In this document: piece after piece, positions 1 to 64,000 of the stretch
How positions within the stretch are numbered: the first letter of the stretch is position 1
How the letters are laid out: every line of letters starts with the position of its first letter
Program-made: the position numbers and the translations under genes
Assembly: GCF_900129295.1 (NCBI RefSeq)
Contig: NZ_FQUU01000002.1
Span: 353,988-417,987, forward strand
DNA from: Flavisolibacter ginsengisoli DSM 18119
GTDB taxonomy: Bacteria > Bacteroidota > Bacteroidia > Chitinophagales > Chitinophagaceae
Direction of reading: 5' to 3'
Length of the DNA: 64,000 nt
Notes under the pieces: model-generated
Database searches by the model: none
The model's input: the letters and a program-made list of their open reading frames with translations, nothing else
What the model was told of the DNA's origin: nothing

Positions 1-1263
1 AAAAATGAGGACCTGGATTTTTACCTTGATAAACTTGTAAGTTTTAGTCAATACAGTGACCTGAATTCTATAGAAAAACCTAAGCTATACAAAGATGTTT
101 CAGGCATACCTGTATCTCATCAAAAATTGGCATTACCTAAAGCTCCAATAGAAAAAATTAAAGAACCGCAAGAATTAACTCAGACATTTGAATTTGAAAT
201 TAAGAGTATACCATCAGGTAAAGACGTATTGGTTAATGATGTAAAGAGAGGCATTACACCTTTAAGAATTAGCCTGTTTAAAAAAGAATATGATCATGTA
301 ACAATTACTAATGGCGTAAAGAAGATAAATGTTCCGATACATGATAATAAAAAAGTCTATGAATTTGATTTTACAGAAAAAGAATTAATTACCCCTGCCC
401 AAATAACAGAACAGGATGAAATCCTGGAGTTTAAGGCTGATCGGTATAATATACGGGAAGGCGAATTAGCCACCATTAACTGGAAAGTAAGAGGCAATAG
501 CAAAATACATATCTCCAATATGGGAGAAGTAGCAGAAAAGACAGGTACAAAAAAAGTGGCACTCAGGAATACAACTGATTATGTATTGACCATTGGTTCA
601 AAAAACCGTTCACTTACTATAAATGTTCAACCCAGGCCGGAGCCAATTATTCCCCAAGTACCTCCTCCTTTTAAGGAACCTGGTTCAAATAAACAACCTT
701 ACACTATTCCAGTACCTGCATCCTCATCAAAAAAAGTTTTCCAATGGAAAATGTTTGTAATTGTTTTTTTGGTGGTGCTTGCAATTAGTTACCTGTTGTT
801 TAATTATAATTCAGGAAATAAAAATAATTCTCAGGTTGTTACTTCCAACAAAAAAGCTGTTTCTGTTCCGGTAGCATCAATGACCAAGCCAGTATTATTT
901 AGCAAAACCAAAGTAACCAACTTCCTGGAAAACCTTTATGCATCATACAATAAAAGAGATATCCAGTCTATAATGAGTTTCTATTCTCCTAAGATCAATG
1001 AGTATTATAGTTCCGGCCAAATAAATAAAGATTCACTACAGGTTCTTATTAATGACCTTTTTATTACGCCGGCTTCCTATAAATGCATACCAGATTTTTC
1101 GAGTTTAGTAATTCAACCTGGCGATGAAACATGCCAGGTCATTATAACAATTAATGAAAAATTGAAAAAGAAAAGGAGAAGCAGGACAGAAAATTATAAC
1201 ACAACGATAAAGTATACAATTGACCCTTCCTTTAAAATAATGGGTGAAAGAACAGGGAATTAA
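1..1263 (+). CDS. PEGA-like, single-pass membrane protein with NTF2-like C-terminal domain (5' truncated)
   Basis: The reading frame is open from base 1, so the gene begins outside the window; a TTG at 127 is not a convincing start. The visible 420 residues hold a PEGA-like beta domain (visible residues about 60-110, with a 'SIPSGKDVLVND' strand), an Ig-like or extended beta stretch, a Pro-rich linker, one transmembrane helix near bases 748-800, and a C-terminal NTF2/SnoaL-like domain (about the last 120 residues, starting 'VTNFLENLYASYNKRD'). Such a layout is seen in membrane-anchored sensor or Ser/Thr kinase-like proteins, but no kinase motif is visible in this part, so the function is unknown. 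The domain calls come from sequence appearance. Confidence 0.7.
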   Translation, partial: KNEDLDFYLDKLVSFSQYSDLNSIEKPKLYKDVSGIPVSHQKLALPKAPIEKIKEPQELTQTFEFEIKSIPSGKDVLVNDVKRGITPLRISLFKKEYDHVTITNGVKKINVPIHDNKKVYEFDFTEKELITPAQITEQDEILEFKADRYNIREGELATINWKVRGNSKIHISNMGEVAEKTGTKKVALRNTTDYVLTIGSKNRSLTINVQPRPEPIIPQVPPPFKEPGSNKQPYTIPVPASSSKKVFQWKMFVIVFLVVLAISYLLFNYNSGNKNNSQVVTSNKKAVSVPVASMTKPVLFSKTKVTNFLENLYASYNKRDIQSIMSFYSPKINEYYSSGQINKDSLQVLINDLFITPASYKCIPDFSSLVIQPGDETCQVIITINEKLKKKRRSRTENYNTTIKYTIDPSFKIMGERTGN

Positions 1264-1399
1264 AATTCTACCCCGTCAGGGATTTGTAAACACTTCCGTT
1301 GGATCACATATTTTAAATAGCAATTGGCATATTGTTTTCAAAATCACCCTTATATTTCTATTTATTACAAAAACGGAAATCCAGTTAATCAAAAGATAG

Positions 1400-1915
1400 A
1401 TGAAGAGAATATTGTTGCTTTCTGACACTCATGGCTTTTTAGATGAATCGGTTTTTATACACGCAGAACCTTGTGATGAAATATGGCATGCTGGTGACTT
1501 TGGAACAATTGAAATAGCTGACAGGTTAATCAACTTTGGAAAAGAAAACAATAAGAACATTGTTGTCAGAGGTGTATATGGAAATATTGACGGGTATGAT
1601 GTAAGAAGTGTATATCCCGAAAAGTTAACCTGGCAATGTGAAGATGTCAAAATTTATATGAAGCATATTGGTGGTTACCCTGGGAAATATGCACCAGGTG
1701 TAAAACAGGAGATCAGGGATAATCAAGCAAAACTTTTTATTTCCGGGCATTCACATATATTAAAAGTTATTTACGATGATAAAATTGATTGTCTTCATAT
1801 GAACCCAGGAGCTGCCGGAAAGCAAGGGTGGCATAAAGTACGTACCCTATTGCGGTTTAATATAGATGGCGCTGATATAAAAAATTGTGAGGTGATAGAG
1901 CTAGGTGCACGTTAA
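1400..1915 (+). CDS. YfcE-type metallophosphoesterase
   Basis: A 171-residue calcineurin-like phosphoesterase of the YfcE/MJ0936 family, which hydrolyses phosphodiesters with two metal ions in the cytoplasm. All metal-binding motifs are present in order: SDTHG near the N-terminus, HAGDFG, GNID in place of the usual GNCD, GHSH, and NPGA. The length is usual for the family. The ATG is preceded by a 136-bp gap, so the gene is probably monocistronic, and it ends in a strong hairpin terminator. The natural substrate cannot be told from sequence. Confidence 0.93.
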   Translation: MKRILLLSDTHGFLDESVFIHAEPCDEIWHAGDFGTIEIADRLINFGKENNKNIVVRGVYGNIDGYDVRSVYPEKLTWQCEDVKIYMKHIGGYPGKYAPGVKQEIRDNQAKLFISGHSHILKVIYDDKIDCLHMNPGAAGKQGWHKVRTLLRFNIDGADIKNCEVIELGAR

Positions 1916-1919
1916 CGTT

Positions 1920-1943
1920 AAAAGCCGGGAATACCCGGCTTTT
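1920..1943. terminator. Bidirectional hairpin terminator
   Basis: A perfect 10-bp stem, AAAAGCCGGG / CCCGGCTTTT, with a 4-base loop lies 4 bases after the phosphoesterase stop. The A-tract and T-tract let it work for both this gene and the convergent membrane protein gene. Confidence 0.85.
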
Positions 1944-1965
1944 CAATTTCTTTAATTATATTATT

Positions 1966-2439
1966 TTAATACCAGCCCCTACCGGCACCAATTTCGCGGA
2001 AAGGCCATGGTATTGATGCAAGGATGATCAATAATGCCAAGAAGTAGAAAATAAGGGTTCTACGATGTTTTGCTTTGTCACTAATCCGTTTTTTGCCCTG
2101 GGCTTTTCCAATATGTAATAATATGATTGCTATCAACATGCCAACAAGGTGTTCAACACCATAAAATCTAGTCAAAGGATCTTTCATTGCATTACTCATC
2201 CCGCCTGCCGACTCTATCATTTTATAACCATGTGCACCAAAATACCATAGGACTATGCCAATTACCAACATTAAATCCGCAGAAATAGTAAGTAGCAAAC
2301 CAAGGCGGTTATCAGTTCTTATATAGGGACGGTTGCCAGCAATCAGGCTATTTATAATGGCAAATAGAAGTAATAATAAAACAACCCACCGACCAATGCT
2401 ATGCACATGTAGTAAAATGTTGTATAAACTTGTATCCAT
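1966..2439 (-). CDS. Four-helix integral membrane protein, function unknown
   Basis: I chose the ATG at 2439 (protein begins MDTSLYNILLHVHSIGRW) over an upstream TTG at 2490. The 157 residues contain about four hydrophobic helices with conserved-looking histidines at helix ends ('LLHVHSIGRW', 'FYGVEHLVGM', 'LLHIGKAQGKK'), a pattern like small b-type cytochromes or quinone-related membrane proteins. Haem binding is only a guess. It reads toward the phosphoesterase and shares its terminator. Confidence 0.75.
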   Translation of the reverse strand: MDTSLYNILLHVHSIGRWVVLLLLLFAIINSLIAGNRPYIRTDNRLGLLLTISADLMLVIGIVLWYFGAHGYKMIESAGGMSNAMKDPLTRFYGVEHLVGMLIAIILLHIGKAQGKKRISDKAKHRRTLIFYFLALLIILASIPWPFREIGAGRGWY

Positions 2440-2554
2440 GCTATTTGATTTGATTGTTGCCAAATCTACAACAGAAACGGCAATCACCAACCGGAATAGG
2501 CAAATAGCTTTTTTTATACCATTACCGATTACAATATTTCAAAGAAAGCATTAT

Positions 2555-3616
2555 TTAATTGACCCAATCTGCAACAAATACATTGGTATCTCTAGTGCCT
2601 CCATTATTCCTGTTACTTGAAAAAAGGATCTTTTTCCCGTCAGGACTGAACATAGGAAATGCATCAAACCCTTTATCCCGGCTAATTTTTTCAAGACCCG
2701 AACCATCTTGGTTAATAATATACATATTAAAGGGAAAGCCTCTTTTATATTCATGGTTGCTACAAAATATAATTCGCCCATCAGGTAAGAAGTTGGGAGC
2801 CCAATTCGCCTGGCCAAGATTGGTGACCTGCCTGGCTCCTGATCCGTCAGCATTTGCTATAAAAACTTCCATTTGAGTTGGAGCTACCAATCCTTCAGCC
2901 AGAAGTGCCTTATAATCTTTCACTTCGGCTTCGGTAACAGGACGACTTGCTCTCCATACTATTTTTTTACCATCCGGGCTAAACCATGCACCTCCATCAT
3001 ATCCAAGAGTATTGGTTATTTGTTTTACTTTCCCGGACTTCAATTCCATTAAATACAGGTCAAGATCTCCATTCCGGATGGATGTGAACAACAATTTATT
3101 CCCATCAGGGGAAAGTGTGGCTTCTGCATCATAACCTGGTGAATCTGTAAGTTTTTTTATGATCTTGCCTTTCGTATCAGCCATATAAATATCATAACCT
3201 GCATAAACTGGCCATATATAACGGTTGCCATATTTTGCCCTGTCAACAACAGGGGGGCATTGATCACCCTCTTGCTGGGTAGAGGCATAAATAATATGTT
3301 TATTATCTTTTGTGAAAAAAGCACACGTGGTCCTTCCCTTTCCGGAGCTAACCATCCTGTATTTAAATTTGTCATCTTTGCCAGGAAGCGATCCAAGAAA
3401 TATCTGGTCGCATGGAATGCTATCTTTTAATGAAGTTCTCTGAAAAACAATATTCTTCCCATCATAGCTCCAGTAAGCTTCTGCGTTGTCTCCTCCAAAA
3501 GTCAACTGCCTGATGTTTTTGAAATGCTTCTCTTCAGGATAATGCAATGTATCTCCCTGGGCAAATAGGCAATTCATATAAATCAACAATACGCAAACTG
3601 TGAAAGGGATTTTCAT
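2555..3616 (-). CDS. Secreted TolB-like/PD40 beta-propeller protein
   Basis: The start is set at the ATG at 3616 (MKIPFTVCVLLIYMNCLFAQ), which gives a clean type I signal peptide; the longer frame needs a TTG. About 353 residues follow with repeated WD40-like PD40 motifs ('SPDGNKLLFTS', 'SPDGKKIVWRA', 'LPDGRIIFCSN', 'SPDGKKILFSS'), predicting a six-bladed periplasmic propeller as in TolB. No peptidase domain is attached. It is likely a periplasmic binding or scaffold protein; its partner is unknown. Confidence 0.85.
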   Translation of the reverse strand: MKIPFTVCVLLIYMNCLFAQGDTLHYPEEKHFKNIRQLTFGGDNAEAYWSYDGKNIVFQRTSLKDSIPCDQIFLGSLPGKDDKFKYRMVSSGKGRTTCAFFTKDNKHIIYASTQQEGDQCPPVVDRAKYGNRYIWPVYAGYDIYMADTKGKIIKKLTDSPGYDAEATLSPDGNKLLFTSIRNGDLDLYLMELKSGKVKQITNTLGYDGGAWFSPDGKKIVWRASRPVTEAEVKDYKALLAEGLVAPTQMEVFIANADGSGARQVTNLGQANWAPNFLPDGRIIFCSNHEYKRGFPFNMYIINQDGSGLEKISRDKGFDAFPMFSPDGKKILFSSNRNNGGTRDTNVFVADWVN

Positions 3617-3720
3617 TATGGCCAATTTATAAGTTGTTAAACTATCATAAAAATAATGATTGAGCTACCCAAAGTTGTCAGAGAATTATCATATGATGTT
3701 ATACTTAATTAGTTTTGAGT

Positions 3721-4698
3721 ATGCGACGTTCGTATGTTTTTTTAATGACATTAGTGCTCTTTGCCTGCAAAAACAATGACAAGGGTAATGATGATACCTT
3801 AGCGCAGCCACCATATCAAACCTTTACAGATAGTATTTCAAACTTTCCTGGTCGGGCAGATTTGTATTACAAGCGTGGTGTATTACTTTTTCAAAATGAT
3901 CAATTGGCATATGCAAAAAATGACTTTCAAAAAGCATGGGAAACTTCTGCACAGGAAGAATATGCCTTAAGCATGACTACAGTTTTAAAGAAAATCTCTC
4001 CTGATTCCGCTATTTTATTTTTGGAAAATGCTACCAGGAAACTTCCTCAAAGCATTGCATTACAGGTTGGATTAGCAAGAGGTTATCAAAATAAAGGTGA
4101 ATCGGAAAAGGCTTTAGAGATCACTAACAATGTAATTAAAAAATACCCGGCACAATTAGATGCATTAAGTATTAAATCAGAAATACAGGCTGCTATGAAT
4201 GATAAAAAAGGATCGCTCGCCAGCCTCGAAAAAGCCTATTCTTTAGCTCCTGCCGATCCTGTAATCGCCTATGACCTTGCATACGCTTACGCAGATGCAA
4301 AAGAATCAAAAGCAATCGAACTTTCTGATTCTTTGATCAACTCCAAAACGGAAGAACCAGAAAAAGCTTGGTATATCAAGGGAGTTTATTATGCAAATAC
4401 CGGTAATACAGATAAGGCAGTTAAAAGCTTTGATAATGCCATAAAGCTCAATTATAACTTTTTAGATGCCTATCGTGACAAAGGACAGGTGCTGATGAAT
4501 GAAAGAAAATTTAAGGAAGCCCTTAAAACATACTCCCTTGCCTTAAAGATTGCCCCTGCATCTGCAGACTTTTACTACCTTATAGGAAAAGCTCAACAAG
4601 CTTTGGGTAACAACACTGAAGCCAAAATAAACTATTTAAGAGCTTATGGCCTGGACAAAACGCTTTCAGAAGCAAAAGAAGCAGCAGAAAAATTATAG
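3721..4698 (+). CDS. TPR-repeat lipoprotein
   Basis: The ATG at 3721 gives MRRSYVFLMTLVLFACKN, a type II signal peptide with a lipobox ending in Cys, so the protein should be lipidated. The rest is a run of tetratricopeptide repeats (for example 'AWYIKGVYYANTGNTDKAVKSFDNAIKL' region and 'ADFYYLIGKAQQALGNNTEAK' region), about seven in all. TPR lipoproteins act as protein-binding adaptors in the periplasm or at the outer membrane. A TTG two codons upstream is the other possible start. Confidence 0.85.
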   Translation: MRRSYVFLMTLVLFACKNNDKGNDDTLAQPPYQTFTDSISNFPGRADLYYKRGVLLFQNDQLAYAKNDFQKAWETSAQEEYALSMTTVLKKISPDSAILFLENATRKLPQSIALQVGLARGYQNKGESEKALEITNNVIKKYPAQLDALSIKSEIQAAMNDKKGSLASLEKAYSLAPADPVIAYDLAYAYADAKESKAIELSDSLINSKTEEPEKAWYIKGVYYANTGNTDKAVKSFDNAIKLNYNFLDAYRDKGQVLMNERKFKEALKTYSLALKIAPASADFYYLIGKAQQALGNNTEAKINYLRAYGLDKTLSEAKEAAEKL

Positions 4699-4781
4699 CC
4701 ATTTAGGTTATTAATAGTAAAACCACTTAGTCCAAACTGGCAGTGTAAATTCCTTTATCTTGCGGCCGCAAATCTTATCTA

Positions 4782-5432
4782 ATGCCAATTATTGCACCCT
4801 CCCTATTATCTTCAAATTTTTTACGTTTAGAAGAAGAATGTAAAATGCTCAATGAAAGTGAAGCCGACTGGTTTCATCTTGATGTAATGGATGGGCGATT
4901 TGTTCCAAATATCTCCTTTGGATTCCCTATTATAGAACATATCCGCAAAGCGACCACCAAAATATGTGATGTTCATTTAATGATATTGGAGCCCGAACGA
5001 TATGCCGAGGCTTTCAAAGCTGCAGGCGCAGATCAATTATCCGTTCATATTGAAGCCTGTGTTCACTTACATAGGAACATTCAGCAAATAAAATCACTGG
5101 ATATGAAAGCTGGAGTAGCCATAAACCCTCATACTCCTGTCAGTTTACTCCAGGATGTGTTGGGTGATATTGACCTGGTTTGCATGATGAGTGTTAACCC
5201 TGGATTTGGTGGCCAGAAATTCATTCCACGCACACTGGATAAAATAACCGAACTCCGTCGAATGATAGATGATAATAAGCTAAATGTATTGATTGAGGTA
5301 GATGGAGGGGTGACCATTGAAAATGCAGGAGCCATTATTGATGCTGGCGCCCATGCCCTGGTGGCTGGAAATACGGTTTTTAAATCATCAGATCCCACAA
5401 AAACTATCAGCCAGTTGAAGCATATCAGGTAA
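4782..5432 (+). CDS. rpe: Ribulose-phosphate 3-epimerase
   Basis: 216 residues, full length for a family of about 215-225. It interconverts ribulose 5-phosphate and xylulose 5-phosphate in the pentose phosphate pathway. Signature elements of the TIM barrel are visible: 'IAPSLLSSNF' with the active-site Ser, 'HLDVMDGRFVPN' with metal-binding His and catalytic Asp, 'CDVHLMI', 'MSVNPGFGGQKF', and 'EVDGGV' with the second catalytic Asp, followed by 'ALVAGNTVF'. ATG start. Confidence 0.97.
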   Translation: MPIIAPSLLSSNFLRLEEECKMLNESEADWFHLDVMDGRFVPNISFGFPIIEHIRKATTKICDVHLMILEPERYAEAFKAAGADQLSVHIEACVHLHRNIQQIKSLDMKAGVAINPHTPVSLLQDVLGDIDLVCMMSVNPGFGGQKFIPRTLDKITELRRMIDDNKLNVLIEVDGGVTIENAGAIIDAGAHALVAGNTVFKSSDPTKTISQLKHIR

Positions 5433-5507
5433 ATCACCTGTTATTGATACATCAGGCTGCAATTGATTTTAAAAGAGGTAAGCTTTATAAGAGTGTAAAT
5501 TTGGGTT

Positions 5508-6254
5508 ATGCCCAAAGATCTATTTTCAGAACAATCTGAAGCATATTTCAAATACCGTCCTGGCTACCCGGTAGAACTTTTTGAATATATATTAGGTTAT
5601 GTTCAGGACCGCAAACTTGCATGGGATTGTGCTACAGGAAATGGACAGGCAGCTACAATTTTGGCTAACTATTTCGATAAAGTAATGGCCACTGATATCA
5701 GCACAGCACAACTGAAAAATGCTATTCGTAAACCTAATATAATTTACATTAAAGCTTCCGCTGAAAAAACTGGTTTTGAAGCCAATTCCTTTGACCTTAT
5801 TACAGTAGCCCAAGCTTATCATTGGTTAAATTGGGACAAGTTTTACAGTGAAGCAACAAGGGTAGGGAAATCAAATGGGGTAATAGCTATCTGGACTTAT
5901 AATTTGATACGTTCGGATGAAAATGCAATTAATAATATCATTGAGCATTTTTACCACGATATAACCGGTCCCTATTGGGATAGTGCAAGAAGGCATGTTG
6001 ATGAAGGATATGATAATATACCATTTGCATTTGCTCCTCTTCCTTCAAAAACTTTCAATATTCAATGGGTTTATACCAGGGAAGACTTACTAGGCTATTT
6101 AAATACCTGGTCGGCCTTACAAACCTATATTAAACAAAAAGGCGAATCGCCGCTACCCTTAATTTCAGAAGCACTCTACGATAAATGGGGTACAGATGAA
6201 ACCCGCGTATTTAACTTTCCCCTCAGTTTAAAACTGGGCAGAATTATAAAATAG
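5508..6254 (+). CDS. Class I SAM-dependent methyltransferase
   Basis: 248 residues with a Rossmann methyltransferase fold: motif I 'AWDCATGNGQAA', motif II acidic 'VMATDIS', and a later 'FDLITVAQAYHWLNW' strand typical of the Methyltransf_11 / yeast TMT1-like group. The N-terminal 'SEAYFKYRPGYP' is also common in that group, whose members methylate small carboxylic acids or are uncharacterised. The substrate is not predictable. It follows rpe by 75 bp and could be in the same transcript. Confidence 0.88.
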   Translation: MPKDLFSEQSEAYFKYRPGYPVELFEYILGYVQDRKLAWDCATGNGQAATILANYFDKVMATDISTAQLKNAIRKPNIIYIKASAEKTGFEANSFDLITVAQAYHWLNWDKFYSEATRVGKSNGVIAIWTYNLIRSDENAINNIIEHFYHDITGPYWDSARRHVDEGYDNIPFAFAPLPSKTFNIQWVYTREDLLGYLNTWSALQTYIKQKGESPLPLISEALYDKWGTDETRVFNFPLSLKLGRIIK

Positions 6255-6300
6255 AATAGTTTCCTGGTTTATCTATTATTTTTATTACAAATCTGCTTTT

Positions 6301-8781
6301 GTGAACCGCCGCCATCAAATCCTTATCGTAACCCTGCTTTTAGCCTCTGTATGTTTTGCACAAAAAAGAAGTGCAACTGTTACAGGTAAGGTCTTTGATG
6401 ATTCAGGACATCCTTTATCTCATGTTTCTGTAACTATCCTTGGCCATCAACAAGGAGTCACTACAACAGATTCCGGCAGCTTTTTCTTAAAAGTACCAGC
6501 AGAAAAGGCTTTTGCACTGGTATTTTCATACACTGGCTATAAAACCATCCAGCAAAACTTCTTATTAAATGAGGCAGAAACCGAACATGTAACAATTACT
6601 CTTGAACAGGGAAGTGGGGTTTTGCAGGAAGTGATAGTGAAAGACCAAAGAGAGCGAACAGAGATTGGGCTTATTAAACCTAATCCTAAAACCATCATTA
6701 ATATTCCTTCCCCAATAATGGGCGTTGAAAGCATGCTAAAAGTTTTTGTTGGTTCAAACAATGAATTAACCTCTCAATATAATGTGCGTGGTGGAAGTTA
6801 TGATGAGAACCTGATTTACGTAAATGACTTCGAGATTTTTCGGCCATATTTGGTTCGCAATGGCCAGCAGGAAGGACTAAGCTTTATAAACCCAGAACTT
6901 GTTCGGAATATCAACTTTTATAACGGAGGGTTCCAGGCCAGGTATGGCGATAAAATGAGTTCGGTTCTGGACATACAATACAATAAACCTAAATCCTTTG
7001 GCGGATCAGCTTATATAAGCTTACTGGAACAAGGATTTCATTTGGAAGGTATAGGTGCAAAAAATAAACTTTCCTACCTGGTAGGCCTGAGAAACCGAAG
7101 CAATCAAAACCTTTTAAAGAGACAGGAAACACAAGGCAGCTATACTCCTTCTTCAGCCGACATCCAGGCTTTGATCAATTACCAACTTAATAATAAGTGG
7201 AGTACCGAACTATTAGGAAATATTTCCAGGACAAAATTTAGCCTCGTTCCTGAATTTAGTCAACTGACATCCAGTGTGTTTTCTCCCTTCTTTACAGCCA
7301 ATGTTGGTGTAGACATTTATTTTGAAGGCAGAGAAAAAGACCAGTATAGTACTGCAATGCTTGGCATGTCAGCAACCTACGAGCCAAATAAAAAATTAAA
7401 ACTTAAGTGGCTGACATCCAGGTTCGAAAATGATGAGCAGGAAAATATAGATATAGCTGGTGCTTATCTTTTTGGTGATAGGGATTTTGATAAGTCAAGT
7501 ACATCCTATGGCGTTATTGTTAATCCATTAGGTGCAGGTATTAACCAGAATTTTGCCCGCAATCGCCTCAATATTGTGGATTATAACCTATCACATAAAG
7601 GTAGTTATGAGTGGAATAAACATTTTATTCAATGGGGTTTAGGTTACGATAAAACGAAGATCGGGGATAAACTTCATGAGTGGGAATACCAGGATTCTGC
7701 AGGATACTCATTACCTTTTGAAACTGATCGGCTACAACTGAACAATGTATTGAATTCCTCAGCCAACCTGGATATCAATAAGTATAATGGGTACCTGCAG
7801 GATAATATTGTTATCCATCAAAAAGGAAATACTTACACCTTCAATGGTGGCATTAGATTCAATTATAATGATCTAAACAGGCAACTTCTTGTATCTCCCC
7901 GTTTTGGTGTATCCTGGAATCCATCTGGCAAAAAAGATATTGTTTTAAGGGCAGCGGCAGGCACCTACCACCAACCTCCGTTTTATCGTGAGTTACGCCG
8001 TTATGATGGAACTGTTAATACTCAACTGGAAGCTCAAAGAAGCAGTCAGTATGTGATTGGTGCAGATTATAACTTTATTGGCCTTGGCAGACCCTTACGT
8101 CTTACTACTGAAGCTTATTTCAAATACATGACTCATGTGGTTCCTTATGATATAGATAATGTGCGTATACGTTACTTTGGTGAAAACAGGGCTAAGGCTT
8201 ATGCAGCCGGAGTGGAAATGAGGCTTTTTGGTGAATTGGTAAAAGATGCAGAAAGCTGGCTTAGTCTAGGATTGATGAGAACCAGAGAGAACCTGGAAAA
8301 TGATTTCTATACAAATTATACACTGGACTCAAACTTTAAACCAGTAGACAGCAGTATCGTGGAAGGAGGATGGTTACGTAGGCCTACAGACCGTTTGATC
8401 ACCTTTGGGATGTTCTTCCAGGATTACCTGGCAACAAACAAAAACTTAAAGGTTTATATCAATTCATTATACGGATCTAACCTACCTTATAATATACCTG
8501 GAAGCATTAAATACCGCAATGCTTTGCGTATAGAACCATATATAAGGATTGATCTAGGATTTAGTGCATTATTGCTTGACTCAGAAAGATCCAATAGAAG
8601 AAGTCATTCTCCATTTAGGAGCTTTGATAACATTTGGGCAAGCCTGGAGATATTCAATCTCATTGACAGACCTAACACCATATCTTACCTGTTAATAAAA
8701 GATTTTCAAAACAACATATTTACTATGCCCAATCGATTAACTCCAAGGTTAGTGAATTTCAAGATTGTTGCAAGGTGGTAA
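6301..8781 (+). CDS. TonB-dependent outer membrane receptor
   Basis: 826 residues starting at a GTG. A signal peptide (to about residue 20, 'ASVCFAQ') is followed by a CarboxypepD-regulatory-like beta domain (about 24-110, 'TVTGKVFDDSGHPLSHVSV'), a plug domain (about 125-225, with 'YNVRGGSYDENLIYVNDFEIF'-type signature region) and a beta barrel ending in aromatic Trp, as outer-membrane barrels do. It should import a substrate through energy from TonB-ExbBD. There is no SusD partner next to it, so it is not a polysaccharide-utilisation pair; the substrate is unknown. Confidence 0.93.
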   Translation: MNRRHQILIVTLLLASVCFAQKRSATVTGKVFDDSGHPLSHVSVTILGHQQGVTTTDSGSFFLKVPAEKAFALVFSYTGYKTIQQNFLLNEAETEHVTITLEQGSGVLQEVIVKDQRERTEIGLIKPNPKTIINIPSPIMGVESMLKVFVGSNNELTSQYNVRGGSYDENLIYVNDFEIFRPYLVRNGQQEGLSFINPELVRNINFYNGGFQARYGDKMSSVLDIQYNKPKSFGGSAYISLLEQGFHLEGIGAKNKLSYLVGLRNRSNQNLLKRQETQGSYTPSSADIQALINYQLNNKWSTELLGNISRTKFSLVPEFSQLTSSVFSPFFTANVGVDIYFEGREKDQYSTAMLGMSATYEPNKKLKLKWLTSRFENDEQENIDIAGAYLFGDRDFDKSSTSYGVIVNPLGAGINQNFARNRLNIVDYNLSHKGSYEWNKHFIQWGLGYDKTKIGDKLHEWEYQDSAGYSLPFETDRLQLNNVLNSSANLDINKYNGYLQDNIVIHQKGNTYTFNGGIRFNYNDLNRQLLVSPRFGVSWNPSGKKDIVLRAAAGTYHQPPFYRELRRYDGTVNTQLEAQRSSQYVIGADYNFIGLGRPLRLTTEAYFKYMTHVVPYDIDNVRIRYFGENRAKAYAAGVEMRLFGELVKDAESWLSLGLMRTRENLENDFYTNYTLDSNFKPVDSSIVEGGWLRRPTDRLITFGMFFQDYLATNKNLKVYINSLYGSNLPYNIPGSIKYRNALRIEPYIRIDLGFSALLLDSERSNRRSHSPFRSFDNIWASLEIFNLIDRPNTISYLLIKDFQNNIFTMPNRLTPRLVNFKIVARW

Positions 8782-8817
8782 TTATTGAAAATGTAAGAAT
8801 TTATGTGATATTACCTA

Positions 8818-9330
8818 TCACGCTTTCTTCATCCAAAATTCATCCTTCCAATTACCAGTGAGCGGTTTTTCTATAGAAAGCTGGTCATATATCTTATCCA
8901 GATTTTCAAGGGATATAGTGCTTTCTGCGTGAGGGAAGAATTCTCTTTCTTCAAAACGAATATGATTTGCAATAGCGTCCGCTATGTTTAAAAGATTGGC
9001 TTCATCTACAATATTTTCATTAATATGTATCAATGCTTCAATCTCCTGGTGTTCATTTATCATTCGATCGACTTGTAAGTCACCAGCTGGCATATACGCT
9101 GCCAACACTTGTTCTTCTAACCGGAAATGCTCATGTAGATGAGATGCCCAGAACCATTGAACAAAGCGGCCAATTGTATTAATATCTGTGCCATTTTTTA
9201 ATCCCTGCTTAATCTTCCAGCCAAACAATAAACCTTCATGATGTTCTCTTGAAAGCGGTGTTAATTGCGGGCTTCTCTTAATTGGATTTGTTTCATTTCC
9301 CATATCCAAAATTAAGGTTGTTTCATGCAT
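8818..9330 (-). CDS. Hemerythrin HHE domain protein
   Basis: 170 residues with a four-helix HHE fold. Candidate di-iron ligands are visible in order: 'SREHHEGLL', 'HLHEHFRLEE', 'NEHQEIEALI' and 'HIRFEEREFFPH'. Proteins of this group bind O2 or NO or act in iron-sulfur repair. It lies at the edge of the stress island but has no TGA-N6-TCA site in front of it. A second Met at residue 11 is another possible start. Confidence 0.9.
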   Translation of the reverse strand: MHETTLILDMGNETNPIKRSPQLTPLSREHHEGLLFGWKIKQGLKNGTDINTIGRFVQWFWASHLHEHFRLEEQVLAAYMPAGDLQVDRMINEHQEIEALIHINENIVDEANLLNIADAIANHIRFEEREFFPHAESTISLENLDKIYDQLSIEKPLTGNWKDEFWMKKA

Positions 9331-9431
9331 TTACACCTACGTTAAAATGAATAGAGTCCAAACTAAGTATTAACCTCATTACCTAAATTTTTCAGCAAAC
9401 AATTGTTCGCTTCGTAAATTTCCGCATAATA

Positions 9432-9457
9432 TGATTTCTCAAATAATTGAGGAATCA
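9432..9457. terminator. Inverted repeat after the mla operon (probable terminator)
   Basis: TGATTTCTCAA / TTGAGGAATCA, an 11-bp stem with one G-T pair and an ATAA loop, lies 4 bases after the stop of the minus-strand FMN-binding gene. No T-run follows it on the minus strand, so intrinsic termination is only probable. Confidence 0.5.
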
Positions 9458-9461
9458 CTGA

Positions 9462-9920
9462 TCAGTCCTCAGGACTTTCATACCTGCCTGTCAATTTTTC
9501 TAAAACAATTTTGTATACGACAAATGTAAATGGCTCCTCGCGGGGGTGAAGTCGAAAGGGAAATTGTTCGGGCGGTAATGCAGTGACACTCATTTTCATA
9601 TAAAGCATTCTTTCAACAAAGGATTTCATAAGAGCTTCCCTTTCTGCTGGTTCAAGGACTTCTTCATACTTTCCCCAGGCAATCACACTTTGCCAGCTAT
9701 TGTAAGTATTTATTTGATCTACCTCAAAGCAAACCTGTGTATTGGCACGCATCATCTCCACTTTCATCCCTACCTTGGAATGCAGAATAATATCTTTACC
9801 GTTATAGAAGTAGGTAATAGGAACAACGTAGGTTATATTACCATCTGTGCAGCCAATTCTTCCCAGAATATTAGAGGTCAAAACATGCTTTATTTCTTCC
9901 TCTGTTAAAAAACCCATCAT
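9462..9920 (-). CDS. Pyridoxamine 5'-phosphate oxidase-like FMN-binding split-barrel protein
   Basis: 152 residues of the PNPOx-like split beta-barrel family ('GRIGCTDGNITYVVPITYFY', 'HSKVGMKVEMMRANTQVCFEVD', 'WQSVIAWGKYEEV'). Members bind FMN, F420 or haem; the substrate is unknown and true PNPOx activity is unlikely. It begins 18 bp after the MCE gene, so it is the last gene of the mla operon. It has a clear paralogue at 22797-23270 inside the stress island, which links this operon to the island as the shared operator type does. Confidence 0.9.
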   Translation of the reverse strand: MMGFLTEEEIKHVLTSNILGRIGCTDGNITYVVPITYFYNGKDIILHSKVGMKVEMMRANTQVCFEVDQINTYNSWQSVIAWGKYEEVLEPAEREALMKSFVERMLYMKMSVTALPPEQFPFRLHPREEPFTFVVYKIVLEKLTGRYESPED

Positions 9921-9938
9921 AGCTGATAATTTAAAGGG

Positions 9939-10946
9939 TTAATCGCTTTTATAGGAAGTTGAGGGCAGTTGTGAACTTTTTTTCCTTTCCAATTTTTTAA
10001 AATAACCTTTTAATAAAAAGTTCTGTTTTAGGGCATCCATTATTTGATTAAAGGATGCAGTTCCTTTCTCTATGTTATTTAAACTGCTGTTCATCTTTAA
10101 TACCAGGCCCTCGTCTTTTAATAATGCATTTGCGGTTCCTTTTCCACTATTTACATCTTTATCAATGCTAACAACCAATGCATTTATATGTCCGGACAAT
10201 GTATCCGCCTGGTTCCCGATATTTTTAATTTTCTCAACCGCTTCTTCAAGTTTTATCGTAAAAGAACTGTCTCTTAAAAGTCTGCCCAGGGAACCTTTAC
10301 CAGATTTTACATCTGTTATTAAAAGCTGTAGTTCTTTTACAAGGTTATTAGTACCATCGGTAGTTCTACGCGCATTATTTAAGGACCTTCTTAAATTGTA
10401 AGGTAAGGTCTTATCATTTAAGATCGCCCAAAAAGCAGCACTTGAATTGATTCGTTGAACAGTAGTTTTTAACCCGGATGCAATTGTGGCTACATCCTGG
10501 TTTGTTTTATCAAGAACAGCCATCATTGTCTCTGTGTCTATAGATTTCCCACTGGCTATCACATCCCCTTCATTAACAACTTGTGCTGCAAACTTTACCG
10601 GGCTTATATTGATCAACTTATTTCCCATGAGCCCATCAGTACCAAGGTTTGCCTGTGCGTTTTTACGTATATACCTCTTCATTTTTTTCCGGATTAGCAT
10701 AGTTACTTCCAGTGAACCATCATCCAGGATAGTAATAGCTTTTACAGTTCCGGCGTCAATACCTGAAAAACGAACACTGTTGCCGGGAACCAATCCATGT
10801 ACATCCTCAAACCTTGCCTTAAGCAAAAAAGTTGAACCAAAAAGATTTTCATTCTTTCCTATCATATATAGCAAAAGAATAAGGAAACACAATCCAGCAG
10901 AAACAAATACGCCAAGTTTAATATGGTTAACAACTTTTTTTGCCAT
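9939..10946 (-). CDS. MlaD-like MCE-domain substrate-binding protein
   Basis: 335 residues: short cytoplasmic N-terminus, one transmembrane anchor (about 12-30), an MCE domain (about 38-115, 'ARFEDVHGLVPGNSVRFSGIDAG' region) and a long helical C-terminal part. It is the periplasmic lipid-binding subunit of an Mla/Mce ABC transporter that moves phospholipids between the outer and inner membranes. It starts 3 bp after the ATPase gene. Confidence 0.93.
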   Translation of the reverse strand: MAKKVVNHIKLGVFVSAGLCFLILLLYMIGKNENLFGSTFLLKARFEDVHGLVPGNSVRFSGIDAGTVKAITILDDGSLEVTMLIRKKMKRYIRKNAQANLGTDGLMGNKLINISPVKFAAQVVNEGDVIASGKSIDTETMMAVLDKTNQDVATIASGLKTTVQRINSSAAFWAILNDKTLPYNLRRSLNNARRTTDGTNNLVKELQLLITDVKSGKGSLGRLLRDSSFTIKLEEAVEKIKNIGNQADTLSGHINALVVSIDKDVNSGKGTANALLKDEGLVLKMNSSLNNIEKGTASFNQIMDALKQNFLLKGYFKKLERKKSSQLPSTSYKSD

Positions 10947-10949
10947 GAT

Positions 10950-11726
10950 CTAATCAAAAAATTGCCTTATCATTTTATCCTCTGAATGTCTTAACACTTC
11001 AAAGCTTCCTTCTGCCCAACATTTTCCGTCTATCAGCACTACCACCCTATCTGCAGTTAATTGCACACATTTCATGTCATGAGAAATTATGAGTGATGAG
11101 GTATTATATTTCCTTTGCAGCTTTACCATCAATTCACTTATCTCTTTGCTTGTAATAGCATCCAGACCCGTAGTTGGCTCATCATATAATATAATCTCAG
11201 GCTTTAATATTAATGTTCTCGCCAGGGCTATTCTTTTACGCATGCCTCCAGAAAGTTCTATAGGCATCATATCAACTGTATATTCCAGGCCAACATTCTC
11301 CAAAGCTTCCATGACCATATTATCAACCTCTTGTTGAGAGACCTTCATCCAATGTCGCCTTAGTGGAAATTCCAAATTTTGCCTTACGGTCATAGAATCA
11401 TACAATGCATTACTCTGAAATAAAAAACCCACTTTAACGCGAACCTGGTCCAGTTCATCATCATTCAAATCAAGTATACTCTTACCTAAAACAGTGATCT
11501 GTCCCTGGTCCGGATCAAGCAAGCCAATAATACATTTGATCAAAACTGATTTTCCTGAGCCTGATCTGCCCAGTACTACCACGTTCTCTCCCTGGAAGAG
11601 GTTAAGATTAAAATCAGTTAGTACAATGTTAGTTCCGAAAGATTTTTTAAGATGCTCAATAGTAATTACAGAAATTCTGTTATTCTTTTTGACTACAGGA
11701 GCAATATCGGGTGACGCATCTAACAT
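10950..11726 (-). CDS. MlaF-like ABC transporter ATPase
   Basis: 258 residues with Walker A 'GRSGSGKS', Q-loop 'FLFQSNALYDSMTV', signature 'LSGGMRKRIALAR', Walker B 'EIILYDEPTTGLD' and switch His 'IISHD'. The 'SGGMRKRIALAR' form and the adjacent MlaE and MCE genes identify the lipid-transport class. Residues 1-15 form a short extension before the ABC core. It begins 4 bp after the permease gene. Confidence 0.95.
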   Translation of the reverse strand: MLDASPDIAPVVKKNNRISVITIEHLKKSFGTNIVLTDFNLNLFQGENVVVLGRSGSGKSVLIKCIIGLLDPDQGQITVLGKSILDLNDDELDQVRVKVGFLFQSNALYDSMTVRQNLEFPLRRHWMKVSQQEVDNMVMEALENVGLEYTVDMMPIELSGGMRKRIALARTLILKPEIILYDEPTTGLDAITSKEISELMVKLQRKYNTSSLIISHDMKCVQLTADRVVVLIDGKCWAEGSFEVLRHSEDKMIRQFFD

Positions 11727-11730
11727 TGTT

Positions 11731-12501
11731 TTAGTTTAAACCCAAAATATCAGTGATCTGAACAGCAATGAGATCTATAAAAAATACCACTATAGATCCA
11801 ACTACTACTGCTGTATTAGCTGACCTTCCAACACCTTCAGTTCCTTTACTTGAAAAGTAACCCTTATAACAACCTATGATACCAACAGCAAAACCAAAGA
11901 AAAACGATTTAATAAATGCTGGCAACACATCTCCAAATTCCAGCCTGTCAAACACCAAATTCCAGAATAAAGAAAAAGAAGTAAATCCCCTGATATTCAC
12001 GCCAATGAAAGATCCGTATAATGAAATGGCATCTGATAATAATATAAGAATTGGAAGCATCACCATTGCTGCCAAAACCCGGGTAACGACAAGGTATTTA
12101 AAAGGATTGGTACCCGAAACCTCCATAGCATCTATCTGTTCTGTTACCCGCATAGATCCTAACTCGGCTCCAATGCTACTTCCAATTTTCCCAGCAAATA
12201 TTAAAGCTGTGATTACAGGACCAATTTCACGAACTATAGCAATTCCAACCATAGCAGGCAATTGGGATTCCACGCCATACTCAATTAAGGAAGGGCGCAG
12301 CTGCATAGTGAGCACTAAACCCATAATAAAACCTGTTAAACCAATTAAGGGTAATGATTGATAGCCAATTATATAACATTGGCGAATAAACTCACCCCAT
12401 TCGTTTCTTGGTTTAAAGCTTTGCTGAAAAAAACGTAAAGTAAATTGTGAAATAGCACCAACTTCCTTAAAATATTCCCGCCATGTTTCGGAGAAGTTCA
12501 T
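11731..12501 (-). CDS. MlaE-like ABC transporter permease
   Basis: The ATG at 12501 (MNFSETWREYF) is chosen; the longer TTG start at 12516 would lie in the promoter region. The 256 residues carry five to six membrane helices and the MlaE signature 'REIGPVITALIFAGKIGSSIGAELGSMRVTEQIDAMEV'-like block (positions about 105-145). It is the first gene of a four-gene operon (permease, ATPase, MCE protein, FMN split-barrel protein). A tandem operator at 12549-12582 lies upstream with a -7 element at 12518-12525. Confidence 0.94.
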   Translation of the reverse strand: MNFSETWREYFKEVGAISQFTLRFFQQSFKPRNEWGEFIRQCYIIGYQSLPLIGLTGFIMGLVLTMQLRPSLIEYGVESQLPAMVGIAIVREIGPVITALIFAGKIGSSIGAELGSMRVTEQIDAMEVSGTNPFKYLVVTRVLAAMVMLPILILLSDAISLYGSFIGVNIRGFTSFSLFWNLVFDRLEFGDVLPAFIKSFFFGFAVGIIGCYKGYFSSKGTEGVGRSANTAVVVGSIVVFFIDLIAVQITDILGLN

Positions 12502-12521
12502 TTGATTGTTTGACAATCAAA
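12501..12521. promoter_or_regulatory. Perfect inverted repeat over the mlaE transcription start
   Basis: TTTGATTGT / ACAATCAAA, 9-bp arms with a 3-base centre. It overlaps the predicted -7 element and start site (about 12513) and touches the ATG, so it is more likely a protein-binding operator than an RNA hairpin. Confidence 0.5.
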
Positions 12522-12582
12522 TATTGGACATTTTAATCTGTTTTTAAATGAAACTCGTCAAGGGAAATAATGATATAAATCA
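12518..12582 (-). promoter_or_regulatory. Tandem CRP/FNR-type operator and promoter of the mla operon
   Basis: Two exact TGA-N6-TCA sites, TGAAACTCGTCA (12549-12560) and TGATATAAATCA (12571-12582), are offset by 22 bp. On the minus strand AATATTTG (12518-12525) matches the Bacteroidota -7 element TAnnTTTG in five of six fixed bases and is centred exactly 33 bp from the proximal site. Confidence 0.75.
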
Positions 12583-12593
12583 CCAAAGAAAAA

Positions 12594-13001
12594 TTATAAA
12601 AGGATCTCTCTTTCTATCCATAAATTATTACGATAATTTAAAACGCTTTTTTTGCCTATTTCATTTAGTTCATCAAGAGATAGCTCATCCGTACCAGCTG
12701 TTTCAACCCATGAATAGCCATTCCGGCGATATATTTGTGTAAACAACCCAAATTGCTCTTTCATTTGCTCTTCAACCTCCCCGGCTTTCATCCATCTGTT
12801 AAAATGAATCATATTTTGAGTATGCTTTTTTGTTTCAATTGCAGATATCTTAAATTCGGATGAATAACGATGCGCTTTCCTGGTTGTTTCCCCCCAGTTA
12901 TGCGGCATGTCAAAAAACTCAATCTTTAAATATGGATATTCTTTGCTAAAAGGCGATTGGATATCCTTAATACAGGATATTTTCTTGATTTCGAGTGTCA
13001 T
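12594..13001 (-). CDS. Conserved hypothetical protein, family A (paralogue at 35194-35535)
   Basis: 135 residues, no family I can name. The N-terminal 31 residues align without gaps to the paralogue at 35194-35535 (shared 'YPYLKIEFFD' / 'FPFLKIEFYD'), and the central 'EQFGLFTQIYRRNGYSWVET' matches 'NNFGLVARIYHYIGNRWVVL'. It has no signal peptide or membrane segment and is probably a small alpha/beta cytoplasmic protein. Its ATG overlaps the stop of the small membrane protein gene upstream (ATGA), so the two are translationally coupled. Both paralogues lie in the stress island, one directly behind Usp genes. Confidence 0.85.
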   Translation of the reverse strand: MTLEIKKISCIKDIQSPFSKEYPYLKIEFFDMPHNWGETTRKAHRYSSEFKISAIETKKHTQNMIHFNRWMKAGEVEEQMKEQFGLFTQIYRRNGYSWVETAGTDELSLDELNEIGKKSVLNYRNNLWIEREILL

Positions 13002-13165
13002 AATATTGGGTTTTCCTGAATGAATAATCTATATAATTGATCGAGTACAAAAACTATAATATCTTTTATATATCTAAACCCAAAAGCTATTAGCAAAACT
13101 GAGATCATCAGAAATGCCAATTGCCTGTAATCTGTATCAATAATATACGGCGCGGGGGTAAACAT
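12998..13165 (-). CDS. Small single-pass membrane protein (55 residues)
   Basis: An ATG at 13165 opens a 55-codon frame whose TGA overlaps the ATG of the next gene by the ATGA arrangement. The product starts MFTPAPYIIDTDYRQ and has one hydrophobic helix (about residues 16-33, 'LAFLMISVLLIAFGFRYI') followed by an amphipathic tail. The frame fills the gap between the family A gene and the operator pair at 13215-13248. A TAATTTG promoter-like element at 13185-13191 lies about 32.5 bp from the centre of the near operator. I do not recognise a family. It is below the usual length cut-off for gene calling. Confidence 0.65.
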   Translation of the reverse strand: MFTPAPYIIDTDYRQLAFLMISVLLIAFGFRYIKDIIVFVLDQLYRLFIQENPIL

Positions 13166-13184
13166 AAAGGTTAAGGGTTTATAG

Positions 13185-13279
13185 CAAATTAAGTAAGACC
13201 TAAAACACTTTCAATGAGCGCTGTCACCAAAACCAATGATGGCTGTCACCTATGATAGCTTAGCTATAAAATAAATTTG
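13185..13279. promoter_or_regulatory. Divergent CRP/FNR-type operator pair (small membrane protein / phospholipase D)
   Basis: TGAGCGCTGTCA (13215-13226) and TGATGGCTGTCA (13237-13248) are offset by 22 bp. To the right, TAAATTTG (13272-13279) is a perfect -7 element exactly 33 bp from the right-hand site and serves the gene at 13301. To the left, TAATTTG on the minus strand (13185-13191) has nearly the same spacing from the left-hand site and serves the gene at 13165. Confidence 0.82.
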
Positions 13280-13300
13280 GTATAAAAGGGTTACTTCCAA

Positions 13301-14473
13301 ATGTCATCTCGTAAAAAAAATAATAACCACTACCTACATAACAATCACATCCAGTTGATACGCGGTGGTAAGGATTACTTTTCAAAGTTGATTGCCCTTA
13401 TTAATAAAGCAGAGCTGATCATACAAATGCAAATCTATATTTACGAGGATGATACCACCGGGCTAATGATTGCAGATGCGCTTATGAATGCATCAAAAAG
13501 AGGGGTAAAAGTATTATTAGCGGTAGATGGCTATGCATCTCAAGGCTTATCCAAATCTTTTATAAGACAGCTCAGAAATGCTGGAATATATTTTAGATTT
13601 TTCGAACCATTGTTTAGGAGCAAACATTTTTATTTTGGTCGTAGAATGCACCAGAAAATAATAGTTATTGATGGGTATAGTGCATTTGTAGGAGGAGTTA
13701 ATATAGCAGACAGGTATAATGATATAAACGGAATTCCAGCCTGGATAGATTATGCGCTTTTAGTTGAAGGAGAGGTTGCATTACAATTAAATAAGATCAG
13801 TTTAAATTATTGGAAAACCGAACCATTATTTAAGGATCCGGTTCCAATGAAAGACATTTCTTATAAGATACCAAAGGATATGCAGTATTCTGTAAGGCTA
13901 AGGCAAAATGACTGGGTAAAAGGCAAACATGAAATCTGGAGAAGTTATTTCAACTTATTCAACAATGCCGAGCAATCCATTACTATTATGTGTAGTTACT
14001 CTTTGCCGGGTTATGTATTACGCCGGCAATTGAATAAGGCTTCACAAAGGGGGGTAAAAATAAAGGTGATACTGGCCGGTCCATCCGATGTAATGCTTGC
14101 CAAATATGCAGAGCGTTATCTGTATGACTGGATGTTTCGTAATAATATAGAGATCTATGAATACCAGCCAACTGTCTTACATGCAAAATTGGCTATAGCA
14201 GACAATCACTGGATGACAATAGGCTCCTTCAATGTAAATAATATTAGCGCATATGCTAGTAGTGAAATAAATGTAGATGTTCGAAATCGCCCCTTCGTCA
14301 TTTCAGTAAACCAAGTTTTAGAAGAAATTATAAAAAACGATTGTATCCAGGTAACACGGAAAAATTTTGAAACCAATGCAACTTTATTCAGGCGATTCCT
14401 GCAAAAAACTTCCTATGAGATCATAAGAATTGTTTTAAATCTTTCAACATTTTATTTTAAACATGAAAATTAA
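13301..14473 (+). CDS. Phospholipase D / cardiolipin synthase-like protein
   Basis: 390 residues with two PLD catalytic motifs: 'MHQKIIVIDGYSAFVGGVN' (HxK-x4-D, about residues 114-132) and 'LHAKLAIADNHWMTIGSFN' (about 287-306). The double-HKD layout fits bacterial cardiolipin synthase, which joins phosphatidylglycerol molecules at the inner membrane. The usual N-terminal membrane helices are missing, as in the ClsB type. The predicted start of transcription (about 13284) leaves a leader of some 17 nt before this ATG. The stop overlaps the convergent gene by 4 bases. Confidence 0.9.
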   Translation: MSSRKKNNNHYLHNNHIQLIRGGKDYFSKLIALINKAELIIQMQIYIYEDDTTGLMIADALMNASKRGVKVLLAVDGYASQGLSKSFIRQLRNAGIYFRFFEPLFRSKHFYFGRRMHQKIIVIDGYSAFVGGVNIADRYNDINGIPAWIDYALLVEGEVALQLNKISLNYWKTEPLFKDPVPMKDISYKIPKDMQYSVRLRQNDWVKGKHEIWRSYFNLFNNAEQSITIMCSYSLPGYVLRRQLNKASQRGVKIKVILAGPSDVMLAKYAERYLYDWMFRNNIEIYEYQPTVLHAKLAIADNHWMTIGSFNVNNISAYASSEINVDVRNRPFVISVNQVLEEIIKNDCIQVTRKNFETNATLFRRFLQKTSYEIIRIVLNLSTFYFKHEN

Positions 14474-15405
14474 TTCCCCTTTATACGCATCCACAATGAC
14501 TTCATAGAATTCATATCCCAATTAGCAAACCTTCCCCTTTGCACAACAAGCCTGTTATCTTCCGGAGAATGTTGCAGAAAATAATGAAAAACAAAATGCT
14601 CCCCTGGGTCGTACCAACCAACTATCTGTCCAAAGCGGAGGTCATTAAAAACAAGCGTATCATTCCATTTCTCGACTGTATAAAAACCCTGGGAGAACCG
14701 CAGTAGCTTTTGAACTTCTTCATGGTCTTTTATAGAACCCAACAATGAATCTCTTTTTGGAAAGTAATGAAAGTTCATTTTTAAATCATTGTCAAAAACA
14801 GAACGAAATCCGATATAAAACCCATTACTGTCGCCTGCCACCACATACCATAGCCAGTTATTCAACGGGGTGGGCGTAGTAAAATACTGGTTATATACTA
14901 TTTTTTCATTTGCTAGTGCTGACCTTGTTTCTGTATCAATGATAAGTTTATTGAAAACACAGTACAATAAATAAAAAGCTGGAATTGTGATCCCGAATTT
15001 CCACCAAAAAGCCCTTCGCCTGTCTTTTCTTTTAAGAAATAACAACATTAAAAATGACAAACCAGCACAAATAGAGAAAAAAGGATCAGCAACATAAATC
15101 ACATTAAAGGAAATACGATAATGGTTAAAGGGTTCCCATAGACCCATTCCGTAATTATTAAAAAGATCAAGGAATAAATGAGCACCAATTTCTACCGAAA
15201 AGAACACCACCCATATTTTAAAACCAACCTTATGCCTTCGATGAAAATGCTCAGCAAGCAATCCAAAAAAACAGACTCCTATAACAGCAAAAAAAAGGGA
15301 ATGCGTGAATCCCCTATGCACCAGCAAATTAGAAGCAGGATCGTTCCAGAAAGCTGCAATGAAATCAATATCCGGGATACTTTGAGCTAAAGCCCCAAGG
15401 AACAT
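14470..15405 (-). CDS. YdjM-like (DUF457) membrane-bound metal-dependent hydrolase
   Basis: 311 residues from the ATG at 15405, with conserved metal-binding elements 'QSIPDIDF' and 'HRGFTHSL', three to four membrane helices in the first half and a soluble C-terminal domain. The family usually begins 'MDSITH..LGA..GE'. Exactly that sequence (DSITHIVLGACIGEALLEKK) is encoded in frame just upstream, but the codon at the expected start (15481-15483) is ATA, not ATG. The gene either starts at ATA and runs to 15483 (337 residues), or has lost its first segment. The gap to the upstream lipoprotein gene is then 22 bp, as in an operon. Confidence 0.88.
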   Translation of the reverse strand: MFLGALAQSIPDIDFIAAFWNDPASNLLVHRGFTHSLFFAVIGVCFFGLLAEHFHRRHKVGFKIWVVFFSVEIGAHLFLDLFNNYGMGLWEPFNHYRISFNVIYVADPFFSICAGLSFLMLLFLKRKDRRRAFWWKFGITIPAFYLLYCVFNKLIIDTETRSALANEKIVYNQYFTTPTPLNNWLWYVVAGDSNGFYIGFRSVFDNDLKMNFHYFPKRDSLLGSIKDHEEVQKLLRFSQGFYTVEKWNDTLVFNDLRFGQIVGWYDPGEHFVFHYFLQHSPEDNRLVVQRGRFANWDMNSMKSLWMRIKGN

Positions 15406-15505
15406 AGCTCTTTTGCCCAGCTTTTTCTCAAGCAGGGCCTCGCCTATACATGCGCCCAGTACGATATGTGTGATGGAATCTATAAAATAAAAATGAGGTT
15501 TACCA

Positions 15506-16165
15506 CTACATTGCTTTAGCTCCGCCAGTGGATTGTTTGATCAATAAATTATTAGTAACTAAAGACTTAACAATTAGTTTTCCATATTCATGCGCTAATT
15601 CCTCTCTTGAAGAAGGTTCGAAAGATTGGGTTTGAATAGAATATAGCAGCTTATTTTTATTCAGATCATAAAGGTTGCTTTCCCAAAAATAGTTTGAATA
15701 ACTACTATAATAACCAGGAGTTTCTATTCTCTCATAAATTGTTCTGTAATATCCCCAAAAACGGGTATGGTATGTAAAGTAAGGTGTGTATATCACCCTG
15801 CCCGGTACGTAATACCTTTCCTGTTTCTTATCTAATAAAACAATAGTAAGCACTCCATCAAAACCACTCGATTTAAGTTTTTGGTTTGCCTGTTCTTCGG
15901 TTAAATTTTCAAAAGCCTTAGGACCATATTCTTCAAGAGCTGAATAGGCATTATAACCTAATTCTTTAAGATCCCCTACCAAGTGATTTTCCATATTCTG
16001 TTGAATGCTTCTATCTGCATCCCGAATCAATCCCAGCACCATTACCTTATCAAATGTGCGCGGTGCCGCATCGGGCGCTTTCCAAGTACTGGTTATTGCA
16101 GTGGTGGTTCCGCATGAAATAAATAACCACCCCGAAATCATAAGAAACACAATAATATTTTTCAT
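15506..16165 (-). CDS. Lipoprotein, DUF4136-like
   Basis: 219 residues with a type II signal peptide (MKNIIVFLMISGWLFISCG). The mature part starts 'TSTWKAPD' and contains 'FDKVMVLGLIRDADRS' and a Tyr-rich central part, resembling small periplasmic or outer-membrane lipoproteins of the DUF4136 type; function unknown. It has a single exact operator at 16214-16225 upstream and is followed by the YdjM-like gene. Confidence 0.82.
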   Translation of the reverse strand: MKNIIVFLMISGWLFISCGTTTAITSTWKAPDAAPRTFDKVMVLGLIRDADRSIQQNMENHLVGDLKELGYNAYSALEEYGPKAFENLTEEQANQKLKSSGFDGVLTIVLLDKKQERYYVPGRVIYTPYFTYHTRFWGYYRTIYERIETPGYYSSYSNYFWESNLYDLNKNKLLYSIQTQSFEPSSREELAHEYGKLIVKSLVTNNLLIKQSTGGAKAM

Positions 16166-16183
16166 ACCCTTTTAAACCTGTAA

Positions 16184-16225
16184 CAAATTATTAAATAGAA
16201 AAATGCCTATCAATGATGGCTGTCA
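16184..16225 (-). promoter_or_regulatory. CRP/FNR-type operator and promoter of the lipoprotein gene
   Basis: TGATGGCTGTCA (16214-16225) is identical to the site at 13237-13248. TAATTTG on the minus strand (16184-16190) is a -7-like element with one spacer base missing, centred 32.5 bp away, the same layout as at 13185-13226. Confidence 0.65.
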
Positions 16226-16292
16226 GTTAATAGCAGAATTGATATCATTTTACCATTGATAACAGCTTTAATCTAGGAATCATTATAAAATC

Positions 16293-16335
16293 TGACGACC
16301 ATCAGCACTTAGAAAAAGCGTTTAGGTTACCTTAA
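16293..16335 (+). promoter_or_regulatory. CRP/FNR-type operator and promoter of the P-type ATPase gene
   Basis: TGACGACCATCA (16293-16304) is centred exactly 33 bp from TACCTTAA (16328-16335), which matches TAnnTTTG in four of six fixed bases. The predicted transcript starts near 16340, 9 bases before the TTG start codon. Confidence 0.65.
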
Positions 16336-16348
16336 CAAAAACTAATAC

Positions 16349-18859
16349 TTGAATAGTGTCTCTTTTAATGGAATATTTACAGGTTTAACGCAAAAGGAAA
16401 TTCCGGAACTTCAAAAGAAATATGGAAAGAACGCTTTTCAGTCAGGAGAGTCAGGCAATTTACTTCGCTTAACATGGGGAATTATTTCAGAACCCATGTT
16501 CATCATTTTATTGGTGGCCTGCGCCCTTTATTTCATTCTTGGCGAATCCAGGGAAGGCTTCCTTATGCTGGCAGCAATGATATTTGTTTCTGCTATTTCT
16601 TTTTACCAGGAAACGAAAAGTTCCAATGCTTTAGCCGCACTCAGGGAATTTACTGAACCAAAGGTTATGGTGATACGCGAGGGAAAGGAAACTGAGATCT
16701 TTTCCATTGATTTGTTACCAGGTGATATAATGTATCTATCCGAGGGGAGTCGTATTCCTGCGGATGCCATTATTATGCAGGCAAATGATTTTACCATCAA
16801 TGAATCTATTATAACGGGAGAATCACTTCCTGTAAATAAATCTTCAAATACAAAAGACACTAAACTATTCCAGGGAACAACCATCAATTCCGGATGGTGC
16901 TATGCCAGGGTCACAGCAATTGGCAATGATACCACTTTGGGCAAATTGGGCAAATCAATTACAACTATAAATACATCCAAAACCCTATTACAAAAGCAGG
17001 TAAGCACTTTTGTAAAAAGAATGGCAACATTTAGTATGATGGCATTCCTGCTTATATGGTTTATCAACTACCGCCAAACGGGTAGCCTGGCAGAGAGCCT
17101 ATTAGTTGGACTTGTATTAGCTATGTCTGTTATTCCTGAAGAGATTCCTGTGGCTTTCTCTTCCTTTATGGCATTGGGTGCTTTCCATATGGCTAAACTT
17201 GGCATCATTACCAGGCAGCCAGCAACTATTGAAAACCTGGGGGCGGTTAGTGTTATCTGCCTGGATAAAACCGGTACCATAACACAAAATAAAATGGCGG
17301 TAAAATTAATTTACGACTATAAAAGCGATAAACTACTGGACGTTCAACAGCTAACAAAAAATGAAACACCTGTTTTGCACTTTGCCAGGTTGGCAAGTGA
17401 ACAAATGCCTTTTGATGCCATGGAAAAAGCAATTATTGATGCATACCAGGAATCTAATGATGGCGATGCAGATAGTGTTTTTTCAATTTCACACGAATAT
17501 CCATTGGAAGGCTACCCTCCCATGATGACACATGTACACGGCCATGCTGATATAAAAACGGTGGCGGGGAAAGGTGCCCCCGAAAGAATAATCAAAGTGT
17601 GCAGGCTCGATGAAAACAGTATCGCTAAAATCCGTAAAATAGTTATCGACATGGCTTGCCAGGGATACAGGGTTTTAGGAGTATGCTCCGCCCTATCAGC
17701 CAATAACGATTTCCCTCAAAGCCAGGATGATTTTAACTGGCAATTTGAAGGCCTCCTGGCTCTTTATGATCCACCCAAAACCCAGGTACACGCTGAACTC
17801 AAAAAATGGTACAAGGCAGGAATCAAGATTAAGCTAATTACTGGTGACTATGCTGAAACCGCAATAAATATTTCAGAACAAGTTGGATTAAGGGAATTTA
17901 AAAAAAATAAAACAGGTGAAGAAATACAGCATTACTCGGAAGTTGAAATAAAAGAGGTAGCAGCATCAACAAACCTTTTTTCACGGATGTTTCCAGATGC
18001 CAAATTAAAGATCATAGAAGCTTTAAAAGCAAATGGTGAAATTGTAGCAATGATGGGAGATGGGGTAAATGATGCGCCAGCTTTAAAATCGTCGCATATT
18101 GGCATAGCGGGAGGAAGTAAGGGTGCAGACATTGCCAGGGAAGCATCTGATCTTATTCTTACAGATGACAATCTTGATAAGATTACCGAAGCTATCTACC
18201 AGGGTAGAAAGATCTTTAATAATTTAAAGAAAGCAGTCAGGTATATTATTTCCATTCATACCCCGATAATCCTGACAGCAGCCTTGCCTGTAATTTTAGG
18301 ATGGAAATTTCCTAACATCTTTACTCCAATTCATGTAATATTTCTTGAGATCATTATGGGCCCCACCTGCTCTATCTTTTATGAAAGAGAACCAGCCGAT
18401 AAGGATATAATGACCTTACCTCCCCGGGAAAGATCACAAACCATGTTTACCTGGAATGAATTGCTTGTAAGCTTAATACAGGGAGCGATCATTGCAATAG
18501 GTGTCCTTTCTATATACTATTACTTTATGAACCTGGGATATGAAATTAATTACGTCAGGACTATTGTATTTATCACGTTGATCTTCAGTAATATATTTTT
18601 GACCTTTGTAAACAGGTCCTTTAGAGAAACAATAAACAATACCTTAAAATATAAAAACAATCTTGCCCCATGGATACTTATTATTTCAGTAATATTTCTA
18701 TGGAGTATATTATCCATCCCATTTATAAAGGATGTTTTTTATTTAAGCAAAATTTCAACACAACATTTTATACTTGCTATGGTAGTTGGCTTTACAACTA
18801 CTGCCTGGTTTGAATTATACAAATTAATTAAGAAAAAAAAGAAGGCTCCTAGCATATAA
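16349..18859 (+). CDS. Cation-transporting P-type ATPase (P2-like)
   Basis: 836 residues beginning at a TTG; no nearer ATG keeps the N-terminal cytoplasmic part. It has the actuator TGES, the phosphorylation motif 'DKTGTITQN', hinge 'MMGDGVNDAPALKSSHIGI', and eight to ten membrane helices. The core helix-4 motif is 'SVIPEEIPVAF', different from the PEGL or PEAL of classic Ca2+ pumps, and helix 6 carries 'IIMGPTCSIFYERE'. The ion is therefore uncertain (Ca2+, Mg2+ or other). It is distinct from the second pump at 29232-31802. The operator 45 bp upstream places it in the island regulon. Confidence 0.9.
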   Translation: MNSVSFNGIFTGLTQKEIPELQKKYGKNAFQSGESGNLLRLTWGIISEPMFIILLVACALYFILGESREGFLMLAAMIFVSAISFYQETKSSNALAALREFTEPKVMVIREGKETEIFSIDLLPGDIMYLSEGSRIPADAIIMQANDFTINESIITGESLPVNKSSNTKDTKLFQGTTINSGWCYARVTAIGNDTTLGKLGKSITTINTSKTLLQKQVSTFVKRMATFSMMAFLLIWFINYRQTGSLAESLLVGLVLAMSVIPEEIPVAFSSFMALGAFHMAKLGIITRQPATIENLGAVSVICLDKTGTITQNKMAVKLIYDYKSDKLLDVQQLTKNETPVLHFARLASEQMPFDAMEKAIIDAYQESNDGDADSVFSISHEYPLEGYPPMMTHVHGHADIKTVAGKGAPERIIKVCRLDENSIAKIRKIVIDMACQGYRVLGVCSALSANNDFPQSQDDFNWQFEGLLALYDPPKTQVHAELKKWYKAGIKIKLITGDYAETAINISEQVGLREFKKNKTGEEIQHYSEVEIKEVAASTNLFSRMFPDAKLKIIEALKANGEIVAMMGDGVNDAPALKSSHIGIAGGSKGADIAREASDLILTDDNLDKITEAIYQGRKIFNNLKKAVRYIISIHTPIILTAALPVILGWKFPNIFTPIHVIFLEIIMGPTCSIFYEREPADKDIMTLPPRERSQTMFTWNELLVSLIQGAIIAIGVLSIYYYFMNLGYEINYVRTIVFITLIFSNIFLTFVNRSFRETINNTLKYKNNLAPWILIISVIFLWSILSIPFIKDVFYLSKISTQHFILAMVVGFTTTAWFELYKLIKKKKKAPSI

Positions 18860-18876
18860 CATTGGGTATATCCTTA

Positions 18877-19314
18877 TTAGTATACCACTATCCTTCCTGA
18901 CCTGTTTCTGAATCCGCCTTTTAGTTTTGGGAAATATATTTTAAGCAGCCCGTCCTCGTAAACAGATTTAATAAAATCGGTATCAATATCTTCTGGCAAT
19001 GGAATTCTTCCCATTAAAGATTTAAAATCGTAGTTCTTTACCTCGGAAAATAATGCCTGGGGATTCACTGGTTGCATGACAAAAATAATAAGGTCATGCT
19101 CGTTAATGAAAATGGCAAAGTCTTCTCTTTTCAATCCAGGCATTCCCATTTCCACCTTGATATGATCTGCAAACTCATAGGTATTGATCAAAGGAGCAGG
19201 ACCCTTATTAATACCTTTATTGGTTAGCAGATCCTGTATATTATACGGAGGGGGGTTGTATTTACCTGGGTATAATGTCGTGGCATCATTGTCCTTGGTG
19301 TAGTAGTTATTCAT
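18877..19314 (-). CDS. Divergent Hsp20/alpha-crystallin small heat-shock protein
   Basis: 145 residues with an alpha-crystallin domain (about 45-140): 'HIKVEMGMPGLKREDFAIFI', 'GRIPLPEDIDTDFIKSVYEDGLLKIYFPK'. The N-terminal arm is longer and Tyr/Pro/Asn-rich, and the protein differs strongly from the canonical Hsp20 at 28653-29096. Small heat-shock proteins hold unfolding proteins in a refoldable state without ATP. It has a long predicted leader of about 107 nt. Confidence 0.88.
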   Translation of the reverse strand: MNNYYTKDNDATTLYPGKYNPPPYNIQDLLTNKGINKGPAPLINTYEFADHIKVEMGMPGLKREDFAIFINEHDLIIFVMQPVNPQALFSEVKNYDFKSLMGRIPLPEDIDTDFIKSVYEDGLLKIYFPKLKGGFRNRSGRIVVY

Positions 19315-19425
19315 AAACGATTACTTCAATTTATAAAATGAACCAATTTTAAGCAGGTAGTTCGGGAAGGGTGTTTTTATAGCACGGAAGGGTGGAGATG
19401 TACCGGGGAAGCATCTGCTACATAG

Positions 19426-19468
19426 CTAAGCTAAGGACATAAATACCTCCAAACCATGACGGAAATCA
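19426..19468 (-). promoter_or_regulatory. CRP/FNR-type operator and promoter of the divergent hsp20
   Basis: TGACGGAAATCA (19457-19468) is centred exactly 33 bp from TAGCTTAG on the minus strand (19426-19433), a five-of-six match to TAnnTTTG. Transcription should start near 19421. Confidence 0.65.
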
Positions 19469-19698
19469 TTATTTAAAAATCATTATTGGCCCGTATTTAA
19501 AAGTAGAATAAAACCACAGGCATTATACTATCCATTTACCAATAAGTTAATTCCTGGCAAACATATTCGTTTTTAAAATAATGAATTGAAGAACCCAAAT
19601 TATATCTTCCTTTATGCCATCATTTTCCTTTCATATTTAAATGCTTTTCTGACCAGGTTATCACAAGTCTGTGCCGCCTTTATACCACCTCTTTAAAG

Positions 19699-19753
19699 AG
19701 CCGTTACAAAGCCGTTACATAGGCGGCACATAGGGGGTACATAGCCGTTGCAT
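19699..19753. repeat. Tandem repeat, five copies of an 11-bp unit
   Basis: Copies are agccgttacaa, agccgttacat, aggcggcacat, agggggtacat and agccgttgcat, head to tail without gaps. The period of 11 is not a multiple of 3 and the sequence is not in a gene. It is G+C-richer than its surroundings. Confidence 0.8.
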
Positions 19754-19894
19754 ACATAGCTTTGCCTGCATTAACACCCAAGCAATGTCATTCAATGCCC
19801 TTACCTGAAATAATTCTTTAAATTGTTGATTTTGAGGTTCTTAGCTTGTTTTAGATACGGTTTGCTATTATTGGGAAGTTTTTCTTTATGAAAT

Positions 19895-20464
19895 TCAATT
19901 ACTGCTGCGGGGCTTCATTTCCGCCTTTATCTCCTCCATTAATCCCACCTGTACATTTTGGATTTCAAACATAGTCTTCATTTGCTCTGCTATCAACAGA
20001 TCTAGCTTTTGGTGTAGATTTCGAACTTCTATCTCGGATTTTAAATTGACCAGGTAATCGTTAATGGCTCTCCGTCGATCCTTCTCTTCCTTGCGATTTT
20101 GGCTCATCATTATTATGGGCGCTTGTAGAGCAGCTATTGTAGAAAGAATGAGATTAAGTAAAATAAAGGGATAGGGATCAAAAGGCTTTCTTATCATATA
20201 AAGATTTAGAATGATCCAGAGCAGCATCAAAACCAAAAAGAACAGGATGAATAACCAGCTTCCACCAAATGAGGCAATTTTATCAGCAAGCCTTTTATCA
20301 AAGCCAGGATTCTTATCTTCAAATTCGTAAAGTTTTTCAGATATTAGTTTTTCTTCTTCAATAGATTTAATAACAATTTCATTAAGCTTCTGCAACTGTT
20401 GATTTTCAGTTTCTAAAAGCTCCTGCAATTCTTTACTTCTTTCCAATTTTGTATTTCTATTCAT
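19895..20464 (-). CDS. DUF1003 membrane protein
   Basis: 189 residues. An N-terminal coiled-coil segment (to about 60) is followed by the DUF1003 core: 'ADKIASFGGSWLFILFF', a second helix, and 'FDPYPFILLNLILSTIAALQAP' then 'MMSQNRKEEKDR'. Two membrane helices and a long cytoplasmic helical tail are predicted. The function of the family is unknown. Its start overlaps the stop of the upstream Usp gene by 4 bases (ATGA-type), so the two are coupled. Confidence 0.9.
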   Translation of the reverse strand: MNRNTKLERSKELQELLETENQQLQKLNEIVIKSIEEEKLISEKLYEFEDKNPGFDKRLADKIASFGGSWLFILFFLVLMLLWIILNLYMIRKPFDPYPFILLNLILSTIAALQAPIIMMSQNRKEEKDRRRAINDYLVNLKSEIEVRNLHQKLDLLIAEQMKTMFEIQNVQVGLMEEIKAEMKPRSSN

Positions 20465-21279
20465 TTATGTGCAATGAAAACCGGCAACTTCAGGGATTGA
20501 ATAATATCTGATGCAAAGCTTTTATGAAACATTTGAGATAGTGCTGAACGCCCAAATGCACCAAAAACAGCCAGGGCACCTTTCTTTTCACTTATCCAAT
20601 CATCAAAGAATTTCCTGTGTGCAACTTTAAGTTTAAAGAACTCAATGTTTGGAAAATGCTGGTTTACCAATTCTTCCATATTTTCCTTATCGGGCATGAG
20701 TTCATCGCCTGAATTTGAATAAACAAGCAATGAAGGTGCTGATGTTAACTCGGGAAACAAGTAAGCAAACTGCTTAATAGCATATACCGCAGACTCAGTT
20801 CCATCATAAGTTAATAAAGTGCTTTGAGGGAAATCATAATGTTCAGGTACAATCAATATTGGACACTCCGCCATTTTCAAAGTTTCACGCATGTAATCAT
20901 TCATTTCTATACCCATATTATTATAAAACACTTCTCCCCCTAACAGCAACAAATCCGCAAAACGTGTTTCTTTCCTAAGCTCTGCCATAGCGAACCCATA
21001 AAAGTTTTTATGAACACGAAACTTTATATTATTTAGCTGACATAATTCTTCAAAATGCCTTATATTTTTTTGAACCAATGTAGTATCTTCATCTTCCACC
21101 AAGGGTATTACCATACCCCCGGCCACGCCCACTGAGTAACTCCATAAATTGGCATAATCCACCTGAGGCATAAAAGCTGCAGTTACTAAAACCGGTTGCA
21201 ATTCATTAATTCGCATTACGAATTCAAATGCACCTTCTGAAAAGTTGGTACCATCAAAAGCAAGCAAGATCTTTTTCAT
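20461..21279 (-). CDS. Double-domain universal stress protein
   Basis: 272 residues with two fused UspA-like domains. Domain 1 begins 'KKILLAFDGTNFSEGAFEF'; domain 2 holds 'TLLTYDGTESAVYAIKQF' and ends in 'VFGAFGRSALSQMFHKSFA', the glycine-rich nucleotide-binding region in degenerate form. Usp proteins support survival in growth arrest. It is most similar in the window to the Usp at 23305-24126 (both share 'RINELQPVL' and 'NLWSY'). First gene of a two-gene operon with the DUF1003 gene. Confidence 0.93.
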   Translation of the reverse strand: MKKILLAFDGTNFSEGAFEFVMRINELQPVLVTAAFMPQVDYANLWSYSVGVAGGMVIPLVEDEDTTLVQKNIRHFEELCQLNNIKFRVHKNFYGFAMAELRKETRFADLLLLGGEVFYNNMGIEMNDYMRETLKMAECPILIVPEHYDFPQSTLLTYDGTESAVYAIKQFAYLFPELTSAPSLLVYSNSGDELMPDKENMEELVNQHFPNIEFFKLKVAHRKFFDDWISEKKGALAVFGAFGRSALSQMFHKSFASDIIQSLKLPVFIAHK

Positions 21280-21296
21280 AACACCTGATTATAATA

Positions 21297-21361
21297 CAAA
21301 CTATGACTAAATTCTACCAGGAACAATGACCAAATAACACTTGCTTCACTGATTATTATCA
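21297..21361 (-). promoter_or_regulatory. CRP/FNR-type operator of the usp-DUF1003 operon
   Basis: TGATTATTATCA (21350-21361) is exact. A degenerate left-half match, TGACCAAATAAC (21327-21338), lies 23 bp nearer the gene, and TAGTTTG on the minus strand (21297-21303) is a -7-like element at the right distance from it. The distal site is firm; the proximal one is weak. Confidence 0.5.
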
Positions 21362-21393
21362 TTACAGCTCATCTTCCAGTGCAAGTCTTTAAC

Positions 21394-21458
21394 TGACAGC
21401 AATTACGATTCGCTGTGATGGTCGTCATTGAAACACTCATACTGTCTTAATATGTTTG
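21394..21458 (+). promoter_or_regulatory. Tandem CRP/FNR-type operator and promoter of the baeRF gene
   Basis: TGACAGCAATTA (21394-21405, one mismatch) and TGATGGTCGTCA (21416-21427, exact) are offset by 22 bp. TATGTTTG (21451-21458) is a perfect TAnnTTTG -7 element exactly 33 bp from the exact site. Transcription should start near 21463, which sets the start codon of the gene at 21482. Confidence 0.8.
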
Positions 21459-21481
21459 CCTCGAACATAAAAAACAACTTT

Positions 21482-22618
21482 ATGTATATTACTTCCCCCC
21501 GGCTTACCCACGAAGAAATGGATATGCTGCAGACCAACGAAAATGATACTTGCATATCAATAATTCTCCCTTCCCATAATAACTGGACAGCAGGATCGAA
21601 ATCTATAAACCTGGACCGATCGATTCAAAAAGCTATAGACCAATTAAACCTGTCATATCCAGATTCGAAAGAAGAACTGGAAGGAAAGCTTAAGCACCTG
21701 GCCAATAATGTCATACTTGAACAATATCCTTTGGGCCTTGGTTTATTTGTAAGCGAGAAGATTGAATATTGTGTTCAATTCCCCTTTATTGTAGAAGAAA
21801 AAATAAGTATTAGCAATCATTTTGAATTGAAAGACCTGTTATACAAGGTTAATTATTCAAACCCGTATTACGTGCTTTTACTGGATGAAAAACAAGCCTG
21901 CCTATATACAGGAGAGTTTAACATAATTCATAAAGTGCAGGATGCCAATTTCCCTCTTATCTATACGGAGGACTTTGAATACGAGAAAGCATCCAGGACA
22001 AATTCGTATTCTGGCAGGGCAACCATCAGCAGTTTTGAAAAAGACAAAAGTGCTGTACAAAAGAGCCGCTACCTTTCATTCTTAAAGTCTGTAGATGATT
22101 TGCTTGATATTTATATTTCTAAAAATGATAGCCAGGTTATTATTTGTGGCGTAAAAAGCGTTACAGCTTCATTTCTTAATCATTCTAAACATGATGACAA
22201 AATAATAGGTGTGCAGCATGGTAATTATAGTCATCTAAATGAATTTGAATTAGGACTATTGGTATCACCTTTACTGCTGGCCACACAGGAAGAAAAAATG
22301 CTTGAAGAAATATCTGATCTTGAAGAAAAGAAAGGCGAAGGATTAGCGGAAGAAGGTATTTCCGATGTATGGGCAGCAATTACTGACGGACGGGGATACA
22401 TTTTACTTGTGGAAAGGGATTATGATGTTAAAGTATATTATGATAAAAGTTATCCCTTGGAAATACAGATGACGCCTTCCAAACAGTCGCCTGGCATTTT
22501 AGAGAACGCGGTTGACAAGGTTATAGAAATGCATTTGAACAAAAAAGGAAAAGTACTGATCCTAAATAATGGCATGCTGGCTGGTCATAAGCAAATTGCA
22601 CTTATTACCCGTTATTGA
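21482..22618 (+). CDS. Bacterial archaeo-eukaryotic release factor (baeRF) family protein
   Basis: I place the start at the ATG at 21482 (MYITSPRLTHEEMDML, 378 residues), because the -7 element lies at 21451-21458 and the longer TTG frame (21428) would begin upstream of the transcript. The protein has the layout of bacterial eRF1-like proteins: an N-terminal domain with 'DTCISIILPSHNNW', a middle RNase H-like domain ('YYVLLLDEKQACLYTG'), and a C-terminal L7Ae-like domain ('GKVLILNNGMLAGHKQIALITRY'). Rv2629 of the M. tuberculosis DosR regulon belongs to this group. A role in ribosome rescue or hibernation is inferred. No GGQ motif is visible. Confidence 0.82.
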   Translation: MYITSPRLTHEEMDMLQTNENDTCISIILPSHNNWTAGSKSINLDRSIQKAIDQLNLSYPDSKEELEGKLKHLANNVILEQYPLGLGLFVSEKIEYCVQFPFIVEEKISISNHFELKDLLYKVNYSNPYYVLLLDEKQACLYTGEFNIIHKVQDANFPLIYTEDFEYEKASRTNSYSGRATISSFEKDKSAVQKSRYLSFLKSVDDLLDIYISKNDSQVIICGVKSVTASFLNHSKHDDKIIGVQHGNYSHLNEFELGLLVSPLLLATQEEKMLEEISDLEEKKGEGLAEEGISDVWAAITDGRGYILLVERDYDVKVYYDKSYPLEIQMTPSKQSPGILENAVDKVIEMHLNKKGKVLILNNGMLAGHKQIALITRY

Positions 22619-22796
22619 TATTTTTGATATCCATCGTGTATTATAATACAATGTGCTTCAAATGTAAATAGGAAATGAAATAAATATTTAGGTCTATTCT
22701 TTATTATTAAAGTGATTGTCTAACTATAGAAACAAATGATTGAATTAAACAAGTACATACTGTACCCATTAATATTTATATTAAACTTCAACCCAA

Positions 22797-23270
22797 ATGT
22801 TTGGAAAATTAACAGCAGAGCAGATTGAACAGGTGTTACAAAATCAGCTCCTGGGCCACCTGGCTTGTCATGCAGATGATCAAACCTATCTCGTTCCAAT
22901 AAGCTATGCTTATGAAAACAATTCGCTGTATGTTCATTCTGAAGATGGTATGAAAATAAAAATGATGCGGAAAAATCCGAAGGTATGCGTCCAGGTAGAT
23001 GAACGCCAGGATATGTCCAATTGGAGAAGCGTAATTGGATGGGGAAAGTTTTCAGAAATTACAAATGAGGAAGAAAGGAAAAAAGCTTTGCAATTATTAG
23101 TAAACCGCCAGCTCCCCATTCTTTCCAGCTCAACTACTCATCTTGGCAGCAATTGGCCTTTCTCTTCCAATGATGAAACGGTTATTCCAGGTATTGTATT
23201 TAAAATAACACTGGATAAAAAAACCGGGAGGTTTGAAGAAAATAAGGTTTCGCCCCAATTTGCCGGTTAA
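22797..23270 (+). CDS. Pyridoxamine 5'-phosphate oxidase-like FMN-binding split-barrel protein
   Basis: 157 residues, closely related to the gene at 9462-9920 ('GHLACHADDQTYLVPISYAY', 'HSEDGMKIKMMRKNPKVCVQVD', 'WRSVIGWGKFSEI'). It belongs to the split-barrel flavin family, of unknown substrate. It lies 178 bp after the baeRF gene in the same direction. No clear TGA-N6-TCA site was found in front, so it may be read from the upstream promoter. It converges with the Usp gene at 23305. Confidence 0.9.
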   Translation: MFGKLTAEQIEQVLQNQLLGHLACHADDQTYLVPISYAYENNSLYVHSEDGMKIKMMRKNPKVCVQVDERQDMSNWRSVIGWGKFSEITNEEERKKALQLLVNRQLPILSSSTTHLGSNWPFSSNDETVIPGIVFKITLDKKTGRFEENKVSPQFAG

Positions 23271-23304
23271 ATCATTCCATTTGGTTTTGAATATTTTCAG
23301 GAAA

Positions 23305-24126
23305 TTATAAATGCGCAATAAATACAGGAATATGCCTTTCTTCAATGATGCCTTCTGCAAAACTTCTTTTTAAAAACTGTGATATGGCAGAACGTCCAAA
23401 TGATCCACTTACCAAAACTGAATTGCGATTTGCCATCACCCATTTGGTAAAATCTTTTTTGGGATCTACATCAAGTTTTAAAAGTTCAAGATCAGTAAAA
23501 TGTTGCGTTGCTAGTTCTTCAATATATATTTCATCCGGCAAATGATCCTGGGTATCATTCTTAGAAAAAACCAAAACCGTTTTATTTCTACAAAGCTCAG
23601 GAAATAAATAAGCAAACTGCTTAATGGCAAAAACACAATCACGGCTTCCATCATATGCAAGAATGTTAAATTCCGGAAACTCATATTTACCAGGTACCAC
23701 CATAACAGGGCATTCGGCTTCATGCAATGCCTCTTTGAGATAGTCTATAGGGTTTACACCTACCTGATTTTGATAAAACGCATCACTCTCAATTATAAGA
23801 AGATCTGCAAAACGTGTTTCTTTTTTCAATTCGGGAATAGCAAATTTACCCTGGTCATTATGTACTCGGTAAGTTATTCCATTATGTAAACACATATTTT
23901 CAAACTGAGCAATAGAACTTTCCACCACGTCAGGGACTTCTTCTACTAATGGAACAAAGGCAGGTCCTGCCATGCCCGCTGTATAGCTCCATAAATTGGT
24001 ATAACTGGTCTCAGTCATAAATACTCCGGTAAGAAGAACTGGTTGCAATTCATTAATTCTCCTGGCAAACTCAAATCCTGCAGAAGAAAAATGCCCTCCA
24101 TTGAAAGCTATAATTATCTTTTTCAT
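23305..24126 (-). CDS. Double-domain universal stress protein
   Basis: 273 residues, paralogue of the Usp at 20461-21279 along its whole length ('KKIIIAFNGGHFSSAGFEFARRINELQPVLL', 'NLWSYTAGMAG', 'NILAYDGSRDCVFAIKQFAYLFPEL', 'VSGSFGRSAISQFLKRSFA'; spans given as landmarks). Two UspA folds, the second with the better-kept nucleotide-binding loop. It is monocistronic by spacing, with two candidate operator pairs in the 327-bp region upstream. Confidence 0.92.
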   Translation of the reverse strand: MKKIIIAFNGGHFSSAGFEFARRINELQPVLLTGVFMTETSYTNLWSYTAGMAGPAFVPLVEEVPDVVESSIAQFENMCLHNGITYRVHNDQGKFAIPELKKETRFADLLIIESDAFYQNQVGVNPIDYLKEALHEAECPVMVVPGKYEFPEFNILAYDGSRDCVFAIKQFAYLFPELCRNKTVLVFSKNDTQDHLPDEIYIEELATQHFTDLELLKLDVDPKKDFTKWVMANRNSVLVSGSFGRSAISQFLKRSFAEGIIEERHIPVFIAHL

Positions 24127-24155
24127 TAAAAATATTTTAGTTTAAATCACTTGAA

Positions 24156-24220
24156 CTAAACTAATACATACAGTTAATTTATTTTATGACTAATCAGCGT
24201 CTATAAACTGATTATGGTTA
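24156..24220 (-). promoter_or_regulatory. Degenerate CRP/FNR-type operator pair and promoter of usp 23305-24126
   Basis: TGACTAATCAGC (24187-24198, left half only) and TGATTATGGTTA (24209-24220, one mismatch) are offset by 22 bp. TAGTTTAG on the minus strand (24156-24163), a five-of-six -7 match, is centred exactly 33 bp from the near site. The spacing supports the call more than the bases do. Confidence 0.45.
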
Positions 24221-24320
24221 GCCTAAAAGAAGAGGCAGAATAGAAATTCCGCCACTTATAAGATCCAGATATTAATTGAAAAACCTTAGTAAAGCTCATT
24301 AACCGACTCTATGTTTTCTA

Positions 24321-24354
24321 TGACTGTTATTGACTTGTTTTATGATGGTTATCA
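24321..24354. promoter_or_regulatory. Second operator pair upstream of usp, target unclear
   Basis: TGACTGTTATTG (24321-24332, degenerate) and TGATGGTTATCA (24343-24354, exact) are offset by 22 bp. Reading right, TACTTTTA (24376-24383) is a -7-like element, but no gene follows before the convergent DUF892 gene; reading left, the usp start is 195 bp away. It may drive a second usp promoter or an untranslated RNA. Confidence 0.5.
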
Positions 24355-24453
24355 GTACAAACACAATGCAGTTATATACTTTTATAAGTATAATTTTTAT
24401 GATGTTACTTTCATTGCATTTGTTGTATTATGGCGAATGATATTATCGCAGAT

Positions 24454-24969
24454 TCAATCAATGATGGGAGATTTTGCCAACGGATTGATCTCCTGTTCTG
24501 CTAAAAAATTTAATCTTGAATCAATATCCTTTTCGTCCTTTTCACTGGCATAAAATTCTGCAGCTGTTATATCAAGATCAAGAACTTGCGCAAAGGCAGC
24601 TATCGTACCATACACACATATCTTATAATGAATCATTTCCTGTATACTGGAAAGTAGAAGAGCATCAATTATTTCAGCATCTCTGCAATCGCTCATTTTT
24701 TCATTTACCTCATCAATGAAAGCTTGCGCTACAATATTCTGAACATCGAAATCAATAAGCTTCTTTCGTTCAAAAAATTTAAGTATTCCATCTACATGGT
24801 ATTTTATGTAAACAAGATAGTGTTCCATTACAACTTTCAGCCGAGCGGATTTTATTCTGTCAATCCATCCCGGAAGTGCGCTTATAAGCTGGTTTTCGCA
24901 ATAAAGGATCTTACGTGTATCATATATCAACAAATCATGCAATGTACCTATGGTTGCAATCTTTTTCAT
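24454..24969 (-). CDS. DUF892 (YciE/YciF-like) ferritin-like protein
   Basis: 171 residues of the ferritin-like four-helix group: 'LHDLLIYDTRKILYCENQLISALPGW' region for helix 1, 'MIHYKICVYGTIAAFAQVLD' for helix 3, and 'EKDEKDIDSRLNFLAEQEIN' for helix 4. YciE/YciF relatives are stress proteins. The usual 'EHYEIA.YG' ligand motif of helix 3 reads 'IHYKICVYG' here, so two usual acidic ligands seem replaced and iron oxidation may be lost. Own promoter with the operator pair at 25014-25047. Confidence 0.87.
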   Translation of the reverse strand: MKKIATIGTLHDLLIYDTRKILYCENQLISALPGWIDRIKSARLKVVMEHYLVYIKYHVDGILKFFERKKLIDFDVQNIVAQAFIDEVNEKMSDCRDAEIIDALLLSSIQEMIHYKICVYGTIAAFAQVLDLDITAAEFYASEKDEKDIDSRLNFLAEQEINPLAKSPIID

Positions 24970-24982
24970 AATGACCTTTATT

Positions 24983-25078
24983 TAAACTTAATACTGTTAA
25001 TGCTTGCTGCCAATGACAGGCATCATTCTTTTCTTTGATGACGCTCATTGATATACTTCACATTATTGGTTTGCTTTG
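24983..25078. promoter_or_regulatory. Divergent CRP/FNR-type operator pair (DUF892 / YbhB-like)
   Basis: TGACAGGCATCA (25014-25025) and TGATGACGCTCA (25036-25047) are offset by 22 bp. TAAGTTTA on the minus strand (24983-24990) lies exactly 33 bp from the left site and serves DUF892; TTGCTTTG (25071-25078) lies exactly 33 bp from the right site and serves the gene at 25139. Each -7 element matches five of six fixed bases. Confidence 0.82.
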
Positions 25079-25138
25079 GTATCATTAAGATTTAAAGTAT
25101 TGCTTTAGTATAGAATTTCACACACCTAAATTTCAGAC

Positions 25139-25633
25139 ATGTCAAACTTATCACGGCAATTTGAGCCTTCAAAAGCAATTGACTATAAGGTATTAAATGT
25201 AAACAGCCCATCATTTGAAGCTGGCCACATGATACCAATAGAATATACATGTGATGGCAGGAATACAAACCCACCACTTGAAATTGAGCATATTCCCCAT
25301 GAAGCCAGGAGTCTTGCCATTATTATGGATGATCCTGATGCCAGGTATAATCCTTTTGTCCATTGGGTTATATGGAATATTCCAATAACTAAACATATAC
25401 ATGAAGGTTTCAACCATGGCATAAACGGAATTAATGATTTTGGAAGAACACGTTATGAAGGCCCTTGTCCGCCCACTGGTATTCACAAGTATTATATTAA
25501 AGTATATGCTCTGAATGGGATACTCGATCTGCCCCCAGGCAGTAGTAAAAAACAACTTGAAAAAGCTATGTCTGATCAAATAATTGCATTTGGTGAACTT
25601 ACCGGTCAATACCAAAGGAAAAATTCAAAATAG
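25139..25633 (+). CDS. YbhB/YbcL family Raf kinase inhibitor-like (PEBP) protein
   Basis: 164 residues with the family's conserved blocks: 'YTCDGRNTNPPLE', 'IMDDPDA', 'FVHWVIWNIP', 'YEGPCPPTGIHKYYIKVYAL' (about residues 108-127). There is no signal peptide, so it is cytoplasmic like E. coli YbhB. The biochemical role of bacterial PEBPs is unknown; ligand binding through the Asp/His pocket is expected. Predicted leader about 56 nt. Confidence 0.93.
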   Translation: MSNLSRQFEPSKAIDYKVLNVNSPSFEAGHMIPIEYTCDGRNTNPPLEIEHIPHEARSLAIIMDDPDARYNPFVHWVIWNIPITKHIHEGFNHGINGINDFGRTRYEGPCPPTGIHKYYIKVYALNGILDLPPGSSKKQLEKAMSDQIIAFGELTGQYQRKNSK

Positions 25634-25823
25634 AATTTAAGATGATAAGTTAAAACTGAAGTTTTTTATATTGATTACTAGATTTAAATTTAGTCTCATC
25701 ATTAATACATATCCACGAGTAACAATATCTGCTTCCTCAAATTAGAACTATTTATTTTTTCTGGTCCTTACATTAAAGGATGTCCTAGTCTATTATAAAC
25801 CTTTTGAATAGCTTAATTTTGAG

Positions 25824-25857
25824 TGAGTAAACTCAAATTAAAAATTGATGTTTATCA
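25824..25857 (+). promoter_or_regulatory. Tandem CRP/FNR-type operator upstream of the receiver-CRP regulator
   Basis: TGAGTAAACTCA (25824-25835) and TGATGTTTATCA (25846-25857), both exact, are offset by 22 bp. No good -7 element lies at 33 bp (CACCTTGC at 25881-25888). TAAATTTT (25933-25940) is a better candidate and would place the near site about 93 bp upstream of the start, a class I distance. The rest of the 345-bp gap shows nothing else. Confidence 0.65.
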
Positions 25858-25978
25858 GCTGAAGGATTTGAAAAAAGGCTCACCTTGCAGGTAACGAGAT
25901 ACCAAACGGATAAAACGGATTTTAGTCAATTATAAATTTTTAGGTCTTTCCTTTCACATTTTCTAATACCTGATTATT

Positions 25979-27037
25979 ATGAAAAAGATCCTGGTCGTTG
26001 AGGATAATTTAGACATCCGTGATAATACGGCAGAGATCCTGGAAATGGCTAATTACAGGGTATTTACGGCAGAGAATGGATTGAAAGGGGTTGAATCTGC
26101 AATAGCTAACAAACCCGACCTGATTGTCTGTGACATTATGATGCCTGAATTGGATGGGTATGGGGTATTGCATGTAATTCAGCACAATCCTGAATTAAAG
26201 AGTACACCATTTATATTTTTATCAGCCAAAACAGAACCCGCGGAAGTTAGGAAAGGAATGGGCTTGGGTGCTGATGACTATATTCCAAAGCCATTTACCG
26301 CCACAGACCTTTTAAATGCAATAGAAAGCAGGCTTAAAAAAGTAGAAGTTTTAAAATCTACCATATCATCAGATATTCATGGGTTCAACCACTTGATGAG
26401 CATTACCTCGGGGAAAGAAGCCTTACAACAATTTATTGATGGCCGCAATACCAATAGATATAAAAAGAAACAGATTATATTTTCTGAGGGAAACAAGCCT
26501 ACCCGACTATATTATATCCAAAAAGGTAAGGTCAAGATCATTAAATCCAATGATGAGGGTAAAGAACTGGTTGTAAACTTATTTAACGAAGGTGATTTTT
26601 TTGGGTATACAGCTTTACTCGAAGGAACATCCTACAAAGCTTCGGCTGTTGCAATTGAAGAGTGCGAAATAGCTGAAATTCCAAAAGAGGAATTTGAAGA
26701 GTTAATGAATACTAACCCGGAGGTAACTCATAAATTTATTCAACTGCTGGCAAAGAATATAACTGAAAAAGAAAAGCAGCTATTGAACCTGGCCTATAAT
26801 TCCCTGCGAAAAAAAGTTGCAGATGCATTGATCACCCTTATGGAAAAATATAACCGAAAACTAAACGATCATTATACAATAGATATCAGCCGCGAAAACC
26901 TTGCTACAATTGCTGGTACAGCTACAGAATCTCTTATACGTACATTAAGTGATTTTAAAACCGAAAAATTACTTGAGATAATGGAAGGGCATATAATAAT
27001 ACTGAATGAGAATAAACTTCGAAAGATGATCAATTAA
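25979..27037 (+). CDS. Response regulator fused to a CRP/FNR-type transcription factor
   Basis: 352 residues. A receiver domain (about 1-122) has the acidic pocket 'VVEDN', phospho-acceptor Asp in 'LIVCDIMMPELDG' and Lys in 'IPKPF'. A cyclic-nucleotide-binding-type beta barrel follows (about 150-240, 'IFSEGNKPTRLYYIQKGKVKI'), then a Crp-type winged helix (about 270-345). The recognition helix 'AGTATESLIRTL' keeps the Glu and Arg that in CRP and FNR contact the GA of TGA half-sites. No Cys cluster like that of FNR is present, so it does not sense oxygen by itself. It is the natural candidate to bind the island's operators. No histidine kinase lies beside it. Confidence 0.92.
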   Translation: MKKILVVEDNLDIRDNTAEILEMANYRVFTAENGLKGVESAIANKPDLIVCDIMMPELDGYGVLHVIQHNPELKSTPFIFLSAKTEPAEVRKGMGLGADDYIPKPFTATDLLNAIESRLKKVEVLKSTISSDIHGFNHLMSITSGKEALQQFIDGRNTNRYKKKQIIFSEGNKPTRLYYIQKGKVKIIKSNDEGKELVVNLFNEGDFFGYTALLEGTSYKASAVAIEECEIAEIPKEEFEELMNTNPEVTHKFIQLLAKNITEKEKQLLNLAYNSLRKKVADALITLMEKYNRKLNDHYTIDISRENLATIAGTATESLIRTLSDFKTEKLLEIMEGHIIILNENKLRKMIN

Positions 27038-27426
27038 TTGTAATAACCAACGACACTTTCAGCCAGGAATTCATTAAATTCCTTTTTTAGATTGAATAGA
27101 ACTTCTTCAGCTTTCTCAACATCTTTTTTTAATTTCTGGTGGTTCCTGATGACTAATTCAAGTATCTGAGTATCTGTGGCAATATTTTGACTCAGGAATT
27201 TTATGTGTTGATGTATCTCATCCACAAGCCAGTGTATTGTTTCATCACTCATTATAAAATTTCCCTGGAAGTATTCAGACCTTTCTAACAATTCTTCATT
27301 GACAGCATCATTTAATATCTCAGATAAACGATTGCGGTAATAAACATTTTCTTCCCTAAAGAAATACAATATTCTTTTCCAGGATTCACATTCAAAATTA
27401 AACTGTCTGATAAATGTGGCAGGCAT
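27034..27426 (-). CDS. Hypothetical helical protein
   Basis: 130 residues from the ATG at 27426 (MPATFIRQFNF); the longer TTG frame (27459) would overlap the protease gene. The protein is almost wholly helical, with a coiled-coil C-terminal half ('NHQKLKKDVEKAEEVLFNLKKE'-type heptads, about 95-125). No family recognised. It begins 16 bp after the protease gene and is likely co-transcribed with it. Its 3' end overlaps the regulator gene's stop by 4 bases, tail to tail. Confidence 0.75.
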   Translation of the reverse strand: MPATFIRQFNFECESWKRILYFFREENVYYRNRLSEILNDAVNEELLERSEYFQGNFIMSDETIHWLVDEIHQHIKFLSQNIATDTQILELVIRNHQKLKKDVEKAEEVLFNLKKEFNEFLAESVVGYYN

Positions 27427-27442
27427 ACGAATCGTTTCAATT

Positions 27443-28564
27443 TCACACCAATTCAGCAAGGGACCGTGCTTTCTGGTACTCCCGGGTCTTTGATTTTTGC
27501 AAAATCAGATGTTCAATGATGTTTTGAAAACTTATAACACCTATGAAATGGTCTCCTTCCATTACAGGGTATATCTTACCCTCATGGGCTGAAAGTTCAT
27601 CCATCACCTCTAAAACAGGTTTGGAAGCATCATAGAATAGCGTATTTTCTTTCATTACCTCACTTACAGTAGTGTCATATTTCATTTCTGCAACTGCCTT
27701 TATGATCTCCATACGATTTACTATTCCAACAGGCCAATTGTCATCCATTACAATGAAATAGCGGCTGTGATTTTGCGCAAGTAAATTAGCGGCTTCATTA
27801 ATCGTAGTACTGACATTCATATTATTGTAGTCATACATTACCACATCCCGTACAAATATGCCTTTTACTAATTCATTTATATTAAAATAAGATGCCTCGT
27901 CTGATGCAAATGCAAGAATATAAAGCCCTAACAGGGAGACAAAAAAGTTGTAGCTAAACAGCCCTGTTATTATAAGCAGAAATGCTACAATGCGGCCAGT
28001 ATGACCAACTATGGCAGTAGCCCTTATATAGTTGTACTTAAACCCGAGCAAGGCCCTGAAAACTCTTCCACCATCAAGAGGAAACGCTGGTATGAGATTA
28101 ATGACGGCAATGGCAATATTGAGTACGCCAAGGCTGTAAATAAAATTAGATGAGTCAATAATACCAGTATATGCCCTCATATCATTTAATGAAAAGGGTA
28201 GCCCGGAAAACAAAACAAGGGTTGATCCTATTAAAGTACTAACAAATACTCCGGCTAAACTGATTGGCAATTCCTGGCCCGGATTATCTGGTAATTTATC
28301 AATGCTTGCTATTCCGCCTACAGGATAGAAAGTGATCCATCTTGCATTAATGCCAAACTGGGCACCTACCAATGCATGTCCAACTTCATGCAAGACCAGG
28401 CTGAAAAAAATTGCAATAAAGAAAAGCAATGACCAAAGCATTTGACCAGGGTGAAGGCCGGAATAGATGTTCATAACAATCAACCACCCAATTAATAACA
28501 GAAAAGTAAAGTGAACAGAGATCACAACACTTTTAATGGAACATAACCTGATGGAGCCTTTCAT
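27443..28564 (-). CDS. M50 site-2 protease with two CBS domains (Rip3-like)
   Basis: The start is set at the ATG at 28564 (MKGSIRLCSIKSVVISVHFTF, 373 residues), since the longer frame runs through a terminator hairpin. Six or so membrane helices carry the zinc motif 'LHEVGHALV' (HExxH) and the second ligand in 'IPAFPLDGGRVF'. The C-terminal third holds two CBS domains. Such proteases cut membrane-bound regulators, and the CBS pair may gate activity through adenine nucleotides. M. tuberculosis Rip3 (Rv2625c) in the DosR regulon has the same build. Confidence 0.92.
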   Translation of the reverse strand: MKGSIRLCSIKSVVISVHFTFLLLIGWLIVMNIYSGLHPGQMLWSLLFFIAIFFSLVLHEVGHALVGAQFGINARWITFYPVGGIASIDKLPDNPGQELPISLAGVFVSTLIGSTLVLFSGLPFSLNDMRAYTGIIDSSNFIYSLGVLNIAIAVINLIPAFPLDGGRVFRALLGFKYNYIRATAIVGHTGRIVAFLLIITGLFSYNFFVSLLGLYILAFASDEASYFNINELVKGIFVRDVVMYDYNNMNVSTTINEAANLLAQNHSRYFIVMDDNWPVGIVNRMEIIKAVAEMKYDTTVSEVMKENTLFYDASKPVLEVMDELSAHEGKIYPVMEGDHFIGVISFQNIIEHLILQKSKTREYQKARSLAELV

Positions 28565-28582
28565 AAAATAAGCTTTGTTTTG

Positions 28583-28616
28583 AAAAAAAGCCCCGCCGCA
28601 TAGGGGCGACAGGGCT
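28583..28616 (-). terminator. Intrinsic terminator between hsp20 and the protease gene
   Basis: On the minus strand AGCCC...GGGCT encloses CGCC...GGCG with a 7-base loop and a 3-base bulge, then a run of six T. It lies 36 bp after the hsp20 stop and 19 bp before the protease ATG, so protease expression may depend on read-through. Confidence 0.7.
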
Positions 28617-28652
28617 GTTCTGTAGGGTATAAGCCATACGGTAGATGGCCTT

Positions 28653-29096
28653 CTAATGAACAGCAATTTGTTTTGTTGCTGTTAATTTCTTTGAATTCTC
28701 TTTCCTTGGTAATGCAAGGATCAAAACTCCGTTTTCATATTTAGCATCAATGGCTTCCTGTTTTACATCCTCAGGAAGAGTAAAACTGCGTGAAAAAGAA
28801 GTGTAGTTATATTCCTTGCGTGTTACCATTTCATCCTTTTCTTCTTTCTTTTCTTCTTTCTCTGAGCTTATAGTTAGCATATTGCCTTCTACATTGATCT
28901 TGAAATCTTCTTTCTTTAATCCTGGAGCTGCCAATGACATTTCATAATGATCTTTTTTTTCAGTTATGTTAACTGCTGGAAGAGTCATCATTTTATTGGC
29001 AAATTCGTTATTATCAAACCATTCATTCCATGGTCTGAAGAAGTCATCAAAAATGGATGGTGTCATGCTCAATCTGGTTAAGGCTCTGCTTGACAT
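28653..29096 (-). CDS. Hsp20/alpha-crystallin small heat-shock protein
   Basis: 147 residues with a canonical alpha-crystallin domain (about 40-145): 'DHYEMSLAAPGLKKEDFKINV', 'YNYTSFSRSFTLPEDV', 'AKYENGVLILALPRKE'. N-terminal arm with 'PSIFDDFFRPWNEWF' as in Bacteroidota IbpA-like proteins. It has its own strong promoter with a tandem operator. Compare HspX (Acr) in the DosR regulon. Confidence 0.95.
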   Translation of the reverse strand: MSSRALTRLSMTPSIFDDFFRPWNEWFDNNEFANKMMTLPAVNITEKKDHYEMSLAAPGLKKEDFKINVEGNMLTISSEKEEKKEEKDEMVTRKEYNYTSFSRSFTLPEDVKQEAIDAKYENGVLILALPRKENSKKLTATKQIAVH

Positions 29097-29135
29097 AGTA
29101 ATAATTTTAATGTTACTGAATCATTTTTTACATAT

Positions 29136-29200
29136 CAAATCTATGCTTGCAGCATGCGCTATTCAAAGACGGTGGTCAGCATTTCTTATGAGTGTGGTCA
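29136..29200 (-). promoter_or_regulatory. Tandem CRP/FNR-type operator and promoter of hsp20
   Basis: AGACGGTGGTCA (29167-29178, one mismatch) and TGAGTGTGGTCA (29189-29200, exact) are offset by 22 bp. TAGATTTG on the minus strand (29136-29143) is a perfect -7 element centred exactly 33 bp from the near site. Confidence 0.8.
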
Positions 29201-29231
29201 GTAATTATTTTGGTTCATAATAAATTGGAAA

Positions 29232-31802
29232 TTACGGCATAATACTTCTCTTTTTAAGCCATTTTTCAGCTTCCACAGCATGGAATATTAATGCTGCTGC
29301 TACCAGGCAAAGAGATAATTCTTTGAAAGAAAGTGGTTGTGTTTTAAAAATATTATTTGCAGCAGGCAAATAGATTACCACTAGCTGTAAAATGAATGTC
29401 AATACCAGGACCCAGGTTAAATTTTTATTTGAAAACAATCCTTTTTTGTATATGAATTCGTTGTCACTTCGGATAGCAAACACATGAGCTAATTGTGCAA
29501 GTGACAGCACTGTAAAGACCATAGTCTGCCAATGTGAATTTTGCTGATGTAGTGCCCATGCCTGAATTCCCAATGTAACAAAAGACATTAGTAAACCTAC
29601 CCATATAATATGGCGTGTTATCCCTTCAGCAAATAAACTTTCATTCGTGGGCCTTGGAGGTCGCTGCATAATATTTTTTTCTGCTTTTTCAGATGACAAA
29701 GCAAGGCCTGGCAACCCATCAGTAACTAAGTTGATCCATAAGATATGAATAGGTAATAATGGTATAGGCAGCCCAAATAATGGCGCAAGAAAAATGGTCC
29801 AGATCTCGGCACCATTACAGGTCATGATGTATTTTACAAACTTGCGTATATTATCATATATCCTTCTTCCTTCTTTTACTGCTTTTACAATAGACGCAAA
29901 ATTATCATCAAGCAGTATCATATCAGCGGCCTCTTTACTGACATCTGTTCCTGTTATGCCCATTGCTATTCCAATATTTGCCTTCTTTAAAGATGGAGCA
30001 TCATTAACCCCATCCCCTGTCATCGCCACAAAATGTGACCGTTTTTGTAATGCTTTTACAATTTTCAATTTCTGCTCAGGCGTAACCCTGGCATATACAG
30101 TGATATTCTCCACTCTTTGCTCATATTCCTTCTCATTCAACCTGGACAATTCTTCCCCCGTCATAACCATATCCTTATCCGAATTCAGTCCAATTGCCTG
30201 AGCAATAGCAACTGCAGTTTCTCTATGATCTCCCGTAATCATGACAGGCACTATTCCAGCATTATAACATTCCTTAATGGCTTCAGGAATCTCTTCCCTG
30301 TGAGGATCAATCAATCCAATGATACCAGCCATCAAAAGATCTCTTTCAATTAAATTATAATCCAATGGTTCAGAAATAGAATCCATTATGCGATAAGCAT
30401 AACATAAAACCCTTATTCCCTTTGAAGCCATTTCATTAGCTTGAGATAAATAATAGTTTAGTTTGTGATGAACATCCATTCGCCCGGTAATAGATTCAAC
30501 TGCACCTTTGGTTATTACAAGGTATTGTTTCCCAAAACTGTGAATGGTGGTCATACATTTCCTATCTGAATCAAAGGGCAGTTCCATTACCCTTGGAAAC
30601 TGAGTATGCAGGCTATTATAATCATCATTTGAATAATGATCTTTAAAATATTTAACTATTGCAACTTCAGTGGGATCACCAATGAAATCATATTGAGTTG
30701 AAATCCTGACATCATGGTTCAAAGCAATTGCAACATTCAATAAGGGCAAATGTTCTTTTCCAAGATGAACATTTGTAAAAGAAAATACTTCCACGACAGT
30801 CATACTATTCTGTGTGAGTGTACCCGTTTTATCAGAGCAGATATAGGTAACTGAGCCAAGGGTTTCCACTGCAGCTAACTTTCTGATAAGAACATTATTT
30901 AAAACAAGCCGTTTAGCGCCACGTGCAAGTGCAATTGTAATCAATGCAGGCAACGCCTCAGGAATGGCAGCTACAGCAAGCGAGATGGCAACAAGCAACA
31001 TCCTAATTGGTTCTTCGCCTCCAAGGAAACCTACCACAAACAGAATAATACAGATCAACAGGATCAGGTAAGACAACTTTTTCCCGAAATCTGCCATGCG
31101 TAGTTGCAAGGGAGTAGGCAGTTCTTTATCTTTCAACATCTGGGCTATCTTACCTATTTCTGTATTCATACCCGTAGCTACCACAATCCCTTTTCCTCTT
31201 CCATTAATAACCTGAGTTCCTTTAAAAGCCATATTATACTGATCTCCTAGTGATAGATCATTTTTAGCGATGGGTTTCGTGATTTTGTCTACAGGTACAG
31301 ACTCCCCTGTCAGGCTTGATTCCATAATTCTCAATGAATGAGCAGAAAGTAGCCGCATATCAGCAGGTATTGTATTTCCTGCTTCCAGCAATACAATATC
31401 CCCGGGTACAATTTGATCGGAAGGAATAATAAAAGTGATGCAATCTCGCATAACAGTAGCATGTGAGGCTGCCATTTTCCGTAAGGCTTCCATTGCCTTC
31501 TCAGCCTTGTACTCCTGCACAAACCCAACAATGGCATTTAATAATACTATTACTAGAATAATGATAGTATCTGCTTTATCTCCTATTATTCCAGAAATAA
31601 TGGCAGCAGCAATCAATATCAAAATCATGAAATCCTTGAACTGAGAAAGGAAAAAATACCAGGCTGGCCTTATTTCCTTTTCTTCAAGTGAATTAGGCCC
31701 ACTTTCTATTAATCGCTTCCCTGCTATTATTGTTGAAAGACCTTCCGCAGAAGAGTTTTGGTGTTTGAGAACAGTATCAATTTCTAAATTATACCATTTC
31801 AT
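29232..31802 (-). CDS. Calcium-type P2A cation-transporting ATPase
   Basis: 856 residues from the ATG at 31802 (MKWYNLEIDTVL); a TTG 17 codons upstream gives a longer form. Motifs: cation-transporter N-terminal domain, 'SSLTGESVPVDK', helix-4 'AAIPEALPALI', 'CSDKTGTLTQNSM', 'AMTGDGVNDAPSLKKANIGIAMG', and helix-6 'WINLVTDGLPGLALSSE'. This fits P2A pumps of the PMR1/SPCA or CtpF kind, which export Ca2+ or Mn2+. It is the last gene of the ppsA-CHAD-ATPase operon. Confidence 0.93.
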   Translation of the reverse strand: MKWYNLEIDTVLKHQNSSAEGLSTIIAGKRLIESGPNSLEEKEIRPAWYFFLSQFKDFMILILIAAAIISGIIGDKADTIIILVIVLLNAIVGFVQEYKAEKAMEALRKMAASHATVMRDCITFIIPSDQIVPGDIVLLEAGNTIPADMRLLSAHSLRIMESSLTGESVPVDKITKPIAKNDLSLGDQYNMAFKGTQVINGRGKGIVVATGMNTEIGKIAQMLKDKELPTPLQLRMADFGKKLSYLILLICIILFVVGFLGGEEPIRMLLVAISLAVAAIPEALPALITIALARGAKRLVLNNVLIRKLAAVETLGSVTYICSDKTGTLTQNSMTVVEVFSFTNVHLGKEHLPLLNVAIALNHDVRISTQYDFIGDPTEVAIVKYFKDHYSNDDYNSLHTQFPRVMELPFDSDRKCMTTIHSFGKQYLVITKGAVESITGRMDVHHKLNYYLSQANEMASKGIRVLCYAYRIMDSISEPLDYNLIERDLLMAGIIGLIDPHREEIPEAIKECYNAGIVPVMITGDHRETAVAIAQAIGLNSDKDMVMTGEELSRLNEKEYEQRVENITVYARVTPEQKLKIVKALQKRSHFVAMTGDGVNDAPSLKKANIGIAMGITGTDVSKEAADMILLDDNFASIVKAVKEGRRIYDNIRKFVKYIMTCNGAEIWTIFLAPLFGLPIPLLPIHILWINLVTDGLPGLALSSEKAEKNIMQRPPRPTNESLFAEGITRHIIWVGLLMSFVTLGIQAWALHQQNSHWQTMVFTVLSLAQLAHVFAIRSDNEFIYKKGLFSNKNLTWVLVLTFILQLVVIYLPAANNIFKTQPLSFKELSLCLVAAALIFHAVEAEKWLKKRSIMP

Positions 31803-31857
31803 CTTATGGCCTTGTAGCTTATGGGAATAAAAGCTATTATTAGCATCAGGCAATACA

Positions 31858-32688
31858 TTAAGTTAAAGCAATTTTGTAATTGTAAAATGATCTATTGAAA
31901 TTATTTGAGTGCCAGGGCAACCCTTGCGGATCTATTGTATTTAATATCCTCTTTCTTAGATGAAGTTTTTGCAATTCCAGTTCATCACGAAAGTTTTTAA
32001 TCAATAGCTTCTCCGCAAAAGGTAAATGTGGTTTAAACTCATGATCTACATACTCCAATGCTACACAGATATCCTGGAATTCCCCTAAAAGAACAGTAAA
32101 GCTAGATATCTGCTTTTTTTTCTGAATAATAAAGGGAAGCAATGGAGCAATAAAGGGTTTAATAAGCTTCCAATTATAAAGAATATCCTTTAAAAATTTA
32201 CGCAACTGGTGCAGATCATTATCTTCAAAATGCTCTATGAATAACAGATTTTGTAATAATCCTGCCTGGTGAAATGCATATACTTCTATTTTATGCTTTT
32301 CAAGTTGATCCAGGGCATTATTTACTTTATTAATTTCCGATGTTTTGCAAGCTTTCTTATGCTTGTACTTTCCTGCTTTTTTAGTGTATGCCTGCTTCAT
32401 TGATCCGATAAAAGAAATGTAATACTTTGGCCACACCTTAGATTTGAAGGAAAAGCTTATTACCTTTTCCAGTAGCAATTCAAGATTTCTTATATTACCT
32501 GTTTGCTTATAAAGACCTTTTAGTCCATTTGGAATTCTAAAGGTCAATCCCTGTTTATTGTAAAATATTAACCTGGTCAGTGCACGAAATTTTTTTAGCT
32601 CCACACGGAATTGGTGTACATCTTCCCTATTAAAATCCTTAACTGCTTTTATATAATACTTTTCTAGCTTTTTTAAAGGGCTTTTCAT
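31858..32688 (-). CDS. CHAD domain protein
   Basis: 276 residues, helical and rich in Lys and Arg, with conserved His at 'VHQFRVELKKFRALTRLI' and 'LHQLRKFLKDILYNWKL', the hallmark of CHAD (conserved histidine alpha-helical domain), which binds inorganic polyphosphate. No CYTH domain is attached. It lies 20 bp after the PEP synthase gene and 55 bp before the ATPase start. Link to polyphosphate stores in starvation is inferred from the family. Confidence 0.9.
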   Translation of the reverse strand: MKSPLKKLEKYYIKAVKDFNREDVHQFRVELKKFRALTRLIFYNKQGLTFRIPNGLKGLYKQTGNIRNLELLLEKVISFSFKSKVWPKYYISFIGSMKQAYTKKAGKYKHKKACKTSEINKVNNALDQLEKHKIEVYAFHQAGLLQNLLFIEHFEDNDLHQLRKFLKDILYNWKLIKPFIAPLLPFIIQKKKQISSFTVLLGEFQDICVALEYVDHEFKPHLPFAEKLLIKNFRDELELQKLHLRKRILNTIDPQGLPWHSNNFNRSFYNYKIALT

Positions 32689-32708
32689 ATATCATGAAAA
32701 TTAGCCTG

Positions 32709-35090
32709 CTATAAAAGAACAGTAAGCTTTTGTTCAGCTGCAATAATATTTTGAATTCCTTTCAAAAAAGCATCAGGATTAAAAGAAATACTATCGATGC
32801 CTTTCCTTACAAGAAATTGTGCAAATTGCGGGATATCGCTTGGGGCCTGCCCACATAATCCTACCTTAACACGGCAATATTTCGCTTTATCTATCATCAA
32901 AGTTATCATCATTTTCACAGCATCATCCTGTTCATCAAAAATCTCACTTACTAATTCCGAATCCCTGTCTACTCCCAGGGTTAATTGCGTGAGATCATTA
33001 GAACCTATTGAGAAGCCATCAAATAATTCAGCGAATTTATCAGCCAATAAAACATTACTGGGTATTTCTGCCATCATAAATATTTGTAAAGAATGGTCTT
33101 TATTTCTATCCAATCCATTCGCCATCATAACATCCAAAACCTTGTGGGCTTCCTGTATAGTTCTGCAAAAAGGAACCATCAATTTTATATTGCTCAGTCC
33201 CATATCATTTCTTACTTTTTTGATGGCCTGGCATTCTAAATTAAACCCTTCCTTATACAATGGGTGATAGTATCTTGAAGCACCCCGAAATCCAATCATC
33301 GGATTTTCTTCATGCGGCTCAAATTCTTTACCACCTATAAGATTTGCATATTCATTTGATTTGAAATCACTCAATCGAACTATTACATCTTTAGGATAAA
33401 AAGCCGCAGCAATGGTTGCAATGCCCTGGGACAATTTATCAACAAAGTATTTTTTCTTATCCTTATAGGAAGAAGTCAGCTCTTCAATCTGCTTTCGGGC
33501 TATATCATCTGTCAACTTATCAAAGTGTATCAATGCCATAGGATGTACTTTGATAAAATGATTGATTATGAACTCCAGCCGCATCAATCCTACTCCATCG
33601 TTGGGATAAAATGATAGTTTGAAAGCCTGGTCAGGGTCACCAACTATTAACATTGGCTTTGTTACCTTAGGTTTCTTAATATTTGAAAAATCAGTTTCTT
33701 TTATCCTGTAGCCAATCTTCCCTTTATAGATATATCCGGTTTTACCCTCACAGCATGATATAGTTATTTCATCACCATCCCTAATGATTTCTGTAGCATT
33801 TCCACAACCAACAATGGCCGGCACACCCAGTTCACGAGCAACTATGGATGCATGACTTGTCCTTCCTCCCTTATTTGTTACGATAGCGGCACATTTTTGT
33901 AATAATGGATCCCAATCAGGACTAGTAACATCTGTAATAAGTATCTCTCCTTTCTTAAGTTTATCCATCTCTTTTGGTGACTGCAAAACTCTTGCAATAC
34001 CTGTTGCCACTTTAGAGCCTATAGCATTCCCACTGCATAGCACTTCACTTTTATAAAGCAATTTATATTCACTGAATAGCATGGGATTAATTAATGAATG
34101 CACAGTCTCTGGCCTGGCCTGGATTATAAATATTTCACCGGATAAGCCATCTTTTGCCCATTCAATATCCATTGGCTTTTGATAATGATCCTCAATTATC
34201 AAGGCCCAATTAGCCAGTTTTGTTATTTCAATATCATCCAGTATATATTCATTACGCCTGGCAACAGGAGTTTCTACATTAATAGTACCAGCCCCTTGGG
34301 TTTCACCATATACCATAGTTAATTCCTTTGTTCCCAATTTCTTTTGGATGATGCCGTTTTTCCCATTCCTTAGCGAGGTTTTAAAAACATAATATTCATC
34401 CGGGGTTACGGTTCCCTGTACCAGGTTTTCACCCAATCCCCACACACCACTTAAATGGATAACATTCCTAAAACCAGATTCAGGATCCAGTGTGAACCCA
34501 ACGCCAGAAGATGCCTTATCAGAACGAACCATTTTCTGCACGCCAACAGATAAATAAACCTTACTATGGACAAACCCTTTATCCTCCCTGTATTTTATGG
34601 CCCTATCAGTATATAGCGATGCGTAGCATTTTTTAATAGCCATAAGCAGATTATTGGCACCCTTCACATTTAAATAGGATTCATGCTGGCCAGCAAAACT
34701 CGCCTGGGGAAGGTCCTCGGCGGTCGCACTGCTACGGACAGCAACAGTAGTTTCAGCCCCCAAAATATTATAAGCTTCTACTATTTCATCTTTAAGATCT
34801 TTTGGCAATTCCCCATCCATTATCAACTTTCTTGCACTGGCACCGGTTTCTTTAAGATTAGAAAATAACGTCCTGTCAAGGCCTGTTATAATATTCTCAA
34901 GCCTGGCAGCTAATTGATTGTATTCAAGGAAAGCCTCAAAGGCAAACGCGGTTGTAGCAAAACCAGGAGGCACTTTAATTCCTTTGGTCGAAAGCTTATT
35001 ATACATCTCTCCCAACGAAGCATTTTTACCGCCAACAATTGAAACATCATTGATCAGTATTTCTTCAAATTTTTTTATAAAAGGTTTCAT
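32709..35090 (-). CDS. ppsA: Phosphoenolpyruvate synthase
   Basis: 793 residues, usual length. Domains: N-terminal ATP-grasp ('VGGKNASLGEMY', 'VRSSATAEDLPQASFAGQHESYL' region about 117-140), swivelling phosphohistidine domain with 'GGRTSHASIVARELG' (about 403-417), and a C-terminal PEP-binding barrel ending in 'GLCGQAPSD' with the catalytic Cys. The ATP-to-AMP type PEP synthase converts pyruvate to PEP for gluconeogenesis. First gene of a three-gene group; the 103-bp leader shows no operator, so it may be read from the Usp operon upstream. Confidence 0.94.
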   Translation of the reverse strand: MKPFIKKFEEILINDVSIVGGKNASLGEMYNKLSTKGIKVPPGFATTAFAFEAFLEYNQLAARLENIITGLDRTLFSNLKETGASARKLIMDGELPKDLKDEIVEAYNILGAETTVAVRSSATAEDLPQASFAGQHESYLNVKGANNLLMAIKKCYASLYTDRAIKYREDKGFVHSKVYLSVGVQKMVRSDKASSGVGFTLDPESGFRNVIHLSGVWGLGENLVQGTVTPDEYYVFKTSLRNGKNGIIQKKLGTKELTMVYGETQGAGTINVETPVARRNEYILDDIEITKLANWALIIEDHYQKPMDIEWAKDGLSGEIFIIQARPETVHSLINPMLFSEYKLLYKSEVLCSGNAIGSKVATGIARVLQSPKEMDKLKKGEILITDVTSPDWDPLLQKCAAIVTNKGGRTSHASIVARELGVPAIVGCGNATEIIRDGDEITISCCEGKTGYIYKGKIGYRIKETDFSNIKKPKVTKPMLIVGDPDQAFKLSFYPNDGVGLMRLEFIINHFIKVHPMALIHFDKLTDDIARKQIEELTSSYKDKKKYFVDKLSQGIATIAAAFYPKDVIVRLSDFKSNEYANLIGGKEFEPHEENPMIGFRGASRYYHPLYKEGFNLECQAIKKVRNDMGLSNIKLMVPFCRTIQEAHKVLDVMMANGLDRNKDHSLQIFMMAEIPSNVLLADKFAELFDGFSIGSNDLTQLTLGVDRDSELVSEIFDEQDDAVKMMITLMIDKAKYCRVKVGLCGQAPSDIPQFAQFLVRKGIDSISFNPDAFLKGIQNIIAAEQKLTVLL

Positions 35091-35193
35091 TTGATTAACA
35101 TTTATAGAGCATTAAATCTTCTTTAGGATAGTCCTGGCATCAAAAAAACATCTTACCTCTTCATCATGAAAATAGATTTACAAACTTTGTACA

Positions 35194-35535
35194 TTATATG
35201 GGCTTTAGTTTTGGCGATAGGGTTTCTCCACCAGTTAAAACCACCCACCTATTTCCAATGTAATGGTAAATCCGGGCAACCAACCCAAAGTTGTTCCAAA
35301 GGTCCTCTTCCACTGTTTCTACTCTATACCATGATTTAATAGTACAAATCCCCGGATCATGTTTCTTTCTGATAGTTTCAACACGCACATTGGGGGCAAG
35401 AGGGAATAGTAGGTGATAATCCTTTATTGACCTATACCGTCGGTCATAAAATTCAATTTTCAAAAAGGGGAAGCTTTCATTGAAATTTTCCTGTAGATCT
35501 CCTATTGTTTTATTATCATCAATTTCTAAAAGCAC
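35194..35535 (-). CDS. Conserved hypothetical protein, family A (paralogue of 12594-13001)
   Basis: The GTG at 35535 is chosen: from it the first 31 residues align without gaps to the paralogue, and it leaves a 7-bp gap to the Usp gene instead of an overlap (TTG at 35559). 113 residues, cytoplasmic, with 'FPFLKIEFYD' and 'NFGLVARIYHYIGNRWVVL'. Function unknown. The family's place behind Usp genes here, and in an operator-controlled unit at 12.6-13.2 kb, suggests a stress role. Confidence 0.82.
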   Translation of the reverse strand: MLLEIDDNKTIGDLQENFNESFPFLKIEFYDRRYRSIKDYHLLFPLAPNVRVETIRKKHDPGICTIKSWYRVETVEEDLWNNFGLVARIYHYIGNRWVVLTGGETLSPKLKPI

Positions 35536-35542
35536 ATCATTG

Positions 35543-36382
35543 TTATTTATTGTGAGCAATAAATAGTGGCAACTTCAAATGGTTTAGTAAAACATCTGCC
35601 ATACTTTGCCTGAATAATCTTGACATCCGGCTTCTTCGATAAGCTCCAAGTACTACTAGAGATTCTTTTTTTTGATGGGCCAGGTAACTGACTATTTTAT
35701 CTTCAATAAATCCCTTTATGACCACATAGGTTGCTTTGGGGTAATGCCTTTTCATAAATTCCTTCATCAATTTGTTCTCTGGCAGATGAAGGGATTCATC
35801 CTCCCCCTTGGCACAGAGAAATTCAATATCAAAATTTTTAAATCCAGGCATCAAATAACTAAACATTTTTACTGCATGAACTGACGAGGGTTCTCCATCG
35901 TATAAGAAAACAATGTTTTCTACCGGTTTATAACTTGATGGCACTACAAGAACAGGACACTGAACATCCGTAAGCAGGTCCCGTATAAAACGTGTTGGTG
36001 GAATTTCTTCAAACCTTGTCATAGTTTCTTTACTATCGACAATGAGCAAGTCGGCATAAATTGATTCATGCAGCAGTTCTTGTAAAGCCACATTTTTATC
36101 CCTGTGTATTGAATAATTCACCCCAGCCTGTTGACAGTCCCTTACAAAGTTTTCGGCTGCCTGGTTTCTTGCGTCTTTATCTTTCTGATTTAATTCCTCA
36201 AGGTGATCATCAAAGGAACCCGCATATTTTGTTAATTCAGCCACACTGTAACTATGCCTGGTTACATCATCCAGTAGTATACCAACCAGGTGTGCTTCCA
36301 TATGCTTAGCCATAAAAATGGAATAGTCTTTAGTACTTTCAGAGAAACTTAATCCATCAAAAGCTGCAATAATTTTTTTCAT
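35543..36382 (-). CDS. Double-domain universal stress protein
   Basis: 279 residues with two UspA folds: 'KKIIAAFDGLSFSESTKDYSIF'-type domain 1 and domain 2 ending 'VVLGAYRRSRMSRLFRQSMA', where the usual Gly-Arg-Ser loop reads 'YRRSRMS', so nucleotide binding may be altered. It starts 9 bp after the next Usp gene and forms an operon with it and with the family A gene. More like the Usp at 36392 than those at 20-24 kb. Confidence 0.92.
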   Translation of the reverse strand: MKKIIAAFDGLSFSESTKDYSIFMAKHMEAHLVGILLDDVTRHSYSVAELTKYAGSFDDHLEELNQKDKDARNQAAENFVRDCQQAGVNYSIHRDKNVALQELLHESIYADLLIVDSKETMTRFEEIPPTRFIRDLLTDVQCPVLVVPSSYKPVENIVFLYDGEPSSVHAVKMFSYLMPGFKNFDIEFLCAKGEDESLHLPENKLMKEFMKRHYPKATYVVIKGFIEDKIVSYLAHQKKESLVVLGAYRRSRMSRLFRQSMADVLLNHLKLPLFIAHNK

Positions 36383-36391
36383 AACATATGT

Positions 36392-37231
36392 TTATATATG
36401 TGTAATAAATAGTGGCAGATCTACCATGCGAAATAGTAGTTCTGCAGCGCTTTTTTTAAACAAATTAGAAAGCATACTTCGCCCATAAGCACCCATAACT
36501 ATCAACATACCTGTTTTATTGAAAAAGTATTTAAATAACTCTTCCTCAGGATTTCCTTTCAAATCTTTTGAATGAACAGAAGAAAAATGACAACGCAGCA
36601 GATCTATTAGTTTCTTTTTAGAGTCATTGTATTCCACTGCCTTTTTATGGTCCACTTCTAATAACGTAACCTTTTTGTTGTTATAAAATGAAAACAGGTA
36701 AGTGAATTGCTTAATAGCAAAGACAGCTGATGCGCTACCATCGTAACAAAAGACTACTTCCTTAATTTCTTCAAACCTGCCAGGGGTTAGTAAAACAGGA
36801 CATTCTGCATGAAGAAGCACTTCCCTGGTGAAATGTGAGGGAAGATCTTCCTCCTTATTCTGAAAGCTAAGGGCCGGGTCAATTATAAGAAGATCTGAAA
36901 ACCGACTTTCAAAGATTATTTCCTGGATAGGTTCACCTTTATCCTGGTATAGCTCATAACTCACACCATTCTTTTCGCACTGCTCTTTGAATATGCGAAT
37001 GCATAAGTCAATATCTGTTATTATCCCTCCTTTAATAAGGGTACTTTCTGAAATTGTTGCAGCAGAAACCTCGTATACGGGTTCATCAGATGAAGGGATG
37101 TATTCGAAATATACATTTTCAACAAACACACCGGTAAGTTTCGAACCTGCATCCTTTGCAATATCACTCGCAAACCGGATAACTTGTACATCTGGCTTGT
37201 GAGCATTAATGACAAGTAAAATCTTTTCCAT
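36392..37231 (-). CDS. Double-domain universal stress protein
   Basis: 279 residues; domain 1 begins 'EKILLVINAHKPDVQVIRF' and domain 2 ends 'IVMGAYGRSMLSNLFKKSAAE', which keeps the GxxGRS-type nucleotide loop. First gene of the operon usp-usp-family A, perhaps extending through ppsA, CHAD and the Ca-type ATPase (all minus strand, no strong terminator seen between). The promoter with a tandem operator is at 37246-37311. Confidence 0.93.
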   Translation of the reverse strand: MEKILLVINAHKPDVQVIRFASDIAKDAGSKLTGVFVENVYFEYIPSSDEPVYEVSAATISESTLIKGGIITDIDLCIRIFKEQCEKNGVSYELYQDKGEPIQEIIFESRFSDLLIIDPALSFQNKEEDLPSHFTREVLLHAECPVLLTPGRFEEIKEVVFCYDGSASAVFAIKQFTYLFSFYNNKKVTLLEVDHKKAVEYNDSKKKLIDLLRCHFSSVHSKDLKGNPEEELFKYFFNKTGMLIVMGAYGRSMLSNLFKKSAAELLFRMVDLPLFITHI

Positions 37232-37245
37232 AAAACCGCTTTAAC

Positions 37246-37311
37246 CAAATCTAATCTTCCAACCCTATTCATTCATATGACCATCATTACACGCTTTTGT
37301 GACAGCCGTCA
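37246..37311 (-). promoter_or_regulatory. Tandem CRP/FNR-type operator and promoter of the usp-usp operon
   Basis: TGACCATCATTA (37278-37289, one mismatch) and TGACAGCCGTCA (37300-37311, exact) are offset by 22 bp. TAGATTTG on the minus strand (37246-37253) is a perfect -7 element, identical to that of hsp20 at 29136, centred 34 bp from the near site. The rest of the 337-bp gap holds only the mnmA promoter. Confidence 0.78.
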
Positions 37312-37519
37312 TTTACGGAAGCGAGTTGTATTTTATCGCTTTCTGAATATTATTATTCATCATATAATAAATGCTTAATTGATGAGCTTATTATTATCCA
37401 TTTGCTTGTCTTATTTGAACTTTTGAAAGTATGTGACCTTGGTATAACAGGAAAACCAGTCAGGACATCGCTTTGCACACCTTAACATCCCTGTAAAGTC
37501 TTAAACAGTGCACTATTAT

Positions 37520-37527
37520 TATCTTTG
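37520..37527 (+). promoter_or_regulatory. Bacteroidota -7 element of mnmA
   Basis: TATCTTTG matches TAnnTTTG in all fixed bases, 42 bp before the ATG. No TGA-N6-TCA site lies near it, so it serves as an in-window contrast to the island promoters. Confidence 0.6.
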
Positions 37528-37568
37528 CGGGCTTGTTAGCTTTTATTTAGGCTAATATCTAATAAATT

Positions 37569-38675
37569 ATGAGCAGGAAAGGAAAAGTATTAGTTGCTAT
37601 GAGCGGAGGTATTGATAGTACCGTCACGGCATTAATGCTTCATAATGAAGGTTATGAGGTAGTAGGCATAACCATGAAAACATGGGACTATGCGGCAAGT
37701 GGAGGATCAAAAAAAGAAACAGGCTGCTGTAACCTGGATAGTTTTAATGATGCCCGTATGGCAGCGGTGCAGCATGGATTTCCACACTATATACTAGATA
37801 TAAGGGATGAGTTTGGAAGTTTCGTTGTTGAGAATTTTGTCAACGAATACATTGCAGGAAGGACTCCAAACCCCTGCGTCCTTTGTAATACTCATATTAA
37901 ATGGAGGGCATTATTAAAACGTGCGGATGCTTTGGGTTGCGATTTTATAGCTACAGGGCATTATGCCTCAGTATACCAACATGAAAATGGCAGATATGTG
38001 GTTACAAAAGGTGTTGATGAAACCAAAGACCAGAGTTATGTGCTTTGGGGTTTACAGCAGGATCTTTTAAGCAGGACTCTTTTGCCTTTAGGCGGTTATA
38101 GAAAAACACAAATCAGGCAAATGGCTCTTGATTTTGGCTACCCTGAACTTGCTAAAAAAAGCGAGAGCTACGAGATTTGTTTTGTTCCGGATAATGATTA
38201 TCGGGGCTTTCTAAAGCGAAAAATTGAAGGATTGGAGGATCGTGTGAATGGTGGGCATTTCGTTGATAAAGATGGTAAGATACTTGGTCAACATAAAGGT
38301 TACCCCTTTTATACAATTGGTCAGCGCAAAGGTCTTGATATAACTTTTGGGAAGCCAGTCTATGTAACTGCTATTGATCCTGATACAAATACAGTAATTT
38401 TAGGAGATGAGGAAGACCTCGAAAAAGAACAAATGAATGTAACTGGCATCAACTGGATAAAATACCCAGGCCTTGATGTTGAGAAGGATGTTATAACAAA
38501 AATCCGCTATAAGGATAAAGGAACTTACTCTACAATTATTCCAGAAGAAAACGGTGTTTCGGTTCGCTTTTATGAAAAAGCAAAAGGAATAGCTCCGGGG
38601 CAAAGCGCTGTATTCTACGAAGGCGATGACGTTATTGGAGGTGGTATCATTCAGCGTGAATTGAAAATTCAGTAA
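37569..38675 (+). CDS. mnmA: tRNA-specific 2-thiouridylase MnmA
   Basis: 368 residues, usual length. It thiolates U34 of Glu, Gln and Lys tRNAs. Visible: PP-loop 'AMSGGIDST' for ATP, 'PNPCVLCNTHIKW' with the catalytic Cys, 'GHYASV', and 'SYEICFVPDNDY' with the second catalytic Cys, then the C-terminal beta domain ('FYTIGQRKGL'). Confidence 0.97.
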   Translation: MSRKGKVLVAMSGGIDSTVTALMLHNEGYEVVGITMKTWDYAASGGSKKETGCCNLDSFNDARMAAVQHGFPHYILDIRDEFGSFVVENFVNEYIAGRTPNPCVLCNTHIKWRALLKRADALGCDFIATGHYASVYQHENGRYVVTKGVDETKDQSYVLWGLQQDLLSRTLLPLGGYRKTQIRQMALDFGYPELAKKSESYEICFVPDNDYRGFLKRKIEGLEDRVNGGHFVDKDGKILGQHKGYPFYTIGQRKGLDITFGKPVYVTAIDPDTNTVILGDEEDLEKEQMNVTGINWIKYPGLDVEKDVITKIRYKDKGTYSTIIPEENGVSVRFYEKAKGIAPGQSAVFYEGDDVIGGGIIQRELKIQ

Positions 38676-38813
38676 TATTAGCAGCTTTTCTAAGCTATTT
38701 TACCTTAACCAACATTCCCCAAAGGCTTGCCAACTTCATTGTTTTTTATTAGTTTTAGCCTTGGTATATCTACTGGTTAATAGCCAGGGATAGCTTATGA
38801 ATCCATATAACTT

Positions 38814-39860
38814 ATGAGAGCAAATCTTACTTACTGCTTTAGTATTGCCATTCTGACTTTTACAATTTTTAGCTGCAAAAAAGAATCTGAAGTTTTAGAT
38901 GGCCATGATTATGAAACTGACCGCCTGACTGAAGTCCTCCCTTTACAAGTAGGTAAAACAATTACCTACCAAACAGATTCGCTGGTTTTCACCAATTTTA
39001 ATAGGAATGAAGAGATCCATTCATATATTGAAAAAGACACTATTGATGATAAGTTCATGGACGCAATGGGCCGGACAAGTTACCGGGTAACAAGATTTAT
39101 GCAGGATATCAATGGTACCAAACCAAGGTTTAGCAGCGGAACTTTTTTCATCACTCCTACTGCCTCAACAGTTGAAATTAACGATAATAACCTTCGTTTT
39201 GTTAAACTTGCTTTACCATTACGGGAGGGTACTACCTGGAATGGCAATCTCTACTTGCCAGATGAGCCTTACAGTACCATGTATAACTTTAGTAATGATA
39301 ACAGGATGGATATATGGGCTTACACTTATTCTAAAGTAAACGATGTTTTTACCTATAACTCTACAGCTTTGAATAATGTAGTAACAGTAACAGGAATAGA
39401 CTATTCAAACCTTGCTGATACTGTTACGGTTGCTGAAAATGCTGTCAATGTATCTGGAAAAACGACCGTATATCTAAGGGGAACTGCAACCGATTCTATA
39501 CGGGTTTCTGCTGCAACCCCAACTCCTAATACTTCCATACTGGCATTGTATAACAGGACCAATCAACCACTGACATTGAATGGCATAGCTGTACCAGCAG
39601 GCCAGGGCAGAACGTATGAATTTGTAAACGGCAACTGGACATATGGAACAAAAGACAATAATGGCAATAGAATTGATGTATTAAATCCAGAACTGCCTTT
39701 TGGCTCCAGGTCTTTAATGATTGATAAATATGCTCCAGGTATTGGTCTTGTGTACCAGGAATACGTATTATGGGAATATCAGTACAAGATCACTAATGGC
39801 AGTGATGACGGCACTAAAACTGGTTTTGGTGTAAAGAGAAGAATGATCAATCATAATTGA
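38814..39860 (+). CDS. Hypothetical lipoprotein
   Basis: 348 residues with a lipobox signal peptide ('LTFTIFSCKKES'). The mature part is beta-rich with no family I recognise; it begins 'LPLQVGKTITYQTDSLVF', a pattern common in Bacteroidota surface lipoproteins of unknown role. The next gene starts one base after its stop, so it is co-expressed with the secreted subtilase and may be its partner. Confidence 0.82.
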   Translation: MRANLTYCFSIAILTFTIFSCKKESEVLDGHDYETDRLTEVLPLQVGKTITYQTDSLVFTNFNRNEEIHSYIEKDTIDDKFMDAMGRTSYRVTRFMQDINGTKPRFSSGTFFITPTASTVEINDNNLRFVKLALPLREGTTWNGNLYLPDEPYSTMYNFSNDNRMDIWAYTYSKVNDVFTYNSTALNNVVTVTGIDYSNLADTVTVAENAVNVSGKTTVYLRGTATDSIRVSAATPTPNTSILALYNRTNQPLTLNGIAVPAGQGRTYEFVNGNWTYGTKDNNGNRIDVLNPELPFGSRSLMIDKYAPGIGLVYQEYVLWEYQYKITNGSDDGTKTGFGVKRRMINHN

Positions 39861-39861
39861 A

Positions 39862-41820
39862 ATGAAAAAAATTGCCCTGTGTTTATTGGTAGCCCTTATT
39901 ATAACACAATTATCAAAGGCTCAATCTACCAGGTTTGTAATAGAATTTAAAAATAAAGGCAACAATCCCTTCTCAATTAGTAATCCTTCTGTTTATCTCT
40001 CTGAAAGAGCTTTAGAAAGAAGATCAAAGTATGGAATTGCAATAGATAGTTCGGATCTTCCAGTAACCCCAGCATATTTAGATAGCATTAAGCTGGTAGG
40101 AAATGTAACTATATTGAATGTATCTAAGTGGCTTAACTCTGTAAGTATTCAAACCACCGATGCTACTGCATTAGTGAAAATACATAACTTCCCTTTTGTA
40201 AAAAGCTCCCAACCTGTTGGGGCCAGATTTTCAGCAGGTCGTATCAAACCTGAAAACACCTTGGAAACCCCATCAATTTCTCAAAGAGAAAATGGGATAT
40301 CTGCGGATCATTATGATTATGGCGCATCCCAGGCACAGGTGCATATTCATAATGGTCAGTTTCTGCACAACATAGGTTTACATGGTGAGAACATGATCAT
40401 TGGAATGCTAGATGCAGGTTATTTGAATTACCTGAATGTTAAAGCCTTTGATAGTGTTCGGGCAAACGGACAAATATTAGGCACCTGGGATTTTGTAGCC
40501 AGGGAAGCCAGCGTAAATGAAGACAACCAACATGGAATGGAATGCTTCTCTACTATTGCAGCTAACATTCCAGGCCAATTTGTAGGCACAGCTCCAAAAG
40601 CTTCTTTCTATCTTTTCAGAAGCGAAGATGCCACTTCTGAGAATCTTATTGAAGAACACAATTGGGTATGTGCAGCAGAAAGACTTGACAGTGCCGGAGG
40701 TGATTTGATCTCCTCATCCCTAGGCTACTCACAATTTGATAATCCTGCATTTGATCACACATATGCTGACATGAATGGCAATACTACTATGGCAGCTATT
40801 GGAGCTGATATGGCGGCAAAAAAGGGAATTCTGGTTGTTAATTCAGCAGGAAATGAAGGAGCTGGCACTTGGGGAAAGATCACCACTCCAGCTGATGGAG
40901 ATAGTGTGATGGCTGTAGGAGCAGTTACTGCCTCAGGATTGCCAGCCAGTTTTACCAGCAGAGGGCCTTCCTCCGATGGGCAAGTAAAACCAGATGTAGC
41001 TTCGGTAGGCGTAGCTACAGTAATTCAACTTCCAAACAATACAATAGGCACTGGAAATGGTACCTCATTTGCCTGTCCAAATCTAGCCGGGCTTACGGCT
41101 TGTCTATGGCAGGGATTTCCAGAATTTAATAATATCCAGATCATAGATGCACTACGGCGCTCAGGTAGCAGGGCCTCTAATCCAAATGATACAATTGGGT
41201 TTGGCATTCCGGATATGACAAAGGCAACCTTATTGCTATTAAATGAATTGGCTACATCTTCGGTGCAGTTGAACGGTTGCAAAGCCAGGATAAGCTGGAC
41301 AAGTAAGGATATTGCTCCAATGAAATATGAAATAGAAAGAAGATTTTCAGGACAAAACAACTTTATTAAAATAGGGGAAGTCAGAGCCTCAAATAAAACT
41401 TTCAGCACCCAAACAAATGAGTTTGAAGACGACCTGGGAGATCTGCCGGCGGGGCTTTTAACCTACAGGATTAAACAAATGGTTGATAGTTCTTCCAATG
41501 GTTTAAAAGGTGGTTATATTGACACAACTTCTGTAGATATACCAGGTAACTGTTTTTCTGGCCAGAACAGTTTTACAATTGCACCCAATCCTACCAAAGG
41601 ACCCCTTACCATAAAATTAACGACACCGACAGTATCTCAAAATATAACAATAAGGATCTCTAATTCTATAGGTCAATTGGTGTTTGAAAGAAAAACAACG
41701 AAATCCAATGGATTGGCGATTTTTGAAATACCTGTATTTTATTTGGCGTCAGGTAAATATTATATTACCGTATATGACAGTAATACAAGAATTGGAACCA
41801 TGCAATTCATCAAACTATAA
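39862..41820 (+). CDS. Secreted S8 subtilisin-like protease with T9SS sorting domain
   Basis: 652 residues. Signal peptide ('IITQLSKAQ'), a pro-region to about 150, and a subtilase domain with the catalytic triad in 'IGMLDAGYL' (Asp), 'NQHGMECF' (His) and 'GNGTSFACPN' (Ser), plus the oxyanion Asn in 'NSAGNEG'. A fibronectin-like stretch follows and then a type A T9SS C-terminal domain (about the last 80 residues, 'IAPNPTKGPLTIKL'), which sends the protein out through the type IX system and is then removed. Its last bases overlap the convergent gene. Confidence 0.93.
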   Translation: MKKIALCLLVALIITQLSKAQSTRFVIEFKNKGNNPFSISNPSVYLSERALERRSKYGIAIDSSDLPVTPAYLDSIKLVGNVTILNVSKWLNSVSIQTTDATALVKIHNFPFVKSSQPVGARFSAGRIKPENTLETPSISQRENGISADHYDYGASQAQVHIHNGQFLHNIGLHGENMIIGMLDAGYLNYLNVKAFDSVRANGQILGTWDFVAREASVNEDNQHGMECFSTIAANIPGQFVGTAPKASFYLFRSEDATSENLIEEHNWVCAAERLDSAGGDLISSSLGYSQFDNPAFDHTYADMNGNTTMAAIGADMAAKKGILVVNSAGNEGAGTWGKITTPADGDSVMAVGAVTASGLPASFTSRGPSSDGQVKPDVASVGVATVIQLPNNTIGTGNGTSFACPNLAGLTACLWQGFPEFNNIQIIDALRRSGSRASNPNDTIGFGIPDMTKATLLLLNELATSSVQLNGCKARISWTSKDIAPMKYEIERRFSGQNNFIKIGEVRASNKTFSTQTNEFEDDLGDLPAGLLTYRIKQMVDSSSNGLKGGYIDTTSVDIPGNCFSGQNSFTIAPNPTKGPLTIKLTTPTVSQNITIRISNSIGQLVFERKTTKSNGLAIFEIPVFYLASGKYYITVYDSNTRIGTMQFIKL

Positions 41821-42975
41821 TGTAAATAAAGCGGTAAACAAGGTATCAGCACTTTTATCATAACCAATAAAATATTGTTGACACAACAACTTTAAAGAAC
41901 TATGACTTTGGAGGAACTGTACAATATCTTCGTTTTCATTTTCAAATACTGAACAGGTTATATACAAAAAGTACCCTCCTTTTCTAACTGATTTACTGGA
42001 ATTTAATGAAATACTTTTTTGAAGTTTGTTATAATGGTCAATTGTTTCTTCTTTGAAAAAAGCCAGCTGCTCTGGTGTTCGGCTCCAGGTTCCGGATCCA
42101 CTACACGGAGCGTCACAGATCACAAGATCAAATGTCTTATTAAGAATAAATGTTGGTTGGGTTAGATCGGCGTCAAAAGAATGGTAGTCTTTGATTCCTG
42201 CCTGACTAAAACGTTGATGCAAGTTTCTTAATATTGTTTCCCTAATATCAGAAACAGTTAATTCCACCTGCGGATACATATCTTTTAGCAAAATAGATTT
42301 TCCTCCACTAGCGGCACAGCAATCCCATGCACCAAAAGGCCGATCACTCTGAATATATCCAGGCAAAATATCTAACACTTTTTGAGAGTTGAGATCCTGG
42401 ATAACAGCATCCCGATTTAAGTGAATTGCAGCATCGACTTTTGAACTATTAGCAATAGCAAGGCAACTATCATTTACTCTATTATATTGAATAGCTGCCG
42501 CTTTCAACTTTTGCTCGACAACATCAATTTTTCCTGGCCGAACCCTAATGAACAACAAGGGTTGATGGAACATGGAAATTTGAAATACCTCGCGATCGAT
42601 TTTACTACTTAATTTATGGTGAAGTGGAAAAACTTTAGATAACTCTTCTTTAGCTTGTAGAAAGGAAAACTTTTCATGAGTGTTTAATGTAATATTTTCA
42701 TTCCATAAGGGCTTTATCTCTTGCAGTACATCATTTGAACTCCTTGAACTCAAAAAAACTCCTATAAGTAACCTATCAATTACTGGTTGTTCCTCAAAAG
42801 CCTTTCCTAATCTAAAAAACCCATAACAAAGCTGGCTGATATTCTTCCTGTCTGTAGATCCATATTTTTTATGTTTTGCAAACTGTTTTTTAATAAACGA
42901 AGCAAAAGGCTCCTCGCCCTTATACATGGAAACAAATTCTTGTGAAGCATTTAACCAGGAATAGAATCTGCTCAT
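41815..42975 (-). CDS. RsmB/NOP-family RNA m5C methyltransferase
   Basis: 386 residues. The C-terminal half has the m5C methyltransferase motifs 'WDCCAASGGKSILLKD' (SAM binding), 'DAPCSGSGTW' and 'ITCSVFENENEDIV' with the two catalytic Cys. The N-terminal half is helical and fits the NusB-like RNA-binding part of RsmB, shortened and diverged. 16S rRNA is the likely target, but tRNA is not excluded. Confidence 0.92.
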   Translation of the reverse strand: MSRFYSWLNASQEFVSMYKGEEPFASFIKKQFAKHKKYGSTDRKNISQLCYGFFRLGKAFEEQPVIDRLLIGVFLSSRSSNDVLQEIKPLWNENITLNTHEKFSFLQAKEELSKVFPLHHKLSSKIDREVFQISMFHQPLLFIRVRPGKIDVVEQKLKAAAIQYNRVNDSCLAIANSSKVDAAIHLNRDAVIQDLNSQKVLDILPGYIQSDRPFGAWDCCAASGGKSILLKDMYPQVELTVSDIRETILRNLHQRFSQAGIKDYHSFDADLTQPTFILNKTFDLVICDAPCSGSGTWSRTPEQLAFFKEETIDHYNKLQKSISLNSSKSVRKGGYFLYITCSVFENENEDIVQFLQSHSSLKLLCQQYFIGYDKSADTLFTALFTL

Positions 42976-43027
42976 AAGAATAAGAAATGGCTACAAATAG
43001 CTTTTAGCAGATTTATTGAAATAAAAA

Positions 43028-44281
43028 TTATAATTCCAATAAAGTTTTTACCGGATCCTTTCCAAATAATAACAATTCAGGATTTTCTAATAATTCTTTT
43101 ACCCTAACCAGGAATGAAACAGATTCTCTTCCATCAATAATACGGTGGTCGTAACTCAAGGCCAGGTACATCATAGGTCTGATAACTATTTGTTTATCAA
43201 CCACTACAGCTCTTTCCTCTATTTTATGCATACCTAATATAGCAGATTGGGGAATATTAATTATCGGAGTAGACATCAATGAACCAAATACACCACCATT
43301 GGTAATTGTAAAGGTCCCCCCCTGCATTTCCTCCATGCTTAATTTATTATCCCGGGCTTTTGTTGCCAATTCCACAACTTTCTTTTCAATTTCAGCCATG
43401 CTTAAACTCTCAGCATTTCTTATTACAGGAACTACCAAACCTTTTGGTGCAGAAACAGCTATGGAAATATCGCAATATTGATGATAGACCAGCGAGTCTC
43501 CATCTATATAAGCGTTAACAGCTGGCCATTCCTGTAAAGCAAAGCAAACGGCCTTTGTAAAAAAGCTCATAAACCCAAGACCTACTCCATGTATTTCTTT
43601 GAATTTATCTTTATACAGTGTACGAATAGCCATCACCTTGCTCATATCCACTTCATTGAAAGTGGTTAACATGGCAGTTGTATTTTTGGCTTCTACCAAC
43701 CTCCGGCTTACAGTTTTGCGCAGGTTGCTCATTTTTTCTTTTTTCTCTTCCCTTGTAAAAGCTTCCGTACCAGGCCTTTTACCGGGATGTTCTAAAGCAC
43801 TTAAAACATCGTCTTTTAAAATCTTTCCATTATACCCACTTGGCTGAATGCTTTTGGGATCTACTTTTTTATCTGCAATGATTGCTGATGCTACCGGGGT
43901 TGCTTTTACATCTGCAGGAGCAATTACGGAAGGATGGGAATGAGGTGCAACTTCTGCTGTAGGCTTTGGTTCTCCAGTTGCAACCTTGGTTTCCGGGACA
44001 GGTGCAGGTTTTACAACTGTAGCAGGTTTTGCAGATTCTTGCTTTACTGCTGTTTCATCTATCTGAGCTAATACGTCACCAATATTCAAGGTATCACCTT
44101 CCTTACCCACAGTTTTCAACAATCCTGCTTTTTCTGCATTGACCTCAAAAGTAGCTTTCTCACTTTCTAATTCAGCTATCACTTCATCACGTTCTACATA
44201 GTCACCATCATTTTTTAACCACTTCACCAGGGTCACTTCATTGATAGATTCTCCAACTGTTGGTACTTTAATATCGATCAT
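43028..44281 (-). CDS. sucB: 2-oxoglutarate dehydrogenase E2 (dihydrolipoyl succinyltransferase)
   Basis: 417 residues: lipoyl domain (1-76, lipoyl-Lys in '[10 protein letters not shown]'), Pro/Ala-rich linker, E1/E3-binding domain (about 130-160) and catalytic domain with '[16 protein letters not shown]' at the active site. It passes succinyl groups to CoA in the TCA cycle. The start is 149 bp after the sucA stop, same strand. Confidence 0.96.
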
Positions 44282-44429
44282 GATTTCCTTGTTTCAGATG
44301 TTTCTTTAAATCCTTAATTATTGGCTGCTTTATGATATATAGCCGGCCAAATCTATTAAACTTCTTATTTATTGTTACCTGATTTCTTTAAACTCCTTAC
44401 CTAAAGCATAATATAATTAATATAACCTC

Positions 44430-47177
44430 TTAAATAGCAAAGGCAGTTTCAACTATTTCGGCTTGTTCCTGAGCATGTACCTTGCTATATCCACTGGCTG
44501 TTGAGGCACTTGGCTGACGACTGATGATACCAAAGTTTATCGTCTTCAGGTTCATTTGAAGAAAAGATGCGGCTCCCATATTAAGAGGCTCTTCCTGTAC
44601 CCAAAACCAGGTGGCTTTATTATATTTTTTATACAAAGCTTCCAATTGTGGAAATGGTAATGGATATATCTGTTCAAGTCTCACAATTGAAATATCTGTC
44701 CTTTTTTCTTTAGCCTGTTTTTCAGCAAGATCATAATATATTTTACCAGAACAGAATAAAACCTTTTTAATTTCTGTGGGATCCTGGATTGTATTGTCAT
44801 CAATGACTTCCCTGAAACCTCCATTCGTAAACTCTGAAACAGCAGAATAAGTTCCGGAATGACGGAGATTTGCTTTAGGTGAAAAGTTAATCAATGGCTT
44901 TCGGAAAGGCCATGCTAATTGGCGACGTAATGCATGAAAGAGATTTGCAGAAGTAGTTATATTAGTTACAACCATATTTAACTCGGCACATGATTGCAGA
45001 AATCTTTCCAGCCGGGCACTGCTATGTTCAGGTCCTTGCCCTTCATAGCCATGAGGAAGCAATAGTACAACACCATCCATGCGTTGCCATTTGGTTTCTG
45101 CAGATGATATAAACTGGTCTATAATAATCTGTGCACCATTGGCAAAATCACCAAATTGCGCTTCCCAAATTACTAATGAATTGGGGCTTGCAAGGGCATA
45201 CCCATATTCAAAGCCCAATACTGCATATTCACTTAACAAGGAATTATATATTCTAAACTCGGCTTGTTTATCCTGGAAACTGTTTAAACGATTATGTTCC
45301 TTGTTTGTATTTTCATCATAGATTACTGCGTGACGATGAGAGAAGGTACCCCTTTTGACATCCTGACCACTCATTCTTACATCTTTTCCTTCAATGAGCA
45401 AACTTGAATACGCTAATAGTTCACCTGTAGCCCAGTCAACTTTTTTCTCTGCATCGAAAAGCTTTACTTTTTCCTGTAAAATCTTCTCAACTTTCCTTAA
45501 AGGTTTAAATCCTTCTGGCCATTTCATGAGTCCTTGAAATAGGCGCATAAAATCATCTTCGCTTATTGCAGTAACAGGAGATTGGTCAAAATCCTGAACA
45601 TTGGCCTTACGCAGGCTTTTCCATGCCAGTTCTGGCTGCTGGTAATTATAAGGAAGGGGATTTTGTTTTACCTCATCCAAACGCTCTTGCAGATCAGCCC
45701 AAAACTTCTTTTCCATTTCTTTTGCAAGAGTTTGCGCATCGGCTTCTCCATTCTTCAACAAATACTGAACGTATTCCTCCCGGGGGTTGGCATGCTTATC
45801 AATCAAGGCATATAACTGCGGCTGCGTAAATTTAGGATCATCACCTTCATTATGTCCATGGCGGCGATAGCAAACCATGTCGATAAAAATGTCAGAATTA
45901 AATTCCTGCCTGTAGCGGGTAGCAATTTCAACACATTTAACCACAGCTTCCGGATCATCTCCATTCACATGAAAAACCGGGGCTTGAATTGTGGCAGCTA
46001 TGGAAGTACTGTAATCTGAGCTCCTGGCATCATCAAAATCTGTTGTAAATCCTATTTGATTATTGATGACAAAATGAATTGTACCCCCTGTATAATACCC
46101 TTGAAGGTTACTCATTTGAAGTATCTCGTAAACTATTCCCTGGCCGGCAACTGATGCATCGCCATGAATTAATATAGGAAGTACAGAATCGAATTCTGAT
46201 TTATAGAGTACATCCGCTTTTGCCCTGGAGTAACCCAATACTACAGGGTTTACAGCTTCCAGGTGAGAGGGGTTGGGAGTTAATTTTAAATGCATCTTTT
46301 TGCCACTGGCTGTTTCTACCTCACTACTAAAGCCAAGATGATATTTAACATCCCCACTGCCCATGGTTTGATCTGGAATGGCCGTTCCTTCAAACTCACT
46401 GAATATTTGTTCATAGGTTTTACCTAATATGTTAGCCAGCACATTCAAACGACCCCGGTGGGCCATTCCTATTACAGCTTCCTGAACGCCATTATTAGAA
46501 GCTACAGTTAGTATTGCATCAAGTGCGGCAATTGTTGTCTCCCCTCCTTCCAGTGAAAAACGCTTCTGTCCTACATACTTGGTGTGAAGAAACTTTTCGA
46601 AAATAACCCCTTCATTAAGTTTATCCAGGATGCGTTTTTTCTGTTCCAGGGGAACCGGGTTTTGAAGTGTAGTTTCTATTTCCCTCTGAAGCCATTCCAT
46701 TCTATCCTGGTTTACCACATACTGGTATTCTATTCCTATATGGCCACAATAGATCTTTTGAAGTCGTTCTATTATCTGTTGGAGTGATGCACCAGGTATA
46801 CCCACAAACTGGCCTGCAGCAAAATTTTGCGTAAGATCTGCTTCTGTTAACCCAAAATACTTCAAATCCAGGTTTGCACCCCTATCTTTCCTTTCACGGA
46901 TGGGATTGGTCCGGGCCACCAGATGTGCTTTTTTTCTATAACACTGAATAAGGTTATATACTGAAAACTCTTTCTGCAATTTGCTTGCATCTACAGCCTT
47001 TTCTTCTTTTGGAGCTGCTACAGCCTGGCCATTAATATTGTTGGAAAAGGCAAAATCAAAACCTTCAAAGAATTTCCGGTATTCGGGATCAATGCTTTCA
47101 GGGTTTTGTTTAAAATCATTATAAAGGCTCTCAATGTAAGCCGGGTGTGAATGAGTGATGTAGGAAAAGTCCTTCAT
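44430..47177 (-). CDS. sucA: 2-oxoglutarate dehydrogenase E1
   Basis: 915 residues, standard length. It is the thiamine-diphosphate decarboxylase of the complex. Landmarks: N-terminal 'YIESLYNDFKQNPESI' E2-binding motif, 'GMAHRGRLNVLANI', 'HGDASVAGQGIVYE', 'FVINNQIGFTTD' and 'YRRHGHNEGDDP' for cofactor and metal, then 'EAQFGDFANGAQIIIDQFIS' in the pyrimidine domain. Forms a unit with sucB. Confidence 0.97.
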   Translation of the reverse strand: MKDFSYITHSHPAYIESLYNDFKQNPESIDPEYRKFFEGFDFAFSNNINGQAVAAPKEEKAVDASKLQKEFSVYNLIQCYRKKAHLVARTNPIRERKDRGANLDLKYFGLTEADLTQNFAAGQFVGIPGASLQQIIERLQKIYCGHIGIEYQYVVNQDRMEWLQREIETTLQNPVPLEQKKRILDKLNEGVIFEKFLHTKYVGQKRFSLEGGETTIAALDAILTVASNNGVQEAVIGMAHRGRLNVLANILGKTYEQIFSEFEGTAIPDQTMGSGDVKYHLGFSSEVETASGKKMHLKLTPNPSHLEAVNPVVLGYSRAKADVLYKSEFDSVLPILIHGDASVAGQGIVYEILQMSNLQGYYTGGTIHFVINNQIGFTTDFDDARSSDYSTSIAATIQAPVFHVNGDDPEAVVKCVEIATRYRQEFNSDIFIDMVCYRRHGHNEGDDPKFTQPQLYALIDKHANPREEYVQYLLKNGEADAQTLAKEMEKKFWADLQERLDEVKQNPLPYNYQQPELAWKSLRKANVQDFDQSPVTAISEDDFMRLFQGLMKWPEGFKPLRKVEKILQEKVKLFDAEKKVDWATGELLAYSSLLIEGKDVRMSGQDVKRGTFSHRHAVIYDENTNKEHNRLNSFQDKQAEFRIYNSLLSEYAVLGFEYGYALASPNSLVIWEAQFGDFANGAQIIIDQFISSAETKWQRMDGVVLLLPHGYEGQGPEHSSARLERFLQSCAELNMVVTNITTSANLFHALRRQLAWPFRKPLINFSPKANLRHSGTYSAVSEFTNGGFREVIDDNTIQDPTEIKKVLFCSGKIYYDLAEKQAKEKRTDISIVRLEQIYPLPFPQLEALYKKYNKATWFWVQEEPLNMGAASFLQMNLKTINFGIISRQPSASTASGYSKVHAQEQAEIVETAFAI

Positions 47178-47541
47178 GAAAGGAAGTTTGAATTTGGGAA
47201 CGCAAATATCGCTTAAAAAGTTGTGAGGTCAATCAGTTAGTTAAACACCTATTAAGTTTTTAAATGCCTATACTGATCATAATTAACCATTTACCAAAAA
47301 TTATGGTGTACCAAAGGAATAATTAACAAATAGAACATCTTTCGAGATTTATGAACTTCTTCATGTCCCTAAATAGACAACTCTTCCATATCTAGCCAGA
47401 TATAGTATATGAGGAATTAATCCTTTGTAGGTAGATATTCCTTAAGGATTCTTAAAAGGGTGTAAAATCCCTATTTTTTTACCATCTTTTTGCCAGTTTT
47501 CATTTATTTACCCTACTTTTGCCGTCCGAAATTAAAAGAAC
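47178..47541. other. 364-bp divergent intergenic region sucA / rpsT
   Basis: It contains the rpsT promoter near the right end and one isolated TGA-N6-TCA match (47224-47235) 47 bp upstream of sucA with no partner at 22 bp. Nothing else is recognised. Confidence 0.5.
47487..47521 (+). promoter_or_regulatory. Promoter of rpsT
   Basis: TTTTTG (47487-47492) and TACTTTTG (47514-47521) fit the Bacteroidota -33 TTG and -7 TAnnTTTG elements, 20 bp before the ATG. Confidence 0.65.
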
Positions 47542-47796
47542 ATGGCTAATCATAAGGCAACAAAGAAAGATATGCGTCAGGCTGCTAGGCGTCGCGAAAG
47601 AAATAAATATTACGGAAAAACTACCCGTAATGCTATTCGCGACCTAAGAACTATTACTGAAAAAGCTGCCGCAGGTGAAAAAACGCCTGAAGTAATATCT
47701 ATGATTGATAAACTGGCAAAGCGTGGAGTGATCCATAAAAACAAAGCCAGCAATCTGAAAAGCAAATTGTCCAAAAGAGTGAATGTATTAGCATAA
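47542..47796 (+). CDS. rpsT: 30S ribosomal protein S20
   Basis: 84 residues, usual length, very basic, beginning MANHKATKKDMRQAARRRER and ending with the conserved 'GVIHKNKASNLKSKLSKRVN' stretch. Binds 16S rRNA near the 5' domain. Followed at once by a strong terminator. Confidence 0.97.
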   Translation: MANHKATKKDMRQAARRRERNKYYGKTTRNAIRDLRTITEKAAAGEKTPEVISMIDKLAKRGVIHKNKASNLKSKLSKRVNVLA

Positions 47797-47822
47797 GCTT
47801 ATTTTCATTGTGATTATATTAT

Positions 47823-47848
47823 GTCCTGCCTACAGCGGGACTTTTTTT
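47823..47848 (+). terminator. Intrinsic terminator of rpsT
   Basis: GTCCTGC / GCGGGAC stem (one G-T pair), loop CTACA, then seven T. Confidence 0.88.
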
Positions 47849-47903
47849 ATGCCCCTTCCACAACAAGGTTAGCTGTCTGGGTATCAACTCCTATCTTAGC
47901 ATT

Positions 47904-49631
47904 ATGCGAAAGTTGATCCTTACACTCTTATTGAATCTACCCTTGCTGGTCTTCAGCCAAAAGATCTCAACACAATTTGAACGTACTAATGGAACAGAAA
48001 CCCCCACTTATAATGATATCATAAACTGGTGGAAAAACCTGGATGCTGTATCTCCAATAGTTAAAATGCAGGAAATGGGTCCTACAGATGCTGGATACCC
48101 TTTACACCTGGTGATGGTTTCTGCAGATAAGGATTTTAGCATAGCTTCTATAAAGGCTAAAAAGAAGAGTATCATATTTGTCAATAATGGCATTCATCCG
48201 GGCGAACCTGATGGTATTGATGCCAGTATGGTACTGGTAAGGGATATTGTGGAGAACCGTTACAAATTACCGGGAAATGTTGTGCTAGCTATTATTCCGG
48301 TATATAATATAGGTGGTTGTTTAAACAGGAGTGCGGATTACCGGGTTGATCAGAATGGCCCGGCGGAATTTGGATTCCGTGGTAACTCAGAAAACCTGGA
48401 TCTTAACCGTGATTTCATTAAGTGTGACTCAAAGGAAGCTTTCACTTTCACAAATATCTTCCATTACCTTGACCCGGAAGTCTTTGTAGACAATCATGTC
48501 AGCAATGGAGCTGACTACCAGCACATAATGACCTTACTTACTTCCCAGCACAATAAGTTAGGTGGCAAAATGGGGGAATACCTAAATAAACAATTTGAAC
48601 CTACACTTTATACTTTAATGAAGGGTAAAGGATTTGACCTTGTTCCTTATGTTAACCATTTCAGTGAAACACCCGAAAAGGGATGGACTGAATTCTGGGA
48701 CAGCCCTCGTTACAGTAGCGGGTACACTAGTTTATGGAACACCTTTAGCTTTACTCCAGAAACTCATATGCTGAAATCTTATAAGCAAAGAGTGGAAGCT
48801 ACCAGTGCTTTAATGGAATGCTTTATTGAGTTCACATCAAAGAACAATAAAGAAATTATTTCTTTAAGAGAACAAACCAAAAAAGACATATGCATCCAGG
48901 AGAACTTTCCAGTAGCATGGAAACTTGACAAAGCCAAATCAGTGAATATAAACTTCAAAGGGTATGAAGCTGGTCATAAAACCAGTGAAGTATCAGGATT
49001 ACCCAGGCTTTATTATGATCGCAATAAACCATTTGAAAGAAAGATTCCATTTTATAATGAATATGCAGACACCCTTGATATTCGCACACCTGCTGCTTAT
49101 ATTATTCCCCAGGGATGGTGGAAAGTAATTGAAAGAATCCAGGCTAATAAGGTTCAATTACGAAAGCTTACCAGGGATACTACATTAATAGTGCAATGGT
49201 ATAAAATAGAAGGGTACCAGGCCAGCCCAAGGCCTTATGAAGGACATCACCCTAATACCAATGTAAAGATATCTGTGAACACAAAAGAAATGAAATTCCG
49301 GAAAGGAGATTACTATATACCCATGAATCAGCCTGCTAATCGGTTTTTGATCGAAACGCTGGAGCCACAGGCCGAGGATAGTTATTTTACCTGGAATTTC
49401 TTTGACCCAATACTTGGGCAAAAAGAAGGCTACTCAGATTATCATTTTGAAGATGTTGCAGCAGAATACCTCAACAAACATCCTGATATAAGAATCAGGT
49501 TAAATGAAAAAAAGATTTCAGATTCAACTTTTGCCAAAAATGGAGGCGCCCAATTAAACTTTGTTTTTCAGAATTCTCCCTTTTTCGAACCTGCATTTTT
49601 ACAATACCCTGTATATAGAGTGCCTAAATAA
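47904..49631 (+). CDS. Secreted M14 family zinc carboxypeptidase
   Basis: 575 residues with a signal peptide ('LLVFSQ'). Zinc ligands are in 'NNGIHPGEPDG' (HxxE) and the later 'DNHVSNGADYQH'; 'NLDLNRDFIK' is the Asn-Arg substrate-binding motif. The C-terminal 250 residues are an extra beta-rich region found in Bacteroidota members. Periplasmic peptide trimming is likely; no sorting domain is seen. Confidence 0.9.
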   Translation: MRKLILTLLLNLPLLVFSQKISTQFERTNGTETPTYNDIINWWKNLDAVSPIVKMQEMGPTDAGYPLHLVMVSADKDFSIASIKAKKKSIIFVNNGIHPGEPDGIDASMVLVRDIVENRYKLPGNVVLAIIPVYNIGGCLNRSADYRVDQNGPAEFGFRGNSENLDLNRDFIKCDSKEAFTFTNIFHYLDPEVFVDNHVSNGADYQHIMTLLTSQHNKLGGKMGEYLNKQFEPTLYTLMKGKGFDLVPYVNHFSETPEKGWTEFWDSPRYSSGYTSLWNTFSFTPETHMLKSYKQRVEATSALMECFIEFTSKNNKEIISLREQTKKDICIQENFPVAWKLDKAKSVNINFKGYEAGHKTSEVSGLPRLYYDRNKPFERKIPFYNEYADTLDIRTPAAYIIPQGWWKVIERIQANKVQLRKLTRDTTLIVQWYKIEGYQASPRPYEGHHPNTNVKISVNTKEMKFRKGDYYIPMNQPANRFLIETLEPQAEDSYFTWNFFDPILGQKEGYSDYHFEDVAAEYLNKHPDIRIRLNEKKISDSTFAKNGGAQLNFVFQNSPFFEPAFLQYPVYRVPK

Positions 49632-49783
49632 TCCAGGTACAACTTTTAAGTGAGCAAGCAGTTGGGATATTTATTCCAGACCGGAAGTAATAAACCTTAC
49701 TGCTTTCCATTTCAGGCTTACCCTTTTAAAAAATAGATATTTCTTTGAAACTTACCTAAGAGCTATTACGTTCAGTTGCCATT

Positions 49784-51463
49784 TTACTTCTCTGCCATTT
49801 TAACTATTCCAACAAGACTATCGGTATTTACTCCCTCAAGCAGTTCTTCTGATCTTTGCATAAAGAAAGCTGCAGTCTTATCGTAAGGATGTAATTCAAT
49901 TACCTCCTGGAATGCCTTACGAGCACTTTCAAAAGACTGATTGACGTAGTACATCATTGCTTCATTGAATATTGCCAATGTGGACGTTTTAAAATGTCTC
50001 TCCATTTCAGTATCCGCGCTAAAGCATTCATATATGCCAATTGCTTCTTGCTTACCTTTTAATTGCACCAATCCCAGGTGCCTCAGGTGAAAATCTGAAA
50101 TATCATGCAATTGGCGGAAGCTGGCTTCGCTGATTATGATGCCTGCTTTATAATACTTGGTCAGGCTCTCTATTCGTGACGCTGTGTTAACCGTATCAGC
50201 AATAGTAGTAGCATCAAGCCTGTGATGATCGCCAGTGATACCCATTATCAAAGGTCCTGTATGCATGCCTACACCCATTTGAATAAACGGTAGATCCATT
50301 AATCTTCTTTCTGCATTTAGCTCTTCCAATGCCCGCCTCATTTCAATGGCAGTTTGCAGTGCATCCAATGCATTCCCGGGAAATATGGCCATAATGGCGT
50401 CACCTAAATACTGATTAATAAATCCTCCGTTGCGCCTGATAATCGGTCCCATTCGCTCATTAAAAGAACATACAAAACTAAAGTTCTCTTCCGGGGTCAT
50501 CTTCTCTGAAAGTGTAGTATAATCCCTGATATCAGAAAACAATACAGTTACAATTTTTTCTACGTGCTCACCCAAATGCACATCAGTGATTACCTTATGC
50601 CCAAGAGCACCAATGAACTCATAGGGAACGAACTTGCCTGTAACTTCGTAAACTTTGCGCATAGCCTCTTCACTTTCCCTAGCCTCTTTAATATTTTTTT
50701 CATAAAGCAATGCACTTTCAATAGCCCCCGAAGATTGCAAAGCCAGGGTAGTCAATAATTTAAGATCTGCCGCTGTATATTGAACAGATTCGTTGCTGGC
50801 AAGTATAATGGCTCCCATCACTCTATGCTTCACCTTCAATGCAGAATAAATAATGGATTGTATAGCAGGTAGCACAATACCGTTTTCAACTAAGGCCGAA
50901 GTATCAGTAATGATTTCCGATTGACCGCTGATAATAATCTTACTTAATAAGGGTACCTGTAAATTAATGACCTCTGTATGAAAGAATTCATCGCCTGTAG
51001 AGGCAATAACATTCAGTCTTTTTTCCCTTTCATCCCATAAAACAATTACCCCGTCATCATTTCTGATCACATGAGTTGCCTCTTCAAGGGTAATAGCACA
51101 AATTGCAGGAGCATCGATGGTCTTAGCCAGCTTTTCGGAGAAATTAAAAATGAGATTTATTTCCTGGTACAGGTTGAGTACTTCAGTCCCTAATTTCTTT
51201 TTTTCTCCTTCCTTTTGCACAAGTTGTTCAAGCAGGTTATGAATTGTTTTTGCTAATGCATCCCCTTTCACCCAACCTAATAATTCCTCTTCATAAAGAA
51301 TGGGATATTGAAATTCAGGTGAATTATTCTGGGAACCTGCAAGCACATTTCCCTTGACATCTTCTATCCATACATCTGCTTTAAGGCTATCCAGTAAAAG
51401 TGGAATAGCTGATAACGTATCTGCCTTCTTGCCTACAATATTTTTTAAACTTATCCTTGCCAT
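49784..51463 (-). CDS. GAF-domain adenylate/guanylate cyclase
   Basis: 559 residues. A GAF domain (about 105-255) precedes a class III cyclase domain (about 285-465) with metal Asp residues in 'VLFSDIRDYT' and 'LGDAIMAIF', 'GMHTGPLIMG', and the transition-state Asn/Arg in 'ADTVNTASRIESLT'. A helical TPR-like tail follows. It makes cAMP or cGMP; which one cannot be told. Last gene of the operon, 18 bp after the response regulator. A possible source of ligand for the CRP-type regulator at 25979, by inference only. Confidence 0.9.
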   Translation of the reverse strand: MARISLKNIVGKKADTLSAIPLLLDSLKADVWIEDVKGNVLAGSQNNSPEFQYPILYEEELLGWVKGDALAKTIHNLLEQLVQKEGEKKKLGTEVLNLYQEINLIFNFSEKLAKTIDAPAICAITLEEATHVIRNDDGVIVLWDEREKRLNVIASTGDEFFHTEVINLQVPLLSKIIISGQSEIITDTSALVENGIVLPAIQSIIYSALKVKHRVMGAIILASNESVQYTAADLKLLTTLALQSSGAIESALLYEKNIKEARESEEAMRKVYEVTGKFVPYEFIGALGHKVITDVHLGEHVEKIVTVLFSDIRDYTTLSEKMTPEENFSFVCSFNERMGPIIRRNGGFINQYLGDAIMAIFPGNALDALQTAIEMRRALEELNAERRLMDLPFIQMGVGMHTGPLIMGITGDHHRLDATTIADTVNTASRIESLTKYYKAGIIISEASFRQLHDISDFHLRHLGLVQLKGKQEAIGIYECFSADTEMERHFKTSTLAIFNEAMMYYVNQSFESARKAFQEVIELHPYDKTAAFFMQRSEELLEGVNTDSLVGIVKMAEK

Positions 51464-51481
51464 TTATAATATTAGTTGGGA

Positions 51482-51862
51482 TCAGTTGCTTAACTCGAGT
51501 ACCTCTCTTGCCTTGGCAAGTATGACCTCAGGATCAAAAGGCTTGGTCATGTACAGATCAGCGCCTACTTCCTGCCCTTTCAATCGGTCAAGTTCCTGCC
51601 CTTTAGCTGTAAGCAGTACAATATAAACGTCAATGGATAATTCTTTTTTTACCCTGCGGCATACCTCCATACCATTCATTTTGGGCATCATCACATCTAA
51701 AAATACAAGTTGAGGGTTTTCAGATTGAATAAGTTCCAGTGCCTGTTCACCGTTTTCAGCCATCAAAAAATTGACTCCTTCGTCTTCAAGTTCTTCCAAT
51801 GTTTGTTCAATTAACATTCTTATATGGGCCTCGTCGTCTACGATCAATAGTTTCTTTTCCAT
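51482..51862 (-). CDS. Single-domain response regulator
   Basis: 126 residues, one receiver domain only: 'LLIVDDEAHI', phospho-acceptor Asp in 'LVFLDVMMPKMNG', Thr in 'VLLTAKG', Lys in 'MTKPFDP'. With no output domain it probably relays phosphate or acts by protein contact. It lies 29 bp after the giant kinase gene, its likely donor, and 18 bp before the cyclase gene, a likely target. Confidence 0.94.
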   Translation of the reverse strand: MEKKLLIVDDEAHIRMLIEQTLEELEDEGVNFLMAENGEQALELIQSENPQLVFLDVMMPKMNGMEVCRRVKKELSIDVYIVLLTAKGQELDRLKGQEVGADLYMTKPFDPEVILAKAREVLELSN

Positions 51863-51891
51863 TTCTTCAATTTAAAAAGTTAGTAAGTAGT

Positions 51892-54800
51892 TTACTGGTA
51901 CATTAAGAATAAAACATTTTCCAGCCCTTTCTCAAAGCGTAATGCCTGTACCATTTCATTTTTACCTGATTGCACTGAATTGAGTATTATAATATCTGGT
52001 TGGGTATCTATAGCTGTCTGTACAAGGGCAGTCCCATCTGATTCCACTACGTGGTAACCCTTTGCCTGCAATACATCTGTCAATGATCTAACAGCAGCTG
52101 AATCTTCATCTACAACCATAACTTTTTTCCTGCTTTTACCCTGTTCCAATAAATTACCCACCTCAGTAAATAATTGTGCTGTGTCAATTGGCTTGGTGAG
52201 ATAACGATCTACTCCTATACGATACCCCCGTGCCTTATCCTGCACAATGGACAATACGATAATAGGAATATCCATTGTCTGTGGATCATTCTTTAATATA
52301 GCGGCAAGATCAAATCCATTCATTTCCGGCATCATTACATCCAATATGATAAGATCAGGCTTATTTACCCGGATCTTTTCGAGTGCATCTTTGCCGTTTG
52401 ATGCTTCTTCAATCAAATAGCCAGCCTCACTTAATTCCTGGTGTAGTAATGAGCGTATAGCTTCTTCATCATCCACTATAAGTATCGTCGAATTTTGTCC
52501 ATCCATTTGGATGGTTGACTGGGCCATTTGCACTTTAAGTTGCTTTACCAATTCATTTAAATGTATGGGTTGAACACTTTCTGTTTGAATTACAGGCAAT
52601 GCAAAAGAAAAAGTACTTCCTTTTCCAACTTCACTTTCAAGCCATATCCGGCCACCATGATGTTCAACGATCTCTTTACAGATAGGCAGGCCAAGGCCTG
52701 TTCCCTTAGGCTTGTCCGTTAGTGTATCTCCACCTACCTGTTTAAATTGTTCAAAAACTGCCGAATAATCATCCATTGCTATTCCAATACCGGTATCTGT
52801 TATACTGACAATCAATTCATCCTTCTTGCGGTAAACATCACAAGTCACGAAACCTGAATCAGTGAATTTTACCGCATTGGAGATGAGGTTGATGATCACC
52901 TGGATCAGTTTATCCCTGTCACCTGATATTTCCGGAATGTTGGTATCTATATTTTTTACTAGTTGAAGTGATTTCTGTTCAAATAAAGAGGATGTTGCCA
53001 TTATAGCCCGCTCTGCAACTTCTGGTAAAGAAACCTTTTCGAAATTCCATTCCATTTTACCTGCCTCAATTTTAGCCAGGTCTAAAACATCATTGATCAG
53101 ATGAGTTAATCTTTCACCCTCAGAAATCACCACGTTGAGATTCTCAGATATCTGGTTGATTGTTTTTTCATTCTTTCCATCACTCCTGTCAAGAGCAGGA
53201 AATATCTTATCCTCAAGTCTTTTACGGATGATTTTTGTAAATCCTAAAACAGAGGTAAGAGGAGTTCTTAATTCATGGCTTACAGTTGACAAGAATGCAC
53301 TTTTGGCTTCATTTGCTTTCTCTGCAACTTTACTGGCAGCTTCTGCCTCCAGTTTTGCCTGTTTCACTTCCTCAAACAACTTAGCGTTCCGCAAAGCCAC
53401 ACCCACTGATGCAGCTATGGTGGACAAAAGACGGAGGTCATTTTCATTGAAACTGTTTTCATGTTCAGTGCTTTGAACACTTAATACCCCAATGATATCT
53501 TCCCCAACTGGTATAGGCACCCCAAGGTAGGATGCTGCCGGAATACCCACACGTTGTACTCCTAAATGAGATCTAAGTTCTTCAACATCTTTATTGATCA
53601 ATAAAGGTTCACCGGTAAGAATGATTTTGGATGTCAGGCCTTCTCCCAATTTTATTGGCGACATATTATCACCAAACTGGTAAGGGAAATGAATAATCCT
53701 GGTTTTTTGATTTAACAATGCCAGGTACACGATATTGGCCCTGAACAGGTCCTTCATCTGGTTGCCCACTAATTCTATTAATTCATCAGGGTTTAATTGC
53801 GAAGCCAGAGCTTTGCTGATGCTGTTTACTGTACTTAATTCAGTAGCCCTTTGTTTTGCTTCAGCCAAAAGATGTGTAGTTTCATCAAACAACCTTGCAT
53901 TCTCAAGCGCTACACTCATGCTATTGGTCAAAGTGGTCAGCAATCTTAGGTCTGATTCAGTAAAAGCATTTTCCTTATCAATATTTTGCAGGCTTACCGA
54001 TCCTTTCACTACATCACCTACGATCATGGGAACAAATAGTGCAGATTTCGGAGGCTGCCCTTTACTAACTCCTGTTCCACCATATTTCTTTGCGGTTTCC
54101 AGGTAATTGCTATTGATCAGTAATGGTTCACGTGTAGCTATAAGTTGTTTGTTTGCCCATATCATCGGGCGTAGTTCATTGTAAAACCTTTCACCCCTTT
54201 CTAAAGCAAATCGCCATTGTTCCATTCCCTTCCCTGCATCAAGCGTGCGTATGATGACTGTATGTGTATCAAATAATTCGCTGATTCTGTTACCTACAAG
54301 ATCATAAATAGCTTGTACATCCATTTCCCTGACCAAATCTTCCTGTACACTGTTTATCACTGCCAGCTCACCTGTACGCTGTTCGGTTTCTTTTAAAAGC
54401 CTTGTTGTTTCATCGAAAAGGCGGGCACTCTTAAGAGCGACACTCATACTATTTACAAGCGTCGTCAATAAATTTATATCTGAATCAGAAAAAGCATTTT
54501 CCTGGTCAAGGTTCTGAAGGCTGATAATACCTGTCACTTCTCCTCCCGCCATCATTGGCACCAATACCAGGGATTTAGCAGCCTGGCCAACAATAACAGT
54601 ATTATCGTATTGTGACCTGAGCTTGTCCATATCCTTATTAATGACCAGCAATTGGGTACTGTCAATTACATGCTTTCTAAATCCGTGTGGTTCACGAGGG
54701 CCCAACAAGGTACGATCACCCTTTTCATAGGCATACCGGTCTTCTATAATATTGGTCTTCCTGTCGTAGGTTACAATATCAATTACCTGCGCATTGAATA

Positions 54801-57800
54801 TCTCCCTCATCTTTTCACCAACAAGGTCATAGATGCCCTGTATATCCATTTGCGCCACCAGGCTTTCCTGCACACTGGTGATCACCGCCAGCTCTGCGTT
54901 GCGCTGACCTGTCTCTTTTAATAACCGGTTTGTCTCATCAAACAGGCGGGCACTTTCCAGCGCTACGCTCATACTGTTGGCCAATGTAGTAAGCAGGCTC
55001 ACATCAGATTCTGAAAATGCATTTTCATGATCAATATTCTGAAGGCTGATGATACCAGTTACTTTTCCCCCAGCAATCATGGGAACATATATCTGTGATT
55101 TAGGTGTTTCCCCAATCAGGATTTCATTCCCAAATTCACGCATTGCTCTTTCTACATTGTTATTGTGCAATAAGATATGCCCTGTTTCGATGACATGTTT
55201 TCTAAATCCCTTCGGCTTCCTTGGCCCAACCAATGTCCTGTCTCCTTTTTCAAAGGAATATTTATCTTCTATTAAATTAGCACGGCTGTCATAAGTAACT
55301 ATATCGATCACTTGTGGATTGAATATCTTCCGCATCTTTTCACCTACCAACTCATAGATCCCATTCATATCCATTTCTGCAACGAGGCTTTCCTGTACAC
55401 TGTTGATCACAGCCAGTTCAGCATTCCTTTGCTCGGTTTCTTTCAACAACCGGGTGGTTTCATCAAACAGCCTTGCACTTTCCAATGCGACACTCATACT
55501 ATTGGCAAGTGTTGTGATCAGGCTGATATTTGATTCACTGAAGGCATGCTCCTGGTCAAGGTTCTGCAAGCTAATAACACCCTTTACTTTGCCACCGGCT
55601 ATCATTGGCACATACACTTGCGATTTAGGCATCTCACCGATCAATATCTCGTTCTCAAATTCCTGGACTGCCTTGGCTACATTTTCATTGTGCAACAACA
55701 ATTCGCCTGTTTCTAGAACATGCTTACGGAAACCCTTTGGCGCTCGTGGTCCCAAAATGGTCCTGTCTCCCTTTTCATAAGCATATTGATCTTCTATCAG
55801 GTTTTTTGACGGGTCATAGGTAACAATATCAATCACCTGTGCATTGAATATTTCGCGGATCTTCTCGCCTACCAATTCATAAATAGATTTAATGTCCATC
55901 TGGGCCACCAGGCTTTCCTGTACACTATTAATAACTGCTAGCTCTGCATTCCGTTGTTCAGTTTCTTTTAATAACCTGTTGGTTTCATCAAATAACCTGG
56001 CATTTTCCAAAGCAACACTCATACTATTGGCAAGTGTTTCCAGCAGTCTTACATCCGAGTCAGTGAAAGCATTTTCTTTATCAATATTTTGAAGACTAAC
56101 ATAACTCTTGACCTTGTCTCCTGTCATTAATGGAACAAACAAAAGGGACCTGGGATATTCGGTTCCTGGTAATACTTTCAAGCCAAACTCTGAAGCGGCT
56201 GCTTCGTAATCTTTATTGATCAGGATCTTTTCCCTGGTCAGTATCAGGTGCTGACGCAACTTATCATAGGGTCGTGGCTTCAAATAAAACCTTTCTCCTT
56301 TCTCAATAAGGTATTTGAATTCCTCCATGCCTGTTTGCTGGTCAAGTGTGGCTATGATGACTGCCTGTGCATTGAATACATCACGAATACGATCCCCCAC
56401 CAGGTCATAAATGGCCTGCATATCCAATTCCTTGGCCAATCCTTCCTGCACACTGTTAATTACAGCTAATTCAGCTGTACGTTGCTCTGTTTCTTTAAGT
56501 AAGCGATTGGTCTCATCAAACCGTCTTGCACTTTCCAATGCAATGCTCATGCTATTAGCCAACGTAGTCAATAAATTAACCGATGAATCGGAGAATGCAT
56601 TCTCTTTATCAAGATCCTGCAGGCTGATCATGCCTTTAACTTCACCACCAGAGATCATTGGTACAAATACAGCTGATTTTGGCTGTTCACCATAAATGAC
56701 CTGGCTGTCAAATTTCTTGCTCAGGGCATCAAGATCTTTGTTGATGACAAATACCTGCCCCGTATCGATAACATGTTTCCGGAACCCTTTAGGTTCCCAT
56801 TTACCAACTTTTGTCCTGTCGCCTTTTTCAAAAGAATAATGATCCTCCAGTAGGTTGGTCTTCTTGTCATAGGTAACTATATCTATTACCTGTGCATTAA
56901 ATATCTCCCGTATTTTTTCCCCTACCATATTGTAGATCCCTTCCATTTCCATTTCGCTAACCAGGCCTTCCTGTACCCTGTTAATCACGGCAAGTTCCTC
57001 TACACGATGGCTTAATTCAGCAGTTCTTAAAGCAACAGTGTGTTCCAGCACCCTGTGCTTGGCTTCCAACTGGCGTGTACGCCACCTGACCAGGTAATAC
57101 ACAACAGCCAAAGCAGCCAGTCCATAAAATAGGTAAGCCCACCAGGTACGCCACCAGGGTGGTAAAATGGCGAATGTGTATATAGTTTCCTCACTTGGCT
57201 TTTGATATACATTCAAAGCCTTCACATGAAACTTGTAATGACCATCAGGAAGGTTAGTGTATTCCTTATAATAATTGTTGTCCCATCCTGACCAGCCGCT
57301 TTCAAAACCTTCCAGCCAGGTCTGGTATTGTGTTTTATCTTCCTGTTCAAAAAATGGGGCAGCATATTCAAAACGAAGTGTACTATTTTTAAAGGAAATG
57401 GATGAAGAAGTACTATCCCCTGTTAATGGGTTTAAAACTTCATTGCCTGCAGTAACATGCCTTAATATGGTTTTAAAATCCTGGTTATAATTCTTTTCCA
57501 GTTTTTCATCAAAACGAACCAGGCCATCAGTTGTACATATCCAGGTAATTCCATTATCCTCGGGGTAAATACTGGAAAAAGACCTGTCGGCAATGGGCAA
57601 TAAGGCTGTCTTATCTAAACGATATTTTCCATTAGGCTGTGGAGTAGCAATAATGGTTTCCTTACCAAACCGCAACCAGACCCTGCCCCCCTTATCTTCT
57701 GTAATAAAAAATTCCTCCTTTCCACCACTTTTAAATTTCCCAAAACTAGTATCCGTGAAAAAGGTATTCCTTCTTGAATCAAACCGATAAATACCTCCCT

Positions 57801-59436
57801 CAGCGGGGAACCAGGTATCACCTTTGATCTTATATACATTACCCTGTGCATTCTTTAAACCCTGTTCTTCGCCATAACGTTGATATCCAAATTTGCTAAG
57901 TACCGGCTGACCTGATTGATCAAAAGCAGGAGTGATTTTATAAACAACTCCACTTTGCGTACCAGCCCAAACAGAACCATCATTATTCTCTGAGAACGTC
58001 CATACCTGGTCGTCGAGGTTCGGCAGCGGCCCTATGTACTTCCAGTCAGATGAGGTTTTAGTGAATATCTTTACACCAGAAGTAGCACCACCATATAATA
58101 GGTTTGGATATTTATTTGATTGCAGCATCCCTGCCAATTGCATATTGCCACCAATAGAAGGCTGTATACTTTTCACTTTACCATCCTGTAACATAAAAAG
58201 ACCATCATTAGGTATCAACAGGTTATTATTGTCTGCTAATAAGGTAAATGTTTGATTAGGTGGTATTCCATGAACAGGTTCAAACTTCGAAGTCTTTTCA
58301 TTGAAGCGAAGCAAGCCGTTAGTTGTGCCCAGGAACAGGGTTCCCTTGAACCTATCAATTACAAGTGTGGCCGTATTGATTCCTGACTGGTTTGTAAACT
58401 GTGTTAAAGGAGAAGATGTTTCTACTCTTGAGATCCCATTATCCAAAGCCAGCCATAGTGTTCCCTTAGTATCTGCATATACCGCATAAACAGATTCATC
58501 CTGTAGTCCGACATCACGATTGATCTGTTGTATAATCTTTCCATTTCCATCAATAACCACCAGGCCTTTTCCGGTAGTGGAGAGTGCATAAAAACCATCC
58601 TTTGTTTTCGCACCCTTATATAAAGTACCAGATTTTAAAAGCTCAGAAGCTTCCGAAGCAAAAGGTTGAAATTTTTTGCCATCGAATAGATAAAGACCAC
58701 TATAAAATAATCCTATTAAGTATTTTTTCTCACTTGTCTTTTTTTCCTCTCCTGGGGTAACATAGGGTAACATAACCTGCATGCGTTCCTGCCCCAAAAA
58801 TTCACTTCCAGGAATCAATTGTAGTGAATCATTGACCATCTTAAAGAGGCCTAGTCCCTGTTCATGCACATAATAATTATCATCGATGTAGAAAGAATAC
58901 ATAAACCTGGCCTTTGGTTTCCAAACCTTAACCTCATTCTTTGAATTCAATCTCACTATCAGTTCTCTAGACTGGAAGTATACCCCTTCATCCGCAGCAT
59001 GAATTGTCCATACATCATAAAAATTACGATAAGCAGCAGGCACGTATTTTATTAAAGAGCGGCCAACTGTTTGTCCCACACTATCCTGTTCAAGGAATCC
59101 AAAATCTCCTATAGCACCATAATAGATCCTTCCGTTCTTATCCTTAGCCAGCGCCCTTGTAACCACAGGAATGTTCTTAAACTGAACTTTTCTCCACTTA
59201 ACACCATCGTATTCCAGGATACCATTCTGTATCCCAAAATACATAACTCCCCTGTTGTCTTCCATCACACACCATGTTTGTGGAAGAGCCTTATAAGTTT
59301 TAGGCAGGTAATTGGTTATAAAAGGCAAACCTTTTTCAGCATTACTTTGGGAAATTGCGGAAAAAGGAAGAAAAAATAGCAATCCTGAATAAAGTACGTA
59401 TTCAAGTTTCTTAAAGCAGGAATTAAGTAAGGTCAT
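51892..59436 (-). CDS. Giant hybrid sensor histidine kinase with periplasmic propeller and seven GAF domains
   Basis: 2514 residues. Order: signal peptide (to about 29, 'FSAIS'), two-component-regulator propeller repeats (about 40-650), Y_Y_Y domain (about 665-765), transmembrane helix (about 770-790), seven tandem GAF domains (about 812-2018), HisKA with 'STVSHELRTPLTSVLGF' (about 2050), HATPase ('INLISNAVKFT', 'DTGIGIA', 'GTGLGLPI'), a full receiver (about 2315-2432, Asp in 'IILDVMMPEMNG') and a shortened last receiver whose acceptor reads 'IIILNSVQSG', Asn for Asp. The propeller-YYY front is that of hybrid two-component sensors, but no DNA-binding domain follows. Heads the kinase-regulator-cyclase operon. 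Confidence 0.93.
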   Translation of the reverse strand: MTLLNSCFKKLEYVLYSGLLFFLPFSAISQSNAEKGLPFITNYLPKTYKALPQTWCVMEDNRGVMYFGIQNGILEYDGVKWRKVQFKNIPVVTRALAKDKNGRIYYGAIGDFGFLEQDSVGQTVGRSLIKYVPAAYRNFYDVWTIHAADEGVYFQSRELIVRLNSKNEVKVWKPKARFMYSFYIDDNYYVHEQGLGLFKMVNDSLQLIPGSEFLGQERMQVMLPYVTPGEEKKTSEKKYLIGLFYSGLYLFDGKKFQPFASEASELLKSGTLYKGAKTKDGFYALSTTGKGLVVIDGNGKIIQQINRDVGLQDESVYAVYADTKGTLWLALDNGISRVETSSPLTQFTNQSGINTATLVIDRFKGTLFLGTTNGLLRFNEKTSKFEPVHGIPPNQTFTLLADNNNLLIPNDGLFMLQDGKVKSIQPSIGGNMQLAGMLQSNKYPNLLYGGATSGVKIFTKTSSDWKYIGPLPNLDDQVWTFSENNDGSVWAGTQSGVVYKITPAFDQSGQPVLSKFGYQRYGEEQGLKNAQGNVYKIKGDTWFPAEGGIYRFDSRRNTFFTDTSFGKFKSGGKEEFFITEDKGGRVWLRFGKETIIATPQPNGKYRLDKTALLPIADRSFSSIYPEDNGITWICTTDGLVRFDEKLEKNYNQDFKTILRHVTAGNEVLNPLTGDSTSSSISFKNSTLRFEYAAPFFEQEDKTQYQTWLEGFESGWSGWDNNYYKEYTNLPDGHYKFHVKALNVYQKPSEETIYTFAILPPWWRTWWAYLFYGLAALAVVYYLVRWRTRQLEAKHRVLEHTVALRTAELSHRVEELAVINRVQEGLVSEMEMEGIYNMVGEKIREIFNAQVIDIVTYDKKTNLLEDHYSFEKGDRTKVGKWEPKGFRKHVIDTGQVFVINKDLDALSKKFDSQVIYGEQPKSAVFVPMISGGEVKGMISLQDLDKENAFSDSSVNLLTTLANSMSIALESARRFDETNRLLKETEQRTAELAVINSVQEGLAKELDMQAIYDLVGDRIRDVFNAQAVIIATLDQQTGMEEFKYLIEKGERFYLKPRPYDKLRQHLILTREKILINKDYEAAASEFGLKVLPGTEYPRSLLFVPLMTGDKVKSYVSLQNIDKENAFTDSDVRLLETLANSMSVALENARLFDETNRLLKETEQRNAELAVINSVQESLVAQMDIKSIYELVGEKIREIFNAQVIDIVTYDPSKNLIEDQYAYEKGDRTILGPRAPKGFRKHVLETGELLLHNENVAKAVQEFENEILIGEMPKSQVYVPMIAGGKVKGVISLQNLDQEHAFSESNISLITTLANSMSVALESARLFDETTRLLKETEQRNAELAVINSVQESLVAEMDMNGIYELVGEKMRKIFNPQVIDIVTYDSRANLIEDKYSFEKGDRTLVGPRKPKGFRKHVIETGHILLHNNNVERAMREFGNEILIGETPKSQIYVPMIAGGKVTGIISLQNIDHENAFSESDVSLLTTLANSMSVALESARLFDETNRLLKETGQRNAELAVITSVQESLVAQMDIQGIYDLVGEKMREIFNAQVIDIVTYDRKTNIIEDRYAYEKGDRTLLGPREPHGFRKHVIDSTQLLVINKDMDKLRSQYDNTVIVGQAAKSLVLVPMMAGGEVTGIISLQNLDQENAFSDSDINLLTTLVNSMSVALKSARLFDETTRLLKETEQRTGELAVINSVQEDLVREMDVQAIYDLVGNRISELFDTHTVIIRTLDAGKGMEQWRFALERGERFYNELRPMIWANKQLIATREPLLINSNYLETAKKYGGTGVSKGQPPKSALFVPMIVGDVVKGSVSLQNIDKENAFTESDLRLLTTLTNSMSVALENARLFDETTHLLAEAKQRATELSTVNSISKALASQLNPDELIELVGNQMKDLFRANIVYLALLNQKTRIIHFPYQFGDNMSPIKLGEGLTSKIILTGEPLLINKDVEELRSHLGVQRVGIPAASYLGVPIPVGEDIIGVLSVQSTEHENSFNENDLRLLSTIAASVGVALRNAKLFEEVKQAKLEAEAASKVAEKANEAKSAFLSTVSHELRTPLTSVLGFTKIIRKRLEDKIFPALDRSDGKNEKTINQISENLNVVISEGERLTHLINDVLDLAKIEAGKMEWNFEKVSLPEVAERAIMATSSLFEQKSLQLVKNIDTNIPEISGDRDKLIQVIINLISNAVKFTDSGFVTCDVYRKKDELIVSITDTGIGIAMDDYSAVFEQFKQVGGDTLTDKPKGTGLGLPICKEIVEHHGGRIWLESEVGKGSTFSFALPVIQTESVQPIHLNELVKQLKVQMAQSTIQMDGQNSTILIVDDEEAIRSLLHQELSEAGYLIEEASNGKDALEKIRVNKPDLIILDVMMPEMNGFDLAAILKNDPQTMDIPIIVLSIVQDKARGYRIGVDRYLTKPIDTAQLFTEVGNLLEQGKSRKKVMVVDEDSAAVRSLTDVLQAKGYHVVESDGTALVQTAIDTQPDIIILNSVQSGKNEMVQALRFEKGLENVLFLMYQ
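53380..57000 (-). repeat. Seven GAF-coding tandem repeats, period about 525-540 bp
   Basis: The junctions recur as near-identical DNA, for example the stretch coding ELAVINSVQESLVA, near 56990, 56450, 55935, 55405, 54880, 54360 and, more diverged, 53825. Repeats 3, 4 and 5 are the most alike, which suggests recent duplication. Confidence 0.85.
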
Positions 59437-59581
59437 AGCAGATCAATTATAAAAGAATCAATGTTCTTGAATAGCAGATTGGATGATCTCGTCTTCTATA
59501 AACCTTTGGGGTAAGAATTCAGAAACTTACAATAGACAATAAATAAAAAGCTGTTTATAAATATAACATAAACCCGGGGCA

Positions 59582-59902
59582 TTATAAAATAAGAAAATCA
59601 GGGTCATATTTCTTCTCTACAGCCATGCGTGCTTCCACTTCAAAGCGGTTATTATGATAACCTTTGCGAATAGATTCCAATAAGTATTGCCATAGAAATC
59701 TTACAAAACCTAATTTTTGGTATTGACGTACATGTTCCATTTCATGCATAAGCCATTTCTGGTTTTGTACAAAGCTGTCTTTATCAACTTTCCATAAATG
59801 AATGGTCAAGCCAAACACGATAGCTACAGACGGGGCATTCAATTTCCAGGCAGCTATCCTGGCAATTTGTGAATTCTCTTTTATTCTAACACAAACAGGC
59901 AT
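59582..59902 (-). CDS. Small HExxH putative metalloprotease-like protein
   Basis: 106 residues with a zinc-binding 'LMHEMEHVRQY' motif (HExxH) and basic flanks, resembling the short DUF4157-type proteins of Bacteroidota. No signal peptide is present. A protease role is possible but unproven, as the third ligand is not obvious. Monocistronic; it lies between the sensor kinase gene and the rRNA operon terminator. Confidence 0.8.
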   Translation of the reverse strand: MPVCVRIKENSQIARIAAWKLNAPSVAIVFGLTIHLWKVDKDSFVQNQKWLMHEMEHVRQYQKLGFVRFLWQYLLESIRKGYHNNRFEVEARMAVEKKYDPDFLIL

Positions 59903-60053
59903 GATTCAAAATTAAGAAGTACATAATGTACAATTCTGCTGCTTTAGATAATGCACCATTTTCATTGAACCTGGTTCCTTCTAAAAGGAAAATGTTTCAG
60001 CATTTAAAAATCATAATAGTATGGTAGAGTTGATTTGGTACAGGGGCATAAAA

Positions 60054-60079
60054 AAAGCCTTTCATTTCTGAAAGGCTTT
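60054..60079 (-). terminator. Terminator of the rRNA operon
   Basis: A perfect 11-bp stem, AAAGCCTTTCA / TGAAAGGCTTT, loop TTTC, with an A-run on the plus strand that gives the T-run at the 3' end of the minus-strand transcript, 11 bp after 5S. Confidence 0.9.
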
Positions 60080-60090
60080 CATTTAATAAA

Positions 60091-60201
60091 TATGGCAGCT
60101 ACCTACTCTCCCGCATTTTGGTGCAGTACCATCGGCCATGAGGGGCTTAACTTCTCTGTTCGGTATGGGAAGAGGTGAACACCCTCGGCAAAACCACCAT
60201 A
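60091..60201 (-). rRNA. rrf: 5S ribosomal RNA
   Basis: About 111 nt. The ends pair (TATGGTGG with CTGCCATA) and the conserved stretch complementary to 'ggtatgggaagaggtg' is present. Ends are estimated from this pairing. Confidence 0.93.
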
Positions 60202-60353
60202 AAGAGTTTATAGTTTCTGGTTTATAGTTCCTGGTTTGATGAACCATCACTATGCACCATAGCTATATAATAAGATTAACATATTGGATCAAAAAAGGAG
60301 TTAGGAGAGAGTCTATCTATACCATGCCTTTGAGGGCAGGTAGTAAAAAAAAA

Positions 60354-63236
<2,883 letters not shown>

Positions 63237-63554
63237 AATTTGAAATTGTATTTGTTACCCGACCACAACAACTTCAGACCACCAAAAACTTGGCGATACT
63301 AAATTATTATGTGATCGTTCAATAGACTCTCGTCTAACAACTTTTTTGATTTTTCCAATATGTCAAAGAACTTAACCGATTTAAAATTTAATATCGAATA
63401 TGTAATATTGAATACTAAACCCTAAATGGTCTTTAGCTGATAACCTGGATACGATCCAGTCAAAATCCCTAATGGATTATTACCATCTTAGTTTGAAAGA
63501 ACTGTTTCGTTTTCCCTCAATATCCCAATTGACAATTGCCAATCGAAAATATTG

Positions 63555-63628
63555 TGGAGGATAACGGATTCGAACCGTTGACCCCCTGCGTGCAAGGCAG
63601 GTGCTCTAGCCAGCTGAGCTAATCCCCC
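63555..63628 (-). tRNA. tRNA-Ala (TGC)
   Basis: 74 nt, starts GGGGGATTAGCTCAGCTGGC, anticodon loop TTGCACG with TGC, T-loop GGTTCGAATCC, acceptor end ATCCTCCA. It lies in the 16S-23S spacer. Confidence 0.95.
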
Positions 63629-63731
63629 TACTGTAAAGGTTGACTAGTTACTGGTCTTGTGGCAGTTGACAAGAAATGAAGACCTTTTCAACTTTTCACC
63701 TCATCAACTAATCACCGGCAGCTTTCTGTGG

Positions 63732-63806
63732 TAGACCCGACCAGATTTGAACTGGTGACCCCTACATTATCAGTGTAGTGCTCTAACCAGGCTGAGCTAC
63801 GGATCT
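63732..63806 (-). tRNA. tRNA-Ile (GAT)
   Basis: 75 nt, starts AGATCCGTAGCTCAGCCTGG, anticodon GAT in CTGATAA, T-loop AGTTCAAATCT, acceptor closing with CGGGTCT. CCA seems encoded just after (63729-63731). Confidence 0.95.
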
Positions 63807-63952
63807 GTTTGGTGTATCTTGTAGCCCCTTTTTATCGGGTTTACTTTTAAAAACTTGTAAAAGAACTTCTTTAAGTAATTTGAAAGAGATGGAAACAACA
63901 GCAGGTAAGCCAATGTTACCTCTTGGGCGGACCCAGAGGAACGTGCTCTAAA

Positions 63953-64000
<48 letters not shown>

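What the first reader, a model, noticed from the sequence alone, without database searches (positions are those of the whole stretch)
12518..37311. A CRP/FNR-type regulon marked by TGA-N6-TCA operators in nearly every promoter of the stress island
Sixteen exact TGA-N6-TCA sites (consensus TGAY-N4-RTCA; Y at position 4 in 12, R at position 9 in 14) lie in about 3 kb of intergenic DNA at 12549, 12571, 13215, 13237, 16214, 16293, 19457, 21350, 21416, 24343, 25014, 25036, 25824, 25846, 29189 and 37300. My rough estimate of chance is one per 3 kb. They stand before mla, phospholipase D, the small membrane protein, two P-type ATPase or Hsp20 units, Usp, baeRF, DUF892, PEBP and the regulator itself.
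Basis: partly seen in the sequence, partly recalled or inferred. Interest (0 to 1): 0.95.

Follow-up and report, generated by a model that had tools for sequence, protein, structure and literature searches.

The report
Twin-site low-oxygen switch in Bacteroidota
The repeated TGA-N6-TCA words in this bacterium are parts of a precisely built promoter (two palindromes 22 bp apart, set at a fixed distance from the RNA polymerase element) that a fused two-component/CRP-type protein likely uses to turn on respiration, denitrification and stress genes, predicted to happen when oxygen runs low, in this family and likely in much of its class.

Summary
In detail: all 16 sites are present and intergenic; the island's 2,807 intergenic bp hold 18 such words against 0.87 expected. 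The usual unit is a pair of TGA-N6-TCA palindromes exactly 22 bp apart: 14 of 35 close pairs genome-wide, and 763 exact tandems against 19 reversed controls in 146 relatives. Aligning 46 operators oriented by their only neighbouring gene exposed the Bacteroidota -7 element TAnnTTTG at one fixed offset, putting the palindromes at -41.5 and -63.5: activator geometry. Around 80 named relatives of the island's receiver-CRP fusion gene, 245 such promoters (up to 3 mismatches) stand against 2 controls, before cbb3 oxidase, nos, Rrf2, Ric, hemN, Hsp20, Usp-like genes and the regulator itself. In 52 of 80 a kinase with a FixL-like PAS is directly upstream. Best reading: a FixL-FixJ-FixK-type oxygen cascade collapsed into kinase plus one fused regulator. 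Binding, oxygen response and the window copy's kinase are inferred; REC-less CRPs also sit near such sites.

The parts
12549..12582 (-). tandem operator (two exact palindromes, 22 bp apart) before mlaE; -7-like AATATTTG (5/6) in register at 12518-12525
13215..13248 (+). tandem operator before the PLD-domain gene; perfect TAAATTTG at 13272-13279; on the - strand 5/6 TTAATTTG one base off register (towards the 135-aa gene's side, but that gene starts 213 bp away)
16214..16225 (-). single palindrome before the lipoprotein gene 15506-16165; weak -7 (4/6, TAATTTGT) in -41.5 register
16293..16304 (+). single palindrome before the P-type ATPase gene 16349-18859; weak -7 (4/6, TACCTTAA) in -41.5 register
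19457..19468 (-). single palindrome before Hsp20 gene 18877-19314; -7 TAGCTTAG (5/6) in -41.5 register
21350..21361 (-). single palindrome upstream of usp-like gene 20461-21279; no good -7 in register
21394..21427 (+). tandem operator (distal palindrome 5/6) before baeRF gene; perfect TATGTTTG at 21451-21458, so the mechanical TTG start at 21428 is probably too early
24343..24354 (-). palindrome with 4/6 partner at 24321, 217 bp upstream of usp-like gene 23305-24126; weakest of the set
25014..25047 (.). tandem operator shared by divergent genes: -7 TTGCTTTG (5/6) towards PEBP (+) and TAAGTTTA (5/6) towards DUF892 (-)
25824..25857 (+). tandem operator (both exact) before the REC-CRP gene itself; -7 poor (3/6 in register, 4/6 one base off)
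29167..29200 (-). tandem operator (one palindrome 5/6) before the hsp20, M50/CBS, 141-aa run; perfect TAGATTTG at 29136-29143
37278..37311 (-). tandem operator (one palindrome 5/6) before the usp-usp-121aa-ppsA-CHAD-ATPase run; perfect TAGATTTG with 24-bp instead of 23-bp spacing at 37246-37253
25979..27037 (+). REC-CRP fusion: receiver (4-116), cNMP-binding fold (160-246), Crp-type HTH (279-350); D9, D52, K104 and helix ATESLIR kept, CRP cAMP ligands not kept, no FNR cysteine set; no kinase gene directly beside it in the window
12594..13001 (-). 135-aa protein of a family without Pfam match (relative at 35194-35559) found near REC-CRP in relatives; 11 of 23 homologues have an operator-promoter
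27034..27459 (-). 141-aa protein of a family without Pfam match, convergent with REC-CRP; 12 of 16 non-duplicate homologues have an operator-promoter
28653..29096 (-). Hsp20 target; 13 of 24 non-duplicate homologues have an operator-promoter

Best explanation
The TGA-N6-TCA words are halves of a fixed operator-promoter, TGA-N6-TCA-N10-TGA-N6-TCA-N23-TAnnTTTG, which the island's receiver-CRP fusion protein (REC-CRP) likely binds as two side-by-side dimers, predicted to be centred at -41.5 and -63.5, and would thereby activate microaerobic-respiration, denitrification and stress genes. SHOWN by sequence: the operator, its 22-bp period, its register to the -7 element, its concentration around REC-CRP genes and the kinds of genes behind it. 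INFERRED: that REC-CRP is the main binder (its recognition helix keeps the E and R that read GA in CRP/FNR proteins); that the proximal dimer stands in for the missing -33 element and contacts RNA polymerase as a class II activator while the distal dimer adds contacts or cooperativity; that activity is set by phosphorylation of D52; and that the signal is low oxygen, sensed in most relatives by the FixL-like PAS histidine kinase, predicted to bind haem, that is encoded directly upstream. In this genome the second REC-CRP copy (contig C45) has that kinase; the window's copy has none beside it and would have to be phosphorylated by that or another kinase. It thus would work like the rhizobial FixL-FixJ-FixK cascade with FixJ's receiver and FixK's DNA-binding part in one protein, removing one transcription step.
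For: Spacing: 14 of 35 close pairs in the genome at exactly 22 bp, control 7 pairs over all 31 gaps; 90 pairs at 22 bp and at most 5 at any other spacing up to 80 in 80 named REC-CRP loci (all 90 distinct). Relatives: 763 exact tandems against 19 reversed controls in 146 genomes, against a mean of 84 at each of the 30 other gaps. Register: 22 of 46 and 87 of 174 oriented operators have at least 5/6 of TAnnTTTG at offset 57, at most 8 at any other offset from 40 to 79; TAnnTTTG is reported at -12 to -5 of measured starts in Flavobacterium (PMC9723704, passages). Regulator: genomes with a full-length REC-CRP 1.46 tandems/Mb, others 0.40 (Mann-Whitney p 2e-10, relatedness not corrected); 65 per Mb in the 80 named loci. 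Residues. Regulon. Kinase: adjacent in 52 of 80 (51 of 77 after dropping near-duplicate loci); FixL's haem-His column is His in 52 of 52, its Arg column Arg in 37 and Lys in 7; best PDB matches of the PAS are FixL, then DosP haem domains. F. psychrophilum is reported to induce cbb3 oxidase and haem genes under oxygen limitation (PMC9723704).
Against: No binding, expression or oxygen data for any protein here. 40 of 146 genomes lacked a REC-CRP match at E below 1e-90 (some are incomplete; in one the match is cut by a contig end) yet hold 54 tandems against 3 controls. Tandems also lie near REC-less CRP genes: 13 exact in 9 of 40 loci, 18 per Mb, some with helix VGTATE-S/T-x-IR beside genes that look like ccoI, ccoN or ric, some in the promoter of a C14-type CRP, some beside Cys-rich CRPs. 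3 of 106 REC-CRP+ genomes have no exact tandem, and 6 of 20 neighbourhoods have none. 28 of 80 loci have no adjacent kinase by my criterion, the window's copy included in spirit: it has none; the FixL Arg column is neither Arg nor Lys in 8 of 52. The window's REC-CRP promoter has a poor -7. In family f5 the tandem is hardly enriched (8 in 46.8 Mb); there a single -41.5 site is the rule. Operators of PLD, DUF892, PEBP, ppsA and CHAD were not found conserved (0 of 1 to 0 of 2 homologues each) and mlaE had no homologue in these loci.
Confidence: 0.72

Rival explanations
1. The operator-promoter is real but its main binder is a REC-less CRP/FNR protein (the VGTATE-S/T-x-IR type, the C14 type or a Cys-rich FNR-like type); REC-CRP is a co-regulator or a target.
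For: REC-less CRPs with a near-identical recognition helix lie beside genes that look like ccoI, ccoN and ric with tandems; 54 tandems in 40 genomes without a full-length REC-CRP match; the own genome has four further CRP-type proteins, one with a 2-mismatch operator-promoter beside its gene.
Against: Tandem density near REC-CRP (57 per Mb in 20 neighbourhoods, 65 in the 80 named loci) is about three times that near 40 REC-less CRPs, and 0 exact tandems lie in 76 kb around the four own REC-less CRP genes; density across genomes follows REC-CRP. Shared use by both kinds is quite possible.
Confidence: 0.17
2. The regulator is REC-CRP but the signal is not oxygen: nitric oxide, redox state of the quinone pool, or general starvation acts through another kinase.
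For: Targets include Rrf2, Ric-type and nos genes; the window copy has no adjacent kinase; haem-PAS domains can bind NO (general knowledge).
Against: The PAS is closest to FixL and DosP oxygen sensors with His in 52 of 52 and Arg in 37 of 52; cbb3 oxidase and hemN are typical low-oxygen targets (FixK regulon in PMC4999443, passages).
Confidence: 0.2
3. REC-CRP bound at these operators represses (or does both) rather than activates.
For: At the REC-CRP gene itself the -7 is poor and the palindromes lie 127 and 149 bp from the start codon, so autoregulation could be negative, as reported for fixK2 (start of the abstract of PMC9104804 in the listing).
Against: The fixed -41.5/-63.5 register and the absence of a visible -33 element at the aligned promoters are typical of activator-dependent promoters; a repressor would not need one register in many genomes.
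Confidence: 0.06
4. The words are chance or a by-product of AT-rich composition or of repeats.
For: TGA and TCA are common in AT-rich intergenic DNA; gaps other than 10 bp also exceed the reversed control (84 per gap on average over 30 gaps in 146 genomes).
Against: 18 against 0.87 expected; 763 against 19; one register to an independent promoter element.
Confidence: 0.01

Closest known systems
FixL-FixJ-FixK oxygen cascade of rhizobia and Caulobacterales (PMC4999443, PMC5582078: passages seen)
   Same: FixL-like PAS kinase; receiver-type regulator; CRP-family activator with TTGA-N6-TCAA-like sites; FixK site reported 40.5 bp from a nosR start; reported targets cco, hemN, fixLJ and fixK itself
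   Different: Receiver and CRP-type DNA-binding part are one protein, so no separate fixK transcription step; operator usually two palindromes 22 bp apart; outer T of TTGA not conserved (T 15% before the distal TGA); no FixJ-type LuxR HTH (FixJ's HTH type recalled)
FNR / ANR / FnrN
   Same: FNR-like half-site, E and R in the recognition helix, respiration targets, -41.5 position (partly recalled)
   Different: No FNR-type cysteine set (only C51 conserved, in the receiver); receiver domain instead of Fe-S cluster as predicted input
E. coli CRP class II and class III promoters (recalled)
   Same: Dimer at -41.5, second dimer upstream
   Different: Second dimer at a constant 22 bp throughout a regulon and in many genera; CRP's cAMP ligands E72, R82, S83 not kept (CRP numbering recalled)
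DosR dormancy regulon of Mycobacterium (recalled, not tested)
   Same: Haem-sensor kinase plus response regulator controlling Usp, Hsp20, P-type ATPase and flavin-type oxidase genes
   Different: DosR has a LuxR-type HTH; different operator; unrelated regulator family
PDB 2gau, a Crp/Fnr-family regulator (best solved relative)
   Same: CRP-type domain, E 2e-25 over residues 161-349
   Different: Chain of 232 residues; the match covers only the CRP part of REC-CRP; its function is not described in the listing

Membership tests
CRP/FNR superfamily | cNMP-binding fold plus Crp-type HTH | tested here: met
   PF00027 2.5e-26 and PF13545 1.5e-12
CRP/FNR superfamily | recognition helix with E and, four residues on, R for TGA half-sites (positions recalled from CRP and FNR) | tested here: met
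   E317 and R321 at 95% or more in 82 REC-CRPs; E-S/T-x-x-R in 21 of 21 of a wider set including the query
Two-component response regulator | receiver with phospho-acceptor Asp and catalytic residues | tested here: met
   PF00072 1.4e-26; D9, D52, K104 in 21 of 21
cAMP-dependent CRP | cAMP-contact residues (E72, R82, S83 of CRP, recalled) | tested here: not met
   Equivalent loop reads GYTALLEGTSYKASAVA, aligned by eye to recalled CRP numbering
FNR | N-terminal and central cysteines for a 4Fe-4S cluster | tested here: not met
   C51 is the only Cys column in more than 10% of 82 sequences
FixL-FixJ-FixK cascade | FixL-like haem-PAS histidine kinase encoded with the receiver | tested here: met
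   52 of 80 named loci and own C45 copy; His 52 of 52. Haem binding itself untested. Not met beside the window copy
FixL-FixJ-FixK cascade | separate FixJ activating a separate fixK gene | tested here: not met
   Receiver and CRP parts are one ORF
FixL-FixJ-FixK cascade | oxygen-dependent kinase activity | not testable with these tools
   needs biochemistry
Class II activator promoter | site centred near -41.5 with a -10/-7 element in register | tested here: met
   offset 57 peak; f5 single sites at offset 35; -12 to -5 numbering from PMC9723704
Class II activator promoter | measured transcription start and activation | not testable with these tools
   no transcriptome held

The most novel reading that the evidence does not exclude
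A large part of the class around this genome runs its low-oxygen programme with a one-step cascade: a haem-PAS kinase phosphorylates a FixJ-FixK fusion that binds twin palindromes at -41.5 and -63.5, and because the twin operator is itself two-fold symmetric, one copy can drive two divergent promoters with the near and far sites swapping roles (27 of 87 two-sided operators have a -7 element within 1 bp of register on both strands).
Probability: 0.6. Interest if true: 0.86.

Novelty: new variant of a known kind. Interest (0 to 1): 0.8.

Why it matters
Ten full-text searches of the held open-licence library listed no paper that, by title or abstract start, describes how Bacteroidota control cbb3 oxidase, nos genes or Usp/Hsp20 islands (searches matched 205 and 759 papers of which 20 and 25 were listed, and most subscription papers are not held). 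These bacteria are abundant in soil, sludge and freshwater (general knowledge) and several loci seen here carry nos genes. If right, one 65-bp pattern predicts low-oxygen and N-oxide promoters, with exact start sites, in many genera, and gives a directly testable regulator, kinase and promoter set. It would also be a natural shortening of a textbook three-protein cascade.

Tried and rejected
Single-word scan of the genome (TGAY-N4-RTCA, 359 against 240 control): too weak to define the regulon; replaced by the tandem and then the full operator-promoter. Fe-S sensing by REC-CRP: rejected, no cysteine set. cAMP sensing: not supported. Chance and repeat origin: rejected. Strict one-to-one link between REC-CRP and tandem: rejected, REC-less CRPs share it. 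Universality of the tandem: rejected for family f5, where a single -41.5 site is used. REC-CRP beyond the class: 32 of 198 phylum genomes have a match at E 1e-50 or better, none of them among the 149 outside the class. A structure of the 135-aa protein (pLDDT 88.8) gave 0 PDB matches at E 0.001 or less among 87 at E 10 or less, so no function. Samples: of the REC-CRP and REC-less CRP genes listed I took 20 of 34 and 40 of the REC-less ones, best-scoring first, so one search is not a random sample; one REC-less gene 2 kb from another was not taken separately.

Full report
1. What was claimed and whether it is there. All 16 are there, at the stated places, outside the genes of my models. With those models the stretch has 2,807 intergenic bp; it holds 18 such words against 0.87 expected (2,000 first-order Markov simulations, largest 5) and the reversed word occurs once. 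Counts of Y4 (12) and R9 (14) are right.

2. A hidden rule: pairs 22 bp apart. Four of the island's pairs are exactly 22 bp apart, and three further sites have a 5-of-6 partner at the same distance. Over the whole genome, 35 pairs of exact words lie within 0-30 bp of one another; 14 of 35 have the one gap of 10 bp (22-bp period), while the reversed control gives 7 pairs over all 31 gaps. In 146 genomes of the family the exact tandem occurs 763 times against 19 reversed controls in 620 Mb; all 31 gaps together give 3,288, so the other 30 gaps average 84 each, well above the reversed control because single words are also enriched. In 80 named loci around relatives of the island's regulator (1.375 Mb), 90 pairs have spacing 22 and no other spacing up to 80 has more than 5. 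The 90 are distinct sequences although three pairs of loci share DNA.

3. A promoter element appears by itself. I took 141 distinct exact tandems from the loci then in hand and oriented each by the gene beside it; 46 had a gene on one side only, 87 on both, 8 on neither. The 46 were aligned on the operator alone. A second motif emerged at positions 57-64: T61% A78% n n T83% T85% T63% G52%, that is TAnnTTTG, the -7 element of the Bacteroidota sigma factor. At least 5 of 6 letters match at offset 57 in 22 of 46 one-sided and 87 of 174 two-sided orientations, and in at most 8 at any other offset between 40 and 79. Of the 87 two-sided operators, 27 have it (within 1 bp) on both strands, 48 on one and 12 on neither, so one symmetric operator may serve two divergent promoters; 25014-25047 between DUF892 and PEBP is an example in the window. 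A start-site map of Flavobacterium psychrophilum places TAnnTTTG at -12 to -5 (PMC9723704, passages seen). With that numbering the proximal palindrome is centred at -41.5 and the distal one at -63.5; no -33 element is visible in the alignment.

4. How many such promoters. In the own genome the full pattern with up to 3 mismatches occurs 53 times against 4 reversed controls. In the 80 named loci (up to 3 mismatches at 23-bp spacing, up to 2 at 22 or 24): 245 against 2, 244 of them distinct sequences; 235 have an ORF behind them, 230 distinct genes. Clustering the 230 gives heavy-metal P-type ATPase (CcoI-type by eye) 27, fused CcoN-CcoO 26, Rrf2 21, a cytochrome c of the nos region 20, Ric/ScdA-type 15, Hsp20 12, Usp-like 12, REC-CRP itself 11, 141-aa type 11, HemN 10, 135-aa type 8, YgaP-like 6, hemerythrin-like 4, an NnrS-like protein (by eye) 3, nosZ-type 3, and smaller clusters, 27 of the 49 clusters being single genes. 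Names were checked on one representative for most of these clusters; the ATPase, Ric and Usp-like representatives fell below NCBIfam's specific cut-offs, and the hemerythrin-like name rests on likeness to the window's PF01814 protein. In the own genome outside the island, operator-promoters or exact tandems lie beside a nos-type cytochrome, the Rrf2-ric-kinase-REC-CRP run beside a nirK-like gene, P-type ATPases, an SQR-like gene (tandem only), efflux genes, a 2Fe-2S thioredoxin-like subunit (PF01257), hypA-like and azurin-like genes and unknowns (most named by eye).

5. Conservation. Of 1,670 ORFs in 95 non-duplicate REC-CRP loci of relatives, 250 have an operator-promoter, control 0. Best-hit homologues of island genes: 70 of 210; other ORFs, which include cco, nos and ric genes, 180 of 1,460 (odds ratio 3.6, p 5e-13). 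Best kept: the 141-aa protein 12 of 16, hsp20_28653 13 of 24, the 135-aa protein 11 of 23, hemerythrin 4 of 7; REC-CRP itself 14 of 93. Not seen kept: PLD 0 of 1, DUF892 0 of 1, PEBP 0 of 2, ppsA 0 of 2, CHAD 0 of 1, DUF1003 0 of 2, the 121-aa protein 0 of 3; no mlaE homologue in these loci.

6. The regulator. 25979-27037 encodes a receiver, a cNMP-binding fold and a Crp-type HTH. In 82 sequences (80 named, the query and the own C45 copy) D9, D52, K104 and E317 and R321 of the recognition helix are at 95% or more; CRP's cAMP ligands are not kept, and the only common cysteine is C51. In 20 loci from other families of the class the triad and E-S/T-x-x-R are kept in 21 of 21 sequences including the query. 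A database search scored 7,998 relatives; the best 120 listed all carry the same three Pfam domains and, where named, generic names. Tandem density is 1.46 per Mb in 106 genomes with a full-length REC-CRP match and 0.40 in 40 without (p 2e-10; relatedness not corrected). It is 57 per Mb in 20 REC-CRP neighbourhoods and 65 in the 80 named loci (the two sets overlap in two loci), and 18 per Mb near 40 REC-less CRP genes of the same genomes. Nine of those 40 have tandems: some are REC-less CRPs with helix VGTATE-S/T-x-IR beside genes that look like ccoI, ccoN or ric, or with the operator before their own gene; some are C14-type CRPs with the operator in their own or a sister gene's promoter; two are Cys-rich CRPs. 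So the operator is shared property of a small set of CRP proteins in which REC-CRP is the one most densely surrounded by it.

7. The kinase. In 52 of 80 loci a histidine kinase on the same strand ends within -40 to +80 bp of the REC-CRP start (51 of 77 loci with at least 1.3 kb upstream; 51 of 77 without near-duplicates); the own second copy on contig C45 has one ending 2 bp before REC-CRP, downstream of nirK-side Rrf2 and ric. The PAS of that kinase matches FixL haem domains best (3e-19), then other FixL entries and E. coli DosP. The FixL haem-His column holds His in 52 of 52 kinases; the Arg column Arg in 37, Lys in 7, other in 8. A stricter motif was found in 36 of 52. The window's REC-CRP has no kinase directly beside it.

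8. Range. Exact tandems per Mb: 1.24 in 21 REC-CRP+ genomes outside family f5, 0.17 in 11 of f5, 0.18 in 17 class genomes without it, 0.15 in 149 outside the class. In f5 the loci show a single palindrome with TAnnTTTG at the -41.5 register: 15 exact against at most 3 at other offsets, 54 against a median of 3 with 5 of 6 letters. In the 80 named loci single sites show this only weakly (31 against a median of 10) and partnered sites strongly (103 against 2). So the -41.5 site is the common core and the -63.5 site looks like a lineage-specific addition.

9. Mechanism. Inferred: low oxygen activates the haem-PAS kinase; REC-CRP is phosphorylated at D52, binds as dimers to the two palindromes and recruits RNA polymerase to promoters that lack a -33 element. 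What it works like: FixL-FixJ-FixK, whose FixK sites are TTGA-N6-TCAA, whose reported targets include cco, hemN, fixLJ and fixK (PMC4999443, passages) and nosR with a site 40.5 bp from a start (PMC5582078, passages). It is not a member of that cascade in the strict sense, because separate FixJ and FixK proteins are a defining feature that is not met. F. psychrophilum is reported to raise cbb3 oxidase and haem biosynthesis under oxygen limitation, and the main text held names neither Crp nor Fnr (PMC9723704).

10. Limits. No experiment; gene models are mechanical ORFs; several names are by eye; family-wide statistics are not corrected for relatedness; which CRP protein occupies which operator is open; the autoregulatory site in the window has a poor -7. 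The library searched for earlier reports is open-licence only and long result lists were capped (PMC8510549, a CRP/FNR meta-regulon study, passages, treats MalR-like homologues in Bacteroidota-type MAGs and no receiver-CRP fusion in the passages seen).

Noticed in passing
12594-13001 (-) and 35194-35559 (-): Two related members of a small protein family without Pfam match that sits near REC-CRP in relatives; confident predicted fold (pLDDT 88.8, two strand-helix-strand halves plus a C-terminal helix) without a PDB match at E 0.001.
   Followed up: partly
27034-27459 (-): Second small family without Pfam match, convergent with REC-CRP, with an operator-promoter in 12 of 16 non-duplicate homologues.
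   Followed up: partly
L206 (G000:C21 near 223008): A 131-aa receiver-like protein resembling the REC part of REC-CRP lies behind a 2-mismatch operator-promoter: possible phosphate sink or feedback element (by eye).
   Followed up: no
L023 1521-1907 and 2553-3893: A truncated-haemoglobin-like protein and an NnrS-like membrane protein lie beside the nirK-like, Rrf2, ric, kinase, REC-CRP run of the own genome (named by eye).
   Followed up: no
L216, L218, L219, L222, L223, L226: REC-less CRP proteins with helix VGTATE-S/T-x-IR, three of them beside genes that look like ccoI, ccoN or ric: a likely sister regulator of the same regulon in genomes with or without REC-CRP.
   Followed up: partly
L163: One REC-CRP locus comes from a MAG titled Bacteriovoracaceae, outside the Bacteroidota; possibly a misassigned bin, possibly transfer.
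   Followed up: no
51892-59436 (-): A 2,514-aa histidine kinase with repeated GAF-like segments and C-terminal receivers, next to a lone receiver (51482-51862) and a cyclase-like protein (49784-51463); named by eye.
   Followed up: no
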